Source: Cyrtodaria siliqua (lineage: Eukaryota > Mollusca > Bivalvia > Adapedonta > Hiatellidae). From it: a stretch of 64,000 nucleotides of DNA. Numbering within the stretch: the stretch's first letter is position 1; each line of letters starts with the position of its first letter. The translations under genes were made by a program, and so were the position numbers. The notes under the pieces were generated by a model. The model ran no database searches. It saw only the letters and a list, made by a program, of their open reading frames with translations, and was not told the origin of the DNA. Shown one piece after another: positions 1 through 64,000 of the stretch. The stretch lies in contig JAWPHD010002627.1 of NCBI GenBank assembly GCA_037043455.1, positions 184,302-248,301 on the forward strand. The letters run 5' to 3'.

Positions 1-708
1 AGAATGGCACATGGCCAGACCTAGAAGGTCAAGCATCTGAATAGGAACTGCTAGCTAATATGTACAAGTCAAGACATTGAATGGGCTAACTTGTGTTGGA
101 TTTATTTGAGTGCTAAGGTTATATTTTTTAAGTATTATCAAATGTGCTGTTTTATTTCCAGGGATGAATATTGTGTAGTTGATGGTATTATATGTGTGCA
201 TGATGTGTTGATGTATATGTGTTGTATTATTGTGTATAAACTTATAATAAATCTTTGTATGTTTTCTTCTTCATCGTGTATTAAAACATGGATTATTTAT
301 TATTGTTTATTGTATGTATTTCAGATGCTGCATGTTGTGTTGATGTTGTGTTGTATTATTGTGTATGTATTATTGTGTATGAAATTATTTTAGTAAATAT
401 TTTTATGAGTTTTTTTTTAAATAAAAGTCTTAAAACATGGATTATTTATTATATTGCTTATTATCATAAATATATAATTATATATGGCTTCCTAACATCA
501 CTTATATCACACAAAAGAGTGCCTTACCGTCAATACAGGCAGTTACCAAAAGCCAAAAAAAACGAACACAGGAGGGGGTTTTCCCCTCCCGTACCCTCCC
601 CCAGCACACGCTAAATGCCACTATGCTTGAAAATAATCCTGTGGAGTACCCTGACCTTGAACATTATAAAATTCATTACTTTTTAGTCTGATGAGTCTAT
701 TGTACATT
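1..708 (+). other. AT-rich intron sequence, no gene seen
   Basis: AT/GT-rich sequence with local reiteration: TAAAACATGGATTATTTATT occurs near 281 and 432, and TGTTGTATTATTGTGTAT near 221 and 351. The small open frames here have no recognisable domain and fit low-complexity DNA. The CPSF1 exon preceding exon a was looked for here and not found. Confidence 0.55.
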
Positions 709-709
709 G

Positions 710-1605
710 GGCCAAACAAAATAATATGTGTGATTCAGGTAACCCGACCGACCCTATTTATTTACCGCCGAATCGCCGACCCTATTTATTTTTTTCGGGT
801 TGAGAACGAATTTTCGTGGGTACATTCGGTAAAGAGTACGAAACACCGCGAAGTACGAAACGCCGCGAGTACGAAACAACGCATAATACAACATGGTGGC
901 GACCGTGTTCGCGTTTACTTTCGAAAGATGTATTCACGGCCCGGAAAAAAAATGATGAAGGCAGTCGTAAACCAAGCTACATTGATCGATATATTTCAAG
1001 AAAATCTCCACGATTCTGGCTTAAAAACCAGTTCATTTTAGTGTTTCACCTATAAGAATATGGGAGATGGAAGTCCCTTCGAAGTTCGAGGTATTTTTTA
1101 AACATGTGACACGATCATGAACATATTTAAATAAAAGTGAAGCCGTTTTCTTTCAACTATGTACGTTATTAAGGGTGAAATATTATAATAAATTTTAATA
1201 GTTTAAATATCAATGTTCTCCAGAAGTGGATGGGACACCGTTCACTTATATACCGAGTGCAAACTTTGCATCTTTGCAACACTCTTGTCAATTTCTTTTT
1301 AATATATTTCACTTTCAAAAAGGACTTAAAAACAGATATGTGCATTTTTATTTTAGTCAAATGAATTTATTTTGCTCTGACATGCTACATTTTTTTAAAA
1401 TATTGTCCTGGTTGTATAAAGAGCCAATAACCAAACAAACATATTAAGCAAAGTATTACAAAAGTATTAAAACACTGTGTTTGACCTATTTTTGGAACGT
1501 GTCGAGAGGAAAAAAAAAAATAAAAAAATAAAAAAAAATCCCTACCTACCTACCCTATTTTTTTCCCCAATCTTACCTGAACCACACATATTATTTTGTT
1601 TGGCC
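710..1605 (+). mobile_element. Non-autonomous TIR element (GGCCAAAC family), 896 bp
   Basis: Left end GGCCAAACAAAATAATATGT (710 on) and right end its reverse complement (1573-1605, finishing TTTGGCC), with TIRs of about 33 bp, one mismatch. Flanks are TT on the left (before an extra G) and TT on the right, consistent with a 2-bp duplication. Near-complete sister copy in opposite orientation at 60527-63058. The short open frames inside have no recognised transposase motif. Confidence 0.85.
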
Positions 1606-2071
1606 TTATTGTTTCTAGAAATAGTCACTCATTGAATCTTTTACCAGTTACAAACAAATGCAGGATACACAATATGTGCATACCTTGATACCATATCATA
1701 GAACTTTTAAAATAATAAGCTCAGTGAGGGTACCCTTCTTTTCAAATCTAAATCTGACATTTTTACGTAAAATTTATTACATTTTATATCATAACAATTT
1801 AGTAGAAGGATCACATTTGAGTTTCCTTTCTCTTTAAATATTATTTACAGTTTATTTTTTCGTCAAAACATTTAAGTATGTGATGCCATAGAACACCATG
1901 CTATATAATGTCGTCGTACGATCACATCGTATGTTTGTATGATGATGTATGTTGATTCAGTCTTCTCCGTATGACACCGAACAGGAATCTACCTCGTTGA
2001 TTTCCGTAATCCAGTGTTTTTAATGGACGACGAGACAATTCCGATGTACTCAAAGCTGAACGGAAACGATC

Positions 2072-2272
2072 GAACGACTTAATAAAAATGGTACTGCTAG
2101 TTACCTTGCTTGAGGCTCAGCATATATAGGGTTTTGCTTGGATTGGTCGGTCTGGTGTCAGTTTAATGTGACTGGGTGTCATATCATGTCATGTGTCTAG
2201 GCATGGTATTCCAGTATGGCAGCGTTATAAAGTTGAGCATAGAGCTTACTGCTACATTCAAACACTGATACT
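2072..2272 (+). mobile_element. SINE family A, head-truncated
   Basis: AATAAAAATGGTACTGCTAG, then TTGCTTGAGGCTCAGCATAT, GTCAGTTTAATGTGACTGGG and CAGTATGGCAGCGTTATAAA match the bodies at 44000-44190 and 50070-50250. The tRNA-like head is missing. 1606-2071 shows no feature. Confidence 0.75.
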
Positions 2273-2452
2273 ATATGACTGGAAGACTGTTAAAAGTGAC
2301 ACTAACCCAGATACAAACATATTTATAGTAAGCTTCTAACTGCAGAATATAGAATACTGTCCATTGTTTACTGTAAAAGAAGGAGAAGTTATCAACATAT
2401 TTCCTACTGTTTAATTTATAGTAACCCAACGTGCTTTATTTCTTTTTTAAAG

Positions 2453-2501
2453 AATGAACCTCCTACAAAAAAGAAGAAAACTGATGGTCCGTCTGACATG
2501 G
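2453..2501 (+). CDS. CPSF1: CPSF1 exon a (NLS-like linker)
   Basis: A short exon of 49 nt, codons 1-16 plus one base of codon 17 of the fragment. The acceptor is a T-rich tract ending AAAG and the donor is GTAAGT. It encodes NEPPTKKKKTDGPSDM, matching the basic EEPPSKKKR-type segment of vertebrate CPSF1 that looks like a nuclear localisation signal in a propeller loop. The phase-0 start is inferred from this match because the upstream exon is outside the window. The downstream join to exon b makes an Ala codon. Confidence 0.88.
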
Positions 2502-2937
2502 GTAAGTGATATTGCCATGCATAGTTCGGGCATTGTCTCACAAAATTAGGAAGAGGACAAAGCCTGTCTATTTTGGGGGTAAAAAAACCCAATTTTTTTC
2601 TCATTTTTGGAAAGATGTAAAATTTCATCAATTAGGTAAATATGACTATGCTATGATTTATTTATATTTTCATCCATTATTTATTGTAATTACTGACTAC
2701 TCAGTCAGAACTGACTTAACAGACCAATACACATTGCAGAATTAATGCTTTTTCTCAAATTCTGAGACACTGCTGCTTTCTGATTGGGAATAATTTCTGC
2801 CACAGTTTGGAAAAAAAAGTCAAGGTCTTACAGGCCCCTGTTACATAAGGTAAAAAAGCCCTGTTATTTAAAGTTAAGTAGTTTGTCAAGATATAACTTA
2901 TAAAGCTATATAATAAATTATAGTATCGTTTGGGTTA

Positions 2938-3290
2938 CGGCTATTCCGTTAAAACATACCCGGGACTCCAGGAAGGCAATTTAAGAAGCACCTATTGGTG
3001 AACCCTATTTTCCCCGAAATTCGTTTCTTTAAACTCAATATTGCATCTATGGGGATGTTCAATTTTAAAAACGCCTTCCTGGGGTCCCGTGTATGTTTTA
3101 AAGGAATATACATTAAGGGCTATTCCATTAAAACACCTGGGACCCCAGGAAGGCAATTTAATAAACATCTATGGTTGACCCTATTTTCTGAAATTTGGTT
3201 CTTTCGACTCAATTTTGCATCTATGAGTGGGTGTTCAATTTCAAAAGTGCCTTTCTGGGGTTCCATGTATGTTTTAATGGAATAGCCCTA
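2938..3290 (+). mobile_element. Two tandem MITE copies with long inverted ends
   Basis: Each ~175-bp copy begins GGCTATTCCNTTAAAACA then GGGACCCCAGGAAGGCAATTT and ends with the inverse (GTATGTTTTAATGGAATAGCC). Copy 1 is 2938-3112 with a degraded right end; copy 2 is 3119-3288 with TIRs of about 40 nt. No coding capacity. 3291-4600 is AT-rich intron in which I recognise nothing. Confidence 0.75.
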
Positions 3291-4625
3291 ACGTTATAAG
3301 TAGGAATATGGACACATTAATTCAAAAAATAAAAATAAAAGTATAATGAATTGAATTACTAGTATTGTATTGTTGTAAACTGCTCATCAGCACATTATTT
3401 TGGAGACTGGGAAATGCTATGTTGGAATCGGGGATTATTGCCCTACTCTTAATATCAAATATATTTCGATGATTTCTATGGTTCTTGACCTTGCTTGGAG
3501 GATAGACTGATGCACTGTCCTGTTAGAACCAAATTTTCCACATTTGTTTTATGAAATCAATATTAGAGGGAGACTCCTTACAACAGCAACTCATCTAGTG
3601 TCAAAACAAACTACGTGGTTTGCCATTTTTCTGTGAAATATTGAAGATGTAATAATAGTGGAAATGTTGCACCCACCTGCTGATTAAAAGTGTAACGAAT
3701 GGTTAGAAATATTCAGAAAATTGCTTTACGTTTTAAAGTTGTTTTAAAGTTCCCGGCCATGTTTTGTTTCATGAACATGTTTATGTTTATTTAAATCTAA
3801 ATCAATACACAACAATAGATATTTACAATTCACACATTGCAATATCTTTGAAAAGCGAAAATAAGATTTTATTTGATGACGTAGAAAACTTTGAACAGTT
3901 AAATTAATCCACAGGTAAATGTATTTATCAATTATCTGGCAATAGTTGTGCAGCTATACAATTCAGATTTACCTCATTTCCCCCTGCAGTCACGCAGTGG
4001 TAACAGTAGTATCTACGTCATGATAATACTTATTTTTACATACAACTTAGTAGCGGTTTTCAATATATGTTTATCTCCGAAACTGTCAAGAACTGTTCAT
4101 ATGATGTTTAAGAGTTAAATTTGTTAATTGATAATACTACAAAAAGGATGGCCATTCATCTTTAAATGACTTCAATGGTTTGAACTGAGTCATGATCAAA
4201 TTCTTGCCTAATAATAATCCGCACAAAGTGAAGATGAAGGACAAATTCCATCCAGTACTATAGAAGTAACACAATTACGATGAAAAACAATAATCAAAAA
4301 CAGTTTAAATCGATCGAAAACAATATGAATGTATTCCATAACAAAATTCTTGAATTTGTATGGCAAAATATTACTTGAAACACTCAATGTTTTGCCATAA
4401 ACAGACTCGTAGACTCCTTATCCTTTGCCAAATATAAATAAAAATTTGCCATACAAAGAAAATAATTTAAAATATTAACGTTCAATTAATGTTAGACAGG
4501 ATGGAAATGCACACATAGTTGAAAAAGTTAATTCTTTGACATGTTTTGTCTTCTAACGATGATGTCAAACTAATTATAGTAATATATAACGCTACATGAC
4601 TGTTATTTGATTGCTATTTCTTCAG

Positions 4626-4723
4626 CGTCAGATGTGACCATGGTAGAGAATCTGGATGAACTGGAGGTATACGGGGCCAGCGAAAACCCATCGGGGACAA
4701 CCATCACGTCATACGTGTTTGAG
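4626..4723 (+). CDS. CPSF1: CPSF1 exon b
   Basis: 98 nt, codons 17-49. The acceptor is TTTCTTCAG and the donor is GTCAGT in phase 0. The protein reads ..ASDVTMVENLDELEVYGAS.. ending ..TSYVFE, matching the vertebrate DEVDEIEVYGS..YSFEV block that precedes the VCD exon. Two decayed tandem copies of this exon and its 3' intron flank follow immediately (4804-5103); only this copy has an intact frame. Intron a-b is 2,124 bp. Confidence 0.95.
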
Positions 4724-4803
4724 GTCAGTTTGGGGTCATACTCGCTGTTTATCTTCTTGGCTTTGTTTGTGAATAAAAAAGCTGACAATGTTGGGTGATA
4801 TGT

Positions 4804-5103
4804 ATGAACTAGAGGTACATGGGGCTAGAAAGAACCCGTTTAAGATCACTATCACATAATGTGTTTGAGGTTAGTTTGGGGTCTTATTTGCTATATATCT
4901 TACTGGCTTTGCTTGATATCTTATTGGCTTTGCTTGTAAAAAAAGAAGCTGGAAACGTTGGTAAAATGAAAGAAAGAGAGGTAAATGGGGCTAGAAAGAT
5001 CCCGTTGGGAACCACCGTCAAATCATATGTTTAGGGTTGTATTTTCCATTTATCTTGTTGGCTTTGCTTCTGAATAAAAAGCTGACAATTTTGGTGAGAT
5101 GTG
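4804..5103 (+). pseudogene. CPSF1: Two decayed tandem copies of exon b
   Basis: The segment from 4656 (ATGAACTGGAGGTA) through exon b, its donor and ~75 nt of intron recurs at 4804 (spacing 148) and, more degraded, at 4965 (spacing 161). Copy 2 retains GTGTTTGAG followed by GTTAGT; copy 3 has lost the donor (TTTAGGGTTG). Both have in-frame stops. The two relics share GGGGCTAGAAAGA, absent from the functional exon, so relic 3 likely derived from relic 2. The intron tail GAATAAAAAGCTGACAAT is still clear after copies 1 and 3. Confidence 0.88.
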
Positions 5104-5525
5104 ACTTAATATGTTTACTTTCAGACATTCCTATTTTAGTCGAGATTAAGGATTTAAATTTGTATTTTCTCTTGCCTTTTTGAATAAAACAAAGACATAG
5201 GTGTTGCTTTTCCAGCAGCGAAGTTGCAGGCGACGGCATCAACATTTGACTTTTGCGTTTAGTCATTTTCTCACACCGTGTATGCACTAGACCTTTCAAA
5301 CCTTGCTCATAGTTGTATCTTAGGTTGTACATCAAAATGTGACAAAGCAAAAATGTGGATGACCTATGGGTGAGACCATGTATGTAGAAGAACTTAGGGG
5401 ACGCTGCAAGTTTTACTAAAATCAAAATATCCATGTGTCCCTTTAATTGTATAATTAAATCCTCATGGGTAAGCCCATGATTCGCTCAGATGGGTAGTGT
5501 TATAAAACAAACCTAATCTATCCAT

Positions 5526-5734
5526 ATTGAATTGAATTGAATTGAATTTCATAGTTGCACCAACAGCTAAGGTCATATGGCAACTTTCCAGCTTTAATTG
5601 GTTGAGGAAGACACCAGGTGCCCCATCGAGCAATTTTTTTCTGCACAGGCGGGCACCTATGTCGAACCTACAGTGGTGAGGGGCAAGTGATTTAAAACCA
5701 GAGACACTTACCACCCGGCCACGGACGCCCCCCT
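5526..5734 (-). mobile_element. tRNA-derived SINE, minus strand, with 11-bp target duplication
   Basis: Read on the minus strand it starts GGCGTCCGTGGCCGGGTGGT, an A-box-like head, then a B box GGTTCGACATA (about 5664), and ends in a short (AATTC)n tail (5526-5549 on +). TATCCATATTG flanks it on both sides (5519-5529 and 5735-5745). The open frame across it is a by-product of the SINE. Confidence 0.85.
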
Positions 5735-5825
5735 TATCCATATTGTGTTTTAAGGTAATGGTAATTTCCCGTGGTTTCTGTCAGACAATTACATTTACTA
5801 AAGACTCTTTTTCTATCCATATTAG

Positions 5826-5981
5826 GTGTGCGATAACATATGGAATATAGCCCCCTGTGGGAACATAATTATGGGGGAACCAGCATTTTTATCGGAGGAA
5901 TTCAGCACTACTGCAGACCCTGACCTGGAGCTTGTCACAACGTCGGGTTTCGGCAAGAATGGGGCGCTGTCTGTACTACAG
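5826..5981 (+). CDS. CPSF1: CPSF1 exon c
   Basis: 156 nt, exactly 52 codons (50-101), phase 0 at both ends. The acceptor is CCATATTAG, which has an unusually weak pyrimidine tract, and the donor is GTGAGT. It encodes VCDNIWNIAPCGN, then MGEPAFLSEEF, then SGFGKNGALSVLQ. This is the strongly conserved 'GEPAFLSEEF..GKNGALSVLQ' block of CPSF1, part of a beta-propeller. The translation continues in frame with SIRPQVVTTFELP of the next exon. Confidence 0.97.
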
Positions 5982-6544
5982 GTGAGTAGTCATTTTTCTC
6001 GCATGGTTCAGTTCTCTCCCCCTGGGTGAGATAATCGAGGACTCGGAAGAGCTAAGAACTGGTGATGTGAACAAAAAAGAGACGTCCAAAATGTTCGAAT
6101 ATTTAAACATAAAATGTGCAGAAAAATAATTTCACATGCCCATGTTAAGGGTATTTTAGTCAAAAAAAATAAAACCCACACCTGCTAAAATGTGCAAGAC
6201 TGGGATATCAAAACCTGGGAAACGAGATATGTGGACAGAACTAACAACTTGACATTTTATGCAGCGTTTTGAGTTGTTGATGGCAGTGAAATTGCAATAA
6301 GTTTATTATTTGTTAGTATACTGATTATTAGTTAAGTAATATAACAAGTTGGTAGATTTATTTTTATTCGCTTTGTAAAAGGCAAATTCAGGGCATCAGA
6401 TAAAAGGCCAAAACAATTTCAGGCCTTGGGTTAAAGGCAAAAGAAATGTTCTGAAGGGCAAACAAGTTTGGAGTTGGGTAAAGTAAATAATTCCTAAACT
6501 GTTTCAACATTCACATACTGATCCATGTGTTCTGTATATTACAG

Positions 6545-6727
6545 AGAAGTATTCGACCTCAGGTGGTTACCACATTTGAGTTGCCCAGTTGTGTCAACAT
6601 GTGGACGGTTAGAGGACCAAAGACAGCTGAGACAAAGGAGACGAAGGAGGGTGCTGAGGGAGAAAAACAGCCGGAATTACAGGACGGTCACGCTTTCTTG
6701 ATTCTCAGTCGACCCGACTCCAGTATG
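6545..6727 (+). CDS. CPSF1: CPSF1 exon d
   Basis: 183 nt, 61 codons (102-162), phase 0 both ends. The acceptor is TATATTACAG and the donor is GTAGGA. It begins RSIRPQVVTTFELPSC, has the MWTV motif, then a Lys/Glu-rich acidic-basic linker (residues ~128-150 of the fragment) where vertebrate CPSF1 also has a variable charged loop, and ends HAFLILSRPDSSM, the conserved FLILSR-D-ST-M block. The linker is expected to be solvent exposed and variable. Confidence 0.97.
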
Positions 6728-6774
6728 GTAGGATTGTGTTGTATGTTTATATAATAATAGCTGTTCTACTGTGT

Positions 6775-6960
6775 TAATTGATACATGTCCCTGCGGGTTT
6801 GAATCCCACTTGGAGCTGAACATGTAAGTGAGAAATTGTTGATTCTTACGAATGGCGGAGGTATTCATTACTGGTTCTACCCAAGAATAAGTGGGTGGTC
6901 TGCCTCCATCATAAATAGCCTAAAATGTGCTGAAAGTTGAACGATGTATACACAAAACCA
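6775..6960 (+). mobile_element. tRNA-derived SINE fragment, family C
   Basis: B-box-like GGGTTTGAATCCCACTTGGA, then TTGATTCTTACGAATGGCGG, TACTGGTTCTAC and CTAAAATGTGCTGAAAGTTG; the same body is at 12050-12236. It lies in the short d-e intron and ends in an (AACC)n-like stretch. Confidence 0.65.
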
Positions 6961-7101
6961 ACCAACCAAACCATGTATACACAAAACAGTAAGTTTGACC
7001 GAATTACACATACAGTTAAAACAGTTTAATCTCGACAGGATTTGCATTGCATGATATGTTTTAAGTAAAAAGCGGCAAATAACCTGTACATGTTGTTACA
7101 G

Positions 7102-7243
7102 ATTTTACAAACTGGGCAGGAGATTCAAGAGTTAGACCACAGTGGGTTCAGTACCCAGACGGCCACAGTGTACGCGGGGAACGTTGGCGAGGGTAGATAC
7201 ATACTGCAGGTCTCCTCTAGCGGGGTCAGGCTTCTGGATGGAG
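7102..7243 (+). CDS. CPSF1: CPSF1 exon e (source of a downstream 131-bp array)
   Basis: 142 nt, codons 163-209 plus one base. The acceptor is TTGTTACAG and the donor is GTAAGA. It encodes [36 protein letters not shown] and VRLLDG, matching the [24 protein letters not shown] block of the family. From 7141 the exon's last 103 nt plus 28 nt of intron are repeated in tandem downstream. I take the first donor (7244) because splicing there joins exactly in phase to VQQIQHIP of exon f. Confidence 0.96.
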
Positions 7244-7271
7244 GTAAGATTCACCTTGGTTACTTATCCTC

Positions 7272-7705
7272 AGTGGGTTCAGTACCCAGACGGCCACAGT
7301 GTACGCGGGGAACGTTGGCGAGGGTAGATAAATACTGCAGGTCTCCTCTAGCGGGGTCAGGCTTCTGGATGGAGGTAAGATTCACCTTGGTTACTTATCC
7401 TCAGTGGGTTCAGTACCCAGACGGCCACAGTGTACGCGGGGAACGTTGGCGAGGGTAGATACATACTGCAGGTCTCCTCTAGCGGGGTCAGGCTTCTGGA
7501 TGGAGGTAAGATTCACCTTGGTTTATATACTTATCCTCAGTGGGTTCAGTACCCAGACAGCCACAGTGTACGCGGGGAACGTTGGCGAGGGTAGATACAT
7601 ACTGCAGGTCTCCTCTAGCGGGGTCAGGCTTCTGGATGGAGGTAAGATTCACCTTGGTTTATATACTTATCCTCCGTGGGTTCAATACCCAGACAGCCAC
7701 AGTGA
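7272..7705 (+). repeat. CPSF1: Tandem copies of the 3' part of exon e with its donor site
   Basis: Copies of the segment starting 7141 begin at 7272, 7403 and 7539, with a truncated fifth from 7675; spacing is 131, 131, 136 and 136 bp. Each full copy contains the last 103 nt of exon e and an intact GTAAGAT donor. Differences between copies are only a few bases plus a 5-bp TATAT-type insertion in later ones. None of the distances to the later donors (131, 262, 398 bp) is a multiple of three, so use of a later donor would shift the frame. Confidence 0.93.
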
Positions 7706-7960
7706 AACATAACACATGTATTCACTCCATGTGATTCAGGACTTGTAAAGACAAGTGCCATAATTCTGTAAAACCATTCTGCCCTTCAAATTAGTTTCCC
7801 AATAAATAGACAGGGCCTCAAAAGTTGAGCCTTTCCACAGAAAGGCAGTGCCTCTTGGTTTTGTTGAGCTGCTTTAGCAAAATGATTCACAGATTATAGA
7901 GTACAGTGGTGTTTTGTTATGTTTCTTGTTAAGATTATTTACCCTGCAATTACTCCACAG

Positions 7961-8465
7961 TACAACAGATTCAGCATATCCCTATAGAGATGGGCACACC
8001 TGTTGTACATTGTTCTGTGGCTGACCTCTACATCCTGATCATGTAATCATTTGCTCCACAGTACAACAAATTCAGCCTATCCCTATAGAGATGGGCAAGC
8101 CTATCATACATTGTTCCGTGGCAGACAAACACATCCTGATCATGTAATCATTTGCTCCACAGTACAACAAATTCAGCCTATCCCTATAGAGATGGGCAAG
8201 CCTATCATACATTGTTCCGTGGCAGACAAACACATCCTGATCATGTAGTCATTTACTCCACAGTACAACAAATTCAGCCTATCCCTATAGAGATGCGCAA
8301 GCCTATCATACATTGTTCCATGGCAGACAAACACATCCTGATCATGTAATCATTTGCTCCACAGTACAACAAATTCAGCCTATCCCTATAGAGATGGGCA
8401 AGCCTATCATACATTGTTCCGTGGCAGACCCCTACATCCTGATCATGCAATCATTTACTCCACAG
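7961..8465 (+). repeat. CPSF1: Five upstream decoy copies of the exon f acceptor and 5' half
   Basis: A 101-bp unit is repeated at exactly 101-bp spacing, with acceptor-edge starts at 7961, 8062, 8163, 8264, 8365 and then the true exon at 8466. Each unit holds CTCCACAG followed by the first ~81 nt of exon f and a short intron-like spacer ending ATGTAATCATTTGCTC. In the exon frame every decoy runs QQIQ..HILIM and then meets a stop (TAA or TAG) just where the true exon continues SDEGNV. Copies 2-5 share AAATTCAGCC, whereas copy 1 and the true exon share AGATTCAGCA. Confidence 0.94.
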
Positions 8466-8641
8466 TACAACAGATTCAGCATATCCCTATAGAGATGGGC
8501 ACACCTATCGTACATTGTTCCGTGGCTGACCCATACATCCTGATCATGAGTGACGAGGGTAATGTCATGATGCTTACCCTGAAACAAGACACGCAGGGAA
8601 CCGGTGCCAGACTCGTGTTGACGAAAGCACTCATCTCTAAC
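8466..8641 (+). CDS. CPSF1: CPSF1 exon f
   Basis: 176 nt, completing codon 210 and covering codons 211-268. The acceptor is TTTACTCCACAG and the donor is GTACGT. It encodes VQQIQHIPIEMGTPIVHCSVADPYILIMSDEG then a variable loop and LVLTKALISN. Family matches are [23 protein letters not shown]. Among six tandem acceptor copies only this one is followed by the complete exon and a donor, which fits exon definition choosing the most 3' copy. Confidence 0.96.
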
Positions 8642-9004
8642 GTACGTTATTTATTGTTTATTTTATGCATTTTTGTGTTCGCTAGTTTTACTTCGCTGCT
8701 GTAACTATTAGTTCCTATTTAATCTTGGTTTATTAATTGTTTGTATTTCTGAAAATGTTTTTAGCTGGATTGCATATGCATAGCAAATCCGGGCTTATAG
8801 TTTGGCATCTTGACATTTTGGTTAAAGTTATTTTTTAATGAATGAATTTATGAGTTGGTAACTCTTAATTCGATGTACCAGTTTAGGTTTTGGATTGGCT
8901 CAGGTTAAAGCTGTTCTGAATTTGGATTTTCAAAATATTGTACAAGTACCTGTTGATGGCAGGATAAGGACTTTAACCTGTGTATGATGGTTGTGACTTT
9001 ACAG

Positions 9005-9153
9005 AAGCCTCGGGTGACCACCATGTGTGCGTATAAGGACCTGAGTGGCATGTTTACCACGGCGGCTCTGGAGGTAGAGGAGCAAGTGACAGTGACAGAC
9101 CAGCACTCCTCCGTCAGAACCTCCATGGAAAAAGTGTTCAGTATGGAGCATAG
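9005..9153 (+). CDS. CPSF1: CPSF1 exon g
   Basis: 149 nt, codons 269-317 plus two bases. The acceptor is GTGACTTTACAG and the donor is GTAGGT. It encodes KPRVTTMCAYKDLSGMFTTAALEVEE and continues into a poorly conserved Ser/Glu/Val-rich loop ending SMEH. YRDLSGMFTT is an invariant-looking CPSF1 motif, and the loop is where vertebrate proteins have a long variable insertion. The split codon AG|C gives Ser and leads into the TVDDEDELLYGD acidic motif of exon h. Confidence 0.96.
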
Positions 9154-9192
9154 GTAGGTGGCAATTAGGAATTATCTTCCACCCATGGAAAC

Positions 9193-12003
9193 ATTATATG
9201 TGCATGTTTGTAGCACTGTGGATGATTATATGTGTTTATAGCACTGTAGATGATTATATATGTGTTTATAGCAATGTAGATGATTATATATGTGTTTATA
9301 GCACTGTAGATGATTATATGTGTTTGTAGCACTGCAGATGCTTGTATCACTATGGACTATTATATGTGCGTTTGTAGCACTGTGGACGGTTATATGTGTG
9401 TTCTTAGCACTGTGGATGATTATATGTGTGTTTGTAGCACTATGAACAATTATATGTGTTTGTAACAATGTGGATGATTGTAGCACTGTGGATGATTATA
9501 TGTGTGTTTGTAGCACTGTGGATGATTATAGCACCATGGACAATTATATGAGTGTTTGTAGCACTGTGGATGATTATAGCACCATGGACAATTATATGAG
9601 TGTTTGTAGCACTGTGGATGATTGTATGTGTGTTCTTAGCACTGGATGATTATATGTGTGTTTGTAGCACTATGAACAATTATATGTGTTTGTAACAATG
9701 TGGATGATTGTAGCACTGTGGATGATTATATGTGTGTTTAAAGCACTGTGGATGATTGTAGCACTGTGGACGATTATATGTGTTTGTAGCGCTGTGAACA
9801 ATTGTATGTGTGTTTGTAGCACTATGAACGTTTATATGTGTTTGTAACAATGTGGATGATTGTAGCACTGTGGATGATAATATATGTGTTCTTAGCACTG
9901 TGGATGATTATATATGTGTTTGTAGCACTATGAACAATTATATGTGTTTGTAACAATGTGGATGATTGTATCACTATGGACTATTATATGTGTGTTTGTA
10001 GCACTATGAACAATTATATGTGTTTGTAACAATGTGGATGATTGTAGCACTGTGGATGAGTGTAGCACCACGGATAATTATATGTGTGTTCGTAGCACTG
10101 TGGATGATTGTAGCACTGTGAATGATTGTAGCACCATGGATAATTAGATGTGTGTTTGTAGCACTGGATGATTGTAGCACTGTAGACAAATATATGTGTG
10201 TGTTTGTAGCACTGTGGATGATTGTAGCATGGTGGACGATTATATGAGTGTTTGTAGCAGTGTGAATGATTATATGTATGTTTGTAGCACTGTGATTGAT
10301 TATGTGTGTTTGTATTGCTGTGGATGAGTGTAGCACTGTGGACGATTATATGTGTGTTGGTAGCACTGTGGATAATTGTAGCAATGTGGATGATTATATG
10401 TGTGTTTTTAGCACTGTGGATGAATATATCTATGTTTGTAGCACTCTGGACAATTATATGTGTGTTTGTAGCACTGTGGATGATTGTATCACTGTATGAT
10501 TATACGTGTGTTAGTAGCACTGTGGATGATTTTAGCAATGTGGATGATTATATGTGTGTTTTTAGCACTGTGGATGAATATATCTATGTTTGTAGCACTC
10601 TGGACAATTATATGTGTGTTTGTAGCACTGTGGATGATTGTATCACTGGATGATTATACGTGTGTTAGTAGCACTGTGGATGATTTTAGCAATGTGGATG
10701 ATTATATGTGTGTTTTTAGCACTGTGGATGAATATATCTATGTTTGTAGCACTCTGGACAATTATATATGTGTTTGTAGCACTCTGGATGATTGTATCAC
10801 TGGATGATTATACGTGTGTTAGTAGCACTGTGGATGATTTTAGCAATGTGGATGATTATATGTGTGTGTTTGTAGCACTGTGGATGATTATGTGTGTTTT
10901 TAGCACTGGATGATTTTATCACTGTGGATGATTATATTTGTGTTTGTAGCACTGTGGATGATTATATGTGTGTTTGTAGCACTGTGGATGATTATATGTG
11001 TGTTTGTAGCACTGTGGATGATTATATGTAAGTTTGTAGAACTGTGGATGATTATATGTGTGTTTGTAGCACTGTGGATGATTATATGTGTGTTTGTAGC
11101 ACTGTGGATGATTATATGTGTGTTTGTAGCACTGTGGATGATTTTATCACTGTGGATGATTATATTTGTGTTTGTAGCACTGTGGATGATTATATGTGTG
11201 TTTGTAGCACTGTGGATGATTTTATCACTGTGGATGATTATATGTGTGTTTGTATCACTGTGGATGATTATATGTGTGTTTGTATCACTGTGGATGATTA
11301 TATGTGTGTTTGTAGCACTGTGGATGATTATATGTGTGTTTGTAGCACTGTGGATGATTATATGTGTGTTTGTATCACTGTGGATGATTATATGTGTGTT
11401 TGTAGAACTGTGGATGATTATATGTGTGTTTGTAGCACTGTGGATGATTATATGTGTGTTTGTATCACTGTGGATGATTATATGTGTGTTTGTAGCACTG
11501 TGGATGATTATATGTGTGTTTGTAGCACTGTGGATGATTTTAGCACTGTGGATGATTAGATGTGTGTTTAAGCACTGTGGATGATTGAAGCACTGTGGAC
11601 CATTATATGTGTGTTTGTAGCACTGTGTATGAATATATGCGTGTTTGTAGCACTGTAGATCATTATATGTGTGTTTGTAATACTGTGGATGATTATATGT
11701 ATGTTTGTAGAACTGTGGATGATTATATGTGTGTTTGTAGCACTGTGGATGATTTTAGCACTGTGGATGATTAGATGTGTGTTTAACGCTGTGGATGATT
11801 GAAGCACTGTGGACCATTATATGTGTGTTTGTAGCACTGTGTATGAATATATGCGTGTTTGTAGCACTGTAGATCATTATATGTGTGTTTGTAATACTGT
11901 GGATGATTATATGTATGTTTGTAGAACTGTGAACGATTATATAATTATATGTATGTTTTTAGCGCTGTGGATGATTATGTTTGTAACGCTGTGGATGATT
12001 ATT
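9193..12003 (+). repeat. 30-bp minisatellite derived from the exon h acceptor
   Basis: About 90 units of consensus TGTTTGTAGCACTGTGGATG followed by ATTATATGTG. The unit is the 3' splice site and first ~12 nt of exon h (TTTGTAG then CACTGTGGATGA) plus AT/GT-rich intron, so nearly every unit carries a copy of the exon h splice acceptor. The centre (10950-11545) is most uniform and the flanks diverge. There are higher-order duplications: a ~154-bp block three times from about 10490 to 10950, and a ~216-bp block twice between 11557 and 11960. In one frame the unit reads STVDDYMCVC without stops. Confidence 0.95.
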
Positions 12004-12238
12004 TATACGATCTCTGTTGCCTAATGGTTAACAACATTGTGTTGTAAACCTTTGCCTCTCACCGCTGCTGGTTCTAATCCCACTGGGATCTTGACTTGTG
12101 AGGAAGTGTCGATTGTTACGGGTGGCAGGAGGTGTACAGTAATGGTTCTACTGAGGAAAAGTGGTGGTATGACTCCATCACAAAAAATCGACCGTCATAT
12201 AACCTTACATGTGTTGAAAATGACGTAAAACACCATAC
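12004..12238 (+). mobile_element. tRNA-derived SINE inserted in the 30-bp array
   Basis: It starts with a tRNA-like head (GTTGCCTAATGGTTAACAAC, then a B-box-like GGTTCTAATCCCACT at about 12070) and continues into a body shared with the element at 6775-6960 (GATTGTTACGGGTGGC..GGTTCTAC). The 30-bp units resume to its right, so the SINE inserted after the array existed. Exact ends and target-site duplication are not resolved. Confidence 0.7.
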
Positions 12239-12315
12239 AAACTGTGGAGGATTATATAATTATATGTATGTTTGTAGTATTGTGGAGGATTATATAATTA
12301 TATGTATGTTTGTAG
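12239..12315 (+). repeat. Last 30/38-bp units of the array abutting exon h
   Basis: Two elongated units (about 38 bp, with an extra ATATAATT) lie between the SINE and the exon. The most 3' one is the real acceptor TATGTTTGTAG. Because these units are 38 bp, splicing to an upstream decoy in this stretch would shift the CPSF1 frame and reach a stop at 12383. Confidence 0.85.
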
Positions 12316-12414
12316 CACTGTGGATGACGAAGATGAGCTGCTGTATGGGGACGCGGAGACATCCGTATTTGAGACGTCTGTAAACACCAGTATGAGGGAG
12401 GAAAACAAAACAAG
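12316..12414 (+). CDS. CPSF1: CPSF1 exon h (acidic linker)
   Basis: 99 nt, completing codon 318 and covering 319-350 plus two bases. The acceptor is GTATGTTTGTAG and the donor is GTAGGT. It encodes STVDDEDELLYGDAETSVFE and then a Ser/Asn/Glu-rich stretch. Family match: the T-VDDEEEMLYGDSGSLF segment of CPSF1. Its first 14 nt are the core of the upstream minisatellite. The following intron is 29,858 bp, the longest in the window. Confidence 0.95.
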
Positions 12415-12489
12415 GTAGGTTCAGCAGACTTTAGTGCTTTATACTACTATAAGGTCAAAATAATGTGTTTCCAGTCATTGGTTCTACCG

Positions 12490-12735
12490 ATATTCTTGTT
12501 TAGCTCTAGCTTATGGGATGCCGAGTTGTCCGCCGTCCGTCCGTCGTTAACTTTTGTCTCGTTAAGACGATAGGGCCTTCATTTTTCATCCGATGTTTAC
12601 CAAACAGTACCAGATACTTAATATTGATGAAAGCTCGGATCGGACCAAAAACAGCCGAGTTATGGCCCTTGATTTAGTTAAAAATGCTATATTTTGCCTC
12701 GTTAAGAAGATAGTGTCTTCGTCTACGTAAAATAT
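12490..12735 (+). repeat. Dispersed satellite-type repeat fragment
   Basis: It contains GTCCGTCCGTCGTTAACTTT, GATAGGGCCTTCATTT, GAAAGCTCGGA and GAGTTATGGCCCTTGATTTA, all shared with the tandem repeat at 59333-60526. This is about one and a half units of that family. It lies in the giant intron downstream of exon h and contains no ORF of note. Confidence 0.7.
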
Positions 12736-12940
12736 TTTGATGATTCAAGGGACATAACTCTGCCCTTTCTGAACTGAATTTGCTCACACTTTCTTCTTTG
12801 ACTGGTAATTTCATCAAATAACATCACTTTCCATTAAATCAATGGACACAATTCTTCTGTGATGACTGAGGTTACTTCATAAAACAAAAGGCCTGTATTG
12901 CTCTACTGGCTATATGGTGTCCATGGTGTGTGTGTGTGAG

Positions 12941-12966
12941 AGGGGGTGGGGGTGGGGGGGAGGGGG
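12941..12966 (+). other. G-rich run with quadruplex potential
   Basis: After a (GT)n stretch there is GGGGGTGGGGGTGGGGGGG followed by AGGGGG: four G-runs of five or more separated by single bases on the transcript strand. This fits the textbook intramolecular G-quadruplex pattern. It sits about 530 nt into the 29.9-kb intron. Any role is unknown. Confidence 0.7.
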
Positions 12967-13984
12967 CACTAATGTTGGCGGGCTCTAATCCACATATTGT
13001 ATTATAACTGCACTAATGTTGGCAGGCTCGACGGCGTCCGCATATTGTATTATAACTTTTTTGTCCTTGGGTGTAGAATGTTAAAATTTCATATATAACC
13101 TCCTGGTCATTGTCCGTCCTAATGCCAATAACTTCCACCCTCTAACTGACCCTGGGTCCGAGTGAATGTCACTTAAATACATGTACCTTAGCAAATTTTA
13201 ATGCAAATAGTGATGGTACATGTATTTATCTGACCTCGACTCTGACCCAGTGTCAGTTGGAGGGCTGGAAGTTACTGGCATTAGGAAAGACAATGACCAG
13301 GAGGTATATATACAATTTAAACATTCTACTCCCATGGACAAGAAAGTTACAATGCTATGTTAGCGTTAAGATTTTTAAGATTAAATCTCTAAACTCACTG
13401 GACATAATTCTTGTTATTTTAATAACTTTCAGCCACTGAAATGACCCATTCAGAGAACATTGCATTAATTATAATATGCACTGACATTTTCTGATATGCT
13501 TAGATTAAAAAACAACAGTAATTGAAACAATTATACAGAACAGATACACTTTCACTTGACAGCCACTTATAAGCTGTGCGATTAAAATGTAAACACCTGC
13601 ACTTTTCATTGTTATATATATCCAAAATATGTAAAGGTTCTGGAAATAAATATGTTCAAACCAAACAATTAATTGAAGCAATTACATGTCAACTGAAAAG
13701 AACCTATTTGATGTACATTTCCATGTGAATTGATGATTGGAACATCTCTAGTTAAACTCATTTATTAAAAAAAGGAAAAAGAAGATTTGAGTAACAATAA
13801 TGATGCAGTGACAATGACAATAAGGACAATTTTATATTTAAAGGTTTAGCACTTTAAATGTTTAATGTTGACAAACATTACACAACAACCAAGTTTGCTA
13901 AAATAATTCTTCTATTTAAAGGGACACTGTTACTTTGAGCATATAGAACACAAAGTATTTATGTTGTTATACATGCAGTCCCAT

Positions 13985-14140
13985 GTATTGGAGTCTATCC
14001 TCCAAGAACATTAAAGAACCTTAGGAATCTATTTGATAGTAAAAGCATGACAGGTTCCTGGAATCCTATGTATCCTTCCCCTCTCTCTGGGGTGGCTGTA
14101 AACAACCTATAATGTGTTGATGGGCCGTTAAAGTACATTA
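13985..14140 (+). mobile_element. SINE fragment, family D
   Basis: It shares AGGAATCTATTTGATAG-like, CTCTCTGGGGTGGCT and ACCTATAATGTGTTGATG with 53455-53575, followed by a GGGCCGTTAAA tail common in mollusc SINEs. No tRNA-like head was recognised, so it is called a truncated copy. The flanking 12970-13980 is AT-rich intron with no recognisable feature. Confidence 0.6.
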
Positions 14141-14404
14141 GTTTGATTCAGTTCAAAAGTGTTTTGTATAGAAAATAAAAACATGATACAATTGTTTTGT
14201 TATATATGTACAGAGTAATGTTTAATGTATTCACGTGTCAAATTTTTGCTTTAAAACTGCTAAATATGATTTAGAAATTTGTGATTAAACCTCTCTGATA
14301 AATAATGGTTTGAAAAAGGGCCATGTTGGATTTTTAGCTCGACTATTCGAAGAATAAGAGAGCTTACTTTAATCACCACGGGGTCGGCGTTGGCGTTGAC
14401 GTCT

Positions 14405-15060
14405 GCGTCCCACATCAAGGTTTGCGTGTAAGCTGTGTTTACAAGTCTATATCTCTTACATTTCTTATCCTAGCACAACCAAATTTGGCCATGGGCTTCC
14501 TTATAGCATTATCTTAAGGGCTGCATAAGCAATTTTGGTTCCTGTAATCCATGGGCTCCCATGGAACCCACATTATGATAGCCCATACAATGTGTCCCAT
14601 TTCACATCAAATTTTGCGTGTAAGCTGTGTTTACAAGTCTATATCTCTTACAATTCTTACCCTAGCACAACCAAATTAGGCCATTAGCTTCCTTATAGCA
14701 TTATCTTAAGGGCTGCTTAAGTAATTAAGGTTCCTGTAACTCCTGGGCTCCCATGGAACCCAAATTCTTAAAATGTGTCTGTTTCACATCAAATTTTGCG
14801 TGTAAGCTGTGTTTACAGGTCTATATCTCTTACATTTCTTGTCATAGCTGAACTAAATTTTGGAATTGGTTTCCCTTATATTATGTTGTAAAGGGTTGGA
14901 TAAATAATTTTGTCTTCTGCAAATTCTGGGCTCCAATGGAACCCAAATTGTGATGTCCCATAAAATGTACAATAATGGCAGATTTAGGTTTGCATGTAAG
15001 CATGTATATATCTATAATTTTAGTTTGGGATTTCTTATAGCATTATGCATCTTATTCATA
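14405..15060 (+). repeat. ~190-bp tandem repeat, 3-4 units
   Basis: The motif TTGCGTGTAAGCTGTGTTTACA recurs with starts near 14420, 14610 and 14798, plus a degenerate fourth near 14985. Units share TATATCTCTTACATTTCTT, the 'CTAGCACAACCAAAT' stretch and TCCCATGGAACCCA. A dispersed 'GCTCGACTATTCGAAGAAT' header lies just upstream at about 14337. The 27-bp array begins directly after the last unit. Confidence 0.75.
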
Positions 15061-15062
15061 TT

Positions 15063-18000
15063 TTAATCAGGGGTATGACTGGGGACAGTTTAATCAGGGG
15101 TGTGACTGGGGACAATTTAATTAGGGGTATGACTGGGGACAGTTTAATCAGGGGTGTGACTGGGTCAGTTTAATCAGGGGTGTGACTGGGGACAGTTAAT
15201 ACGGGGTGGTGCTTGGGACAGTTTAATCAGGGGTGTGACTGGGGATAGTTTAATTAGGGTATGACTGGGGACAGTTTAATCAGGGGTGTGACTGGGGACA
15301 GTTTAATCAGGTGTGTGACTGGGTCAGTTTAATCAGGGGTGTGACTGGGTTAGTTTAATCAGGGGTGTGACTGGGGACAGTTTAATTAGGGGTATGACTG
15401 GGGACAGTTTAATCAGGGATGTGACTGGGGACAGTTTAATCAGGGGTGGTGCTGGGAACAGTTTAATCAGGGGTGTGACAGAGGACAGTTTAATCAGGGG
15501 TGTGACTGGGGACAGTTTAATCGGGGGTGTGACTGGGGACTGTTTCATCAGGGGTAAGATTGGGGACAGTTTAATCAGGGGTGTGACTGGGTCAGTTTAA
15601 TCAGGGGTGTGACTGGGTCAGTTTAATGAGGAGTAAGACTGGGGAGAGTTTAATCAGGGGTATGGCTGAGGACAGTTTAATCAGGGGTGTGACTTCGGAC
15701 AGTTTAATCAGGGGTATGACTGGGGACTGTTTAATACGGGGTGGTGCTGGGGACAGTTTAATCAGGGGTATGACTGGGGACAGTTTAATCAGGGGTGTGA
15801 CTGGGGATAGTTTAATCAGGAGTAGGATGGGACAGTTAAATCAGGGGTATGACTGGGGACAGTTTAATCAGGGGTGTGACTGGGGACAGTTTAATTAGGG
15901 ATATAACTGGGGACAGTTTAATCAGGGGTGTGACTGGGGATAGTTTAATCAGGGGTCTGACTGGGTCAGTTTAATCAGGGGTGTGACTGGGTCAGTTTAA
16001 TCAACAGTAGGACGGGACAGTTTAATCAGGAGTGTGACTGGGGACAGTTTAATCAGGGGTGTGACTGGGGACATTTTAATCAGGGGTGTGACTGGGGACA
16101 GTTTAATTAGGGGTATGACTGGGGACAGTTTAATCAGAGGTGTGACTGGGGACAGTTTAATCAGGGGTGTGACTGGGTCAGTTTAATCAGGGGTGTGACT
16201 GGGTCAGTTTAATCAACAGTAGGACGGGACAGTTTAATCGGATGTGATTAATCTGATGTGACTGGGGACAGTTTAATTAGGAGTATGACTGGGGACAGTT
16301 TAAACCCGGTTGTGACTGGGGACAGTTTAATCAGGAGTAGGACGGGACAGTTTAATCAGGGGTATGGCTGGGGACAGTTTAATCAGGGGTGTGACTCGTG
16401 ACAATTTAATTAGGGGTATGACTGGGGACAGTTTAATCAGGGGTGTGACTTGGGACAGTTTAATCAGGGGTGTGACTGGGTCAGTTTAATCAGGGGTGTG
16501 ACTGGGGACAGTTAATACGGGGTGGTGCTTGGGACAGTTTAATCAGGGGTGTGACTGGGGATAGTTTAATTAGGGTATGACTGGGGACAGTTTAATCAGG
16601 GGTGTGACTGGGGACAGTTTAATCAGGTGTGTGACTGGGTCAGTTTAATCAGGGGTGTGACTGGGTTAGTTTAATCAGGGGTGTGACTGGGGACAGTTTA
16701 CTTAGGGGTTTGACTGGGGACAGTTTAATCAGGGATGTGACTGTGGACAGTTTAATCAGGGGTGGTGCTGGGAACAGTTTAATCAGGGGTGTGACAGGGG
16801 ACAGTTTAATCAGGGGTGTGACTGGGGACAGTTTAATCGGGGGTGTGACTGGGGACTGTTTCATCAGGGGTAAGATTGGGGACAGTTTAATCAGGGGTGT
16901 CACTGGGTCAGTTTAATCAGGGGTGTGACTGGGTCAGTTTAATGAGGAGTAAGACTGGGGAGAGTTTAATCAGGGGTATGACTGGGGACAATTTAATCTG
17001 GGGTGTAACTGGGGACAGTTTAATCAGGAGTAGGACGGGACAGTTTAATCAGGGGTGTAACTGGGGACAGTTTAATCAGGAGTAGGACGGGACAGTTTAA
17101 TCGGGTATGACTGGGGACAGTTTAATCAGGGATGTGACTGGGGACAATTTAATTTAGGTATGACTGGGGACAGTTTAATCAGGGGTGTGACTGGGGACAG
17201 TTTAATCAGGGGTGTGACTGGGGACAGTTTAATCAGGTTGTGACTGGGGACAGTTTAATCAGGGGTGTGACTGGGGACAGTTCAATTTGGGGTATGACTG
17301 GGGACAGTTTAATCAGGGGTGTGACTGGGGACAGTTTAATCAGGTGTGTGACTGGGTCAGTTTAATCAGGGTTGTGACTGGGTTAGTTTAATCAGGGGTG
17401 TGACTGGGGACAGTTTAATCAGGGGTATGACTGGGTACAGTTTAATCAGGGGTGTGACTGGGGACAGTTTAATCAGGGGTGTGACTGGGGACAGTTTAAT
17501 CAGGGGCGGTGCTGGGGACAGTTTAATCAGGGGCGTGACTGGGCACAGTTTAATCAGGGGCGTGACTGGGGACAGTTTAATCAGGGGTGTGACTGGGGAC
17601 AGTTTAATCTGGGTTGTGACTGGGGACAGTTTAATCAGGGGTGTGACTGGGGACAGTTTAATCAGGGGTGGTGCTGGGGACAGTTTAATCAGGGGTGTGA
17701 CTGGGGACAGTTTAATCTGGGATGTGACTGGAGACAGTTTAATCAGTGGTGTGACTGGGGACAGTTTAATCTGGGGTATGACTGGGGACAGTTTAATCAG
17801 GGGTGTGACTGGGTCAGTTTAATCAGGGGTGTGACTGGGTCAGTTTAATAAGGAGAAAGATTTGGGACAGTTTAATCAGGGGTATGGCTGAGGACCGTTT
17901 AATCAGGGGTGTGACTTCGGACAGTTTAATCAGGGGTATGACTGGGGACAGTTTAATCAGGGGTATGACTGGGGACAGTTTAATCAGGGGTGTGACTGGG

Positions 18001-21000
18001 GACAGTTTAATCAGGGGTGTGACACTGAGGACAGTTTAATCAGGGGTGGTGCTGGGGACAGTTTAAAGAGGGATATGACCGGGGACAGTTTAATCAGGGG
18101 TATGACTGGGAACAGTTTAATCAGAGGTTTGACTGGGGACAGTTTAATCAGAGGTATAACTGGTGACAATTTAATCAGGGTTTGACTGGGGACATGTTTA
18201 TCAGGGTATGACTGGGGACCGTTTAATCGGGTATGACTGGGGACAGTTTAATCAGGGGTTATATGACTGGGGATGGTTTAAATAGGAGTATGACTGGGTA
18301 CAGTTTAATCAGAGGTTTGACTAGGGACAGTTTAATCAGAGGTATTACTGGGGACAGTTTAATGAGAGGTATGTTTGGGGACAGTTTAATGAGAGGTATG
18401 ATATGGACAGTTTAATGAGAGGTATGATATGGACAGTTTAATCAGGGGTGTGACTGGGGACAGTTTAATCAGGGTTGTGACTGGGGACAGTTTAATCAGG
18501 GGTGTGACTGGGGACAGTTCAATTTGGTGTATGACTGGGGACAGTTTAATCAGGGGTGTGACTGGGGACAGTTTAATCAGGTGTGTGACTGGGTCAGTTT
18601 AATCAGGGGTGTGACTGGGTTAGTTTAATCAGGGGTGTGACTGGGGACAGTTTAATCTGGGTTGTGACTGGGGACAGTTTAATCAGGGGTGTGACTGGGG
18701 ACAGTTTAATCAGGGGTGGTGCTGGGGACAGTTTAATCAGGGGTGTGACTGGGGACAGTTTAATCTGGGATGTGACTGGAGACAGTTTAATCAGTGGTGT
18801 GACTGGGGACAGTTTAATCTGGGGTATGACTGGGGACAGTTTAATCAGGGGTGTGACTGGGTCAGTTTAATCAGGGGTGTGACTGGGTCAGTTTAATAAG
18901 GAGAAAGATTTGGGACAGTTTAATCAGGGGTATGGCTGAGGACCGTTTAATCAGGGGTGTGACTTCGGACAGTTTAATCAGGGGTATGACTGGGGACAGT
19001 TTAATCAGGGGTATGACTGGGGACAGTTTAATCAGGGGTGTGACTGGGGACAGTTTAATCAGGGGTGTGACACTGAGGACAGTTTAATCAGGGGTGGTGC
19101 TGGGGACAGTTTAAAGAGGGATATGACCGGGGACAGTTTAATCAGGGGTATGACTGGGAACAGTTTAATCAGAGGTTTGACTGGGGACAGTTTAATCAGA
19201 GGTATAACTGGTGACAATTTAATCAGGGTTTGACTGGGGACATGTTAATCAGGGTATGACTGGGGACCGTTTAATCGGGTATGACTGGGGACAGTTTAAT
19301 CAGGGGTTATATGACTGGGGATGGTTTAAATAGGAGTATGACTGGGTACAGTTTAATCAGAGGTTTGACTAGGGACAGTTTAATCAGAGGTATTACTGGG
19401 GACAGTTTAATGAGAGGTATGTTTGGGGACAGTTTAATGAGAGGTATGATATGGACAGTTTAATGAGAGGTATGATATGGACAGTTTAATCAGGGGTGTG
19501 ACTGGGGACAGTTTAATCAGGGTTGTGACTGGGGACAGTTTAATCAGGGGTGTGACTGGGGACAGTTCAATTTGGTGTATGACTGGGGACAGTTTAATCA
19601 GGGGTGTGACTGGGGACAGTTTAATCAGGTGTGTGACTGGGTCAGTTTAATCAGGTGTGTGACTGGGTTAGTTTAATCAGGGGTGTGACTGGGGACAGTT
19701 TAATCAGGGGTATGACTGGGTACAGTTTAATCAGGGGTGTGACTGGGGACAGTTTAATCAGGGGTGTGACTGGGGACAGTTTAATCAGGGGCGGTGCTGG
19801 GGACAGTTTAATCAGGGGCGTGACTGGGGACAGTTTAATCAGGGGTGTGACTGGGGACAGTTTAATCTGGGTTGTGACTGGGGACAGTTTAATCAGGGGT
19901 GTGACTGGGGACAGTTTAATCAGGGGTGGTGCTGGGGACAGTTTAATCAGGGGTGTGACTGGGGACAGTTTAATCTGGGATGTGACTGGAGACAGTTTAA
20001 TCAGTGGTGTGACTGGGGACAGTTTAATCTGGGGTGTGACTGGGGACTGTTTAATCAGGGGTATATTGGGGACAGTTTAATCAGGGGTGTGTCTGGGTCA
20101 GTTTAATCAGGGGTGTGACTGGGTCAGTTTAATAAGGAGAAAGATTTGGGACAGTTTAATCAGGGGTATGGCTGAGGACCGTTTAATCAGGGGTGTGACT
20201 TCGGACAGTTTAATCAGGGGTATGACTGGGGACAGTTTAATCAGGGGTATGACTGGGGACAGTTTAATCAGGGGTGTGACTGGGGACAGTTTAATCAGGG
20301 GTGTGACACTGGGGACAGTTTAATCAGGGGTGGTGCTGGGGACAGTTTAAAGAGGGATATGACCGGGGACAGTTTAATCAGGGGTATGACTGGGAACAGT
20401 TTAATCAGTGGACTGGGGACAGTTTAATCAGAGGTATAACTGGTGACAGTTTAATCAGGGTTTGACTGGGGACATGTTAATCAGGGTATGACTGGGGACC
20501 GTTTAATCGGGTATGACTGAGGACAGTTTAATCAGGGGTTATATGACTGGGGATGGTTTAATTAGGAGTATGACTGGGTACAGTTTAATCAGAGGTTTGA
20601 CTAGGGACAGTTTAATCAGAGGTATTACTGGGGACAGTTTAATGAGAGGTATGTTTGGGGACAGTTTAATGAGAGGTATGATATGGACAGTTTAATGAGA
20701 GGTATGATTGGGGACAGTTTAATCAGGGATATGACTGGGGAGAGTTTAATCAGGAGTGTGACTGGGGAGAGTTTAATCAGGGGCGTGACTAGGGACAGTT
20801 TAACCAGGCTTGTGACTGTGGACAGTTTAATCAGGGGTGTGACTGGGGACAGTTTAATCAGGGGTGGTGCTGGGGACAGTTTAATCAGGGGTGTGACTGG
20901 GGACAGTTTAATCAGGGGCATGACTGGGGACAGTTTAATCAGGGGCATGACTGGGGACAGTTTAATCAGGGGTGTGATTGGGGACAGTTTAATCAGGGGT

Positions 21001-24000
21001 GTGACTGGGGACAGTTTAATCAGGGGTGGTGCTGGGGACAGTTTAATCAGGGGTGTGATTGGGGACAGTTTAATAAAGGGTATGACTGGGGACAGTTTAA
21101 TCAGGGGTGTGACTGGGGACAATTTAATCATGGGTGGTGCTGGGGACAGTTTAATCAGGGATATGACCGGGGACAGTTTAATCAGGGGTATGACTGGGAA
21201 CAGTTTAATCAGAGGTTTGACTGGGGATAGTTTAATCAGAGGTATTACTGGTGACTGGTGACATGTTAATCAGGGTATGACTGGGAACCGTTTAATCAGG
21301 TGTTTGACTGGGGACAGTTTAATCAGGGGTTATGACTAGGGATGGTTTAATTAGGAGTAAGGCTGGTGACAGTTTAATCAGGGGTGTGACTGTGTCAGTT
21401 TAATCAGAGGTTTGACTGGGGACAGTTTAATGAGAGGTATTATTGGGGACAGTTTAATGAGAGGTATGTTTGGGGACAGTTAAATGAGAGGTATGATTTG
21501 GGACAGTTTAATGAGAGGTATGATTGGGGACAGTTTAATCAGGGGTATGACTGGTGTTAGTTTAATCAGGGGTGTGACTGGGTCAGTTTAATCAACAGTA
21601 GGACGGGACAGTTTAATCAGGAGTGTGACTGGGGACAGTTTAATCAGGGGTATGACTGGGGACAATTTAATCTGGGGTGTAACTGGGGACAGTTTAATCA
21701 GGAGTAGGACGGGACAGTTTAATCAGGGGTGTAACTGGGGGCAGTTTAATCAGGAGTAGGACGGGACAGTTTAATCGGGTATGACTGGGGACAGTTTAAT
21801 CAGGGATGTGACTGGGGACAATTTAATTTAGGTATGACTGGGGACAGTTTAATCAGGGGTGTGACTGGGGACAGTTTAATCAGGGTTGTGACTGGGGACA
21901 GTTTAATCAGGGGTGTGACTGGGGACAGTTCAATTTGGGGTATGACTGGGGACAGTTTAATCAGGGGTGTGACTGGGGACAGTTTAATCAGGGGTGTGAC
22001 TGGGGACAGTTTAATCAGGGGCGGTGCTGGGGACAGTTTAATCAGGGGCGTGTCTGGGCACAGTTTAATCAGGGGCGTGACTGGGGACAGTTTAATCAGG
22101 GGTGTGACTGGGGACAGTTTAATCTGGGTTGTGACTGGGGACAGTTTAATCAGGGGTGTGACTGGGGACAGTTTAATCAGGGGTGGTGCTGGGGACAGTT
22201 TAATCAGGGGTGTTACTGGTGACAGTTTAATCTGGGATGTGACTGGAGACAGTTTAATCAGTGGTGTGACTGGGGACAGTTTAATCTGGGGTGTGACTGG
22301 GGACTGATTAATCAGGGGTATATTGGGGACAGTTTAATCAGGGGTGTGACTGGGTCAGTTTAATCAGGGGTGTGACTGGGTCAGTTTAATAAGGAGAAAG
22401 ATTTGGGACAGTTTAATCAGGGGTATGGCTGAGGACCGTTTAATCAGGGGTGTGACTTCGGACAGTTTAATCAGGGGTATGACTGGGGACAGTTTAATCA
22501 GGGGTATGACTGGGGACAGTTTAATCAGGGGTGTGACTGGGGACAGTTTAATCAGGGGTGTGACACTGGGGACAGTTGAATCAGGGGTGGTGCTGGGGAC
22601 AGTTTAAAGAGGGATATGACCGGGGACAGTTTAATCAGGGGTATGACTGGGAACAGTTTAATCAGAGGTTTGACTGGGGACAGTTTAATCAGAGGTATAA
22701 CTGGTGACAATTTAATCAGGGTTTGACTGGGGACATGTTAATCAGGGTATGACTGGGGACCGTTTAATCGGGTATGACTGGAGAGAGTTTAATCAGGGGT
22801 TATATGACTGGGGATGGTTTAAATAGCAGTATGACTGGGTACAGTTTAATCAGAGGTTTGACTAGGGACAGTTTAATCAGAGGTATTACTGGGGACAGTT
22901 TAATGAGAGGTATGTTTGGGGACAGTTTAATGAGAGGTATGATATGGACAGTTTAATGAGAGGTATGATATGGACAGTTTAATCAGGGGTGTGACTGGGG
23001 ACAGTTTAATCAGGGTTGTGACTGGGGACAGTTTAATCAGGGGTGTGACTGGGGACAGTTCAATTTGGGGTATGACTGGGTCAGTTTAATCAGGGGTGTG
23101 ACTGGGTTAGTTTAATCAGGGGTGTGACTGGGGACAGTTTAATCAGGGGTATGACTGGGTACAGTTTAATCAGGGGTGTGACTGGGGACAGTTTAATCAG
23201 GGGTGTGACTGGGGACAGTTTAATCAGGGGCGGTGCTGGGGACAGTTTAATCAGGGGCGTGACTGGGCACAGTTTAATCAGGGGCGTGACTGGGGACAGT
23301 TTAATCAGGGGTGTGACTGGGGACAGTTTAATCTGGGTTGTGACTGGGGACAGTTTAATCAGGGGTGTGACTGGGGACAGTTTAATCAGGGGTGGTGCTG
23401 GGGACAGTTTAATCAGGGGTGTGACTGGGGACAGTTTAATCTGGGATGTGACTGGAGACAGTTTAATCAGTGGTGTGACTGGGGACAGTTTAATCTAGGG
23501 TGTGACTGGGGACTGTTTAATCAGGGGTATATTGGGGACAGTTTAATCAGGGGTGTGACTGGGTCAGTTTAATCAGGGGTGTGACTGGGTCAGTTTAATA
23601 AGGAGAAAGATTTGGGACAGTTTAATCAGGGGTATGGCTGAGGACCGTTTAATCAGGGGTGTGACTTCGGACAGTTTAATCAGGGGTATGACTGGGGACA
23701 GTTTAATCAGGGGTATGACTGGGGACAGTTTAATCAGGGGTGTGACTGGGACAGTTTAATCAGGGGTGTGACACTGGGGACAGTTTAATCAGGGGTGGTG
23801 CTGGGGACAGTTTAAAGAGGGATATGACCGGGGACAGTTTAATCAGGGGTATGACTGGGAACAGTTTAATCAGAGGTTTGACTGGGGACAGTTTAATCAG
23901 AGGTATAACTGGTGACAATTTAATCAGGGTTTGACTGGGGACATGTTTATCAGGGTATGACTGGGGACCGTTTAATCGGGTATGACTGAGGACAGTTTAA

Positions 24001-27000
24001 TCAGGGGTTATATGACTGGGGATGGTTTAATTAGGAGTATGACTGGGTACAGTTTAATCAGAGGTTTGACTAGGGACAGTTTAATCAGAGGTATTACTGG
24101 GGACAGTTTAATGAGAGGTATGTTTGGGGACAGTTTAATGAGAGGTATGATATGGACAGTTTAATGAGAGGTATGATTGGGGACAGTTTAATCAGGGATA
24201 TGACTGGGGAGAGTTTAATCAGGAGTGTGACTGGGGAGAGTTTAATCAGGGGCGTGACTAGGGACAGTTTAACCAGGCTTGTGACTGTGGACAGTTTAAT
24301 CAGGGGTGTGACTGGGGACAGTTTAATCAGGGGTGGTGCTGGGGACAGTTTAATCAGGGGTGTGACTGGGGACAGTTTAATCAGGGGCATGACTGGGGAC
24401 AGTTTAATCAGGGGCATGACTGGGGACAGTTTAATCAGGGGTGTGATTGGGGACAGTTTAATCAGGGGTGTGACTGGGGACAGTTTAATCAGGGGTGGTG
24501 CTGGGGACAGTTTAATCAGGGGTGTGATTGGGGACAGTTTAATAAAGGGTATGACTGGGGACAGTTTAATCAGGGGTGTGACTGGGGACATTTTAATCAT
24601 GGGTGGTGCTGGGGACAGTTTAATCAGGGATATGACCGGGGACAGTTTAATCAGGGGTATGACTGGGAACAGTTTAATCAGAGGTTTGACTGGGGATAGT
24701 TTAATCAGAGGTATTACTGGTGACTGGTGACATGTTAATCAGGGTATGACTGGGAACCGTTTAATCAGGTGTTTGACTGGGGACAGTTTAATCAGGGGTT
24801 ATGACTAGGGATGGTTTAATTAGGAGTAAGGCTGGTGACAGTTTAATCAGGGGTGTGACTGTGTCAGTTTAATCAGAGTTTTGACTGGGGACAGTTTAAT
24901 GAGAGGTATTATTGGGGACAGTTTAATGAGAGGTATGTTTGGGGACAGTTAAATGAGAGGTATGATTTGGGACAGTTTAATGAGAGGTATGATTGGGGAC
25001 AGTTTAATCAGGGGTATGACTGGTGTTAGTTTAATCAGGGGTGTGACTGGGTCAGTTCAATGAGGGGTGTGACTGGGTCAGTTTAATCAGGGGTATGACC
25101 AGGGACAGTTTAATCAGGGGTATGACTGGGGACAGTTTAATCACAGGTGTGACTGGGGACTGTTTAATCAGGGGTGTGACTAGGGACAGTTTAATCAGGG
25201 GTATGACCGGGGACAGTTTAATCAGGGGTATGACTGGGGACAGTTTAAATCAGGGGTATGACCGGGGACAGTTTATCAATGGTATGACCGGGGACAGTTT
25301 AATCAGAAGTATGACTGGGGACAGTTTAAATCAGGGGTATGACTGGGGACAGTTTAAATCAGGGGTATGACCGGGGACAGTTTATCTATCAATGGTATTA
25401 CCGGGGACAGTTTAATCAGAAGTTTGACTGGGACAGTTTAATCAGAAGTGTGACTTGGGACAGTTTAAATAGGGGTATGACTGGGACAGTTTATCGGGTG
25501 TGACTGGGGGACAGTTTAATCAGGGTTATGGACTGGGGAAAGTTTAATCAGAGGTTTGACTGGGGACAGTTAAATCAGAGGGTATTACTGGTGAATGTTT
25601 AATCAGGGTATGACTGGGGACATGTTAATCAGGGTACGACTGGGGACCGTTTAATCACCTGTAAGACACGGAACAGTTTAATCAGGGGTTGTGACTGGGG
25701 GATGGTTTAATTAGGAGTATGACTGGGACAGTTAATAAGGGTGGTCTGGACAGTTTAAATCAGGGGTGTGACTGGGGGCAGTTTAATTAGAGTATGACTG
25801 GGGACAGTTTAATATGGTGTTGCTGGGACAGTTTAAGCAGAGGTTTGACTATGGACAGTTTAATCAGAGGTATTGCTGGGACAGTTAATCAGAGGTATGA
25901 TTGGGGGCAGTTTAATGAGAGGTATGATTGAGGACAGTTTAATGAGAGGTATGATTGGGGACAGTTTAATGAGAGGTATGTTTAGGGACAGTTTAATGAT
26001 TTGTATGACTGGGGACAGTTTTATCAGGGTGTGACTGGGTCAGTTTAATCGGAGGGGGGGGGGGGACTTTGTCAGTTTAATCAGGGGTATGACTAGGGAC
26101 AGTTTAATCACAGGTGTGACTGGGGACAGTTTTATCAGGGGTGTGACTGGGGACAGTTTAATCAGGGGTATGACCGGGGACCGTTTAATCAGGAGTATGA
26201 CTGGGGACAGTTTAAATCAGGGGTATGACCGGTGACAGTTTAATCAATGGTATGACCGGAGACAGTTTAATCAGAGGTATGACTGGGGACAGTTTAATCA
26301 GAGGTGTGACTGGGGACAGTTTAATCAGGGGTATGACTGGGACAGTTTAATCAGGGGTGTGACTGGGGACAGTTTAATCAGGGGTATGACTGGGGACAGT
26401 TTAATCAGAGGTTTGACTGGGGACAGTTTAATCAGAGGTATTACTGGTGACAGTTTAATCAGGGTATGACTTGGGACATGTTAATCAGGGTATGACTGGG
26501 GACCGTTTAATCACTGGTATGACAGGGAACAGTTTAATCAGGGGTTGTGACTGGGGATGGTTTAATTAGGAGTATGACTGGGGACAGTTTAATTAGGGGT
26601 GGTCTGGGGACAGTTTAATCAGGGGTGTGACTCGGGGCAGTTTAATTAGAGTATGACTGGGGACAGTTTAATTAGGGGTGGTGCTGGGGACAGTTTAAGC
26701 AGAGGTTTGACTATGGACAGTTTAATCAGAGGTATTGCTGGGGACAGTTTAATCAGAGGTATGATTGGGGGCAGTTTAATGAGAGGTATGATTGGGGACA
26801 GTTTAATGAGAGGTATGATTGGGGACAGTTTAATGAGAGGTATGATTGGGGACAGTTTAATGAGAGGTATGATTGGGGACAGTTTAATCAGGGGTATGAC
26901 TGGTGTGAGTTTAATCAGGGGTGTGACTGGGTCAGTTTAATCAGGGGTATGACCAAGGACAGTTTAATCAGGGGTATGACTGGGGACAGTTTAATCACAG

Positions 27001-30000
27001 GTGTGACTGGGGACAGTTTAATCAGGGTTGTGACTAGGGACAGTTTAATCAGGGGTATGACCGGGGACAGTTTAATCAGGGGTATGACTGGGGACAGTTT
27101 AAACGGGTGTATGACCGTGGACAGTTTAATCAATGGTATGACCGGGGACAGTTTAATCAGAGGTATGACTGGGGACAGTTTAATCAGAGGTGTGACTGGG
27201 GACAGTTTAATCAGGGGTATGACTGGGGACAGTTTAATCACAGGTGTGACTGGGGACAGTTTAATCAGGGGTGTGACTGGGTACAAGTTTAATCAGGGGT
27301 ATGACAGGGGACATGTTAATCAGGGTATGACTGGGGACAGTTTAATCAGGGGTATGACTGGGAACAGTTTAATCAGTGGACTGGGGACAGTTTAATCAGA
27401 GGTATAACTGGTGACAATTTAATCAGGGTTTGACTGGGGACATGTTAATCAGGGTATGACTGGGGACCGTTTAATCGGGTATGACTGAGGACAGTTTAAT
27501 CAGGGGTTATATGACTGGGGATGGTTTAATTAGGAGTATGACTGGGTACAGTTTAATCAGAGGTTTGACTAGGGACAGTTTAATCAGAGGTATTACTGGG
27601 GACAGTTTAATGAGAGGTATGTTTGGGGACAGTTTAATGAGAGGTATGATATGGACAGTTTAATGAGAGGTATGATTGGGGACAGTTTAATCAGGGATAT
27701 GACTGGGGAGAGTTTAATCAGGAGTGTGACTGGGGAGAGTTTAATCAGGGGCGTGACTAGGGACAGTTTAACCAGGCTTGTGACTGTGGACAGTTTAATC
27801 AGGGGTGTGACTGGGGACAGTTTAATCAGGGGTGGTGCTGGGGACAGTTTAATCAGGGGTGTGACTGGGGACAGTTTAATCAGGGGCATGACTGGGGACA
27901 GTTTAATCAGGGGCATGACTGGGGACAGTTTAATCAGGGGTGTGATTGGGGACAGTTTAATCAGGGGTGTGACTGGGGACAGTTTAATCAGGGGTGGTGC
28001 TGGGGACAGTTTAATCAGGGGTGTGATTGGGGACAGTTTAATAAAGGGTATGACTGGGGACAGTTTAATCAGGGGTGTGACTGGGGACAATTTATTCATG
28101 GGTGGTGCTGGGGACAGTTTAATCAGGGATATGACCGGGGACAGTTCAATCAGGGGTATGACTGGGAACAGTTTAATCAGAGGTTTGACTGGGGATAGTT
28201 TAATCAGAGGTATTACTGGTGACTGGTGACATGTTAATCAGGGTATGACTGGGAACCGTTTAATCAGGTGTTTGACTGGGGACAGTTTAATCAGGGGTTA
28301 TGACTAGGGATGGTTTAATTAGGAGTAAGGCTGGTGACAGTTTAATCAGGGGTGTGACTGTGTCAGTTTAATCAGAGGTTTGACTGGGGACAGTTTAATG
28401 AGAGGTATTATTGGGGACAGTTTAATGAGAGGTATGTTTGGGGACAGTTAAATGAGAGGTATGATTTGGGACAGTTTAATGAGAGGTATGATTGGGGACA
28501 GTTTAATCAGGGGTATGACTGGTGTTAGTTTAATCAGGGGTGTGACTGGGTCAGTTTAATCAACAGTAGGACGGGACAGTTTAATCAGGAGTGTGACTGG
28601 GGACAGTTTAATCAGGGGTATGACTGGGGACAATTTAATCTGGGGTGTAACTGGGGACAGTTTAATCAGGAGTAGGACGGGACAGTTTAATCAGGGGTGT
28701 AACTGGGGGCAGTTTAATCAGGAGTAGGACGGGACAGTTTAATCGGGTATGACTGGGGACAGTTTAATCAGGGATGTGACTGGGGACAATTTAATTTAGG
28801 TATGACTGGGGACAGTTTAATCAGGGGTGTGACTGGGGACAGTTTAATCAGGGTTGTGACTGGGGACAGTTTAATCAGGGGTGTGACTGGGGACAGTTCA
28901 ATTTGGGGTATGACTGGGGACAGTTTAATCAGGGGTGTGACTGGGGACAGTTTAATCAGGTGTGTGACTGGGTCAGTTTAATCAGGGGTGTGACTGGGTT
29001 AGTTTAATCAGGGGTGTGACTGGGGACAGTTTAATCAGAGGTATGACTGGGTACAGTTTAATCAGGGGTGTGACTGGGGACAGTTTAATCAGGGGTGTGA
29101 CTGGGGACAGTTTAATCAGGGGCGGTGCTGGGGACAGTTTAATCATGGGCGTGACTGGGCACAGTTTAATGAGAGGTATGATTGGGGACAGTTTAATGAG
29201 AGGTATGTTTAGGGACAGTTTAATGAGAGGTAAGACTGGGGACAGTTTTATCAGGGGTGTGACTGGGTCAGTTTAATGGGGGGTGGGGGGGGACTTTGTC
29301 AGTTTAATCAGGGGTATGACTGGTGACTGGTGACATGTTAATCAGGGTATGACTGGGGACCGTTTAATCAGGGGTTTGACTGGGGACAGTTTAATCAGGG
29401 GTTATGACTGGGGATGGTTTAATTAGGAGTATGACTGGGGACAGTTTAATCAGAGGTTTGACTGGGGACAGTTTAATCAGAGGTATTACTGGGGACAATT
29501 TAATGAGAGGTATGATTGGGGGCAGTTTAATCAGAGGAATGATTTGGCACAGTTTAATGAGAGGTATGATTGGGGACAGTTTAATCAGGGATATGACTGG
29601 TGTGAGTTTAATCAGGGGTGTGACTGGGTCAGTTTAATCAGGGGTATGACCAAGGACAGTTTAATCAGGGGTATGACTGGGGACAGTTTAATCACAGGTG
29701 TGACTGGGGACAGTTTAATCAGGGTTGTGACTAGGGACAGTTTAATCAGGGGTATGACCGGGGACAGTTTAATCAGGGGTATGACTGGGGACAGTTTAAA
29801 CGGGTGTATGACCGTGGACAGTTTAATCAATGGTATGACCGGGGACAGTTTAATCAGAGGTATGACTGGGGACAGTTTAATCAGAGGTGTGACTGGGGAC
29901 AGTTTAATCAGGGGTATGACTGGGGACAGTTTAATCACAGGTGTGACTGGGGACAGTTTAATCAGGGGTGTGACTGGGTACAAGTTTAATCAGGGGTATG

Positions 30001-33000
30001 ACAGGGGACATGTTAATCAGGGTATGACTGGGGACAGTTTAATCAGGGGTTTGACTGGGAACAGTTTAATCAGTGGACTGGGGACAGTTTAATCAGAGGT
30101 ATAACTGGTGACAATTTAATCAGGGTTTGACTGGGGACATGTTAATCAGGGTATGACTGGGGACCGTTTAATCGGGTATGACTGAGGACAGTTTAATCAG
30201 GGGTTATATGACTGGGGATGGTTTAATTAGGAGTATGACTGGGTACAGTTTAATCAGAGGTTTGACTAGGGACAGTTTAATCAGAGGTATTACTGGGGAC
30301 AGTTTAATGAGAGGTATGTTTGGGGACAGTTTAATGAGAGGTATGATATGGACAGTTTAATGAGAGGTATGATTGGGGACAGTTTAATCAGGGATATGAC
30401 TGGGGAGAGTTTAATCAGGAGTGTGACTGGGGAGAGTTTAATCAGGGGCGTGACTAGGGACAGTTTAACCAGGCTTGTGACTGTGGACAGTTTAATCAGG
30501 GGTGTGACTGGGGACAGTTTAATCAGGGGTGGTGCTGGGGACAGTTTAATCAGGGGTGTGACTGGGGACAGTTTAATCAGGGGCATGACTGGGGACAGTT
30601 TAATCAGGGGCATGACTGGGGACAGTTTAATCAGGGGTGTGATTGGGGACAGTTTAATCAGGGGTGTGACTGGGGACAGTTTAATCAGGGGTGGTGCTGG
30701 GGACAGTTTAATCAGGGGTGTGATTGGGGACAGTTTAATAAAGGGTATGACTGGGGACAGTTTAATCAGGGGTGTGACTGGGGACAATTTAATCATGGGT
30801 GGTGCTGGGGACAGTTTAATCAGGGATATGACCGGGGACAGTTTAATAAGGGGTATGACTGGGAACAGTTTAATCAGAGGTTTGACTGGGGATAGTTTAA
30901 TCAGAGGTATTACTGGTGACTGGTGACATGTTAATCAGGGTATGACTGGGAACCGTTTAATCAGGTGTTTGACTGGGGACAGTTTAATCAGGGGTTATGA
31001 CTAGGGATGGTTTAATTAGGAGTAAGGCTGGTGACAGTTTAATCAGGGGTGTGACTGTGTCAGTTTAATCAGAGGTTTGACTGGGGACAGTTTAATGAGA
31101 GGTATTATTGGGGACAGTTTAATGAGAGGTATGTTTGGGGACAGTTAAATGAGAGGTATGATTTGGGACAGTTTAATGAGAGGTATGATTGGGGACAGTT
31201 TAATCAGGGGTATGACTGGTGTTAGTTTAATCAGGGGTGTGACTGGGTCAGTTTAATCAACAGTAGGACGGGACAGTTTAATCAGGAGTGTGACTGGGGA
31301 CAGTTTAATCAGGGGTATGACTGGGGACAATTTAATCTGGGGTGTAACTGGGGACAGTTTAATCAGGAGTAGGACGGGACAGTTTAATCAGGGGTGTAAC
31401 TGGGGGCAGTTTAATCAGGAGTAGGACGGGACAGTTTAATCGGGTATGACTGGGGACAGTTTAATCAGGGATGTGACTGGGGACAATTTAATTTAGGTAT
31501 GACTGGGGACAGTTTAATCAGGGGTGTGACTGGGGACAGTTTAATCAGGGTTGTGACTGGGGACAGTTTAATCAGGGGTGTGACTGGGGACAGTTCAATT
31601 TGGGGTATGACTGGGGACAGTTTAATCAGGGGTGTGACTGGGGACAGTTTAATCAGGTGTGTGACTGGGTCAGTTTAATCAGGGGTGTGACTGGGTTAGT
31701 TTAATCAGGGGTGTGACTGGGGACAGTTTAATCAGAGGTATGACTGGGTACAGTTTAATCAGGGGTGTGACTGGGGACAGTTTAATCAGGGGTGTGACTG
31801 GGGACAGTTTAATCAGGGGCGGTGCTGGGGACAGTTTAATCAGGGGCGTGACTGGGCACAGTTTAATCAGGGGCGTGACTGGGGACAGTTTAATCAGGGG
31901 TGTGACTGGGGACAGTTTAATCTGGGTTGTGACTGGGGACAGTTTAATCAGGGGTGTGACTGGGGACAGTTTAATCAGGGGTGGTGCTGGGGACAGTTTA
32001 ATCAGGGGTGTGACTGGGGACAGTTTAATCTGGGATGTGACTGGAGACAGTTTAATCAGTGGTGTGACTGGGGACAGTTTAATCTGGGGTGTGACTGGGG
32101 ACTGATTAATCAGGGGTATATTGGGGACAGTTTAATCAGGGGTGTGACTGGGTCAGTTTAATCAGGGGTGTGACTGGGTCAGTTTAATAAGGAGAAAGAT
32201 TTGGGACAGTTTAATCAGGGGTATGGCTGAGGACCGTTTAATCAGGGGTGTGACTTCGGACAGTTTAATCAGGGGTATGACTGGGGACAGTTTAATCAGG
32301 GGTATGACTGGGGACAGTTTAATCAGGGGTGTGACTGGGGACAGTTTAATCAGGGGTGTGACACTGGGGACAGTTGAATCAGGGGTGGTGCTGGGGACAG
32401 TTTAAAGAGGGATATGACCGGGGACAGTTTAATCAGGGGTATGACTGGGAACAGTTTAATCAGAGGTTTGACTGGGGACAGTTTAATCAGAGGTATAACT
32501 GGTGACAATTTAATCAGGGTTTGACTGGGGACATGTTAATCAGGGTATGACTGGGGACCGTTTAATCGGGTATGACTGGAGACAGTTTAATCAGGGGTTA
32601 TATGACTGGGGATGGTTTAAATAGGAGTATGACTGGGTACAGTTTAATCAGAGGTTTGACTAGGGACAGTTTAATCAGAGGTATTACTGGGGACAGTTTA
32701 ATGAGAGGTATGTTTGGGGACAGTTTAATGAGAGGTATGATATGGACAGTTTAATGAGAGGTATGATATGGACAGTTTAATCAGGGGTGTGACTGGGGAC
32801 AGTTTAATCAGGGTTGTGACTGGGGACAGTTTAATCAGGGGTGTGACTGGGGACAGTTCAATTTGGGGTATGACTGGGGACAGTTTAATCAGGGGTGTGA
32901 CTGGGGACAGTTTAATCAGGTGTGTGACTGGGTCAGTTTAATCAGGGGTGTGACTGGGTTAGTTTAATCAGGGGTGTGACTGGGGACAGTTTAATCAGGG

Positions 33001-36000
33001 GTGTGACTGGGGACAGTTTAATCAGGGGTGTGACTGGGGACAGTTTAATCAGGGGCGGTGCTGGGGACAGTTTAATCAGGGGCGTGACTGGGCACAGTTT
33101 AATCAGGGGCGTGACTGGGGACAGTTTAATCAGGGGTGTGACTGGGGACAGTTTAATCTGGGTTGTGACTGGGGACAGTTTAATCAGGGGTGTGACTGGG
33201 GACAGTTTAATCAGGGGTGGTGCTGGGGACAGTTTAATCAGGGGTGTGACTGGGGACAGTTTAATCAGGGATGTGACTGGAGACAGTTTAATCAGTGGTG
33301 TGACTGGGGACAGTTTAATCTAGGGTGTGACTGGGGACTGTTTAATCAGGGGTATATTGGGGACAGTTTAATCAGGGGTGTGACTGGGTCAGTTTAATCA
33401 GGGGTGTGACTGGGTCAGTTTAATGAGAGGTATGTTTGGGGACAGTTTAATGAGAGGTATGATATGGACAGTTTAATGAGAGGTATGATATGGACAGTTT
33501 AATCAGGGGTGTGACTGGGGACAGTTTAATCAGGGTTGTGACTGGGGACAGTTTAATCAGGGGTGTGACTGGGGACAGTTCAATTTGGGGTATGACTGGG
33601 GACAGTTTAATCAGGGGTGTGACTGGGGACAGTTTAATCAGGTGTGTGACTGGGTCAGTTTAATCAGGGGTGTGACTGGGTTAGTTTAATCAGGGGTGTG
33701 ACTGGGGACAGTTTAATCAGGGGTGTGACTGGGGACAGTTTAATCAGGGGTGTGACTGGGGACAGTTTAATCAGGGGCGGTGCTGGGGACAGTTTAATCA
33801 GGGGCGTGACTGGGCACAGTTTAATCAGGGGCGTGACTGGGGACAGTTTAATCAGGGGTGTGACTGGGGACAGTTTAATCTGGGTTGTGACTGGGGACAG
33901 TTTAATCAGGGGTGTGACTGGGGACAGTTTAATCAGGGGTGGTGCTGGGGACAGTTTAATCAGGGGTGTGACTGGGGACAGTTTAATCAGGGATGTGACT
34001 GGAGACAGTTTAATCAGTGGTGTGACTGGGGACAGTTTAATCTAGGGTGTGACTGGGGACTGTTTAATCAGGGGTATATTGGGGACAGTTTAATCAGGGG
34101 TGTGACTGGGTCAGTTTAATCAGGGGTGTGACTGGGTCAGTTTAATAAGGAGAAAGATTTGGGACAGTTTAATCAGGGGTATGGCTGAGGACCGTTTAAT
34201 CAGGGGTGTGACTTCGGACAGTTTAATCAGGGGTATGACTGGGGACAGTTTAATCAGGGGTATGACTGGGGACAGTTTAATCAGGGGTGTGACTGGGGAC
34301 AGTTTAATCAGGGGTGTGACACTGGGGACAGTTTAATCAGGGGTGGTGCTGGGGACAGTTTAAAGAGGGATATGACCGGGGACAGTTTAATCAGGGGTAT
34401 GACTGGGAACAGTTTAATCAGAGGTTTGACTGGGGACAGTTTAATCAGAGGTATAACTGGTGACAATTTAATCAGGGTTTGACTGGGGACATGTTAATCA
34501 GGGTATGACTGGGGTCCGTTTAATCGGGTATGACTGAGGACAGTTTAATCAGGGGTTATATGACTGGGGATGGTTTAATTAGGAGTATGACTGGGTACAG
34601 TTTAATCAGAGGTTTGACTAGGGACAGTTTAATCAGAGGTATTACTGGGGACAGTTTAATGAGAGGTATGTTTGGGGACAGTTTAATGAGAGGTATGATA
34701 TGGACAGTTTAATGAGAGGTATGATTGGGGACAGTTTAATCAGGGATATGACTGGGGAGAGTTTAATCAGGAGTGTGACTGGGGAGAGTTTAATCAGGGG
34801 CGTGACTAGGGACAGTTTAACCAGGCTTGTGACTGTGGACAGTTTAATCAGGGGTGTGACTGGGGACAGTTTAATCAGGGGTGGTGCTGGGGACAGTTTA
34901 ATCAGGGGTGTGACTGGGGACAGTTTAATCAGGGGCATGACTGGGGACAGTTTAATCAGGGGCATGACTGGGGACAGTTTAATCAGGGGTGTGATTGGGG
35001 ACAGTTTAATCAGGGGTGTGACTGGGGACAGTTTAATCAGGGGTGGTGCTGGGGACAGTTTAATCAGGGGTGTGATTGGGGACAGTTTAATAAAGGGTAT
35101 GACTGGGGACAGTTTAATCAGGGGTGTGACTGGGGACATTTTAATCATGGGTGGTGCTGGGGACAGTTTAATCAGGGATATGACCGGGGACCGTTTAATC
35201 AGGAGTATGACTGGGGACAGTTTAAATCAGGGGTATGACCGGTGACAGTTTAATCAATGGTATGACCGGGGACAGTTTAATCAGAGGTATGACTGGGGAC
35301 AGTTTAATCAGAGGTGTGACTGGGGACAGTTTAATCAGGGGTATGACTGGGACAGTTTAATCAGGGGTGTGACTGGGGACAGTTTAATCAGGGGTATGAC
35401 TGGGGACAGTTTAATCAGAGGTTTGACTGGGGACAGTTTAATCAGAGGTATTACTGGTGACAGTTTAATCAGGGTATGACTGGGGACATGTTAATCAGGG
35501 TATGACTGGGGACTGTTTAATCACTGGTATGACAGGGAACAGTTTAATCAGGGGTTGTGACTGGGGATGGTTTAATTAGGAGTATGACTGGGGACAGTTT
35601 AATTAGGGGTGGTCTGGGGACAGTTTAATCAGGGGTGTGACTCGGGGCAGTTTAATTAGAGTATGACTGGGGACATTTTAATTAGGGGTGGTGCTGGGGA
35701 CAGTTTAAGCAGAGGTTTGACTATGGACAGTTTAATCAGAGGTATTGCTGGGGACAGCTTAATCAGAGGTATGATTGGGGGCAGTTTAATGAGAGGTATG
35801 ATTGGGGACAGTTTAATGAGAGGTATGATTGGGGACAGTTTAATGAGAGGTATGATTGGGGACAGTTTAATGAGAGGTATGATTGGGGACAGTTTAATCA
35901 GGGATATGACTGGGGAGAGTTTAATCAGGGGTGTGACTGGGTCAGTTTAATCAGGGGTGTGACTGGGTCAGTTTAATCAGAGGTTTGACTGGGGACAGTT

Positions 36001-39000
36001 TAATGAGAGGTATGATTGGGGACAGTTTAATGAGAGGTATGTTTAGGGACAGTTTAATGAGAGGTAAGACTGGGGACAGTTTTATCAGGGGTGTGACTGG
36101 GTCAGTTTAATGGGGGGTGGGGGGGGACTTTGTCAGTTTAATCAGGGGTATGACTGGTGACTGGTGACATGTTAATCAGGGTATGACTGGGGGACCGTTT
36201 AATCAGGGGTTTGACTGGGGACAGTTTAATCAGGGGTTATGACTGGGGATGGTTTAATTAGGAGTATGACTGGGGACAGTTTAATCAGAGGTTTGACTGG
36301 GGACAGTTTAATCAGAGGTATTACTGGGGACAGTTTAATGAGAGGTATGATTGGGGGCAGTTTAATCAGAGGAATGATTTGGCACAGTTTAATGAGAGGT
36401 ATGATTGGGGACAGTTTAATCAGGGGTATGACTGGTGTGAGTTTAATCAGGGGTGTGACTGGGTCAGTTTAATCAGGGGTATGACCAAGGACAGTTTAAT
36501 CATGGGTATGACTGGGGACAGTTTAATCACAGGTGTGACTGGGGACAGTTTAATCAGGGTTGTGACTAGGGACAGTTTAATCAGGGGTATGACCGGGGAC
36601 AGTTTAATCAGGGGTATGACTGGGGACAGTTTAAACGGGTGTATGACCGTGGACAGTTTAATCAATGGTATGACCGGGGACAGTTTAATCAGAGGTATGA
36701 CTGGGGACAGTTTAATCAGAGGTGTGACTGGGGACAGTTTAATCAGGGGTATGACTGGGACAGTTTAATCAGGGGTATGACTGGGGACAGTTTAATCAGG
36801 GGTATGACTGGGGACAGTTTAATCAGAGGTTTGACTGGGACAGTTTAATCAGAGGTATTATTGGTGACAGTTTAATCAGGGTATGACTGGACATGTTAAT
36901 CAGGGTATGACTGGGGACTTTTCAATCACTGGCATGACAGGGAGCAGTTTAATCAGGGGTTGTGACTGGGGATGGTTTAATAAGGAGTATGACTGGGGAC
37001 AGTTTAATAAGGGGTGGTCTGGGGACAGTTTAATCAGGGGTGTGACTGGGGGCAGTTTAATTATAGTATGACTGGGGACAGTTTAATTAGGGGTGGTGCT
37101 GGGGACAACGTAATCAGGGGCGTGCTGGGGACAGTTTAATCAGGGATATGACTGGGGACAGTTTAATCAGGGATATGACTGGGACCAGTTTAATCAGGGG
37201 TATGACTGGGGACAGTTTAATTAGGGGTGGTGCTGGGGACACATTAATCAGGGGTGTGACTGGGGGCAGTTTAATTATGTGTATGACTGTGGACAGTTTA
37301 ATCAAGGGTATGACTGGGGACAGTTTAATCAGGGGTGTGACTGGGGCAGTTTAATCATGGGTGTGACTGTGTGCAGTTTAATTAGGGGTATGACTGGGGA
37401 CAGTTTAATCAGGGGTAGGACGGGACAGTTTAATCGTGTGTGACTGGGGACAGTTCATTTAAGGGTATGACTGGGGACAGTTTAATCAGGGGTATGACTG
37501 GGGACAGTTTAATCATGGGTGTGACTTGGGACAGTTTAAACAGGGGTGGTGCTGGGGACAGTTTAATCAGGGGTGTGGCTGGTGACAGTTTAATCAGGGG
37601 TGTGGCTGGTGACAGTTTAATCAGGGGTGTGACTGGGTCAGTTTAATCAGAGGTTTGACTGGGGACAGTTTAATGAGAAGTATGATTTGGCACAGTTTAA
37701 TGAGAGGTATGATTGGGGACAGTTTAATCAGGGGTATGACTGGTGTGAGTTTAATCAGGGGTGTGACTGGGTCAGTTTAATGAGGGGTGTGACTGGGTCA
37801 GTTTAATCAGGGGTATGACCAAGGACAGTTTAATCAGGGGTATATCTGGGGACAGTTTAATCACAGGTGTGACTGGTGACAGTTTAATCAGGGGTGTGAC
37901 TAGGGACAGTTTAATCAGGGGTATGACTGGGGACAGTTTAATCACAGGTGTGACTGGGGACAGTTTAATCAGGGGTGTGACTAGGAACAGTTTAATCAGG
38001 GGTATGACCGGGGACAGTTTAATGAGAGGTATGATTTGGCACAGTTTAATGAGAGGTATGATTGGGGACAGTTTAATCAGGGGTATGACTGGTGTGAGTT
38101 TAATCAGGGGTGTGACTGGGTCAGTTTAATGAGGGGTGTGACTGGGTCAGTTTAATCAGGGGTATGACCAAGGACAGTTTAATCAGGGGTATGACTGGGG
38201 ACAGTTTAATCACAGGTGTGACTTGGGACAGTTTAATCAGGGGTGTGACTAGGGACAGTTTAATCAGGGGTATGACCGGGGACAGTTTAATCAGGGGTAT
38301 GACTGGGGACAGTTTAAATCGGGTGTATGACCGTGGACAGTTTAATCAATGGTATGACCGGGGACAGTTTAATCAGAGGTATGACTCGGGACAGTTTAAT
38401 CAGAGGTGTGACTGGGGACAGTTTAATCAGGGGTATGACTGGGACAGTTTAATCAGGGGTATGACTGGGGACAGTTTAATCAGAGGTTTGACTGGGGACA
38501 GTTTAATCAGAGGTATTACTGGTGACAGTTTAATCAGGGTATGACTGGGGACATGTTAATCAGGGTATGACTGGGGACTTTTCAATCACTGGCATGACAG
38601 GGAACAGTTTAATCAGGGGTTGTGACTGGGGATGGTTTAATTAGGAGTATGACTGGGGACAGTTTAATAAGGGGTGGTCTGGGAACAGTTTAATCAGGGG
38701 TGTGACTGGGGGCAGTTTAATTATAGTATGACTGGGGACAGTTTAATTAGGGGTGGTGCTGGGGACAACGTAATCAGGGGCGTGCTGGGGACAGTTTAAT
38801 CAGGGATATGCCTGGGGACAGTTTAATCAGGGATATGACTGGGACCAGTTTAATCAGGGGTATGACTGGGGACAGTTTAATAATGGGTGGTGCTGGGGAC
38901 ACATTAATCAGGGGTGTGACTGGGGGCAGTTTAATTAGGGGTATGACTGTGGACAGTTTAATCAGGGGTATGACTGGGAACAGTTTAATCAGGGGTGTGA

Positions 39001-42000
39001 CTGGGGCAGTTTAATCATGGGTGTGACTGTGTGCAGTTTAATTAGGGGTATGACTGGGGACAGTTTAATCAGGAGTATGACTGGGGACAGTTTAATCAGG
39101 GGTAGGACGGGACAGTTTAATCGTGTGTGACTGGGGACAGTTCATTTAAGGGTATGACTTGGGACAGTTTAATCAGGGGTATGACTGGGGACAGTTTAAT
39201 CATGGGTGTGACTGGGGACAGTTTAATCAGGGGTGGTGCTGGGGACAGTTTAATCAGGGGTATTACTGGGGACAGTTTAATCAGGGGTAGGATCTGACTG
39301 TTTAATCACAGGTGTGACTGGGGACAGTTTAATTAGGGGTATGACTGGGGACAGTTTAATCAGGGGTATGACTGGGGACAGTTTAAGCAGGGGTGTGACT
39401 GGGGACAGTTTAATCAGTGGTGGTGCTGGAGATAGTTTAATCAGGGGTGTGACTGGGTCAGTTTAGTCAGGGGTGATGCTGGTGACAGTTTAATCAGGGG
39501 TGTGACTGGGGACAGTTTAATCAGGGGTGTGTCTGGAGACAGTTTAATCATGGGTGTGACTGGGTGCAGTTTAATTAGGGGTATGACTGGGGACAGTTTA
39601 ATCAGGGGTATGACTGGTGACAGTTTAATTAGGGGTGTGACTGGGGACAGTTTAATCAGGGGTGTTGCTGGGGACAGTTTAATCAGGGATATGACCAGGG
39701 ACAGTTTAATCAGGGGTATGACTGGGAAGAGTTTAATCAGGGTATGACAGGGGACAGTTTAATCAGGGGTGGTACTGGGGACAGTTTAATCAGGGGTGTG
39801 ACAGGGACAGTTTGGTTAGGGGTATGACTGGGGACAGTTTAATCAGGGGTGGTGCTGGGGACAGTTTAATCAGGGGTGTGACTGGGTCAGTTTAATCAGG
39901 GGTGGTGCTGGGGACAGTTTAATCAGGGGTGGTGCTGGGGACAGTTTAATCAGTAGTATGACCAGGGACAGTTTAATCAGGGGTATGACTGTGACAGTTT
40001 AATCAGAGGTTTGACTGGGGACAGTTTAATGAGAGGTATGATTGGGGACAGTTTAATGAGAGGTATGATTGGGGACAGTTTAATGAGAGGTATCATTTGG
40101 GACAGTTTAATGAGAGGTATGATTGGGGACAGTTTAATCAGGGGTATGACTGGTGACAGTTTAATCAGGGGTGTGACTGGGTCAGTTTAATCAGGGGTGT
40201 GACTGACCTTTTAATCAGGGGTGTGACTGGGTCAGTTTAATCAGGGGTGTGACCAGGAACAGTTTAATCAGGGGTATGACTGGGGACAGTTTAATCACAG
40301 GTGTGACTGGGGACAGTTTAATCAGGGGTTGTGACTGGGTACAAGTTTAATCAGGGGTATGACAGGGGACAGTTTAATCAGGGGTATGACTGGGGACAGT
40401 TTAATCAGAGGTTTGACTGGGGACAGTTTAATGAGAGGTATGATTGGGGACAGTTTAATGAGAGGTATGTTTGGGGACATTTCAATGAGAGGTATGACTG
40501 GGGAGAGTTTTATCAGGGGTGTGACTGGGTCAGTTTAGTCAGGGTAGATGCTGGGGACAGTTTAATCAGGGGTGTGACTCTGACAGTTTAATCAGAAGTA
40601 TGGCCGGGGACAGTTTAATCATAGGGGTGTGACTGGGGACAGTTTAATCACAGGTGTGACTGGGGACAGTTTAATCAGGGGTGTGTCTGGGTACAGTTTA
40701 ATCAGGGGTATGACCGGGGACAGTTTAATCAGGGGTATGACTGGGGACAGTTTAATCAGAGGTTTGACTGGGGACAGTTTAATCAGAGGTATGATTGGGG
40801 ACAGTTTAATGAGAGGTATGTTTGGGGACAGTTTAATGAGAGGTATGACTGGGGACAGTTTTATCAGGGGTGTGACTGGGTCAGTTTAATCACGGGGGGG
40901 GGGGGGGGGGGGGGGGGGTGGATACTGGGTCAGTTTAATCTGGAGTATGACAGGGGACAGTTTAATCTGGGGTATGACTGGGGACAGTTGAATCAGAGGT
41001 GTGACTGGGGACAGTTTAATCAGGGGTATGACTGGGGACAGTTTAATCAGGGGTATGACCGGGGACAGTTTAATCAGGGGTATGACCGGGGACAGTTTAA
41101 TCTGGAGTATGACAGGGGACAGTTTAATCTGGGGTATGACTGGGGACAGTTTAATAAGAGGTGTGACTGGGGACAGTTTAATCAGGGGTATGACTGGGGA
41201 CAGTTTAATCAGGGGTATGACCGGGGACAGTTTAATCAGGGGTATGACCGGGGACAGTTTAATCTGGAGTATGACAGGGGACAGTTTAATCTGGGGTATG
41301 ACTGGGGACAGTTTAATAAGAGGTGTGACTGGGGACAGTTTAATCAGGGGTATGACTGGGGACAGTTTAATCAGGGGTATGACCGGGGACAGTTTAATCA
41401 GGGGTATGACCGGGGACAGTTTAATCAGGGGTGTGACTGGGGACAGTTTAATCAGGGGTATGACTGGGGACAGTTTAATCAGGGATATGCCCGGGGACAG
41501 TTTAATCAGGGGTATGACTGGGAACAGTTTAATCAGGGGTATGACTAAACAGTTTAATCAGGGGTGTTACTGGGGACAGTTTAATCAGGGGTTGTGCTGG
41601 AAACAGTTTAATCAGGGGTGTGACTGGGACAGTTTAATTAGGGGTATGACTGATGACAGTTTAATCAGTGGTGGTGCTGGGGACAGTTTAATCAGGGGTG
41701 TGACTGGGTCAGTTTAATCAGGGATGGAGCTGGGGACAGTTTAATCAGGGGTGGTGATGGGGACAGTTTAATCAGTAGTATGACCAGGGACAGTTTAATC
41801 AGGGGTATGACTGGGACAGTTTAATCATAGGTTTGACTGGGGACAGTTTAATCAGAGGTATTACTGGTGACAGTTTAATCAGAGGTATTACTGGTGACAG
41901 TTTAATCAGAGGTTTGATTGGGAACAGTTTAATCCGAGGTTTGATTGGGAACAGTTAAATCAGAGGTATTACTGGGGACAGTTTAGTCTGGGGTATGACT

Positions 42001-42170
42001 GGGGACATGTTAATCAGGGTATGACTGTGGAAATGTTAAACAGGGTATGACTGGGGACATGTTAATCAGGGTATGACTGGGGACAGTTTAATCAGGGGTA
42101 CGACTAGGGACAGTTTAATCAGGGGTATGACTGGGGACAGTTTAATTAGGAGTATGACTGGGTACAGTTG
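15063..42170 (+). repeat. Giant 27-bp minisatellite, about 1,000 units
   Basis: The consensus unit is GTGACTGGGGACAGTTTAAT then CAGGGGT (27 bp), running about 27.1 kb inside the intron between exons h and i. Many units are indel variants. Higher-order structure is visible: a marker block occurs at about 20683, 24152, 27651, 30348 and 34700 (spacings 3469, 3499, 2697, 4352); other duplications have offsets of 1,316, 1,048, 722 and 9,010 bp, and a 162-bp six-unit block repeats at 41000-41440. The + strand unit has 11 G and 3 C, so the transcript is strongly G-rich. Two of three + frames lack stops (DSLIRGVTG and GQFNQGCDW), giving spurious ORFs. Confidence 0.97.
40894..40918 (+). repeat. Poly-G run of 25 bases
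   Basis: An uninterrupted run of 25 G interrupts the 27-bp array. Shorter G-runs in comparable contexts are at about 26053, 29277 and 36114, each followed by ACTTTGTCAG, so they are part of a shared higher-order block, while this one is the longest. Length is likely unstable and could be a consensus error. Confidence 0.85.
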
Positions 42171-42272
42171 CATTATATGTTAAGATGTGAACATGATGAT
42201 TACAGAATGTCTTGGAAGCTTCAACTAAAATGTTTGCCTTAAACAAATGTAAGACTTGTTTTTCTATTGTAG

Positions 42273-42345
42273 CAAAACGCAAGTGAAGAAGGAGGTGAAG
42301 CCATCTTACTGGGTTGCTGTGTGTAGAGAAAATGGCTCACTTGAG
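42273..42345 (+). CDS. CPSF1: CPSF1 exon i
   Basis: 73 nt, completing codon 351 and covering 352-375. The acceptor is TTTTTCTATTGTAG and the donor is GTTTGT. It encodes KTQVKKEVKPSYWVAVCREN then GSLE, matching PTHWCLLVRENGTMEI in vertebrates. It restores the reading frame exactly across the 29.9-kb satellite intron, which supports both exon boundaries. Confidence 0.95.
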
Positions 42346-42586
42346 GTTTGTATGATATAGACATTTAATTAAAGTTATTAAATATAATTTTATTTACATC
42401 ATCCGAGCTGCAAATGACAGGGTTAATGTAGATTTGATTTAAGAGGAAGCTAAAGAGACATGTTTGAGTAGAAATAATCAATCAAGATATTGTTGTAGTT
42501 ACATTCACAAGAAGTTTGTGGTAATTTTTGTTTGTGAGTGTCAAGATGCATCAGTGTTTTAAGTTATTTCTGAATGGCTGTTTCAG

Positions 42587-42699
42587 ATTGTAAGTTTGCC
42601 AGATTTCAAGATAAGTTATTATGTCAAGTCGTTTCCGATTGGTCAGAAAGTTCTGGTGGACAGTCTGCAGCAGACAGAGACTGGTTTCAGCAGATCAGG
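42587..42699 (+). CDS. CPSF1: CPSF1 exon j
   Basis: 113 nt, codons 376-412 plus two bases. The acceptor is GGCTGTTTCAG and the donor is GTAAGT. It encodes IVSLPDFKISYYVKSFPIGQ, KVLVDSLQQTETGFSRS. The family block is [25 protein letters not shown]. The residues after VDS form a variable loop. The preceding intron (241 bp) is the shortest in the window and has no repeats. Confidence 0.96.
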
Positions 42700-43324
42700 G
42701 TAAGTGGAGGCTTGCATTCTTCATGACAGGGTCCTCAATTTCTTTACAGACATGAAGGTTTTGAGATATCTAACATGTTAATATCATATATCTTGATAAG
42801 ACATGGCATGGTGTATTTTTGAAAGCTGGTTATGTCTTGATATATCTCAAAATATGTTTGATAACATTCTCTCCTGAGTATTTTTATAGTAAATGTTCAG
42901 AAAATGTGTAGTCAGATTGAATGGTTTTAAAATCAAATCAGTTTGCTTAATAAGATCTCTAGATGCATGAATGTCTAACTTCTATCTTCAGTTGCCATTA
43001 TGTTTTTGAGTCCAAATATAATTATTCAAATAATAATAGATAATTTTTGATTGCAATCAGTATTTACTCATCAGATTCAAAATAAATGAGTAACAAAGAA
43101 CTTGTTCAGAGTAAACAATTTCTTTAAATAGTTCATGCTTTCAAAATGGATTTGAATTTTAATTCATAAATTTTAAAAGAAACAACTATTCTGATTAAGT
43201 GTAAGTTAAGTGAAACAAAAGAAACACTGTATGACCTTAATATTAGACACATGCTTGGAACAATTTTCATCATGTAAATATGGAATAAACTGTTCCACAG
43301 GACAACATATGCAAATATACATCA

Positions 43325-43560
43325 CGTGGTCCCGCCTTAATTCCATTAAGCGATGGGAAAGCTTATATTAGTAGGATTATATAATGGATATTTCAACAAA
43401 ACAAAAAACATGTTTAAAAACTTTATTTTACTGAAAAAAGCTATAACCTGTTTATAACACCTATTAAAGGTGTTAATTTTACAATATGCAAAAATGTTAA
43501 GCCGAAATTAAGTTTTTAATCATACTCAGCCAACCCCATTTTCCCTTCTTGGTGAAGGGG
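43325..43560 (+). repeat. Dispersed repeat, copy 1 of 2
   Basis: It shares GCTTATATTAGNAGGATT, GTTTGAATTTTACAATAT-like and GCCGAAATTAAG/TTTTAAT with 49309-49525 in the same orientation. Identity is moderate, and no terminal repeats or tail were recognised. It is probably an old dispersed element in the j-k intron; the remaining intron sequence on both sides is AT-rich and unremarkable. Confidence 0.65.
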
Positions 43561-43794
43561 TTGGATGGGGTATGAAAGTTAATACTCGGACCACGTAATG
43601 CTCAGCTTTTCAAAAGTGATGAGTCTTTGTAGTAAGTAAGATGCTCACAATTTTAAAAATCTTGAGTTTTTTTTGTAAAAAAGTCAGTAAAATGCTCAAA
43701 AACTCAGCTCTGTATACTGATGTAGCTTCTTTGAAAATGAAAGATTGAAACATTTTCATCATAGCGATGCATTTAACTAACTGCTATATTTCAG

Positions 43795-43900
43795 TCCAAA
43801 TGTGGGCCAGGACAAGAACCCCCTTACTGACGATGTCTCTGTCGTGTATGAGGTTCTAGTTGTGGGTCTGGGATACCAGAATTCCAGACCTTACTTACTG
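43795..43900 (+). CDS. CPSF1: CPSF1 exon k
   Basis: 106 nt, completing codon 413 and covering 414-448. The acceptor is TATATTTCAG and the donor is GTAAGC in phase 0. It encodes PNVGQDKNPLTDDVSVVYEV then LVVGLGYQNSRPYLL. This matches the family's [21 protein letters not shown] block before the LIYEAF exon. Confidence 0.96.
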
Positions 43901-43949
43901 GTAAGCTTGATCGTATTGTGTATCGTCTGTTTACATTTCTTGTCTTTGC

Positions 43950-44190
43950 TTTATCGCGGCAGGTCTTAGGTTCAATCCCTGACCAAGTCATACCAAAGAC
44001 TTTATAAAAATGTAAGTCGTAGCTCCCTTGGTTGACGTTCAGTATATAAAGGGTAGTTCTAGGACTGGTCGACTCGGTGTGGGTATAATGTGACTGGGTG
44101 GGGTATCATGTCATTTGTTTGCATCATGGCATTCCAGTGTGACAGCACTATGAAGTCGCCTAGAGCTCACTGCTACAAGTAGACTCCCTC
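43950..44190 (+). mobile_element. tRNA-derived SINE, family A
   Basis: A B-box-like TAGGTTCAATCCC is followed by CTTTATAAAAATG, GTAGCTCCCTTGGTTGA, AATGTGACTGGGTGGGGTAT, CATGTCATTTGTTTGC and GACAGCACTATGAAG. The same body is at 50010-50250 and, without the head, at 2072-2272. Located in the intron between exons k and l. Confidence 0.75.
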
Positions 44191-44539
44191 TATCCTAAAA
44201 CCCCATGCATTTGTTTCATTTGCTTTGCAATTAGCAGCTATGTTGGAATATGATAAAAGGTAGGTTTGTACAGTCAAGTATGTCGCAGATATATTTTTGT
44301 CATACTGAAAAGAAAATTCTCGGGCTTTCATTGTTCAATACACTGTATACATTAGCCCATGTCTACGTCTCGCGACGTGAACATTTGACGTTTTCCCTAT
44401 GGACGCCTCTTATCAGTTCAAATCATCCTTCCAGCTTCGAAAATATTTATCTCGGACAAACACCATTGATTGTAACTGTTATAAATGCGTTGACCCATCA
44501 TATGCAAATATTTGCAACATGTACAATTCAAACCATTTG

Positions 44540-45326
44540 TCGCCGTCATTTATTTGAATATATTTTATTTTTGCTGTCCTTTATTGCAATATATTTCAAA
44601 GAATAGGGCCACTGCAGATCCCTTTGGAGGGGTAGGCAGAGGGGTATAGAATCCCCCCAAATTCATGTTCATTTTATCATTTTTTGTTCATGTTCATTAA
44701 AGGTCTTCATCATGATCCCCGCATTGTTTCAGGTGCTATTTCGCACGCATCAAAAGAGCAGTGGCAGAAAAACAATAAATGTGGCTCCAGCGTAAATGGA
44801 GTTCCTACGATAGAATTTGCAGCAACTCTGCAGTTCAGGGTGAGAAGGTTCTAGGCCCATTTTCCATATTTTATCTTGATGTACATGGAAGATGAGCCTG
44901 GCATGTTCATGCCTGTTGGGCGCCATATAACCTTTTCATGTGTTGGTGCGCCTTAAAACCCAATTTAATTCAATTCATTTTTGCTGTCCTTGATTTGATT
45001 ATATTTAATATTTGCTGTCCTTGATTTGATTATATTTCATTTTGCTGTCCTTGATTTGATTATATTTTATTTTTGCTTACCTTGATTTGAATATATTTTA
45101 TTTTTGCTGTCCTTGATTTGATTATATTTCATTTTTGCTGTCCTTGATTTGATTATATTTTATTTTTGCTGTCCTTGATTAGAATATATTTCATTTTTGC
45201 TGTCCTTGATTTGATTAAATTTCATTTTGCTGTCCTTGATTTGAATATATTTCATTTTTGCTGTCCTTGATTTGATTATATTTCATTTTTGCTGTCCTTG
45301 ATTATATTTAATTTTTGCTGTCCTTA
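44540..45326 (+). repeat. 31-33-bp tandem array before exon l, split by a SINE
   Basis: The unit TTTTTGCTGTCCTTGATTTG then ATTATATTTCA occurs about 11 times between 44980 and 45326, and one or two units stand at 44540-44600 on the far side of a SINE-like insertion (44605-44975). The last unit merges with the exon l acceptor: TGCTGTCCTTAAC..CATTTGGCAG lines up with unit bases TGCTGTCCTTGAT..CATTTTTGCTG. The units are pyrimidine-rich and each has a branch-point-like CCTTGAT. Origin from the splice-site region is likely but less clear than for exons f, h, m and p. Confidence 0.75.
44605..44975 (+). mobile_element. SINE-like insertion with AATTC tail
   Basis: It ends CATGTGTTGGTGCGCCTTAA, ACCC, then AATTTAATTCAATTCA, the short tandem tail style of mollusc SINEs. 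TGTTGGGCGCCATATAACC lies just upstream. No convincing tRNA-like head was found. It separates units of the same 31-33-bp array, so it is younger than at least part of that array. Confidence 0.6.
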
Positions 45327-45350
45327 ACTTTGTAACATTTCATTTGGCAG

Positions 45351-45581
45351 GCACGTGTGGATGACGGCTTGTTGATATACGAGGCGTTCCCGTACTACCA
45401 GGCGAAGACGGATAACCACCTGAAAATACGCTTCAAGAAAGTGCAGCATAATCTCATACTGAAGGAGAGAAAGATCAAAACTCGCAAACGTGGAGACGAT
45501 CTTGTCGACGAGCACGATGAATTGAAGGATGAACGAGCCCAACAGTTTCGATACTTTGCCGATATATCTGGCTATAGCGGG
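45351..45581 (+). CDS. CPSF1: CPSF1 exon l
   Basis: 231 nt, 77 codons (449-525), the longest exon seen, phase 0 at both ends. The acceptor is CATTTGGCAG and the donor is GTGGGT. It encodes ARVDDGLLIYEAFPYYQ, NHLKIRFKKVQHN, a Lys/Arg-rich segment (LKERKIKTRKRG) followed by an acidic stretch (DLVDEHDELKDE), then FRYFADISGYSG. Family matches are LLIYEAFP, LKVRFKKVPHN, the basic linker and RFRYFEDIYGYSG. The basic run may add to nuclear import. Confidence 0.97.
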
Positions 45582-45689
45582 GTGGGTTATAGGAAGTTTT
45601 GTTTGTTCTTAATGTTGGGTATTAAATGTGACAGACAGGAATTGTCATCCGTGAAAAATATGTTTTAAGCTCTACTGATCCGTAAACTT

Positions 45690-46610
45690 TTTTTTGTGGT
45701 GACTACTCCTCTGAAACTACTTTACTTGTTTTCATGAAACTTCATAGGAATGTTGCTCTTAATGTCTAGTTGATCCTAGCAAAAATTCAGGTCGGCCTGA
45801 AATTTAAGATGGCCGCCAAGGCTAAAAATAGATTTCAAAATGTGATTTTGTGGCGACAACTTCTCAAAACACCATAAGAGGTATTGATTTGGAACCTTTA
45901 CCAAAATGACTGGCACGTCACGTTGTTGGTCCTAACCAAAGTTCATTTCGATTGGATGTCAAACATGGCCGCCAGCAGCCATCTTTGTTTACATAGATTC
46001 CATCTTTGTTTAGATAGAGTTATATAGGAAAAACTTGTGGCGACTACTCCTCTGAAACTACATGATGGAATTTCATGAAACTTGTAAGGAATGTTGCTAT
46101 TGATGTCTATTTGATCCTAGCAAATATTCAGGTCGGTAGGAATTTAAGATGGCCGTCGCTGCTAAAAATATATTTAAAAAATGTGACTTTGTGGCGACTA
46201 CTTCTCAAAAATCGTAAGTGATATTGAATTGGAACCTTTACCAAAATGACTGGTGCGACATGTACTTGGTCCTAAATAAGATTCATTTTGATTCAATGTC
46301 AAACATGGCTGCCAGCAGTTCATTTTGATTACATGTCAAACATGGCTGCCAGTGGCCATCTTTGTTTACATAGAGTTATATAGGAAAAACTTGCGGCGAC
46401 TTCTTCTCTGAAACTACATGATGGAGTTTTATGAAACTTGACAGGAATGTTGCTCTTGATGTCTAGCTGATCGTAGCAAAAATTCAGATCAGTGGGAAAT
46501 TCAAGATGGCCGCCACTCTAAAAATATATTTAAAAAATGTGACTGTGGCGACTACTTCTCAAAAACTGTAAGTGATATTGAATTGGAACCTTTACCAAAA
46601 TGACTGGAAC
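45690..46610 (+). repeat. ~340-360-bp tandem repeat, about 2.6 units
   Basis: Units begin near 45696, 46037 and 46394 at a GGCGACTACTCCTCTGAAAC motif and share TCATGAAACTTG, GGAATGTTGCTCTTGATGTC, AAGATGGCCGCC and GGAACCTTTACCAAAATGAC. A smaller internal duplication of CAAACATGGCNGCCAG follows each. Located in the l-m intron; no coding potential was recognised. Confidence 0.85.
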
Positions 46611-47052
46611 GACATCTTGCAGGCTGATCAGGGTTTACACTGTCTGGGTGCTCATCAGTCATTTGACCGAAACACCCATTTGTACTATAGATGGACGTCC
46701 AAATTCAAAGAAAGGACAGTCCATTATACATTCATAGTGGGGTAAGGATTAAGTCTGCTTTGTAATTTTGGCTCTCATTAAACGACTAAAAACAAATTGT
46801 AGGATTTTAAGATTTTATTTTAATTCAGATTTTCTAAATATAACCACTGAGACAAGAGCAAGTCTTCTTGTCCTGGTGAGATAGTATATAATTCTCAGGA
46901 GAAATTGCATAACATGACCTGTGACCTGAAAGAAATTAGACTATAAAAATCATTATAATATGTTCTTATATATATATTAATTTATATACCTGTTGACGGG
47001 CATTTGTTGATTTACATATATAGTTTATATTACTACCATATCATCCCTTATA

Positions 47053-48431
47053 ATGGCTCCCCCACACAAAGTGTGGTAGGGGAGCCATATTGATTTTGTA
47101 CTTTCTGTCTGTTTCTCTGTAGGTCTGTCTGTAGGTCTGTCTGTGTCACAAACGATGTCCGATCAATAACTAAAGAATGGTTGGACCTAGGGTCCTCGAA
47201 CTTGGAAGGATGGTTGGTCATGACAAGTAGATGACCCCTATTGATTTTGGGGTCACTAGGTCAAAGGTTAAGGTTGCGGTGACATTGACTATCAAAACGA
47301 TGTCCGATCAATAACTAGAGAATGGTTGGACCTAGGGTCCTCAAACTTGGAAGGATGGTTGGTCATGACAAGTAGATGACCCCTATTGATTTTGGGGTCA
47401 CTAGGTCAAAGGTCAAGGTTGCGGTGACATTGACAATCAAAACGATGTCCGATCAATAACTAAAGAATGGTTGGACCTAGGGTCCTTAAACTTGGAAGGA
47501 TGGTTGGTCATGACAAGTAGATGACCCCTATTGATTTTGGGGTCACTAGGTCAAAGGTCAAGGTTGCGGTGACATTGACTATCAAAACGATGTCCGATCA
47601 ATAACTAGAGAATGGTTGGACCTAGGGTCCTCAAACTTGGAAGGATGGTTGGTCATGACAAGTAGATGACCCCTATTGATTTTGGGGTCACTAGGTCAAA
47701 GGTCAAGGTTGCGGTGACATTGACTATCAAAACGATGTCCGATCAATAACTAGAGAATGGTTGGACCTAGGGTCCTCAAACTTGGAAGGATGGTTGGTCA
47801 TGACAAGTAGATGACCCCTATTGATTTTGGGGTCACTAGGTCAAAGGTCAAGGTTGCGGTGACATTGACTATCAAAACGATGTCCGATCAATAACTAGAG
47901 AATGGTTGGACCTAGGGTCCTCAAACTTGGAAGGATGGTTGGTCATGACATGTAGATGACCCCTATTGATTTTGGGGTCACTAGGTCAAAGGTCAAGGTT
48001 GCGGTGACATTGACTATCAAATCGATGTCCGATCAATAACTAGAGAATGGTTGGACCTAGGGTCCTTAAACTTGGAAGGATGGTTGGTCATGACCAGTAG
48101 ATGACCCCTATTGATTTTTTTTTTTGTTTAATATTTTATTTTATTTTTAATTAAATTTCTTTTAAAAAATTTTTTTTTTATTTTTTTTTTTTTTTTTTTT
48201 TTTTAATATTTTTTTTTTAAATTTTTGCATAAAAAGTTTTAGGGTCGGCCCCTTAAAAAAATAGGGTCGGTCGGGTTACCTGAACCACACATGTTTTTTT
48301 ATGTGGCCTTACTGATACAGATAGTAGATACAGTCACAGGGATATTGAATATCAAAACGATCTCAGATCAATAGAGGACGGTTGGACCTAGAATCGTCAA
48401 TTATGCCTGTTCGGGCTAGTGGGGGAGCCAT
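47053..48431 (+). mobile_element. TIR-bounded element with internal 145-bp tandem repeats
   Basis: Inverted ends ATGGCTCCCCCAC (47053-47065) and GTGGGGGAGCCAT (48419-48431) enclose seven units of 145 bp, with AACGATGTCCGATCAATAAC starts at 47151, 47296, 47441, 47586 and so on to about 48120. The left end also forms a local hairpin with CCATA-side sequence at 47069-47088. Five units carry AGGTCAAAGGTCA. A fragment of another TIR family interrupts the last unit (48112-48310). No transposase ORF is present, so the element is non-autonomous. A target duplication was not resolved. Confidence 0.75.
48112..48310 (+). mobile_element. Truncated copy of the GGCCAAAC TIR family with poly-T
   Basis: Long T-rich tracts (48113-48230) are followed by AGGGTCGGTCGGGTTACCTG, AACCACACAT and ATGTGGCC, matching the right end of the elements at 710-1605 and 60527-63058. 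The 145-bp-repeat element continues on the right, so this fragment is nested in it. Confidence 0.7.
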
Positions 48432-48594
48432 ACGTTTTTGTCCCATGGACAATAACAATTTCTAGTTTGTAAATAGTTTTATCTTTATATATTTACATTA
48501 AATTTTAATTACTACTTCATTTCTTCATCTTTCGTCAGTTTTTGTGCACAATATGACCTATTTATGTATCAGCGTGCCGTAAAACACCATTCAT

Positions 48595-48806
48595 TCATTC
48601 ATATGTGGTCCGTACCCCCACTATTGTCCCTTTACCTTATGTTTCAGGTGTTCATATGTGATCCGTACCTCCACTAATGTCTCTTTAAGTTATATTTCAG
48701 GTGTTCATTTGTGGTCAGAACCCCCACTATTGTCCCTTTACCTTATATTGCAGGTGTTCATATGTGGTCCGTACCCCTACTATTAACCTTTTACCTTATA
48801 TTTCAG
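48595..48806 (+). repeat. CPSF1: 53-bp array of exon m acceptors
   Basis: The unit is about 16 nt of pyrimidine-rich intron, TTTCAG, then the first ~27 nt of exon m (GTGTTCATATGTGGTCCGTA). Acceptor-edge starts are at 48648, 48701, 48754 and the true exon at 48807, all spaced 53 bp, with a partial unit from about 48595. All upstream copies keep a CAG acceptor. From 48754 the exon frame meets a TAA before the true exon; 48701 and 48648 shift the frame. Confidence 0.94.
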
Positions 48807-48959
48807 GTGTTCATATGTGGTCCGTACCCCCACTGGTTGTTCATGACCCAGCGAGGCTCATTGAGGATACACCCCATGGGTATAGATGGCGCCATTACGT
48901 GTTTCGCTCCCTTTCACAACGTCAATTGTCCCAAGGGTTTCTTATACTTCAATAAACAG
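48807..48959 (+). CDS. CPSF1: CPSF1 exon m
   Basis: 153 nt, 51 codons (526-576), phase 0 at both ends. The acceptor is CTTATATTTCAG and the donor is GTTTGC. It encodes [40 protein letters not shown] and [11 protein letters not shown]. The match to the vertebrate [43 protein letters not shown] block is very strong. This is among the most conserved parts of CPSF1. Confidence 0.98.
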
Positions 48960-49308
48960 GTTTGCCAATTGTTTGTGTATACAGCTAGTTTAGATTTGTA
49001 GATGATCTGTTTTGAAGAAAAACAAAGAAGGGCAGTTGTCACCACCTGCCGTCGTCAGTCATCTCTGTATCTTGCCCTCTAAGGGTGATTGGGAAACATG
49101 TGTTGTTAAAGGAGTTACATTAGGCTATATGGGTAAATTTGTTTAAAAATATAAATTTAAAATTTAAAACGTGAAATGGCTCGATGGAAGTATAGATGGA
49201 ACAGTGACAGCGCAATTATTAATACTTATAAATTACAAGTCTTACCAGGACATAGAGGAATCACCAAATTATTATTATCTGTCGCCCAGATTGCCATGGC
49301 GATATCCA

Positions 49309-49525
49309 TTACGTGGTTCCGCTTTAATTCCATTTAATATGCGAGGGGAAAGCTTATATTAGCAGGATTGTATCACGGATATTGCGACACCAAAACTGCT
49401 GAAAAAATGCCATAAACACTTTAAAATGACCTTTTAAATGTTTGAATTTTACAATATACAAACCTTTTAAGCTGAAATTAAGGTTTTATTTCATAACCCA
49501 GTCAACCCCGTCTTCACTTCTGCGA
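49309..49525 (+). repeat. Dispersed repeat, copy 2 of 2
   Basis: Moderately similar to 43325-43560: GGTTCCGCTTTAATTCCATT, GCTTATATTAGCAGGATTGT, TTTGAATTTTACAATATAC and a Pu/Py-rich end AGTCAACCCCGTCTTCAC. Lies in the m-n intron. The rest of that intron (48960-49300, 49526-49800) shows no other feature. Confidence 0.65.
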
Positions 49526-49810
49526 TTTATTTTACCTTCATATTTAAAATAGTTAACCTTGACACATAACCATGATAACCATAGAAAAAGCCTTTTTGGT
49601 GTCTTTTATTTTATATTTCAGTGTAATTTATTTTGAGGTTTATACCTCATTTAGTTTATTTTTATCAGTTTAATGCAGAAATAATGTATTTAAACAACAC
49701 ATACCAAACCTGATGCACCCCCTTTATGAGAATTTGCCAAACTGATGAACTATTTTTAAATGTTTCATCTCAATACTTTACATACATTTCCAACCATGCC
49801 TTGTTTCCAG

Positions 49811-49927
49811 GGTGAGCTGCGTATCTCTGTATTACCCACACATCTCACGTACGATGCCCCGTGGCCAATCAGGAAGGTGCCATTGAGATGTACACCACAC
49901 TTCGTCATATATCATTCAGACAGCAAG
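49811..49927 (+). CDS. CPSF1: CPSF1 exon n
   Basis: 117 nt, 39 codons (577-615), phase 0 at both ends. The acceptor is CTTGTTTCCAG and the donor is GTGAGT. It encodes [39 protein letters not shown]. It corresponds almost residue for residue to [35 protein letters not shown] in vertebrates. Confidence 0.98.
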
Positions 49928-49999
49928 GTGAGTTTTTAAGTCTTATATGTACGTTGTTTTTTTTTATATAAAACTTCATTCAGTTATTTATATACTAGT

Positions 50000-50255
50000 A
50001 TATACCGCGTAAGGGTAGAGCCTCTGTCTCACATGAGGTCGTGGGTTCAAACCCCGGCCAGGTCGTACCAAAAACTTTATAAAAATGGTACTAGTAGCTC
50101 CCTTGCTTGATGCTCAGCATATAAAGTGTAGTTTTAGGACTAGTCGGCCCTGTGTCAGTATGATGTGACTGGGTGGGGTATCATGTCATGTGTCTGCGGT
50201 GTGGTATTCCAGTGTGGCAGCACTATAAAGATGAGCATTGAACTCATGAATACAG
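50000..50255 (+). mobile_element. tRNA-derived SINE, family A (best-preserved copy)
   Basis: The tRNA-like head includes GGGTAGAGCCTCTG and a consensus B box GTGGGTTCAAACCCC (50040-50054), followed by CCAGGTCGTACC and CTTTATAAAAATGGTACTAG, then the conserved body GTGACTGGGTGGGGTATCAT and GTGTGGCAGCACTATAAAG. It is not a functional tRNA gene: no cloverleaf closes around the head and the sequence continues into the SINE body. Confidence 0.82.
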
Positions 50256-50386
50256 TTCAATGATGAAATAGCAATATTATTAGCATTTATAGTTTGGAGT
50301 TAAAAGCCACAATATGTTTGTTTTAAACTTTAACTTTTATACTGTTTTTCTGCCCTCTGATTCATACTTTGTCCTCTCCTCCTCAG

Positions 50387-50477
50387 ACGTATGCAGTTGT
50401 GATGCACACTCCAGATCTCAGTAACAAACTGCCTCTGACTACTGCCGAGGAAAGGGAATTTGAAGTCATTGAAAAAG
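50387..50477 (+). CDS. CPSF1: CPSF1 exon o
   Basis: 91 nt, codons 616-645 plus one base. The acceptor is CTCCTCCTCAG and the donor is GTATCT. It encodes TYAVVMHTPDLSNKLPLTTA, EEREFEVIEK. This corresponds to VYAVATSTN..EEKEFE-IE-DERY in vertebrates; the middle is a variable loop. The split codon with exon p gives Asp (D-ERF). Confidence 0.95.
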
Positions 50478-50886
50478 GTATCTGATCTTGCTTCTGTTAA
50501 ACTATTCATTTTATCAATATCAGCATTACAAACAATTTTTCCTATATTCAAGCAGTATTTTCCTCATAAAAAATTGTCATGTAACATTTGCATTTAAAAG
50601 ATAACTCCCATAAGTTTTAACTTGTGAATATTTGTTATTGGCAGTTTATAACATGAACCTTGGACACATTTTCAGGATGGACATGCTTGCTGTTGCAATG
50701 TGGATACTTTATCTACTTTTGTTCTGTCAACTCAAGCAGACGTAGTAGTTTAGTACATAAGGTATTACCTTTTAGAGCTTCATACCTCTGCTTTGAGTGG
50801 TTTCGAGCCATGGCTGTGACATTGTCTGGTGGGAATTCTCATTCTTCATTGTATCTCTCTCTGACTTCGCTCTCTGATATGATTTA

Positions 50887-51391
50887 ATATATGGTTATCT
50901 GGTGTTAAACCACAGTCATGTCATTTCCTTCTACTGTAGATGGGAGGCTTGTGTATGACGTAAACTATGTTTATCTGGGTGTTAAACCACAGTCATGTCA
51001 TTTCCTTCTACTGTAGATGGGAGGTTTGAGTATGACGTAATGTATGTTTATCTGGGTGTTATAAAACTACAGTCGTTTCATTTCCTTCTACTGTAGATGA
51101 GAGATTTGTGTATGATGTAACATATGTTTATCTGGGTGTTAAACCACAGTCATGTCATTTCCTTCTACTGTGGATGAGAGGTTTGAGTATGACGGCGTTA
51201 TAAAACTACAGTCATTTCATTTCCTTCTACTGTAAATGAGAGATTTGTGTATGATGTAACATATGTTTATCTGGGTGTTAAACCACAGTCATGTCATTTC
51301 CTTCTACTGTGGATGAGAGGTTTGAATATGACATAACGTATGTTTATCTGGGTGTTACACCACAGTCAAATTTCATTTCCTTCTACTGTAG
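50887..51391 (+). repeat. CPSF1: ~78-bp array of exon p acceptors (six decoys)
   Basis: The unit contains TTTATCTGGGTGTTAAACCA, CAGTCATGTCATTTCCTTCT, ACTGTAG and the first ~20 nt of exon p (ATGAGAGGTTTGTGTAT). Edge starts are 50940, 51017, 51097, 51174, 51236 and 51313; the true exon is at 51392. Spacing is 77, 80, 77, 62, 77 and 79. The splice AG is intact in decoys 1-3 (TAG) but lost in decoys 4 and 6 (TGG) and 5 (TAA). Decoys that keep AG meet stop codons before the real exon in the coding frame. Confidence 0.94.
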
Positions 51392-51476
51392 ATGAGAGGT
51401 TTGTGTATCCATCAACACCAAAGTTTTCCTGCCAGTTATACAGCCCAACATCTTGGGAGGTTGTCCCTAACACACA
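51392..51476 (+). CDS. CPSF1: CPSF1 exon p
   Basis: 85 nt, completing codon 646, codons 647-673, plus two bases. The acceptor is CCTTCTACTGTAG and the donor is GTAAGT. It encodes DERFVYPSTPKFSCQLYSPT, SWEVVPNT. Family match: [28 protein letters not shown]. The CA|G join to exon q restores Gln before IEMEEMEH. Confidence 0.96.
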
Positions 51477-52611
51477 GTAAGTAGTTGTAATGAAATAGTC
51501 TTGATGAATAATATTTCTCTATCAAGTAATTTACCTTATTTCTCCTAATGTTAGCGCCCGGTTGCTATACAAAATGCCAGGGTGGGAGCTCTTACGAAAA
51601 AAATAATTTTTTGGGGTAGATTTTTGGATACAAAAGATTGAGCTGATCTGTTTTACTATGTATAACATTATCAATAAAACATGTTGATAAATAGAACATG
51701 TATATAATTATATTCGCATATAATCTGATCAGCTGTTGAGCACATCATTTCTAGTAATAAAACTATAGACGCCAGGTCCGCCTGATGTGACTGTTTAGTA
51801 CTGTGTGAAAAAAGTCGCCCGACTACAAATCAGTAGTGTTATTACTTACTGGTCCTTTGGGATCATCAAGCCCAATCCAGGTGGGGTTAAAGTAGAATAC
51901 CGCCTAAGCCAGTGATAGAGGGTGTGAGAGGTGTTGCACTTTATATTACCTCTCATGAACAGATCAGTAAAACCCGAGTCTGCTACTTTTCTCTCTTGTT
52001 TGTGTTTGTTCCTTCCCAGGGAACCCTTTTTCAGTTTTTATTTAATTACAAAGCAAATTTCAACAAGATGTAGTCAAACTTGCCCAAATTTATTAAAAGA
52101 CCACCTGCTGTAACTTAATCTTAATTTAAAGATCAAAGAAAGTTAAAGATGAAAAAACTCCGCTGAGAATCATCTTGCTAAAATAACTTTCTTTGATTCT
52201 GCTCACAATTCGCTAAGCATTAGCAGAAGTGAATATTAACCGAGTCTTTTAACCATTGATTGTGATACTTTATAATTATATCTTTATGGACTCAGAATTA
52301 GAGCTGAAATGCGTGTGTTTACTTACCGAGTCGAAACAAATCTTCGTTACGGATGATCATCTCGTGCACCTGCTGATGACGTCGATTACTGGGCTTGTAT
52401 GTGGCATGTACAGAAATTGTTGACATATGCTCTTTCAGTTGTTAATTTTTGCCCCAAAAATGGGGGGAAAATATATGTTTTGTCATTGGGTATATGACCC
52501 AATAACAGCTATAAAAACAGCCAATAAAACTGCTGAACAACAAGATCAACCATCAGAATAATGATGCTTATGTGGCATGTACAGATATTGTTGACATAAA
52601 TCTATTTATAG
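51477..52611 (+). other. Intron p-q, no recognised feature
   Basis: 1,135 bp of intron. It has a short run of As after 51595, ordinary AT-rich sequence and two occurrences of GGCATGTACAGANATTGTTGACATA (about 52400 and 52571), which suggests an old local duplication. No gene, SINE or array was recognised. Confidence 0.6.
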
Positions 52612-52753
52612 GATTGAAATGGAAGAAATGGAACATACGACGGCGCTGAAATATGTGTTGTTGAAATCTGAAGAAACTGTGTCAGGGGTCAAAGGTTACG
52701 TTGCCATAGGGACCAATCACTGTCTGGGTGAAGAGATATTGGCTAGAGGTCGT
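52612..52753 (+). CDS. CPSF1: CPSF1 exon q
   Basis: 142 nt, completing codon 674 and covering 675-721, ending in phase 0. The acceptor is AATCTATTTATAG and the donor is GTAAGT. It encodes [47 protein letters not shown]. It matches [43 protein letters not shown]. This region begins the C-terminal propeller/CPSF_A-type domain. It is followed by a 4.6-kb intron. Confidence 0.97.
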
Positions 52754-53044
52754 GTAAGTAGTAGGTCATGTGACCTAGTGTTCATTATTTGTTTTCATTT
52801 ATTTATGCTACAGCTATTGACGCTTATGTGTAGGTCACATGATCCACACGATCAACAGACTGTCATATCAACTAACAGGTCATATAATCCATCAATAGGC
52901 AGTACTCCAGATAAGATTCCGTATATATACCTTGTAACAATGAACTGTTTGTCCGATGTCATTGAACGACTGAATTTGCCAAATGACCTCCAGCTGTCTG
53001 TGGTAGGTCACATGACCTTTTTACGTGGTGCCCTATTGCCTACT

Positions 53045-53175
53045 TGTAGGTCATGTGATCTATCAAATACCATCTGACTGGTCATGTGATGTGTCAAATA
53101 CCACCTGACTGGTCATGTGATCTATCAAATACCACCTGACTAGTCATGTGGTCTATCAAATACCGCCTGACTGGT
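53045..53175 (+). repeat. 31-bp short tandem repeat, about 4 units
   Basis: The unit GGTCATGTGATCTATCAAAT followed by ACCACCTGACT is repeated at about 53047, 53080, 53112 and 53143 with small changes. Related GGTCATGTGACC / GGTCACATGATC motifs are scattered from 52762 to 53040, the first only ~10 nt after the exon q donor. No exon sequence is included in the unit. Confidence 0.8.
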
Positions 53176-53444
53176 TCCTTATAATTGCCATATTTGAATA
53201 CCGGATCAGTGAGTTATTCCAGATGAGTTTGTGTATGCAGAACTCGGTACGTGTGGCGTGTGGATGGTCATCTATCCCAGGCTACTGGCGTGGCTCAGTA
53301 CTTTGCACTGTGGACTTGAGACCAGAGGACGCGGATCAAGCCTTACATACGCCACAGAGTAATAGTAGATGTTTCTTGTGCAAAACACTTTTCCCTATCC
53401 TCGCTCGACAGATGACGATGTTAACTAAATGGTCCCGTGTATTT

Positions 53445-53580
53445 AAGTATCCTCTGAGCATGTTAAAGAACTATAGGAATCTATTCATTAGATTTTTGGA
53501 TTCCTGTGTATTCTTCCCCGCTCTCTGGGGTGGCTCTAAATAACCTATAATGTGTTGATGAGCAGTGAAACACAATCAAA
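53445..53580 (+). mobile_element. SINE fragment, family D
   Basis: It shares AGGAATCTATTCATTAGATT, CCCCGCTCTCTGGGGTGGCT and ACCTATAATGTGTTGATG with 13985-14140. The 48-bp array begins within ten bases of its tail. The segment 53180-53445 just upstream is probably the 5' part of the same element, but I could not confirm this. Confidence 0.6.
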
Positions 53581-53586
53581 TTAATT

Positions 53587-56500
53587 CTGCTATGTATTTA
53601 TCCAACACCTATAATGATACACAGGACAAATATATGACTATGTATTTATCCAACTCCTATAATGATATATAGGACAAATATATGACTATGTATTTATCCA
53701 ACACGTATTTATCCAACACCTATAATGATATATAGGACAGATATATGACTATGTATTTATCCAACACCTATAATGATATATAGGACAGATATATGACTAT
53801 GTATTTATCCAACTCCTATAATGATATATAGGACAGATATATGACTATGTATTTATCCAACACCTATAATGATATATAGGACAAATATATGACTATGTAT
53901 TTATCCAACACGTATTTATCCAACACCTATAATGATATATAGGACAGATATATGACTATGTATTTATCCAACACCTATAATGATATATAGGACAGATATA
54001 TGACTATGTATTTATCCAACTCCTATAATGATATATAGGACAAATATATGACTATGTATTTATCCAACACCTATAATGATATATAGGACAGATATATGAC
54101 TATGTATTTATCCAACACCTATAATGATATATAGGACAGATATATGACTATGTATTTATCCAACACCTATATATATATATAGGACAGATATATGACTATG
54201 TATTTATCCAACACCTATAATGATATATAGGACAGATATATGACTACGTATTTATCCAACACCTATAATGATATATAGGACAGATATATGACTAAGTATT
54301 TATCCAACACCTATATATATATATAGGACAGATATATGACTATGTATTTATCCAACACCTATAATGATATATAGGACAAATATATGCCTATGTATTTATC
54401 CAACACGTATTTATCCAACACCTATAATGATATATAGGACAGATATATGACTATGTATTTATCCAACACCTATAATGATATATAGAACAGATATATGACT
54501 ATGTATTTATCCAACACCTATAATGATATATAGGACAAATATATGCCTATGTATTTATCCAACACGTATTTATCCAACACCTATAATGATATATAGAACA
54601 GATATATGACTATGTATTTATCCAACACCTATAATGATATATAGGACAGATATATGACTATGTATTTATCCAACACCTATAATGATATATAGGACAGATA
54701 TGTGACTATGTATTTATCCAACACCTATAATGATATATAGGACAGATATATGACTAAGTATTTATCCAATACCTATATATATATATATATAGGACAGATA
54801 TATGACTATGTATTTATCCAACTCCTATAATGATATATAGGACAAATATATGACTGTATTTATCCAACACTCATTTATCCAACACCTATAATGATATATA
54901 GGACAGATATATGACTATGTATTTATCCAACACCTATAAAGATATATAGGACAGATATATGACTATGTATTTATCCAGCACCTATAATGATACACAGGAC
55001 AAATATATGTATTTATCCAACACCTATAATGATACACAGGACAAATATATGACTATGTATTTATCCAACACCTATAATGATACACAGGACAAATATATGA
55101 CTATGTATTTATCCAACACCTATAATGATATATAGGACAGATATATGACTATGTATTTATCCAACACCTATAATGATATATAGGACAGATATATTACTAT
55201 GTATTTATCCAACACCTATATATATATATAAAGGACAGATATATGACTATGTATTTATCCAACACCTATAATGATATATAGGACAGATATATGACTATGT
55301 ATTTATCCAACACCTATAATGATATATAGGACAGATATATGTATTTATCCAACACCTATAATGATATATAGGACAGATATATGACTATGTATTTATCCAA
55401 CACCTATAATGGTATATAGGACAGATATATGACTATGTATTTATCCAACACCTATAATGATACACAGGACAAAAATATGACTATGTATTTATCCAACACC
55501 TATAATGATACACAGGACAAATATATGACTATGTATTTATCCAACACCTATAATGATACACAGGACCAATATATGACTATATATTTATCCAACACCTATA
55601 ATGATATATAGGACAATTATATGACTATGTATTTATCCAACACATATAATGATACACAGGACAAATATATGACTATGTATTAATCCAACACCTATAATGA
55701 TACATAGGACAAATATATGACTATATATTTATCCAACACCTATAATGATACACAGGACAAATATATGACTATGTATTTATCCAACACCTATAATGATATA
55801 TAGGACAGATATATGACTATGTATTTATCCAACACCTATAATGATACACAGGATAAATATATGACTATGTATTTATCCAACACCTATAATGATACACAGG
55901 ACAAATATATGACTATGTATTTTTCCAACACCTATAATGATATATAGGACAGATATATGACTATGTATTTATCCAACACCTATAACGATATATAGGACAG
56001 ATATATGACTATGTATTTATCCAACACCTATAATGAAACACAGGACAAATATATGACTAAGATTTATCCAACACCTATAATGATATATAGGACAGATATA
56101 TGACTATGTATTTTTCCAACACCTATAATGATACACAGGACAAATATATGACTATGTATTTATCCAACACCTATAATGATATATAGGACAGATATATGAC
56201 TATGTATTTATCCAACACCTATAATGATATATAGGACAATTATATGACTATGTATTTATCCAACACATATAATGATACACAGGACAAATATATGACTATG
56301 TATTTATCCAACACCTATAATGATACATAGGACAAATATATGACTATATATTTATCCAACACCTATAATGATACACAGGACAAATATATGACTATGTATT
56401 TATCCAACACCTATAATGATACACAGGACAAATATATGACTATGTATTTATCCAACACCTATAATGATACACAGGACAAATATATGACTATGTATTTATC

Positions 56501-57355
56501 CAACACCTATAATGATATATAGGACAATTATATGACTATGTATTTATCCAACACCTATAATGATATATAGGACAGATATATAACTATGTATTTATCCAAC
56601 ACCTATAATGATATATAGGACAGATATATGACTATGTATTTATCCAACACCTATAATGATATATAGGACAGATATATGACTATGTATTTATCCAACACCT
56701 ATAATGAAACACAGGACAAATATATGACTATGTATTTATCCAACACCTATAATGATATATAGGACAGATATATAACTATGTATTTATCCAACACCTATAA
56801 TGATATATAGGACAGATATATGACTATGTATTTATCCAACACCTATAATGATATATAGGACAGATATATGACTATGTATTTATCCAACACCTATAATGAA
56901 ACACAGGACAAATATATGACTATGTATTTATCCAACACCTATAATGATATATAGGACAGATATATAACTATGTATTTATCCAACACCTATAATGATATAT
57001 AGGACAGATATATGACTATGTATTTATCCAACACCTATAATGATATATAGGACAGATATATGACTATGTATTTATCCAACGCCTATAATGATATATAGGA
57101 CAGATATATGACTATTTATCCAACACCTATAATGATATATAGGACAGATATATGACTATGTATTTATCCAACACCTTTAATGATATAAAGGACAGATATA
57201 TGACTACGTATTTATCCAACACCTATAATGATATATAGGACAGATATATGACTATGTATTTATCCAACACCTATAATGATATATAGGACAGATATATGAC
57301 TATGTATTTATCCAACACCTATAATGATATATAGGACAGATATATGACTACGTAT
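53587..57355 (+). repeat. 48-bp minisatellite ending at the exon r acceptor
   Basis: About 78 units of TATATGACTATGTATTTATC, CAACACCTATAATGATATAT, AGGACAGA (48 bp). Two main variants alternate in blocks: one with ATATAGGACAGA and one with ACACAGGACAAA. Some units have an extra ACACGTATTTATCC insertion. The array fills 3.8 kb of the 4.6-kb q-r intron and stops within about 15 nt of exon r (GACTACGTATTTTTGTTTCAG). Unlike the exon h array it does not visibly contain the exon edge. Confidence 0.96.
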
Positions 57356-57366
57356 TTTTGTTTCAG

Positions 57367-57435
57367 ATCATCATCTTTGATGTGATAGAGGTAGTACCAG
57401 AACCAGGGCTGCCACTCACCAAAAACAAAATAAAG
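57367..57435 (+). CDS. CPSF1: CPSF1 exon r
   Basis: 69 nt, 23 codons (722-744), phase 0 at both ends. The acceptor is TATTTTTGTTTCAG and the donor is GTTTGA. It encodes [20 protein letters not shown] then KIK, matching [23 protein letters not shown] of vertebrates almost exactly. Confidence 0.97.
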
Positions 57436-58153
57436 GTTTGAAATAGTGAACTTCACTTCTTTCAATTCACAGTGATAACATACCTTTCCATGTCGCTGTA
57501 TATTTCTCAAGGAATGTCCAAAATGGACCAAATGAACCATTTCAAGGCTGTTTCTGACTGTCAGATTTAAATTCCCAAATTTATTCAATTTTGTCTGAAA
57601 TAATTCAGAAAGAAAACGGCAGCAATGTTTTTTGATTTGCTCAAATAATATTTTGACCTAAAAACCCACGGTGAGAACATTTGATATTTGACATATTTTT
57701 TATATTGCTTAAAATCTGTTAATCAGGCAATACAAAATTAATAGGCTAATATTTGTTCTTGCATACCGGATAAGGTTATCCACGTTTTACATGGGTGATG
57801 GAAAGCGCGCGCTGATTCAAAACCAGTGACAACAATGACAGTTGCATGATGCCATTGTGTAAATAAACATGCAACACGTTTGTAGTTGGATGTCAATGCG
57901 CAGAATGTAATGATATGCAAGAAAAAGAATCTATCATGGGTATCCGGTTCTGATGGGGAATACAAACACTTGGTATAACTGTTTTAATTGGAACCTCCAC
58001 AGAGCCTCAGTTCCAATCCAATGAAAACAATTATACCTCGTGTTCGAATTCCTGATCTTCACCAGATACCCATGAAAGATTCTTATAATCTGGCAGCCAA
58101 CACTTAGTCCTGCTACAGTAAAGTTCTGTTATAGTTTTCATGTGATATTTCAG

Positions 58154-58237
58154 GTAATCTACGACAAGGAACAGAAGGGGCCAGTCACAGCCCTGGCACA
58201 CTGCAATGGATTCCTCGTATCTGCTATTGGACAAAAG
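58154..58237 (+). CDS. CPSF1: CPSF1 exon s
   Basis: 84 nt, 28 codons (745-772), phase 0 at both ends. The acceptor is GTGATATTTCAG and the donor is GTAGTA. It encodes [20 protein letters not shown] then LVSAIGQK. Family match: [28 protein letters not shown]. This is a hallmark segment of the CPSF_A domain, so it places the fragment securely. Confidence 0.98.
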
Positions 58238-58524
58238 GTAGTAAATCTATCTGCATGGAACATTTCTCCACAATTAAGTTGTCTTCAACATGGTCTCAGT
58301 TTTTGGTGTTAAGACAAATGGTGTTTTCTCATCCTTTTTGGAAAAGGGGCTTGACCTTTCTGATATGGAATTTTCACACATTGTTCTAAATGGATATCTG
58401 ACAAAATATGTAGTTGTTTTTTTTAAATGAGAATACATGCTAAAAAATATGTTATGTGTGAAATAAAAAAAATGAAATTTCATGAAAGTTCCTTTTTGCC
58501 ATTAAGAATTGGCATATATACCTA

Positions 58525-58645
58525 GAGGATCTTACATGAGTACTCATTCATTATTGAATTTATTAAACGAATTGGCAAAATGATATATCATTTTTGCTAA
58601 TGAGTTTAATAAATTCAATAATGAATGAGAACGAATGTTAGATTC
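58525..58645 (+). repeat. Large palindrome / inverted-repeat element
   Basis: Two perfect 26-nt arms (58543-58568 and 58604-58629; the left arm begins CTCATTCATTATTGAATTTA) flank a 35-nt core that is itself nearly palindromic (TTGGCAAAA..TTTTTGCTAA). Weaker pairing extends outward to about 58525 and 58645. It would fold into a hairpin with a stem of about 43 bp in the s-t intron transcript. It could be a small MITE remnant. Confidence 0.85.
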
Positions 58646-59099
58646 TATTTATCACATAACTCACATATAGACTTTTATTGCATTTTGCCTAAACTCGTCC
58701 AAACACGTACATTTAAATAACGTGACGTCCATGACATCATTAATGTTATACCACTAGTGGAATATCGAAAATAATGAATGGTGTTACACACCGCATGCCT
58801 TCTACACTTTTAATAATACACATTGAATGACAAAATAATATGCTCTGTCAAATGGAGTATGGTGATTTATCAGTATTCTTTACGAATGCAAAACCTAAAT
58901 ATTTAAAAAGCTTCATGCCATTGAAAGCACATTTAATATAAATCCTGGTATATGGACAGAACATTTTTTAATATTCTTCTCACCAAGGCAATAGAAGAAG
59001 GTTAATTCCGATGCATTATTTTTATGAATGTGACATATATATATACATCCTTGTGTAACCTTGTACATGTATATGGCGAACAGTCAATCGCCAACTGTG

Positions 59100-59235
59100 T
59101 ATCCTCAGTAGTTCAGAGGTGAGAGCACAAGCATGGTGCGCTAGAGGCTTCTGGGTTCAAGTCCAGGTTGAGGCATGACTTTTTCACCACATTTAGGGGC
59201 TCGTCTGGGATAATCCCAAGAAACACCATCAATTG
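59100..59235 (+). mobile_element. tRNA-like SINE head fragment
   Basis: TCAGAGGTGAGAGCACAAGC, then a B-box GGGTTCAAGTCC at about 59153, then TTGAGGCATGAC. It resembles a tRNA-derived SINE promoter region. No body or tail of the other SINE families was recognised, so only a fragment is claimed. 58650-59095 is AT-rich intron without features. Confidence 0.5.
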
Positions 59236-59332
59236 TTTTTCTGTATAATTAGAAATTCAAGGATGAATATCAATCTTGTCTAGCACCGTTTACTAAAGAG
59301 TTTTAGTTCAGATTGAGGCACGATTTTTAGCT

Positions 59333-60526
59333 CTACTGACCGTCCGTCCATCGTCCGTTAACTTTTGCCTTGTGAAAACTCTAGGGGTTTCGTTATTATT
59401 CGAATATTTATGAAACTTTACCAGTTTCTTTATATCAATAAAAGCTCGAACAAGTTCGAAAACCAGCCAGATCGGATTAATTTCACCGGAGTTATAGCCC
59501 TTGTTAAGCTGAAAAATGCCATATTAAGCCCTGTGAACACTCAAGCACCTTCATTTGTTTGATCTTTACCAAACATGCACAGATTGTTAATATCAATGAA
59601 AACTCGGACTAGTTCGAAAACCAGCTAAATTGGATTAGTAACAGCGCAGTTATGGCCCTTTTTCCCCTGGAAAATGCTATTTTCTGCCTTATGATCACTC
59701 TAGCGCCTTCATTTATTATTTGATCTTTACCAAACTTGCACAGATTGTTAATATCAATGAAAGCTCGGACAAGTTCGAAAACCAGCCAAATCGGATCCGT
59801 AACACCGGAGTTATGGCCCTTGTTTTCCCCTGAAAAATTCCATTTTCTGCCTTGTAAACACTCTAGTACCTTCATTTATTATTTGATCTTTACCAAACTT
59901 GCACAGATTGTTAATATCAAAAACCACCCAAATTGGATTAGTAACAGCAGAGTTATGGCCCTTGTTTTTCTGAAAAAAAGCTATATTCTGCCTTGTGAAC
60001 ACTCTGGCACCTTCATTTATTTATTTGATCTTTACCAAACTTACATAGATTGTTAATATCAATGTAAGCTCAGACAAATTTAAAAACCAGCCAAATCGTA
60101 TTAGTAACACCGAGCTACGGTCCTTGATTTAGTTATAAATGCTGTATTTTGCCTCATTAAGACGATAGGGCTTTCATTTGGCTAGATTTTAATGAAACTT
60201 TGCAGGGATGATCAGTACCAAATCTAGTTATGTATATCATCACCTTGTTCCAGTTGAATGATTTTTGGCAGAAAGATGGCCCTTTAAAGGTTTTAATACA
60301 CTTTGTCCGGACTTTTTTCCTCGGATAAGTTTGAAAACCAGCCAAATCAGATCAGTAACATCGGAGTTATGCCCTTGTTTTTTCTGAAAAATACTAATTT
60401 CTGCCTTGTGACACTCTAGCACCTTCATTTATTATTTGATATTTATCAAACTTGCACAGATTGTTAATACTAATGAAAGCTAGGACAAGTTTGAAAACCA
60501 GCCAAATCGGATCAGAAACACTGTAG
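59333..60526 (+). repeat. ~150-bp mollusc-type tandem repeat, left block
   Basis: Units share CTTTACCAAACTTGCACAGA, TTGTTAATATCAATGAAAGC, TCGAAAACCAGCCAAAT and GAGTTATGGCCCTTG, repeated about seven times with indels. Near 60180-60320 it changes into the related unit found at 63059-63900. A one-and-a-half-unit relative is at 12490-12735. The composite TIR element 60527-63058 interrupts it. Confidence 0.85.
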
Positions 60527-60584
60527 GGCCAAACAAAATAATATGTGTGGTTCAGGTAACATTGGGGAAAAAAATAGGGTAGGT

Positions 60585-60619
<35 letters not shown>

Positions 60620-61042
60620 CTCTCGACACGTTCCAATAATAGGTCAAACACAGTGTTTTAATACTTTTGTAATACTTTGCTTAATATGTTTGTTTGGTTA
60701 TTGGCTCTTTATACAACCAGGACAATATTTTAAAAAAATGTAGCATGTCGGAGCAAAATAAATTCATTTGACTAAAATAAAAATGCACATATCTGTTTTT
60801 AAGTCCTTTTGAAAGTGAAATATATTAAAAAGAAATTGACAAGAGGGTTGCAAAGATGCAAAGTCTGCACTCGGTATATAAGTGAACGGTGTCCCATCCA
60901 CTTCTGGAGAACATTGATATTTAAACTATTAAAATTTATTATAATATTTCACCCTTAATAACGTACATAGTTGAAAGAAAACGGCTTCACTTTTATTTAA
61001 ATATGTTCATGATCGTGTCACATGTTTAAAAAATACCTCTAA

Positions 61043-62043
61043 GTAGCAATGCAAACGCATATTTCAAATTAGAAAATATTGGGAAACTGATTAGTATTTT
61101 CTAAATATTATCATCAAAATAGTCCATTGAGGAAAAAAAAGTAAGTTTATGAACCACCCCACATGCAAAAAAATTATTTTTTATGTCCAACAATTGCCAA
61201 AATGAATAAGCCTTTTTATCAATTTTTCTGAAAAAAGCAACCTGGCTGATAAATATTGTTTTTTCCTTACAATGAAGTCATGCAGATCTTTATTTACAAA
61301 GTAATGTGTCAAATGAATGTTTCTTTCCCTTTTTCTTTTAAGTATGTGCTACTATTTTCACAAGTTGGTGTTAAACCCGTCATCTTTGCTATGTAAACAA
61401 ATGAGTACTCGCGTTAGATGGCCTACATGACTTATCGTGACAATGTCAAGGTCAAATTTGATCAATTCTGAAAAATGAGTAAATTAGCCTAAAAAAGCCA
61501 AAAGTTCTTTCGTGATGAATGATAACATGTGTATGAAATATTTAAAGTGTTATTTCACTAAAGAATTCATGAGAATTATTAGTGGGAACAAGTTTTTAGT
61601 CCGAAATAAGACTCGAAAAAGACGATCTTGTTTGTAGTACCACGCATGCGCATTACAGTCACATGACAAGAGTTGTCTTTTCTGATGTTAGCAGGTGTTG
61701 AAAAATGCGCAAATACACCACGAGTACGTCATTTTTTGTGAGATTAAATATAAAACAAATTGAAGATTAATTATTGAAGTACTTTATTTGTACATAAACT
61801 AGAGCGTGATCATCCGATTTAATACTGATTTAATACTGAACTTCCAAAAACCGCACTTCGCATCCATTTATTTTTCAACTACCAATAAATAACAAAAGCC
61901 GTGAGGTCAATTACGTAATGTATGCAGTGTTTTCTTCCAATATTCAAAGATGCGTAATTTGACGTACCCAACTCCAGGTTGGGATATTCCTAAATTCTAA
62001 ATATAGCTTACGCGGCGCCACCTATCGGGTTTTGCATTGCTAC
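61043..62043 (+). mobile_element. Nested TIR element B, about 1.0 kb
   Basis: The ends are GTAGCAATGCAAA (61043-61055) and TTTGCATTGCTAC (62031-62043). It is absent from the sister copy at 710-1605, where the corresponding junction is near 1078-1092. The flanks read TCTAA on the left and TCGAA on the right, a possible 5-bp target duplication with one mismatch. AT-rich interior without a convincing coding region. Confidence 0.8.
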
Positions 62044-62198
62044 TCGAAGGGACTTCCATCTCCCATATTCTTATAGGCAAAACACTGAAATGAACTGGTT
62101 TTTAAGCCAGAATCGTGGTGATTTTCTTGAAATATATCGATCACAACTGCCTTCATCATATTTTTTTTCCGGGCCGTGAATACATCTTTCGAAAGTAA

Positions 62199-62850
62199 GG
62201 GGGCACTCCACAGTTTAATGTACATTTCTCAATGATCAAACCCATGACAAGCTCTTAGCCTGAATCCTTGAGCAAAAATAAATCACATCATCATTGTGTC
62301 ATACATTTCTTAGAAGACAATAAAATTACCCATGTTTCCATACCAAATAAAAGTATCAAAAAGCATTTTCTGTACAACTTTAGTCCCATTTCTTTAAGGT
62401 TACCCCACCCCTTAAAACATGATAAAAATGCAATTTTAGCAATATTTCAAATGTCAATAAATAAAAATAAAAAAAAATCCTACACATATCAGTGTCATGT
62501 CTGCACTCATAATGCTCTTGCATATCAGGAAATGCTAAATTTTACATACCAAGTCCGGCATTTTAAAAAGTTATTCGACGCTGATCTCCTCGTCAGTGAA
62601 AATCAGCCATTTTAACTACTTTTATGAAGTTTTTGATTGGTTCACATTTTTCTATTTATAGCCTCCAAAAAACCCAAAGAATGCATATTCCAATACACCA
62701 AAATAAACTTAGAAGTAATCAAAACTGAAAAAAACATCAAACATGTGCTTCATAATTATTATAAAGACCATCCATGGACCTAAAAGATGCTTAGTTGATT
62801 TCTTTCTGATTTACACCATGGACATTCATGCGAAACTGAGGAGTGCCCCC
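62199..62850 (+). mobile_element. Nested TIR element A, 652 bp, TAA target duplication
   Basis: The ends are GGGGGCACTCCACAGTTT (62199 on) and the reverse complement of GGGGGCACTCCTCAGTTT (to 62850), flanked by TAA at 62196-62198 and 62851-62853. The sister element at 710-1605 has the empty site with a single TTA (915-917 in reverse orientation). TAA/TTA duplications and G-rich ends fit a PIF/Harbinger-type MITE. An open frame at 62268-62615 inside it has no recognisable domain. Confidence 0.88.
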
Positions 62851-63058
62851 TAAACGCGAACACGGTCGCCGCCATGTTGTATTATGCGTTGTTTCGTATT
62901 CGCGGCGTTTCGTACTTCGCGGTGTTTCGTACTCTTTACCGAACGTACCCACGAAAATTCGTTCTCAACCCGAAAAAAATAAATAGGGTCGGCGATTCGG
63001 CGGTAAATAAATAGGGTCGGTCGGGTTACCTGAACCACACATATTATTTTGTTTGGCC

Positions 63059-63905
63059 TAATGCTGTAGTTATGTATATTTGCTGTAGTTATGTATATTG
63101 TCACCGTGTTCCAGTTGAAAGATTTTTGGCGGAATTATGACCCTTTAAAGGTTTTAATACACACACTTTGTCCAGACTTTTATTTCCTGAACCCCTGGCT
63201 GGATTTCAGCGAAACTTTGCAAGGATGATCAGTACCAGGCCTAGTGGTGCATATCATCACTGTGTTCCGCTTGAATGAGCTTTAAAGGTTTTAATACACA
63301 AACTTTATGTAGACTTTTTCTCTTGAACCCTTGGCTGGATTTCAACGAAACTTTGCAGGGATAATCAGTACCAAGCCTAGTTATGCATGTTGTTTCCGTA
63401 TTTTGGTTGAAAGATTTCTGCCTAAGTTATGGCCCTTTAACGGTTTTAATACACAAATTGTGTACGGACTACTTTCTCCTGAATCCCTGACCGGATTTCA
63501 GTGAAACTTTGCAGGGATGCTCAGTACCAGGCCAAGTTGTGTATGTCATCGCCGTGCTCTGGTGGAATGATTTTTGTGGAGTTATAGCCCTTTAAAGATT
63601 TTGATACACAAACTTTATCCAGACTAGTCTCTTCTGAACTCCTGGCCGCATTTGAATGAATGAAGGGATGAAGAGTACCAAGCGTAGTTGCAACTATCAT
63701 GACTGTGTAATGGTTGAATGAGTTATGAGTGAATAACTCTATCCAGTCAATTTTTCCTGAATTCCTGGCTGGATTTTAGTGAAACTTGGCAGGAATGATC
63801 AGTACCAAGCCTAGTTGCGCATGTTTTTGACGTGTTCCCCATCAAAGATTCCATATAGCCAGTAGAGCGATACAGGCCCTCTTGGACCTCTTGTTTCAAC
63901 ACGTA
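63059..63905 (+). repeat. ~170-bp mollusc-type tandem repeat, right block
   Basis: Units share TGGCTGGATTTCAGCGAAAC, TTTGCAGGGATGATCAGTAC, CAAGCCTAGTT and CCTTTAAAGGTTTTAATACA, about five times. It continues the variant seen at 60180-60320 to the left of the composite element. The array ends only ~20 nt before the exon t acceptor. Confidence 0.82.
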
Positions 63906-63923
63906 CTTGTATATTATTTTCAG

Positions 63924-64000
63924 ATCTTCATGTGGCACTTGAAAGACAATGACCTGGTGGGAATAGCATTTATAGACACCCACATATACATACACTCCCT
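63924..64000 (+). CDS. CPSF1: CPSF1 exon t (partial, runs off the window)
   Basis: 77 nt seen, codons 773-797 plus two bases. The acceptor is TATATTATTTTCAG. It encodes IFMWHLKDNDLVGIAFIDTH then IYIHS, matching [26 protein letters not shown] of vertebrates. The exon and the remaining C-terminal ~250 residues lie to the right of the window. Confidence 0.96.
   Translation, partial: MFMWHLKDNDLVGIAFIDTHIYIHS

Follow-up and report, generated by a model that had tools for sequence, protein, structure and literature searches.

In the bivalve Cyrtodaria siliqua, six of the 39 CPSF1 splice edges in the window, i.e., the whole 64,000-nucleotide stretch of DNA analysed, are located within tandem arrays whose unit includes that very edge. 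These arrays are probably minisatellites of the type called mirages in amphioxus, produced by chance tandem duplications in a genome rich in arrays and tolerated as the exon-proximal splice site is still used. A new mechanism is not yet called for.

Twenty CPSF1 exons (a–t) were placed in the window and join into one continuous reading frame, which requires exon a to end at 2501. The joined-exon product matches PDB CPSF1 6bly_A (E 9.4e-279) and the Pfam entry CPSF_A. The edge-spanning arrays involve the donors of exons b and e and the acceptors of exons f, h, m, and p. These exons, their arrays, and two arrays that adjoin an acceptor without spanning it are as follows.

4626..4723, + strand: CPSF1 exon b; a decayed array is seeded on its 3′ part and donor
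4635..5102, + strand: donor-type array of b, decayed; unit ~148 bp, 3 copies aligned, pairwise identity 0.74
7102..7243, + strand: CPSF1 exon e
7140..7704, + strand: donor-type array of e; unit 131–136 bp, ~4.3 copies, containing 104 nt of exon e and the donor gtaaga
7953..8548, + strand: acceptor-type array of f; unit 101 bp, 5.9 copies, containing the acceptor ctccacag and 83 nt of exon f
8466..8641, + strand: CPSF1 exon f
9204..12324, + strand: acceptor-type array of h; unit ~30 bp, containing tttgtag and 9–12 nt of exon h
12316..12414, + strand: CPSF1 exon h
44963..45345, + strand: 31-bp array ending 6 nt before exon l, adjoining the acceptor without spanning it
48598..48834, + strand: acceptor-type array of m; unit 53 bp, 4.5 copies, containing the acceptor and 28 nt of exon m
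48807..48959, + strand: CPSF1 exon m
50878..51403, + strand: acceptor-type array of p; unit 77 bp, 7 copies, containing the acceptor and 12 nt of exon p
51392..51476, + strand: CPSF1 exon p
53590..57357, + strand: 48-bp array ending 10 nt before exon r, adjoining the acceptor without spanning it

All six cases had been named in a preliminary description and were confirmed by Tandem Repeats Finder (TRF) and local alignment. TRF places the edges of e, f, h, m, and p inside arrays with units of 131, 101, ~30, 53, and 77, respectively; of the unit lengths given earlier, that of p is corrected from 78 to 77 bp. The decayed b array (67% identity in self-comparison) is missed by TRF but detected by local alignment with a score of 30.5. 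The h array occupies most of its intron, with 92 decoys scored before exon h; TRF calls no array at ~12007–12240, inside its span, and the self-comparison misses the short h cluster. Since unit lengths and sequences differ, a single transposon behind all arrays was rejected, and the arrays are independent events, as first proposed. Their ages also range as widely as had been stated, full copies of the e array being 0.98–1.00 identical and b copies 0.74. In the f array, inner copies are 0.93–1.00 alike, and comparisons with the two end copies give 0.77–0.92, a pattern that is not clear in the m and p arrays.

A probable seventh case, at exon l, was rejected because the array stops 6 nt short of the exon, without the acceptor. 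Three arrays end 5–10 nt from an exon on the acceptor side, namely those at l, r, and locus L034. Nominal self-comparison coverage of the exon g donor and the two exon r edges came from over-extended neighboring arrays; local alignment at these edges found no duplicate spanning the donor of g or either r edge, and they were not counted. Acceptor arrays do lie upstream and donor arrays downstream of their exons, but this layout is forced by tandem copying: the copying of an acceptor-spanning segment can leave the spare copies nowhere but on the intron side.

Outside the window, edge-spanning arrays were found at 8 of 142 splice edges (five donors and three acceptors), and the feature is not restricted to one gene. 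Two donor arrays occur in the 5′ exons of CPSF1 and one donor and one acceptor array in its 3′ exons; SF3B3 has one acceptor array, and DDB1 has one acceptor and two donor arrays. A further SF3B3 donor array with just 3–5 exon nt was excluded from the count. No edge-spanning array was present at the 38 kinesin and myosin edges, a sample of 19 of 206 listed matches chosen, before their sequence was viewed, from the upper part of the lists. Within the fetched sequence, none of the eight arrays matched other fetched loci, and some ordinary array units, e.g., of period 320, do. The 142 edges were assigned either by an automated caller or from a local splice score and were eye-checked at hits only. 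They comprise 141 distinct edges, as the exon t acceptor enters the count once for the window and once for contig C15317; the pairs L033/L034, L035/L036, and L045/L046, possibly allelic or paralogous, were counted separately. The SF3B3 5′ exons (query 1–567) are absent from the fetched stretch, the DDB1 match at query 851–888 was left out by the chain, and the L037 donor was set as the match end. Two donors (CPSF1 5′ last exon; exon 1339–1382) were set by hand, and one false extra exon was removed.

In uncollapsed sequence, 6 of 39 edges (15%) are duplicated, compared with ~20% of random intronic points at the same score. Edge duplication is no commoner here than that of intronic points because each intronic array counts along its whole length; this count overweights long intronic arrays, and random-placement models on collapsed genes were used afterwards. 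The placement counts omit arrays with a period <20, merge the two TRF rows of h, include the b array by hand, and drop a 21-bp row within b. Under these models, the window contains 6 edge arrays against 1.6–2.5 expected (P 0.0015–0.028; for at least six, 0.0001 to 0.025 in an earlier model with other array sets), P values that ignore that the gene was picked because of its edge arrays. CPSF1 exons outside the window have arrays at 4 of 32 edges, with 1.2–2.0 expected (P 0.014–0.12), and the whole gene at 10 of 71, with 2.7–4.5 expected (P 0.0001–0.009). Outside CPSF1, 4 of 110 edges are affected against 2.7–4.8 expected (P 0.27–0.72); the 3 arrays of DDB1 compare with 1.1–1.9 (P 0.08–0.30). 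Pooling all out-of-window edges gives 8 against 3.8–6.8 (P 0.03–0.36), and pooling all genes gives 14 against 5.4–9.3 (P 0.0004–0.068). An earlier out-of-window version, in which dispersed arrays were dropped and dispersed sequence was kept, gave 8 against 2.2–3.1 (P 0.0006–0.007). The claim that such arrays exceed chance is supported in part, for CPSF1, and is not supported in the other genes; the excess is thus limited to the gene selected for having them.

Several findings count against random duplication, namely the CPSF1 excess, found also in exons that the preliminary description did not cover, the pooled counts, the three arrays ending 5–10 nt from an exon, and a greater loss of the decoy site than of its neighbors in two arrays. 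The excess would be expected if splice junctions, at least in CPSF1, were hotspots of tandem duplication through R-loops, a GC or nucleosome step, or a stalled fork, and the DDB1 count and the three arrays ending 5–10 nt from an exon point the same way. We nevertheless consider such hotspots unlikely: CPSF1 was chosen because of its edge arrays, the rate outside CPSF1 is close to random, and the kinesin and myosin edges yielded none. Moreover, the exon share of the unit ranges from 0.16 to 0.84 and fits a uniform spread (KS P 0.42, n = 15, low power; P 0.26 with the SF3B3 31-bp array removed), giving no indication of breakpoints sitting at the junction; these shares and the unit lengths were entered by hand from earlier array calls. 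The general junction-tied process initially suggested is not borne out. It is similarly doubtful that exon edges, genome-wide or at least in CPSF1, are true duplication hotspots at 2–3 times the intronic rate, with a notable share of edges in arrays copying their own splice site; if they were, variable decoys would continually arise from them, in a lineage for which such a source had not been known.

The decoy AG or GT is intact in 233 of 259 copies scored in 15 arrays (0.90), compared with 0.85 for neighboring dinucleotides; it is lost more than its neighbors in two arrays, p (3/6) and the CPSF1 5′ 50-bp array (6/16). Unit lengths of the edge arrays (30–148 bp) are indivisible by 3 in 11 of 15 arrays, with 10 expected by chance, and give no sign of a frame-preserving, protein-coding use of the units, which was rejected. 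Four of the five f decoys run into a stop (open frames). Decoy sites are thus neither purged overall nor held in frame. Their mostly intact AG/GT would suit retention for a function, e.g., splicing regulation or variant isoforms, but such a function is very unlikely given a retention near that of neighboring dinucleotides, the frame-shifting units, and the stops in f.

The same edges bear the f, h, m, and p arrays in C15317, an allelic contig of this assembly; the b and e edges fall outside it. The p array has 7 copies in the window and 5 in the other haplotype, where exon p contributes 17 instead of 12 nt to the unit, and the h array measures 2803 bp against 2067 bp. The m array is equal in both haplotypes, and f has at least 6 copies in both, one being cut by the contig end. 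Tandem arrays are hard to assemble, and the length of a 27-bp array differs between the two contigs (27 kb and 2 kb). Yet since f, h, m, and p recur in the second haplotype, with p and h of differing length, assembly errors are unlikely for these four. Copies within arrays have also diverged, and for the arrays as a whole, with b and e outside the second contig, misassembly is highly improbable.

That the arrays represent the birth of new introns is the most remote of these readings: each inner e copy starts after a new tcctcag and ends with gtaaga, like a complete cassette exon, but the copies are spaced ~27–32 nt apart, animal introns usually being longer, and one copy per exon is enough for the CPSF1 exons to join in frame, without a new intron from a duplicated splice pair. 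In the Rogers model of intron gain by tandem genomic duplication, with potato RdRp as a case (PMC4974935), splice signals are likewise copied in tandem, but the duplication makes a new intron, whereas the CPSF1 copies sit in an existing one and a single exon copy gives the full frame.

The statement that no described process produces such repeats is wrong, as mirages have been reported in amphioxus. Those of Adh3 (units of 10–72 bp), the globins BflGb6 and BflGb9 (150–160 bp), TnC, and PGBD5 are minisatellite-like repeats in tandem, each unit extending across an exon–intron boundary. Both 5′ and 3′ boundaries are copied, many copies retain AG/GT, copy number varies between haplotypes, and inner copies are homogenised with cluster ends excluded; splicing is reported as not disturbed, somatic variation is reported for amphioxus Adh, and mirages are discussed as possibly general in cephalochordates. 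The arrays described here resemble these mirages in a boundary-spanning unit (6/39 edges in the window, 8/142 elsewhere), in copying donors and acceptors, in unit lengths within the 10–160 bp range described in PMC3087553, in keeping AG/GT in many but not all decoys, and in the haplotype differences of p and h. The known mirages are cephalochordate, whereas these occur in a bivalve with 2.88 Gb of contigs (2,879,283,659 bases in 26,948 contigs), where the window has six and the whole gene ten. The genome's ordinary intronic minisatellites and its dispersed tandem families have the same size range and are very dense in the same introns, but, unlike the edge arrays, lack an exon edge. Lancelet genomes are several times smaller than 2.88 Gb.

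Under the mirage-type reading, a 30–150 bp segment lying by chance over one exon edge would be tandemly duplicated, and the array could then grow, shrink, and homogenise via slippage or unequal exchange. Such a change would be nearly neutral, since spare copies can land only in the intron and leave the complete exon untouched. The splicing machinery would use the exon-proximal acceptor or donor, yielding the short complete exon, and exon definition may be the reason why distal decoys are ignored. This reading draws on the observed anatomy, the differing divergence, the haplotype length differences, the approximately random rate in other genes, the lack of any sign that breakpoints cluster at the junction, and decoy sites that are neither purged overall nor held in frame.

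The present counts give a first estimate of the rate of edge arrays per splice edge, and the correction to the initial claim matters in that, beyond the picked gene, this rate is about that of random placement. Their occurrence at 8 of 142 out-of-window edges and 4 of 110 non-CPSF1 edges suggests that such arrays are a consequence of array-rich introns and not a property of one lineage. As natural experiments, they could show how the splicing machinery selects one of dozens of near-identical sites and whether decoy arrays contribute to alternative splicing or to intron gain.

A single gene accounts for the exons identified in the 64-kb window. Twenty exons (a–t), located by Tblastn with a human CPSF1 sequence as the query, join into one open frame, in which exon a ends at 2501; this frame matches CPSF1 structures (E 9.4e-279) and contains a Pfam CPSF_A match. 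TRF delineated 26 merged arrays, which occupy 39.7 kb of the window. Five of them include a splice edge, namely the donor of e and the acceptors of f, h, m, and p, and a sixth, decayed array lies across the donor of exon b. A probe of all 39 edges returned a spanning duplicate at a score of at least 22 for six, while the edge of exon r scored 21 without spanning. This bears out the preliminary description, in which each of these six exons sits at the end of an array containing its own edge. Exon l, proposed there as a probable seventh case, is not one: two further arrays end just before an exon, l by 6 nt and r by 10 nt. The reported layout, in which arrays lie upstream of the exon at acceptors and downstream of it at donors, holds but is forced by geometry. 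Inner copies of array e (7273–7675) extend between a new acceptor-like tcctcag and a donor gtaaga and look like full cassette exons of ~104 nt each, ~27–32 nt apart.

The exon share of the unit ranges from 0.16 to 0.84 and fits a uniform distribution (KS P 0.42, n = 15, low power); at this sample size and power, the shares give no sign of duplications starting or stopping at the junction. In 11 of 15 arrays, the unit length is not divisible by three. Of the 259 decoys scored, i.e., spare AG/GT copies within an array, 233 still have the dinucleotide (0.90, vs. 0.85 for adjacent dinucleotides), so that overall they are neither purged nor specially retained; the exceptions are array p (3/6 kept) and a 50-bp array in the CPSF1 5′ exons (10/16 kept). 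Identity between full copies is 0.98–1.00 for array e, vs. 0.74 for array b, indicating that the events differ in age, as had been suggested. In array f, inner copies are more similar than end copies.

The window is the terminal part of contig C2627, in a contig set of 2.88 Gb, and contig C15317 carries another CPSF1 haplotype, with 98–99% identity in blocks outside arrays. C15317 starts within array f, and the comparison therefore covers the arrays from f onward, downstream of b and e. Arrays f, h, l, m, p, and r occupy the same positions on both. Array m is equal in length, whereas p has five copies on C15317 vs. seven in the window, h measures 2067 vs. 2803 bp, and r 4810 vs. 3768 bp. A 27-bp array measures 1974 vs. 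27,108 bp:

15062–42169, 27-bp array, 27.1 kb, intron h–i; ~2 kb on C15317 at 8623–10596

Two segments of the window are missing from C15317: 47051–48466, which contains a 145-bp array, and 60526–63059, which by eye looks like a mobile element. Haplotype coding differences cluster in exons f, g, and h (8466–12414; 12 in 424 nt), compared with three in 1341 nt of exons i–t; either a switch between haplotypes at the long array or a local exchange involving array copies could account for this.

The sample outside the window, chosen before arrays were inspected, comprised the contigs matching a CPSF_A search and the remaining CPSF1 exons. Within the window, the exon caller applied to this sample matched manual reading at 17/17 called acceptors and 17/17 called donors. 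Eight additional edge arrays were found:

Edge arrays outside the window
CPSF1 5′ exons (L010), 50 bp × 17, donor
CPSF1 5′ exons (L010), 64 bp × 5, donor
CPSF1 3′ exons (C15317), 42 bp × 17, donor
CPSF1 3′ exons (C15317), 43 bp × 3, acceptor
SF3B3 (C2132), 83 bp × 23, acceptor
DDB1 (C2708), 67 bp × 2.5, acceptor
DDB1 (C2708), 36 bp × 40, donor
DDB1 (C2708), 54 bp × 9.5, donor

The four CPSF1 cases sit in exons unseen in the preliminary description. A kinesin and myosin sample (19 exons, 16 loci, 38 edges) yielded no edge array; at one of its loci (L034), an array ends 5 nt from an exon. In SF3B3, the final coding nucleotides, together with the stop codon, are duplicated in a 67-bp array of 1.9 copies (L011 ~2354–2480; C2132:28353–28479), which is the same kind of event at a coding end. 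Repeated domain matches within 2–3 kb (G000:C12174:26825–29508 and C1868:115881–118044), in which kinesin domain positions 239–294 are matched three times and dynein AAA_6 positions 81–119 twice, are possibly whole-exon tandem duplications. Period-320 arrays, flagged as dispersed, occur in DDB1 (C2708) and on both CPSF1 contigs.

For the chance expectation, arrays were collapsed to one unit each and placed randomly in the collapsed gene, barring units lying fully within an exon or engulfing one; the ranges arise from two footprint choices (1 or 1.5 units) and from masking dispersed families or leaving them unmasked. The window has 6 edge arrays vs. 1.6–2.5 expected (P 0.0015–0.028), the CPSF1 exons outside it 4/32 edges vs. 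1.2–2.0 (P 0.014–0.12), and the whole gene 10/71 vs. 2.7–4.5 (P 0.0001–0.009), an excess not to be read at face value because CPSF1 was selected for the feature. A hotspot tied to splice junctions, or peculiar to CPSF1, is a less likely possibility. Outside CPSF1, this small gene sample gives no excess (4/110 edges vs. 2.7–4.8, P 0.27–0.72): SF3B3 has 1/22 vs. 1.0–1.5, DDB1 3/50 vs. 1.1–1.9, and kinesin plus myosin 0/38 vs. 0.6–1.5. All out-of-window edges give 8/142 vs. 3.8–6.8 (P 0.03–0.36), and all edges pooled 14 vs. 5.4–9.3 (P 0.0004–0.068). An earlier model gave, for the 8 out-of-window cases, 4.0–5.5 expected with arrays unmasked (P 0.04–0.18) and 2.2–3.1 with dispersed arrays dropped but dispersed sequence kept (P 0.0006–0.007).

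The CPSF1 edge arrays belong to an already described kind, the mirages of amphioxus. In two reports, on globins (PMC3087553) and PGBD5 (PMC3902484), these boundary-spanning repeats lie at both exon edges; the original Adh paper cited there is Canestro 2002. Their units measure 10–72 and 150–160 bp, AG/GT is present in many copies, copy numbers in two haplotypes are 6 and 3, splicing of Adh3 and globin is apparently undisturbed, and a route to new introns has been proposed (PMC3087553, PMC3902484). Among the matches listed from the open-access literature, no boundary-spanning repeat was from a mollusc.

The most likely explanation is edge duplication, tolerated as nearly neutral and followed by minisatellite turnover. 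A tandem duplication across one exon edge would leave the exon whole and place the spare copies in the intron; the splicing machinery would keep the short exon, presumably through exon definition, making the change near neutral, and the array could afterwards expand or contract like any minisatellite. Such a near-neutral minisatellite model would explain the geometry of the arrays, their differing ages and polymorphism, and why other genes have them at a near-random rate.
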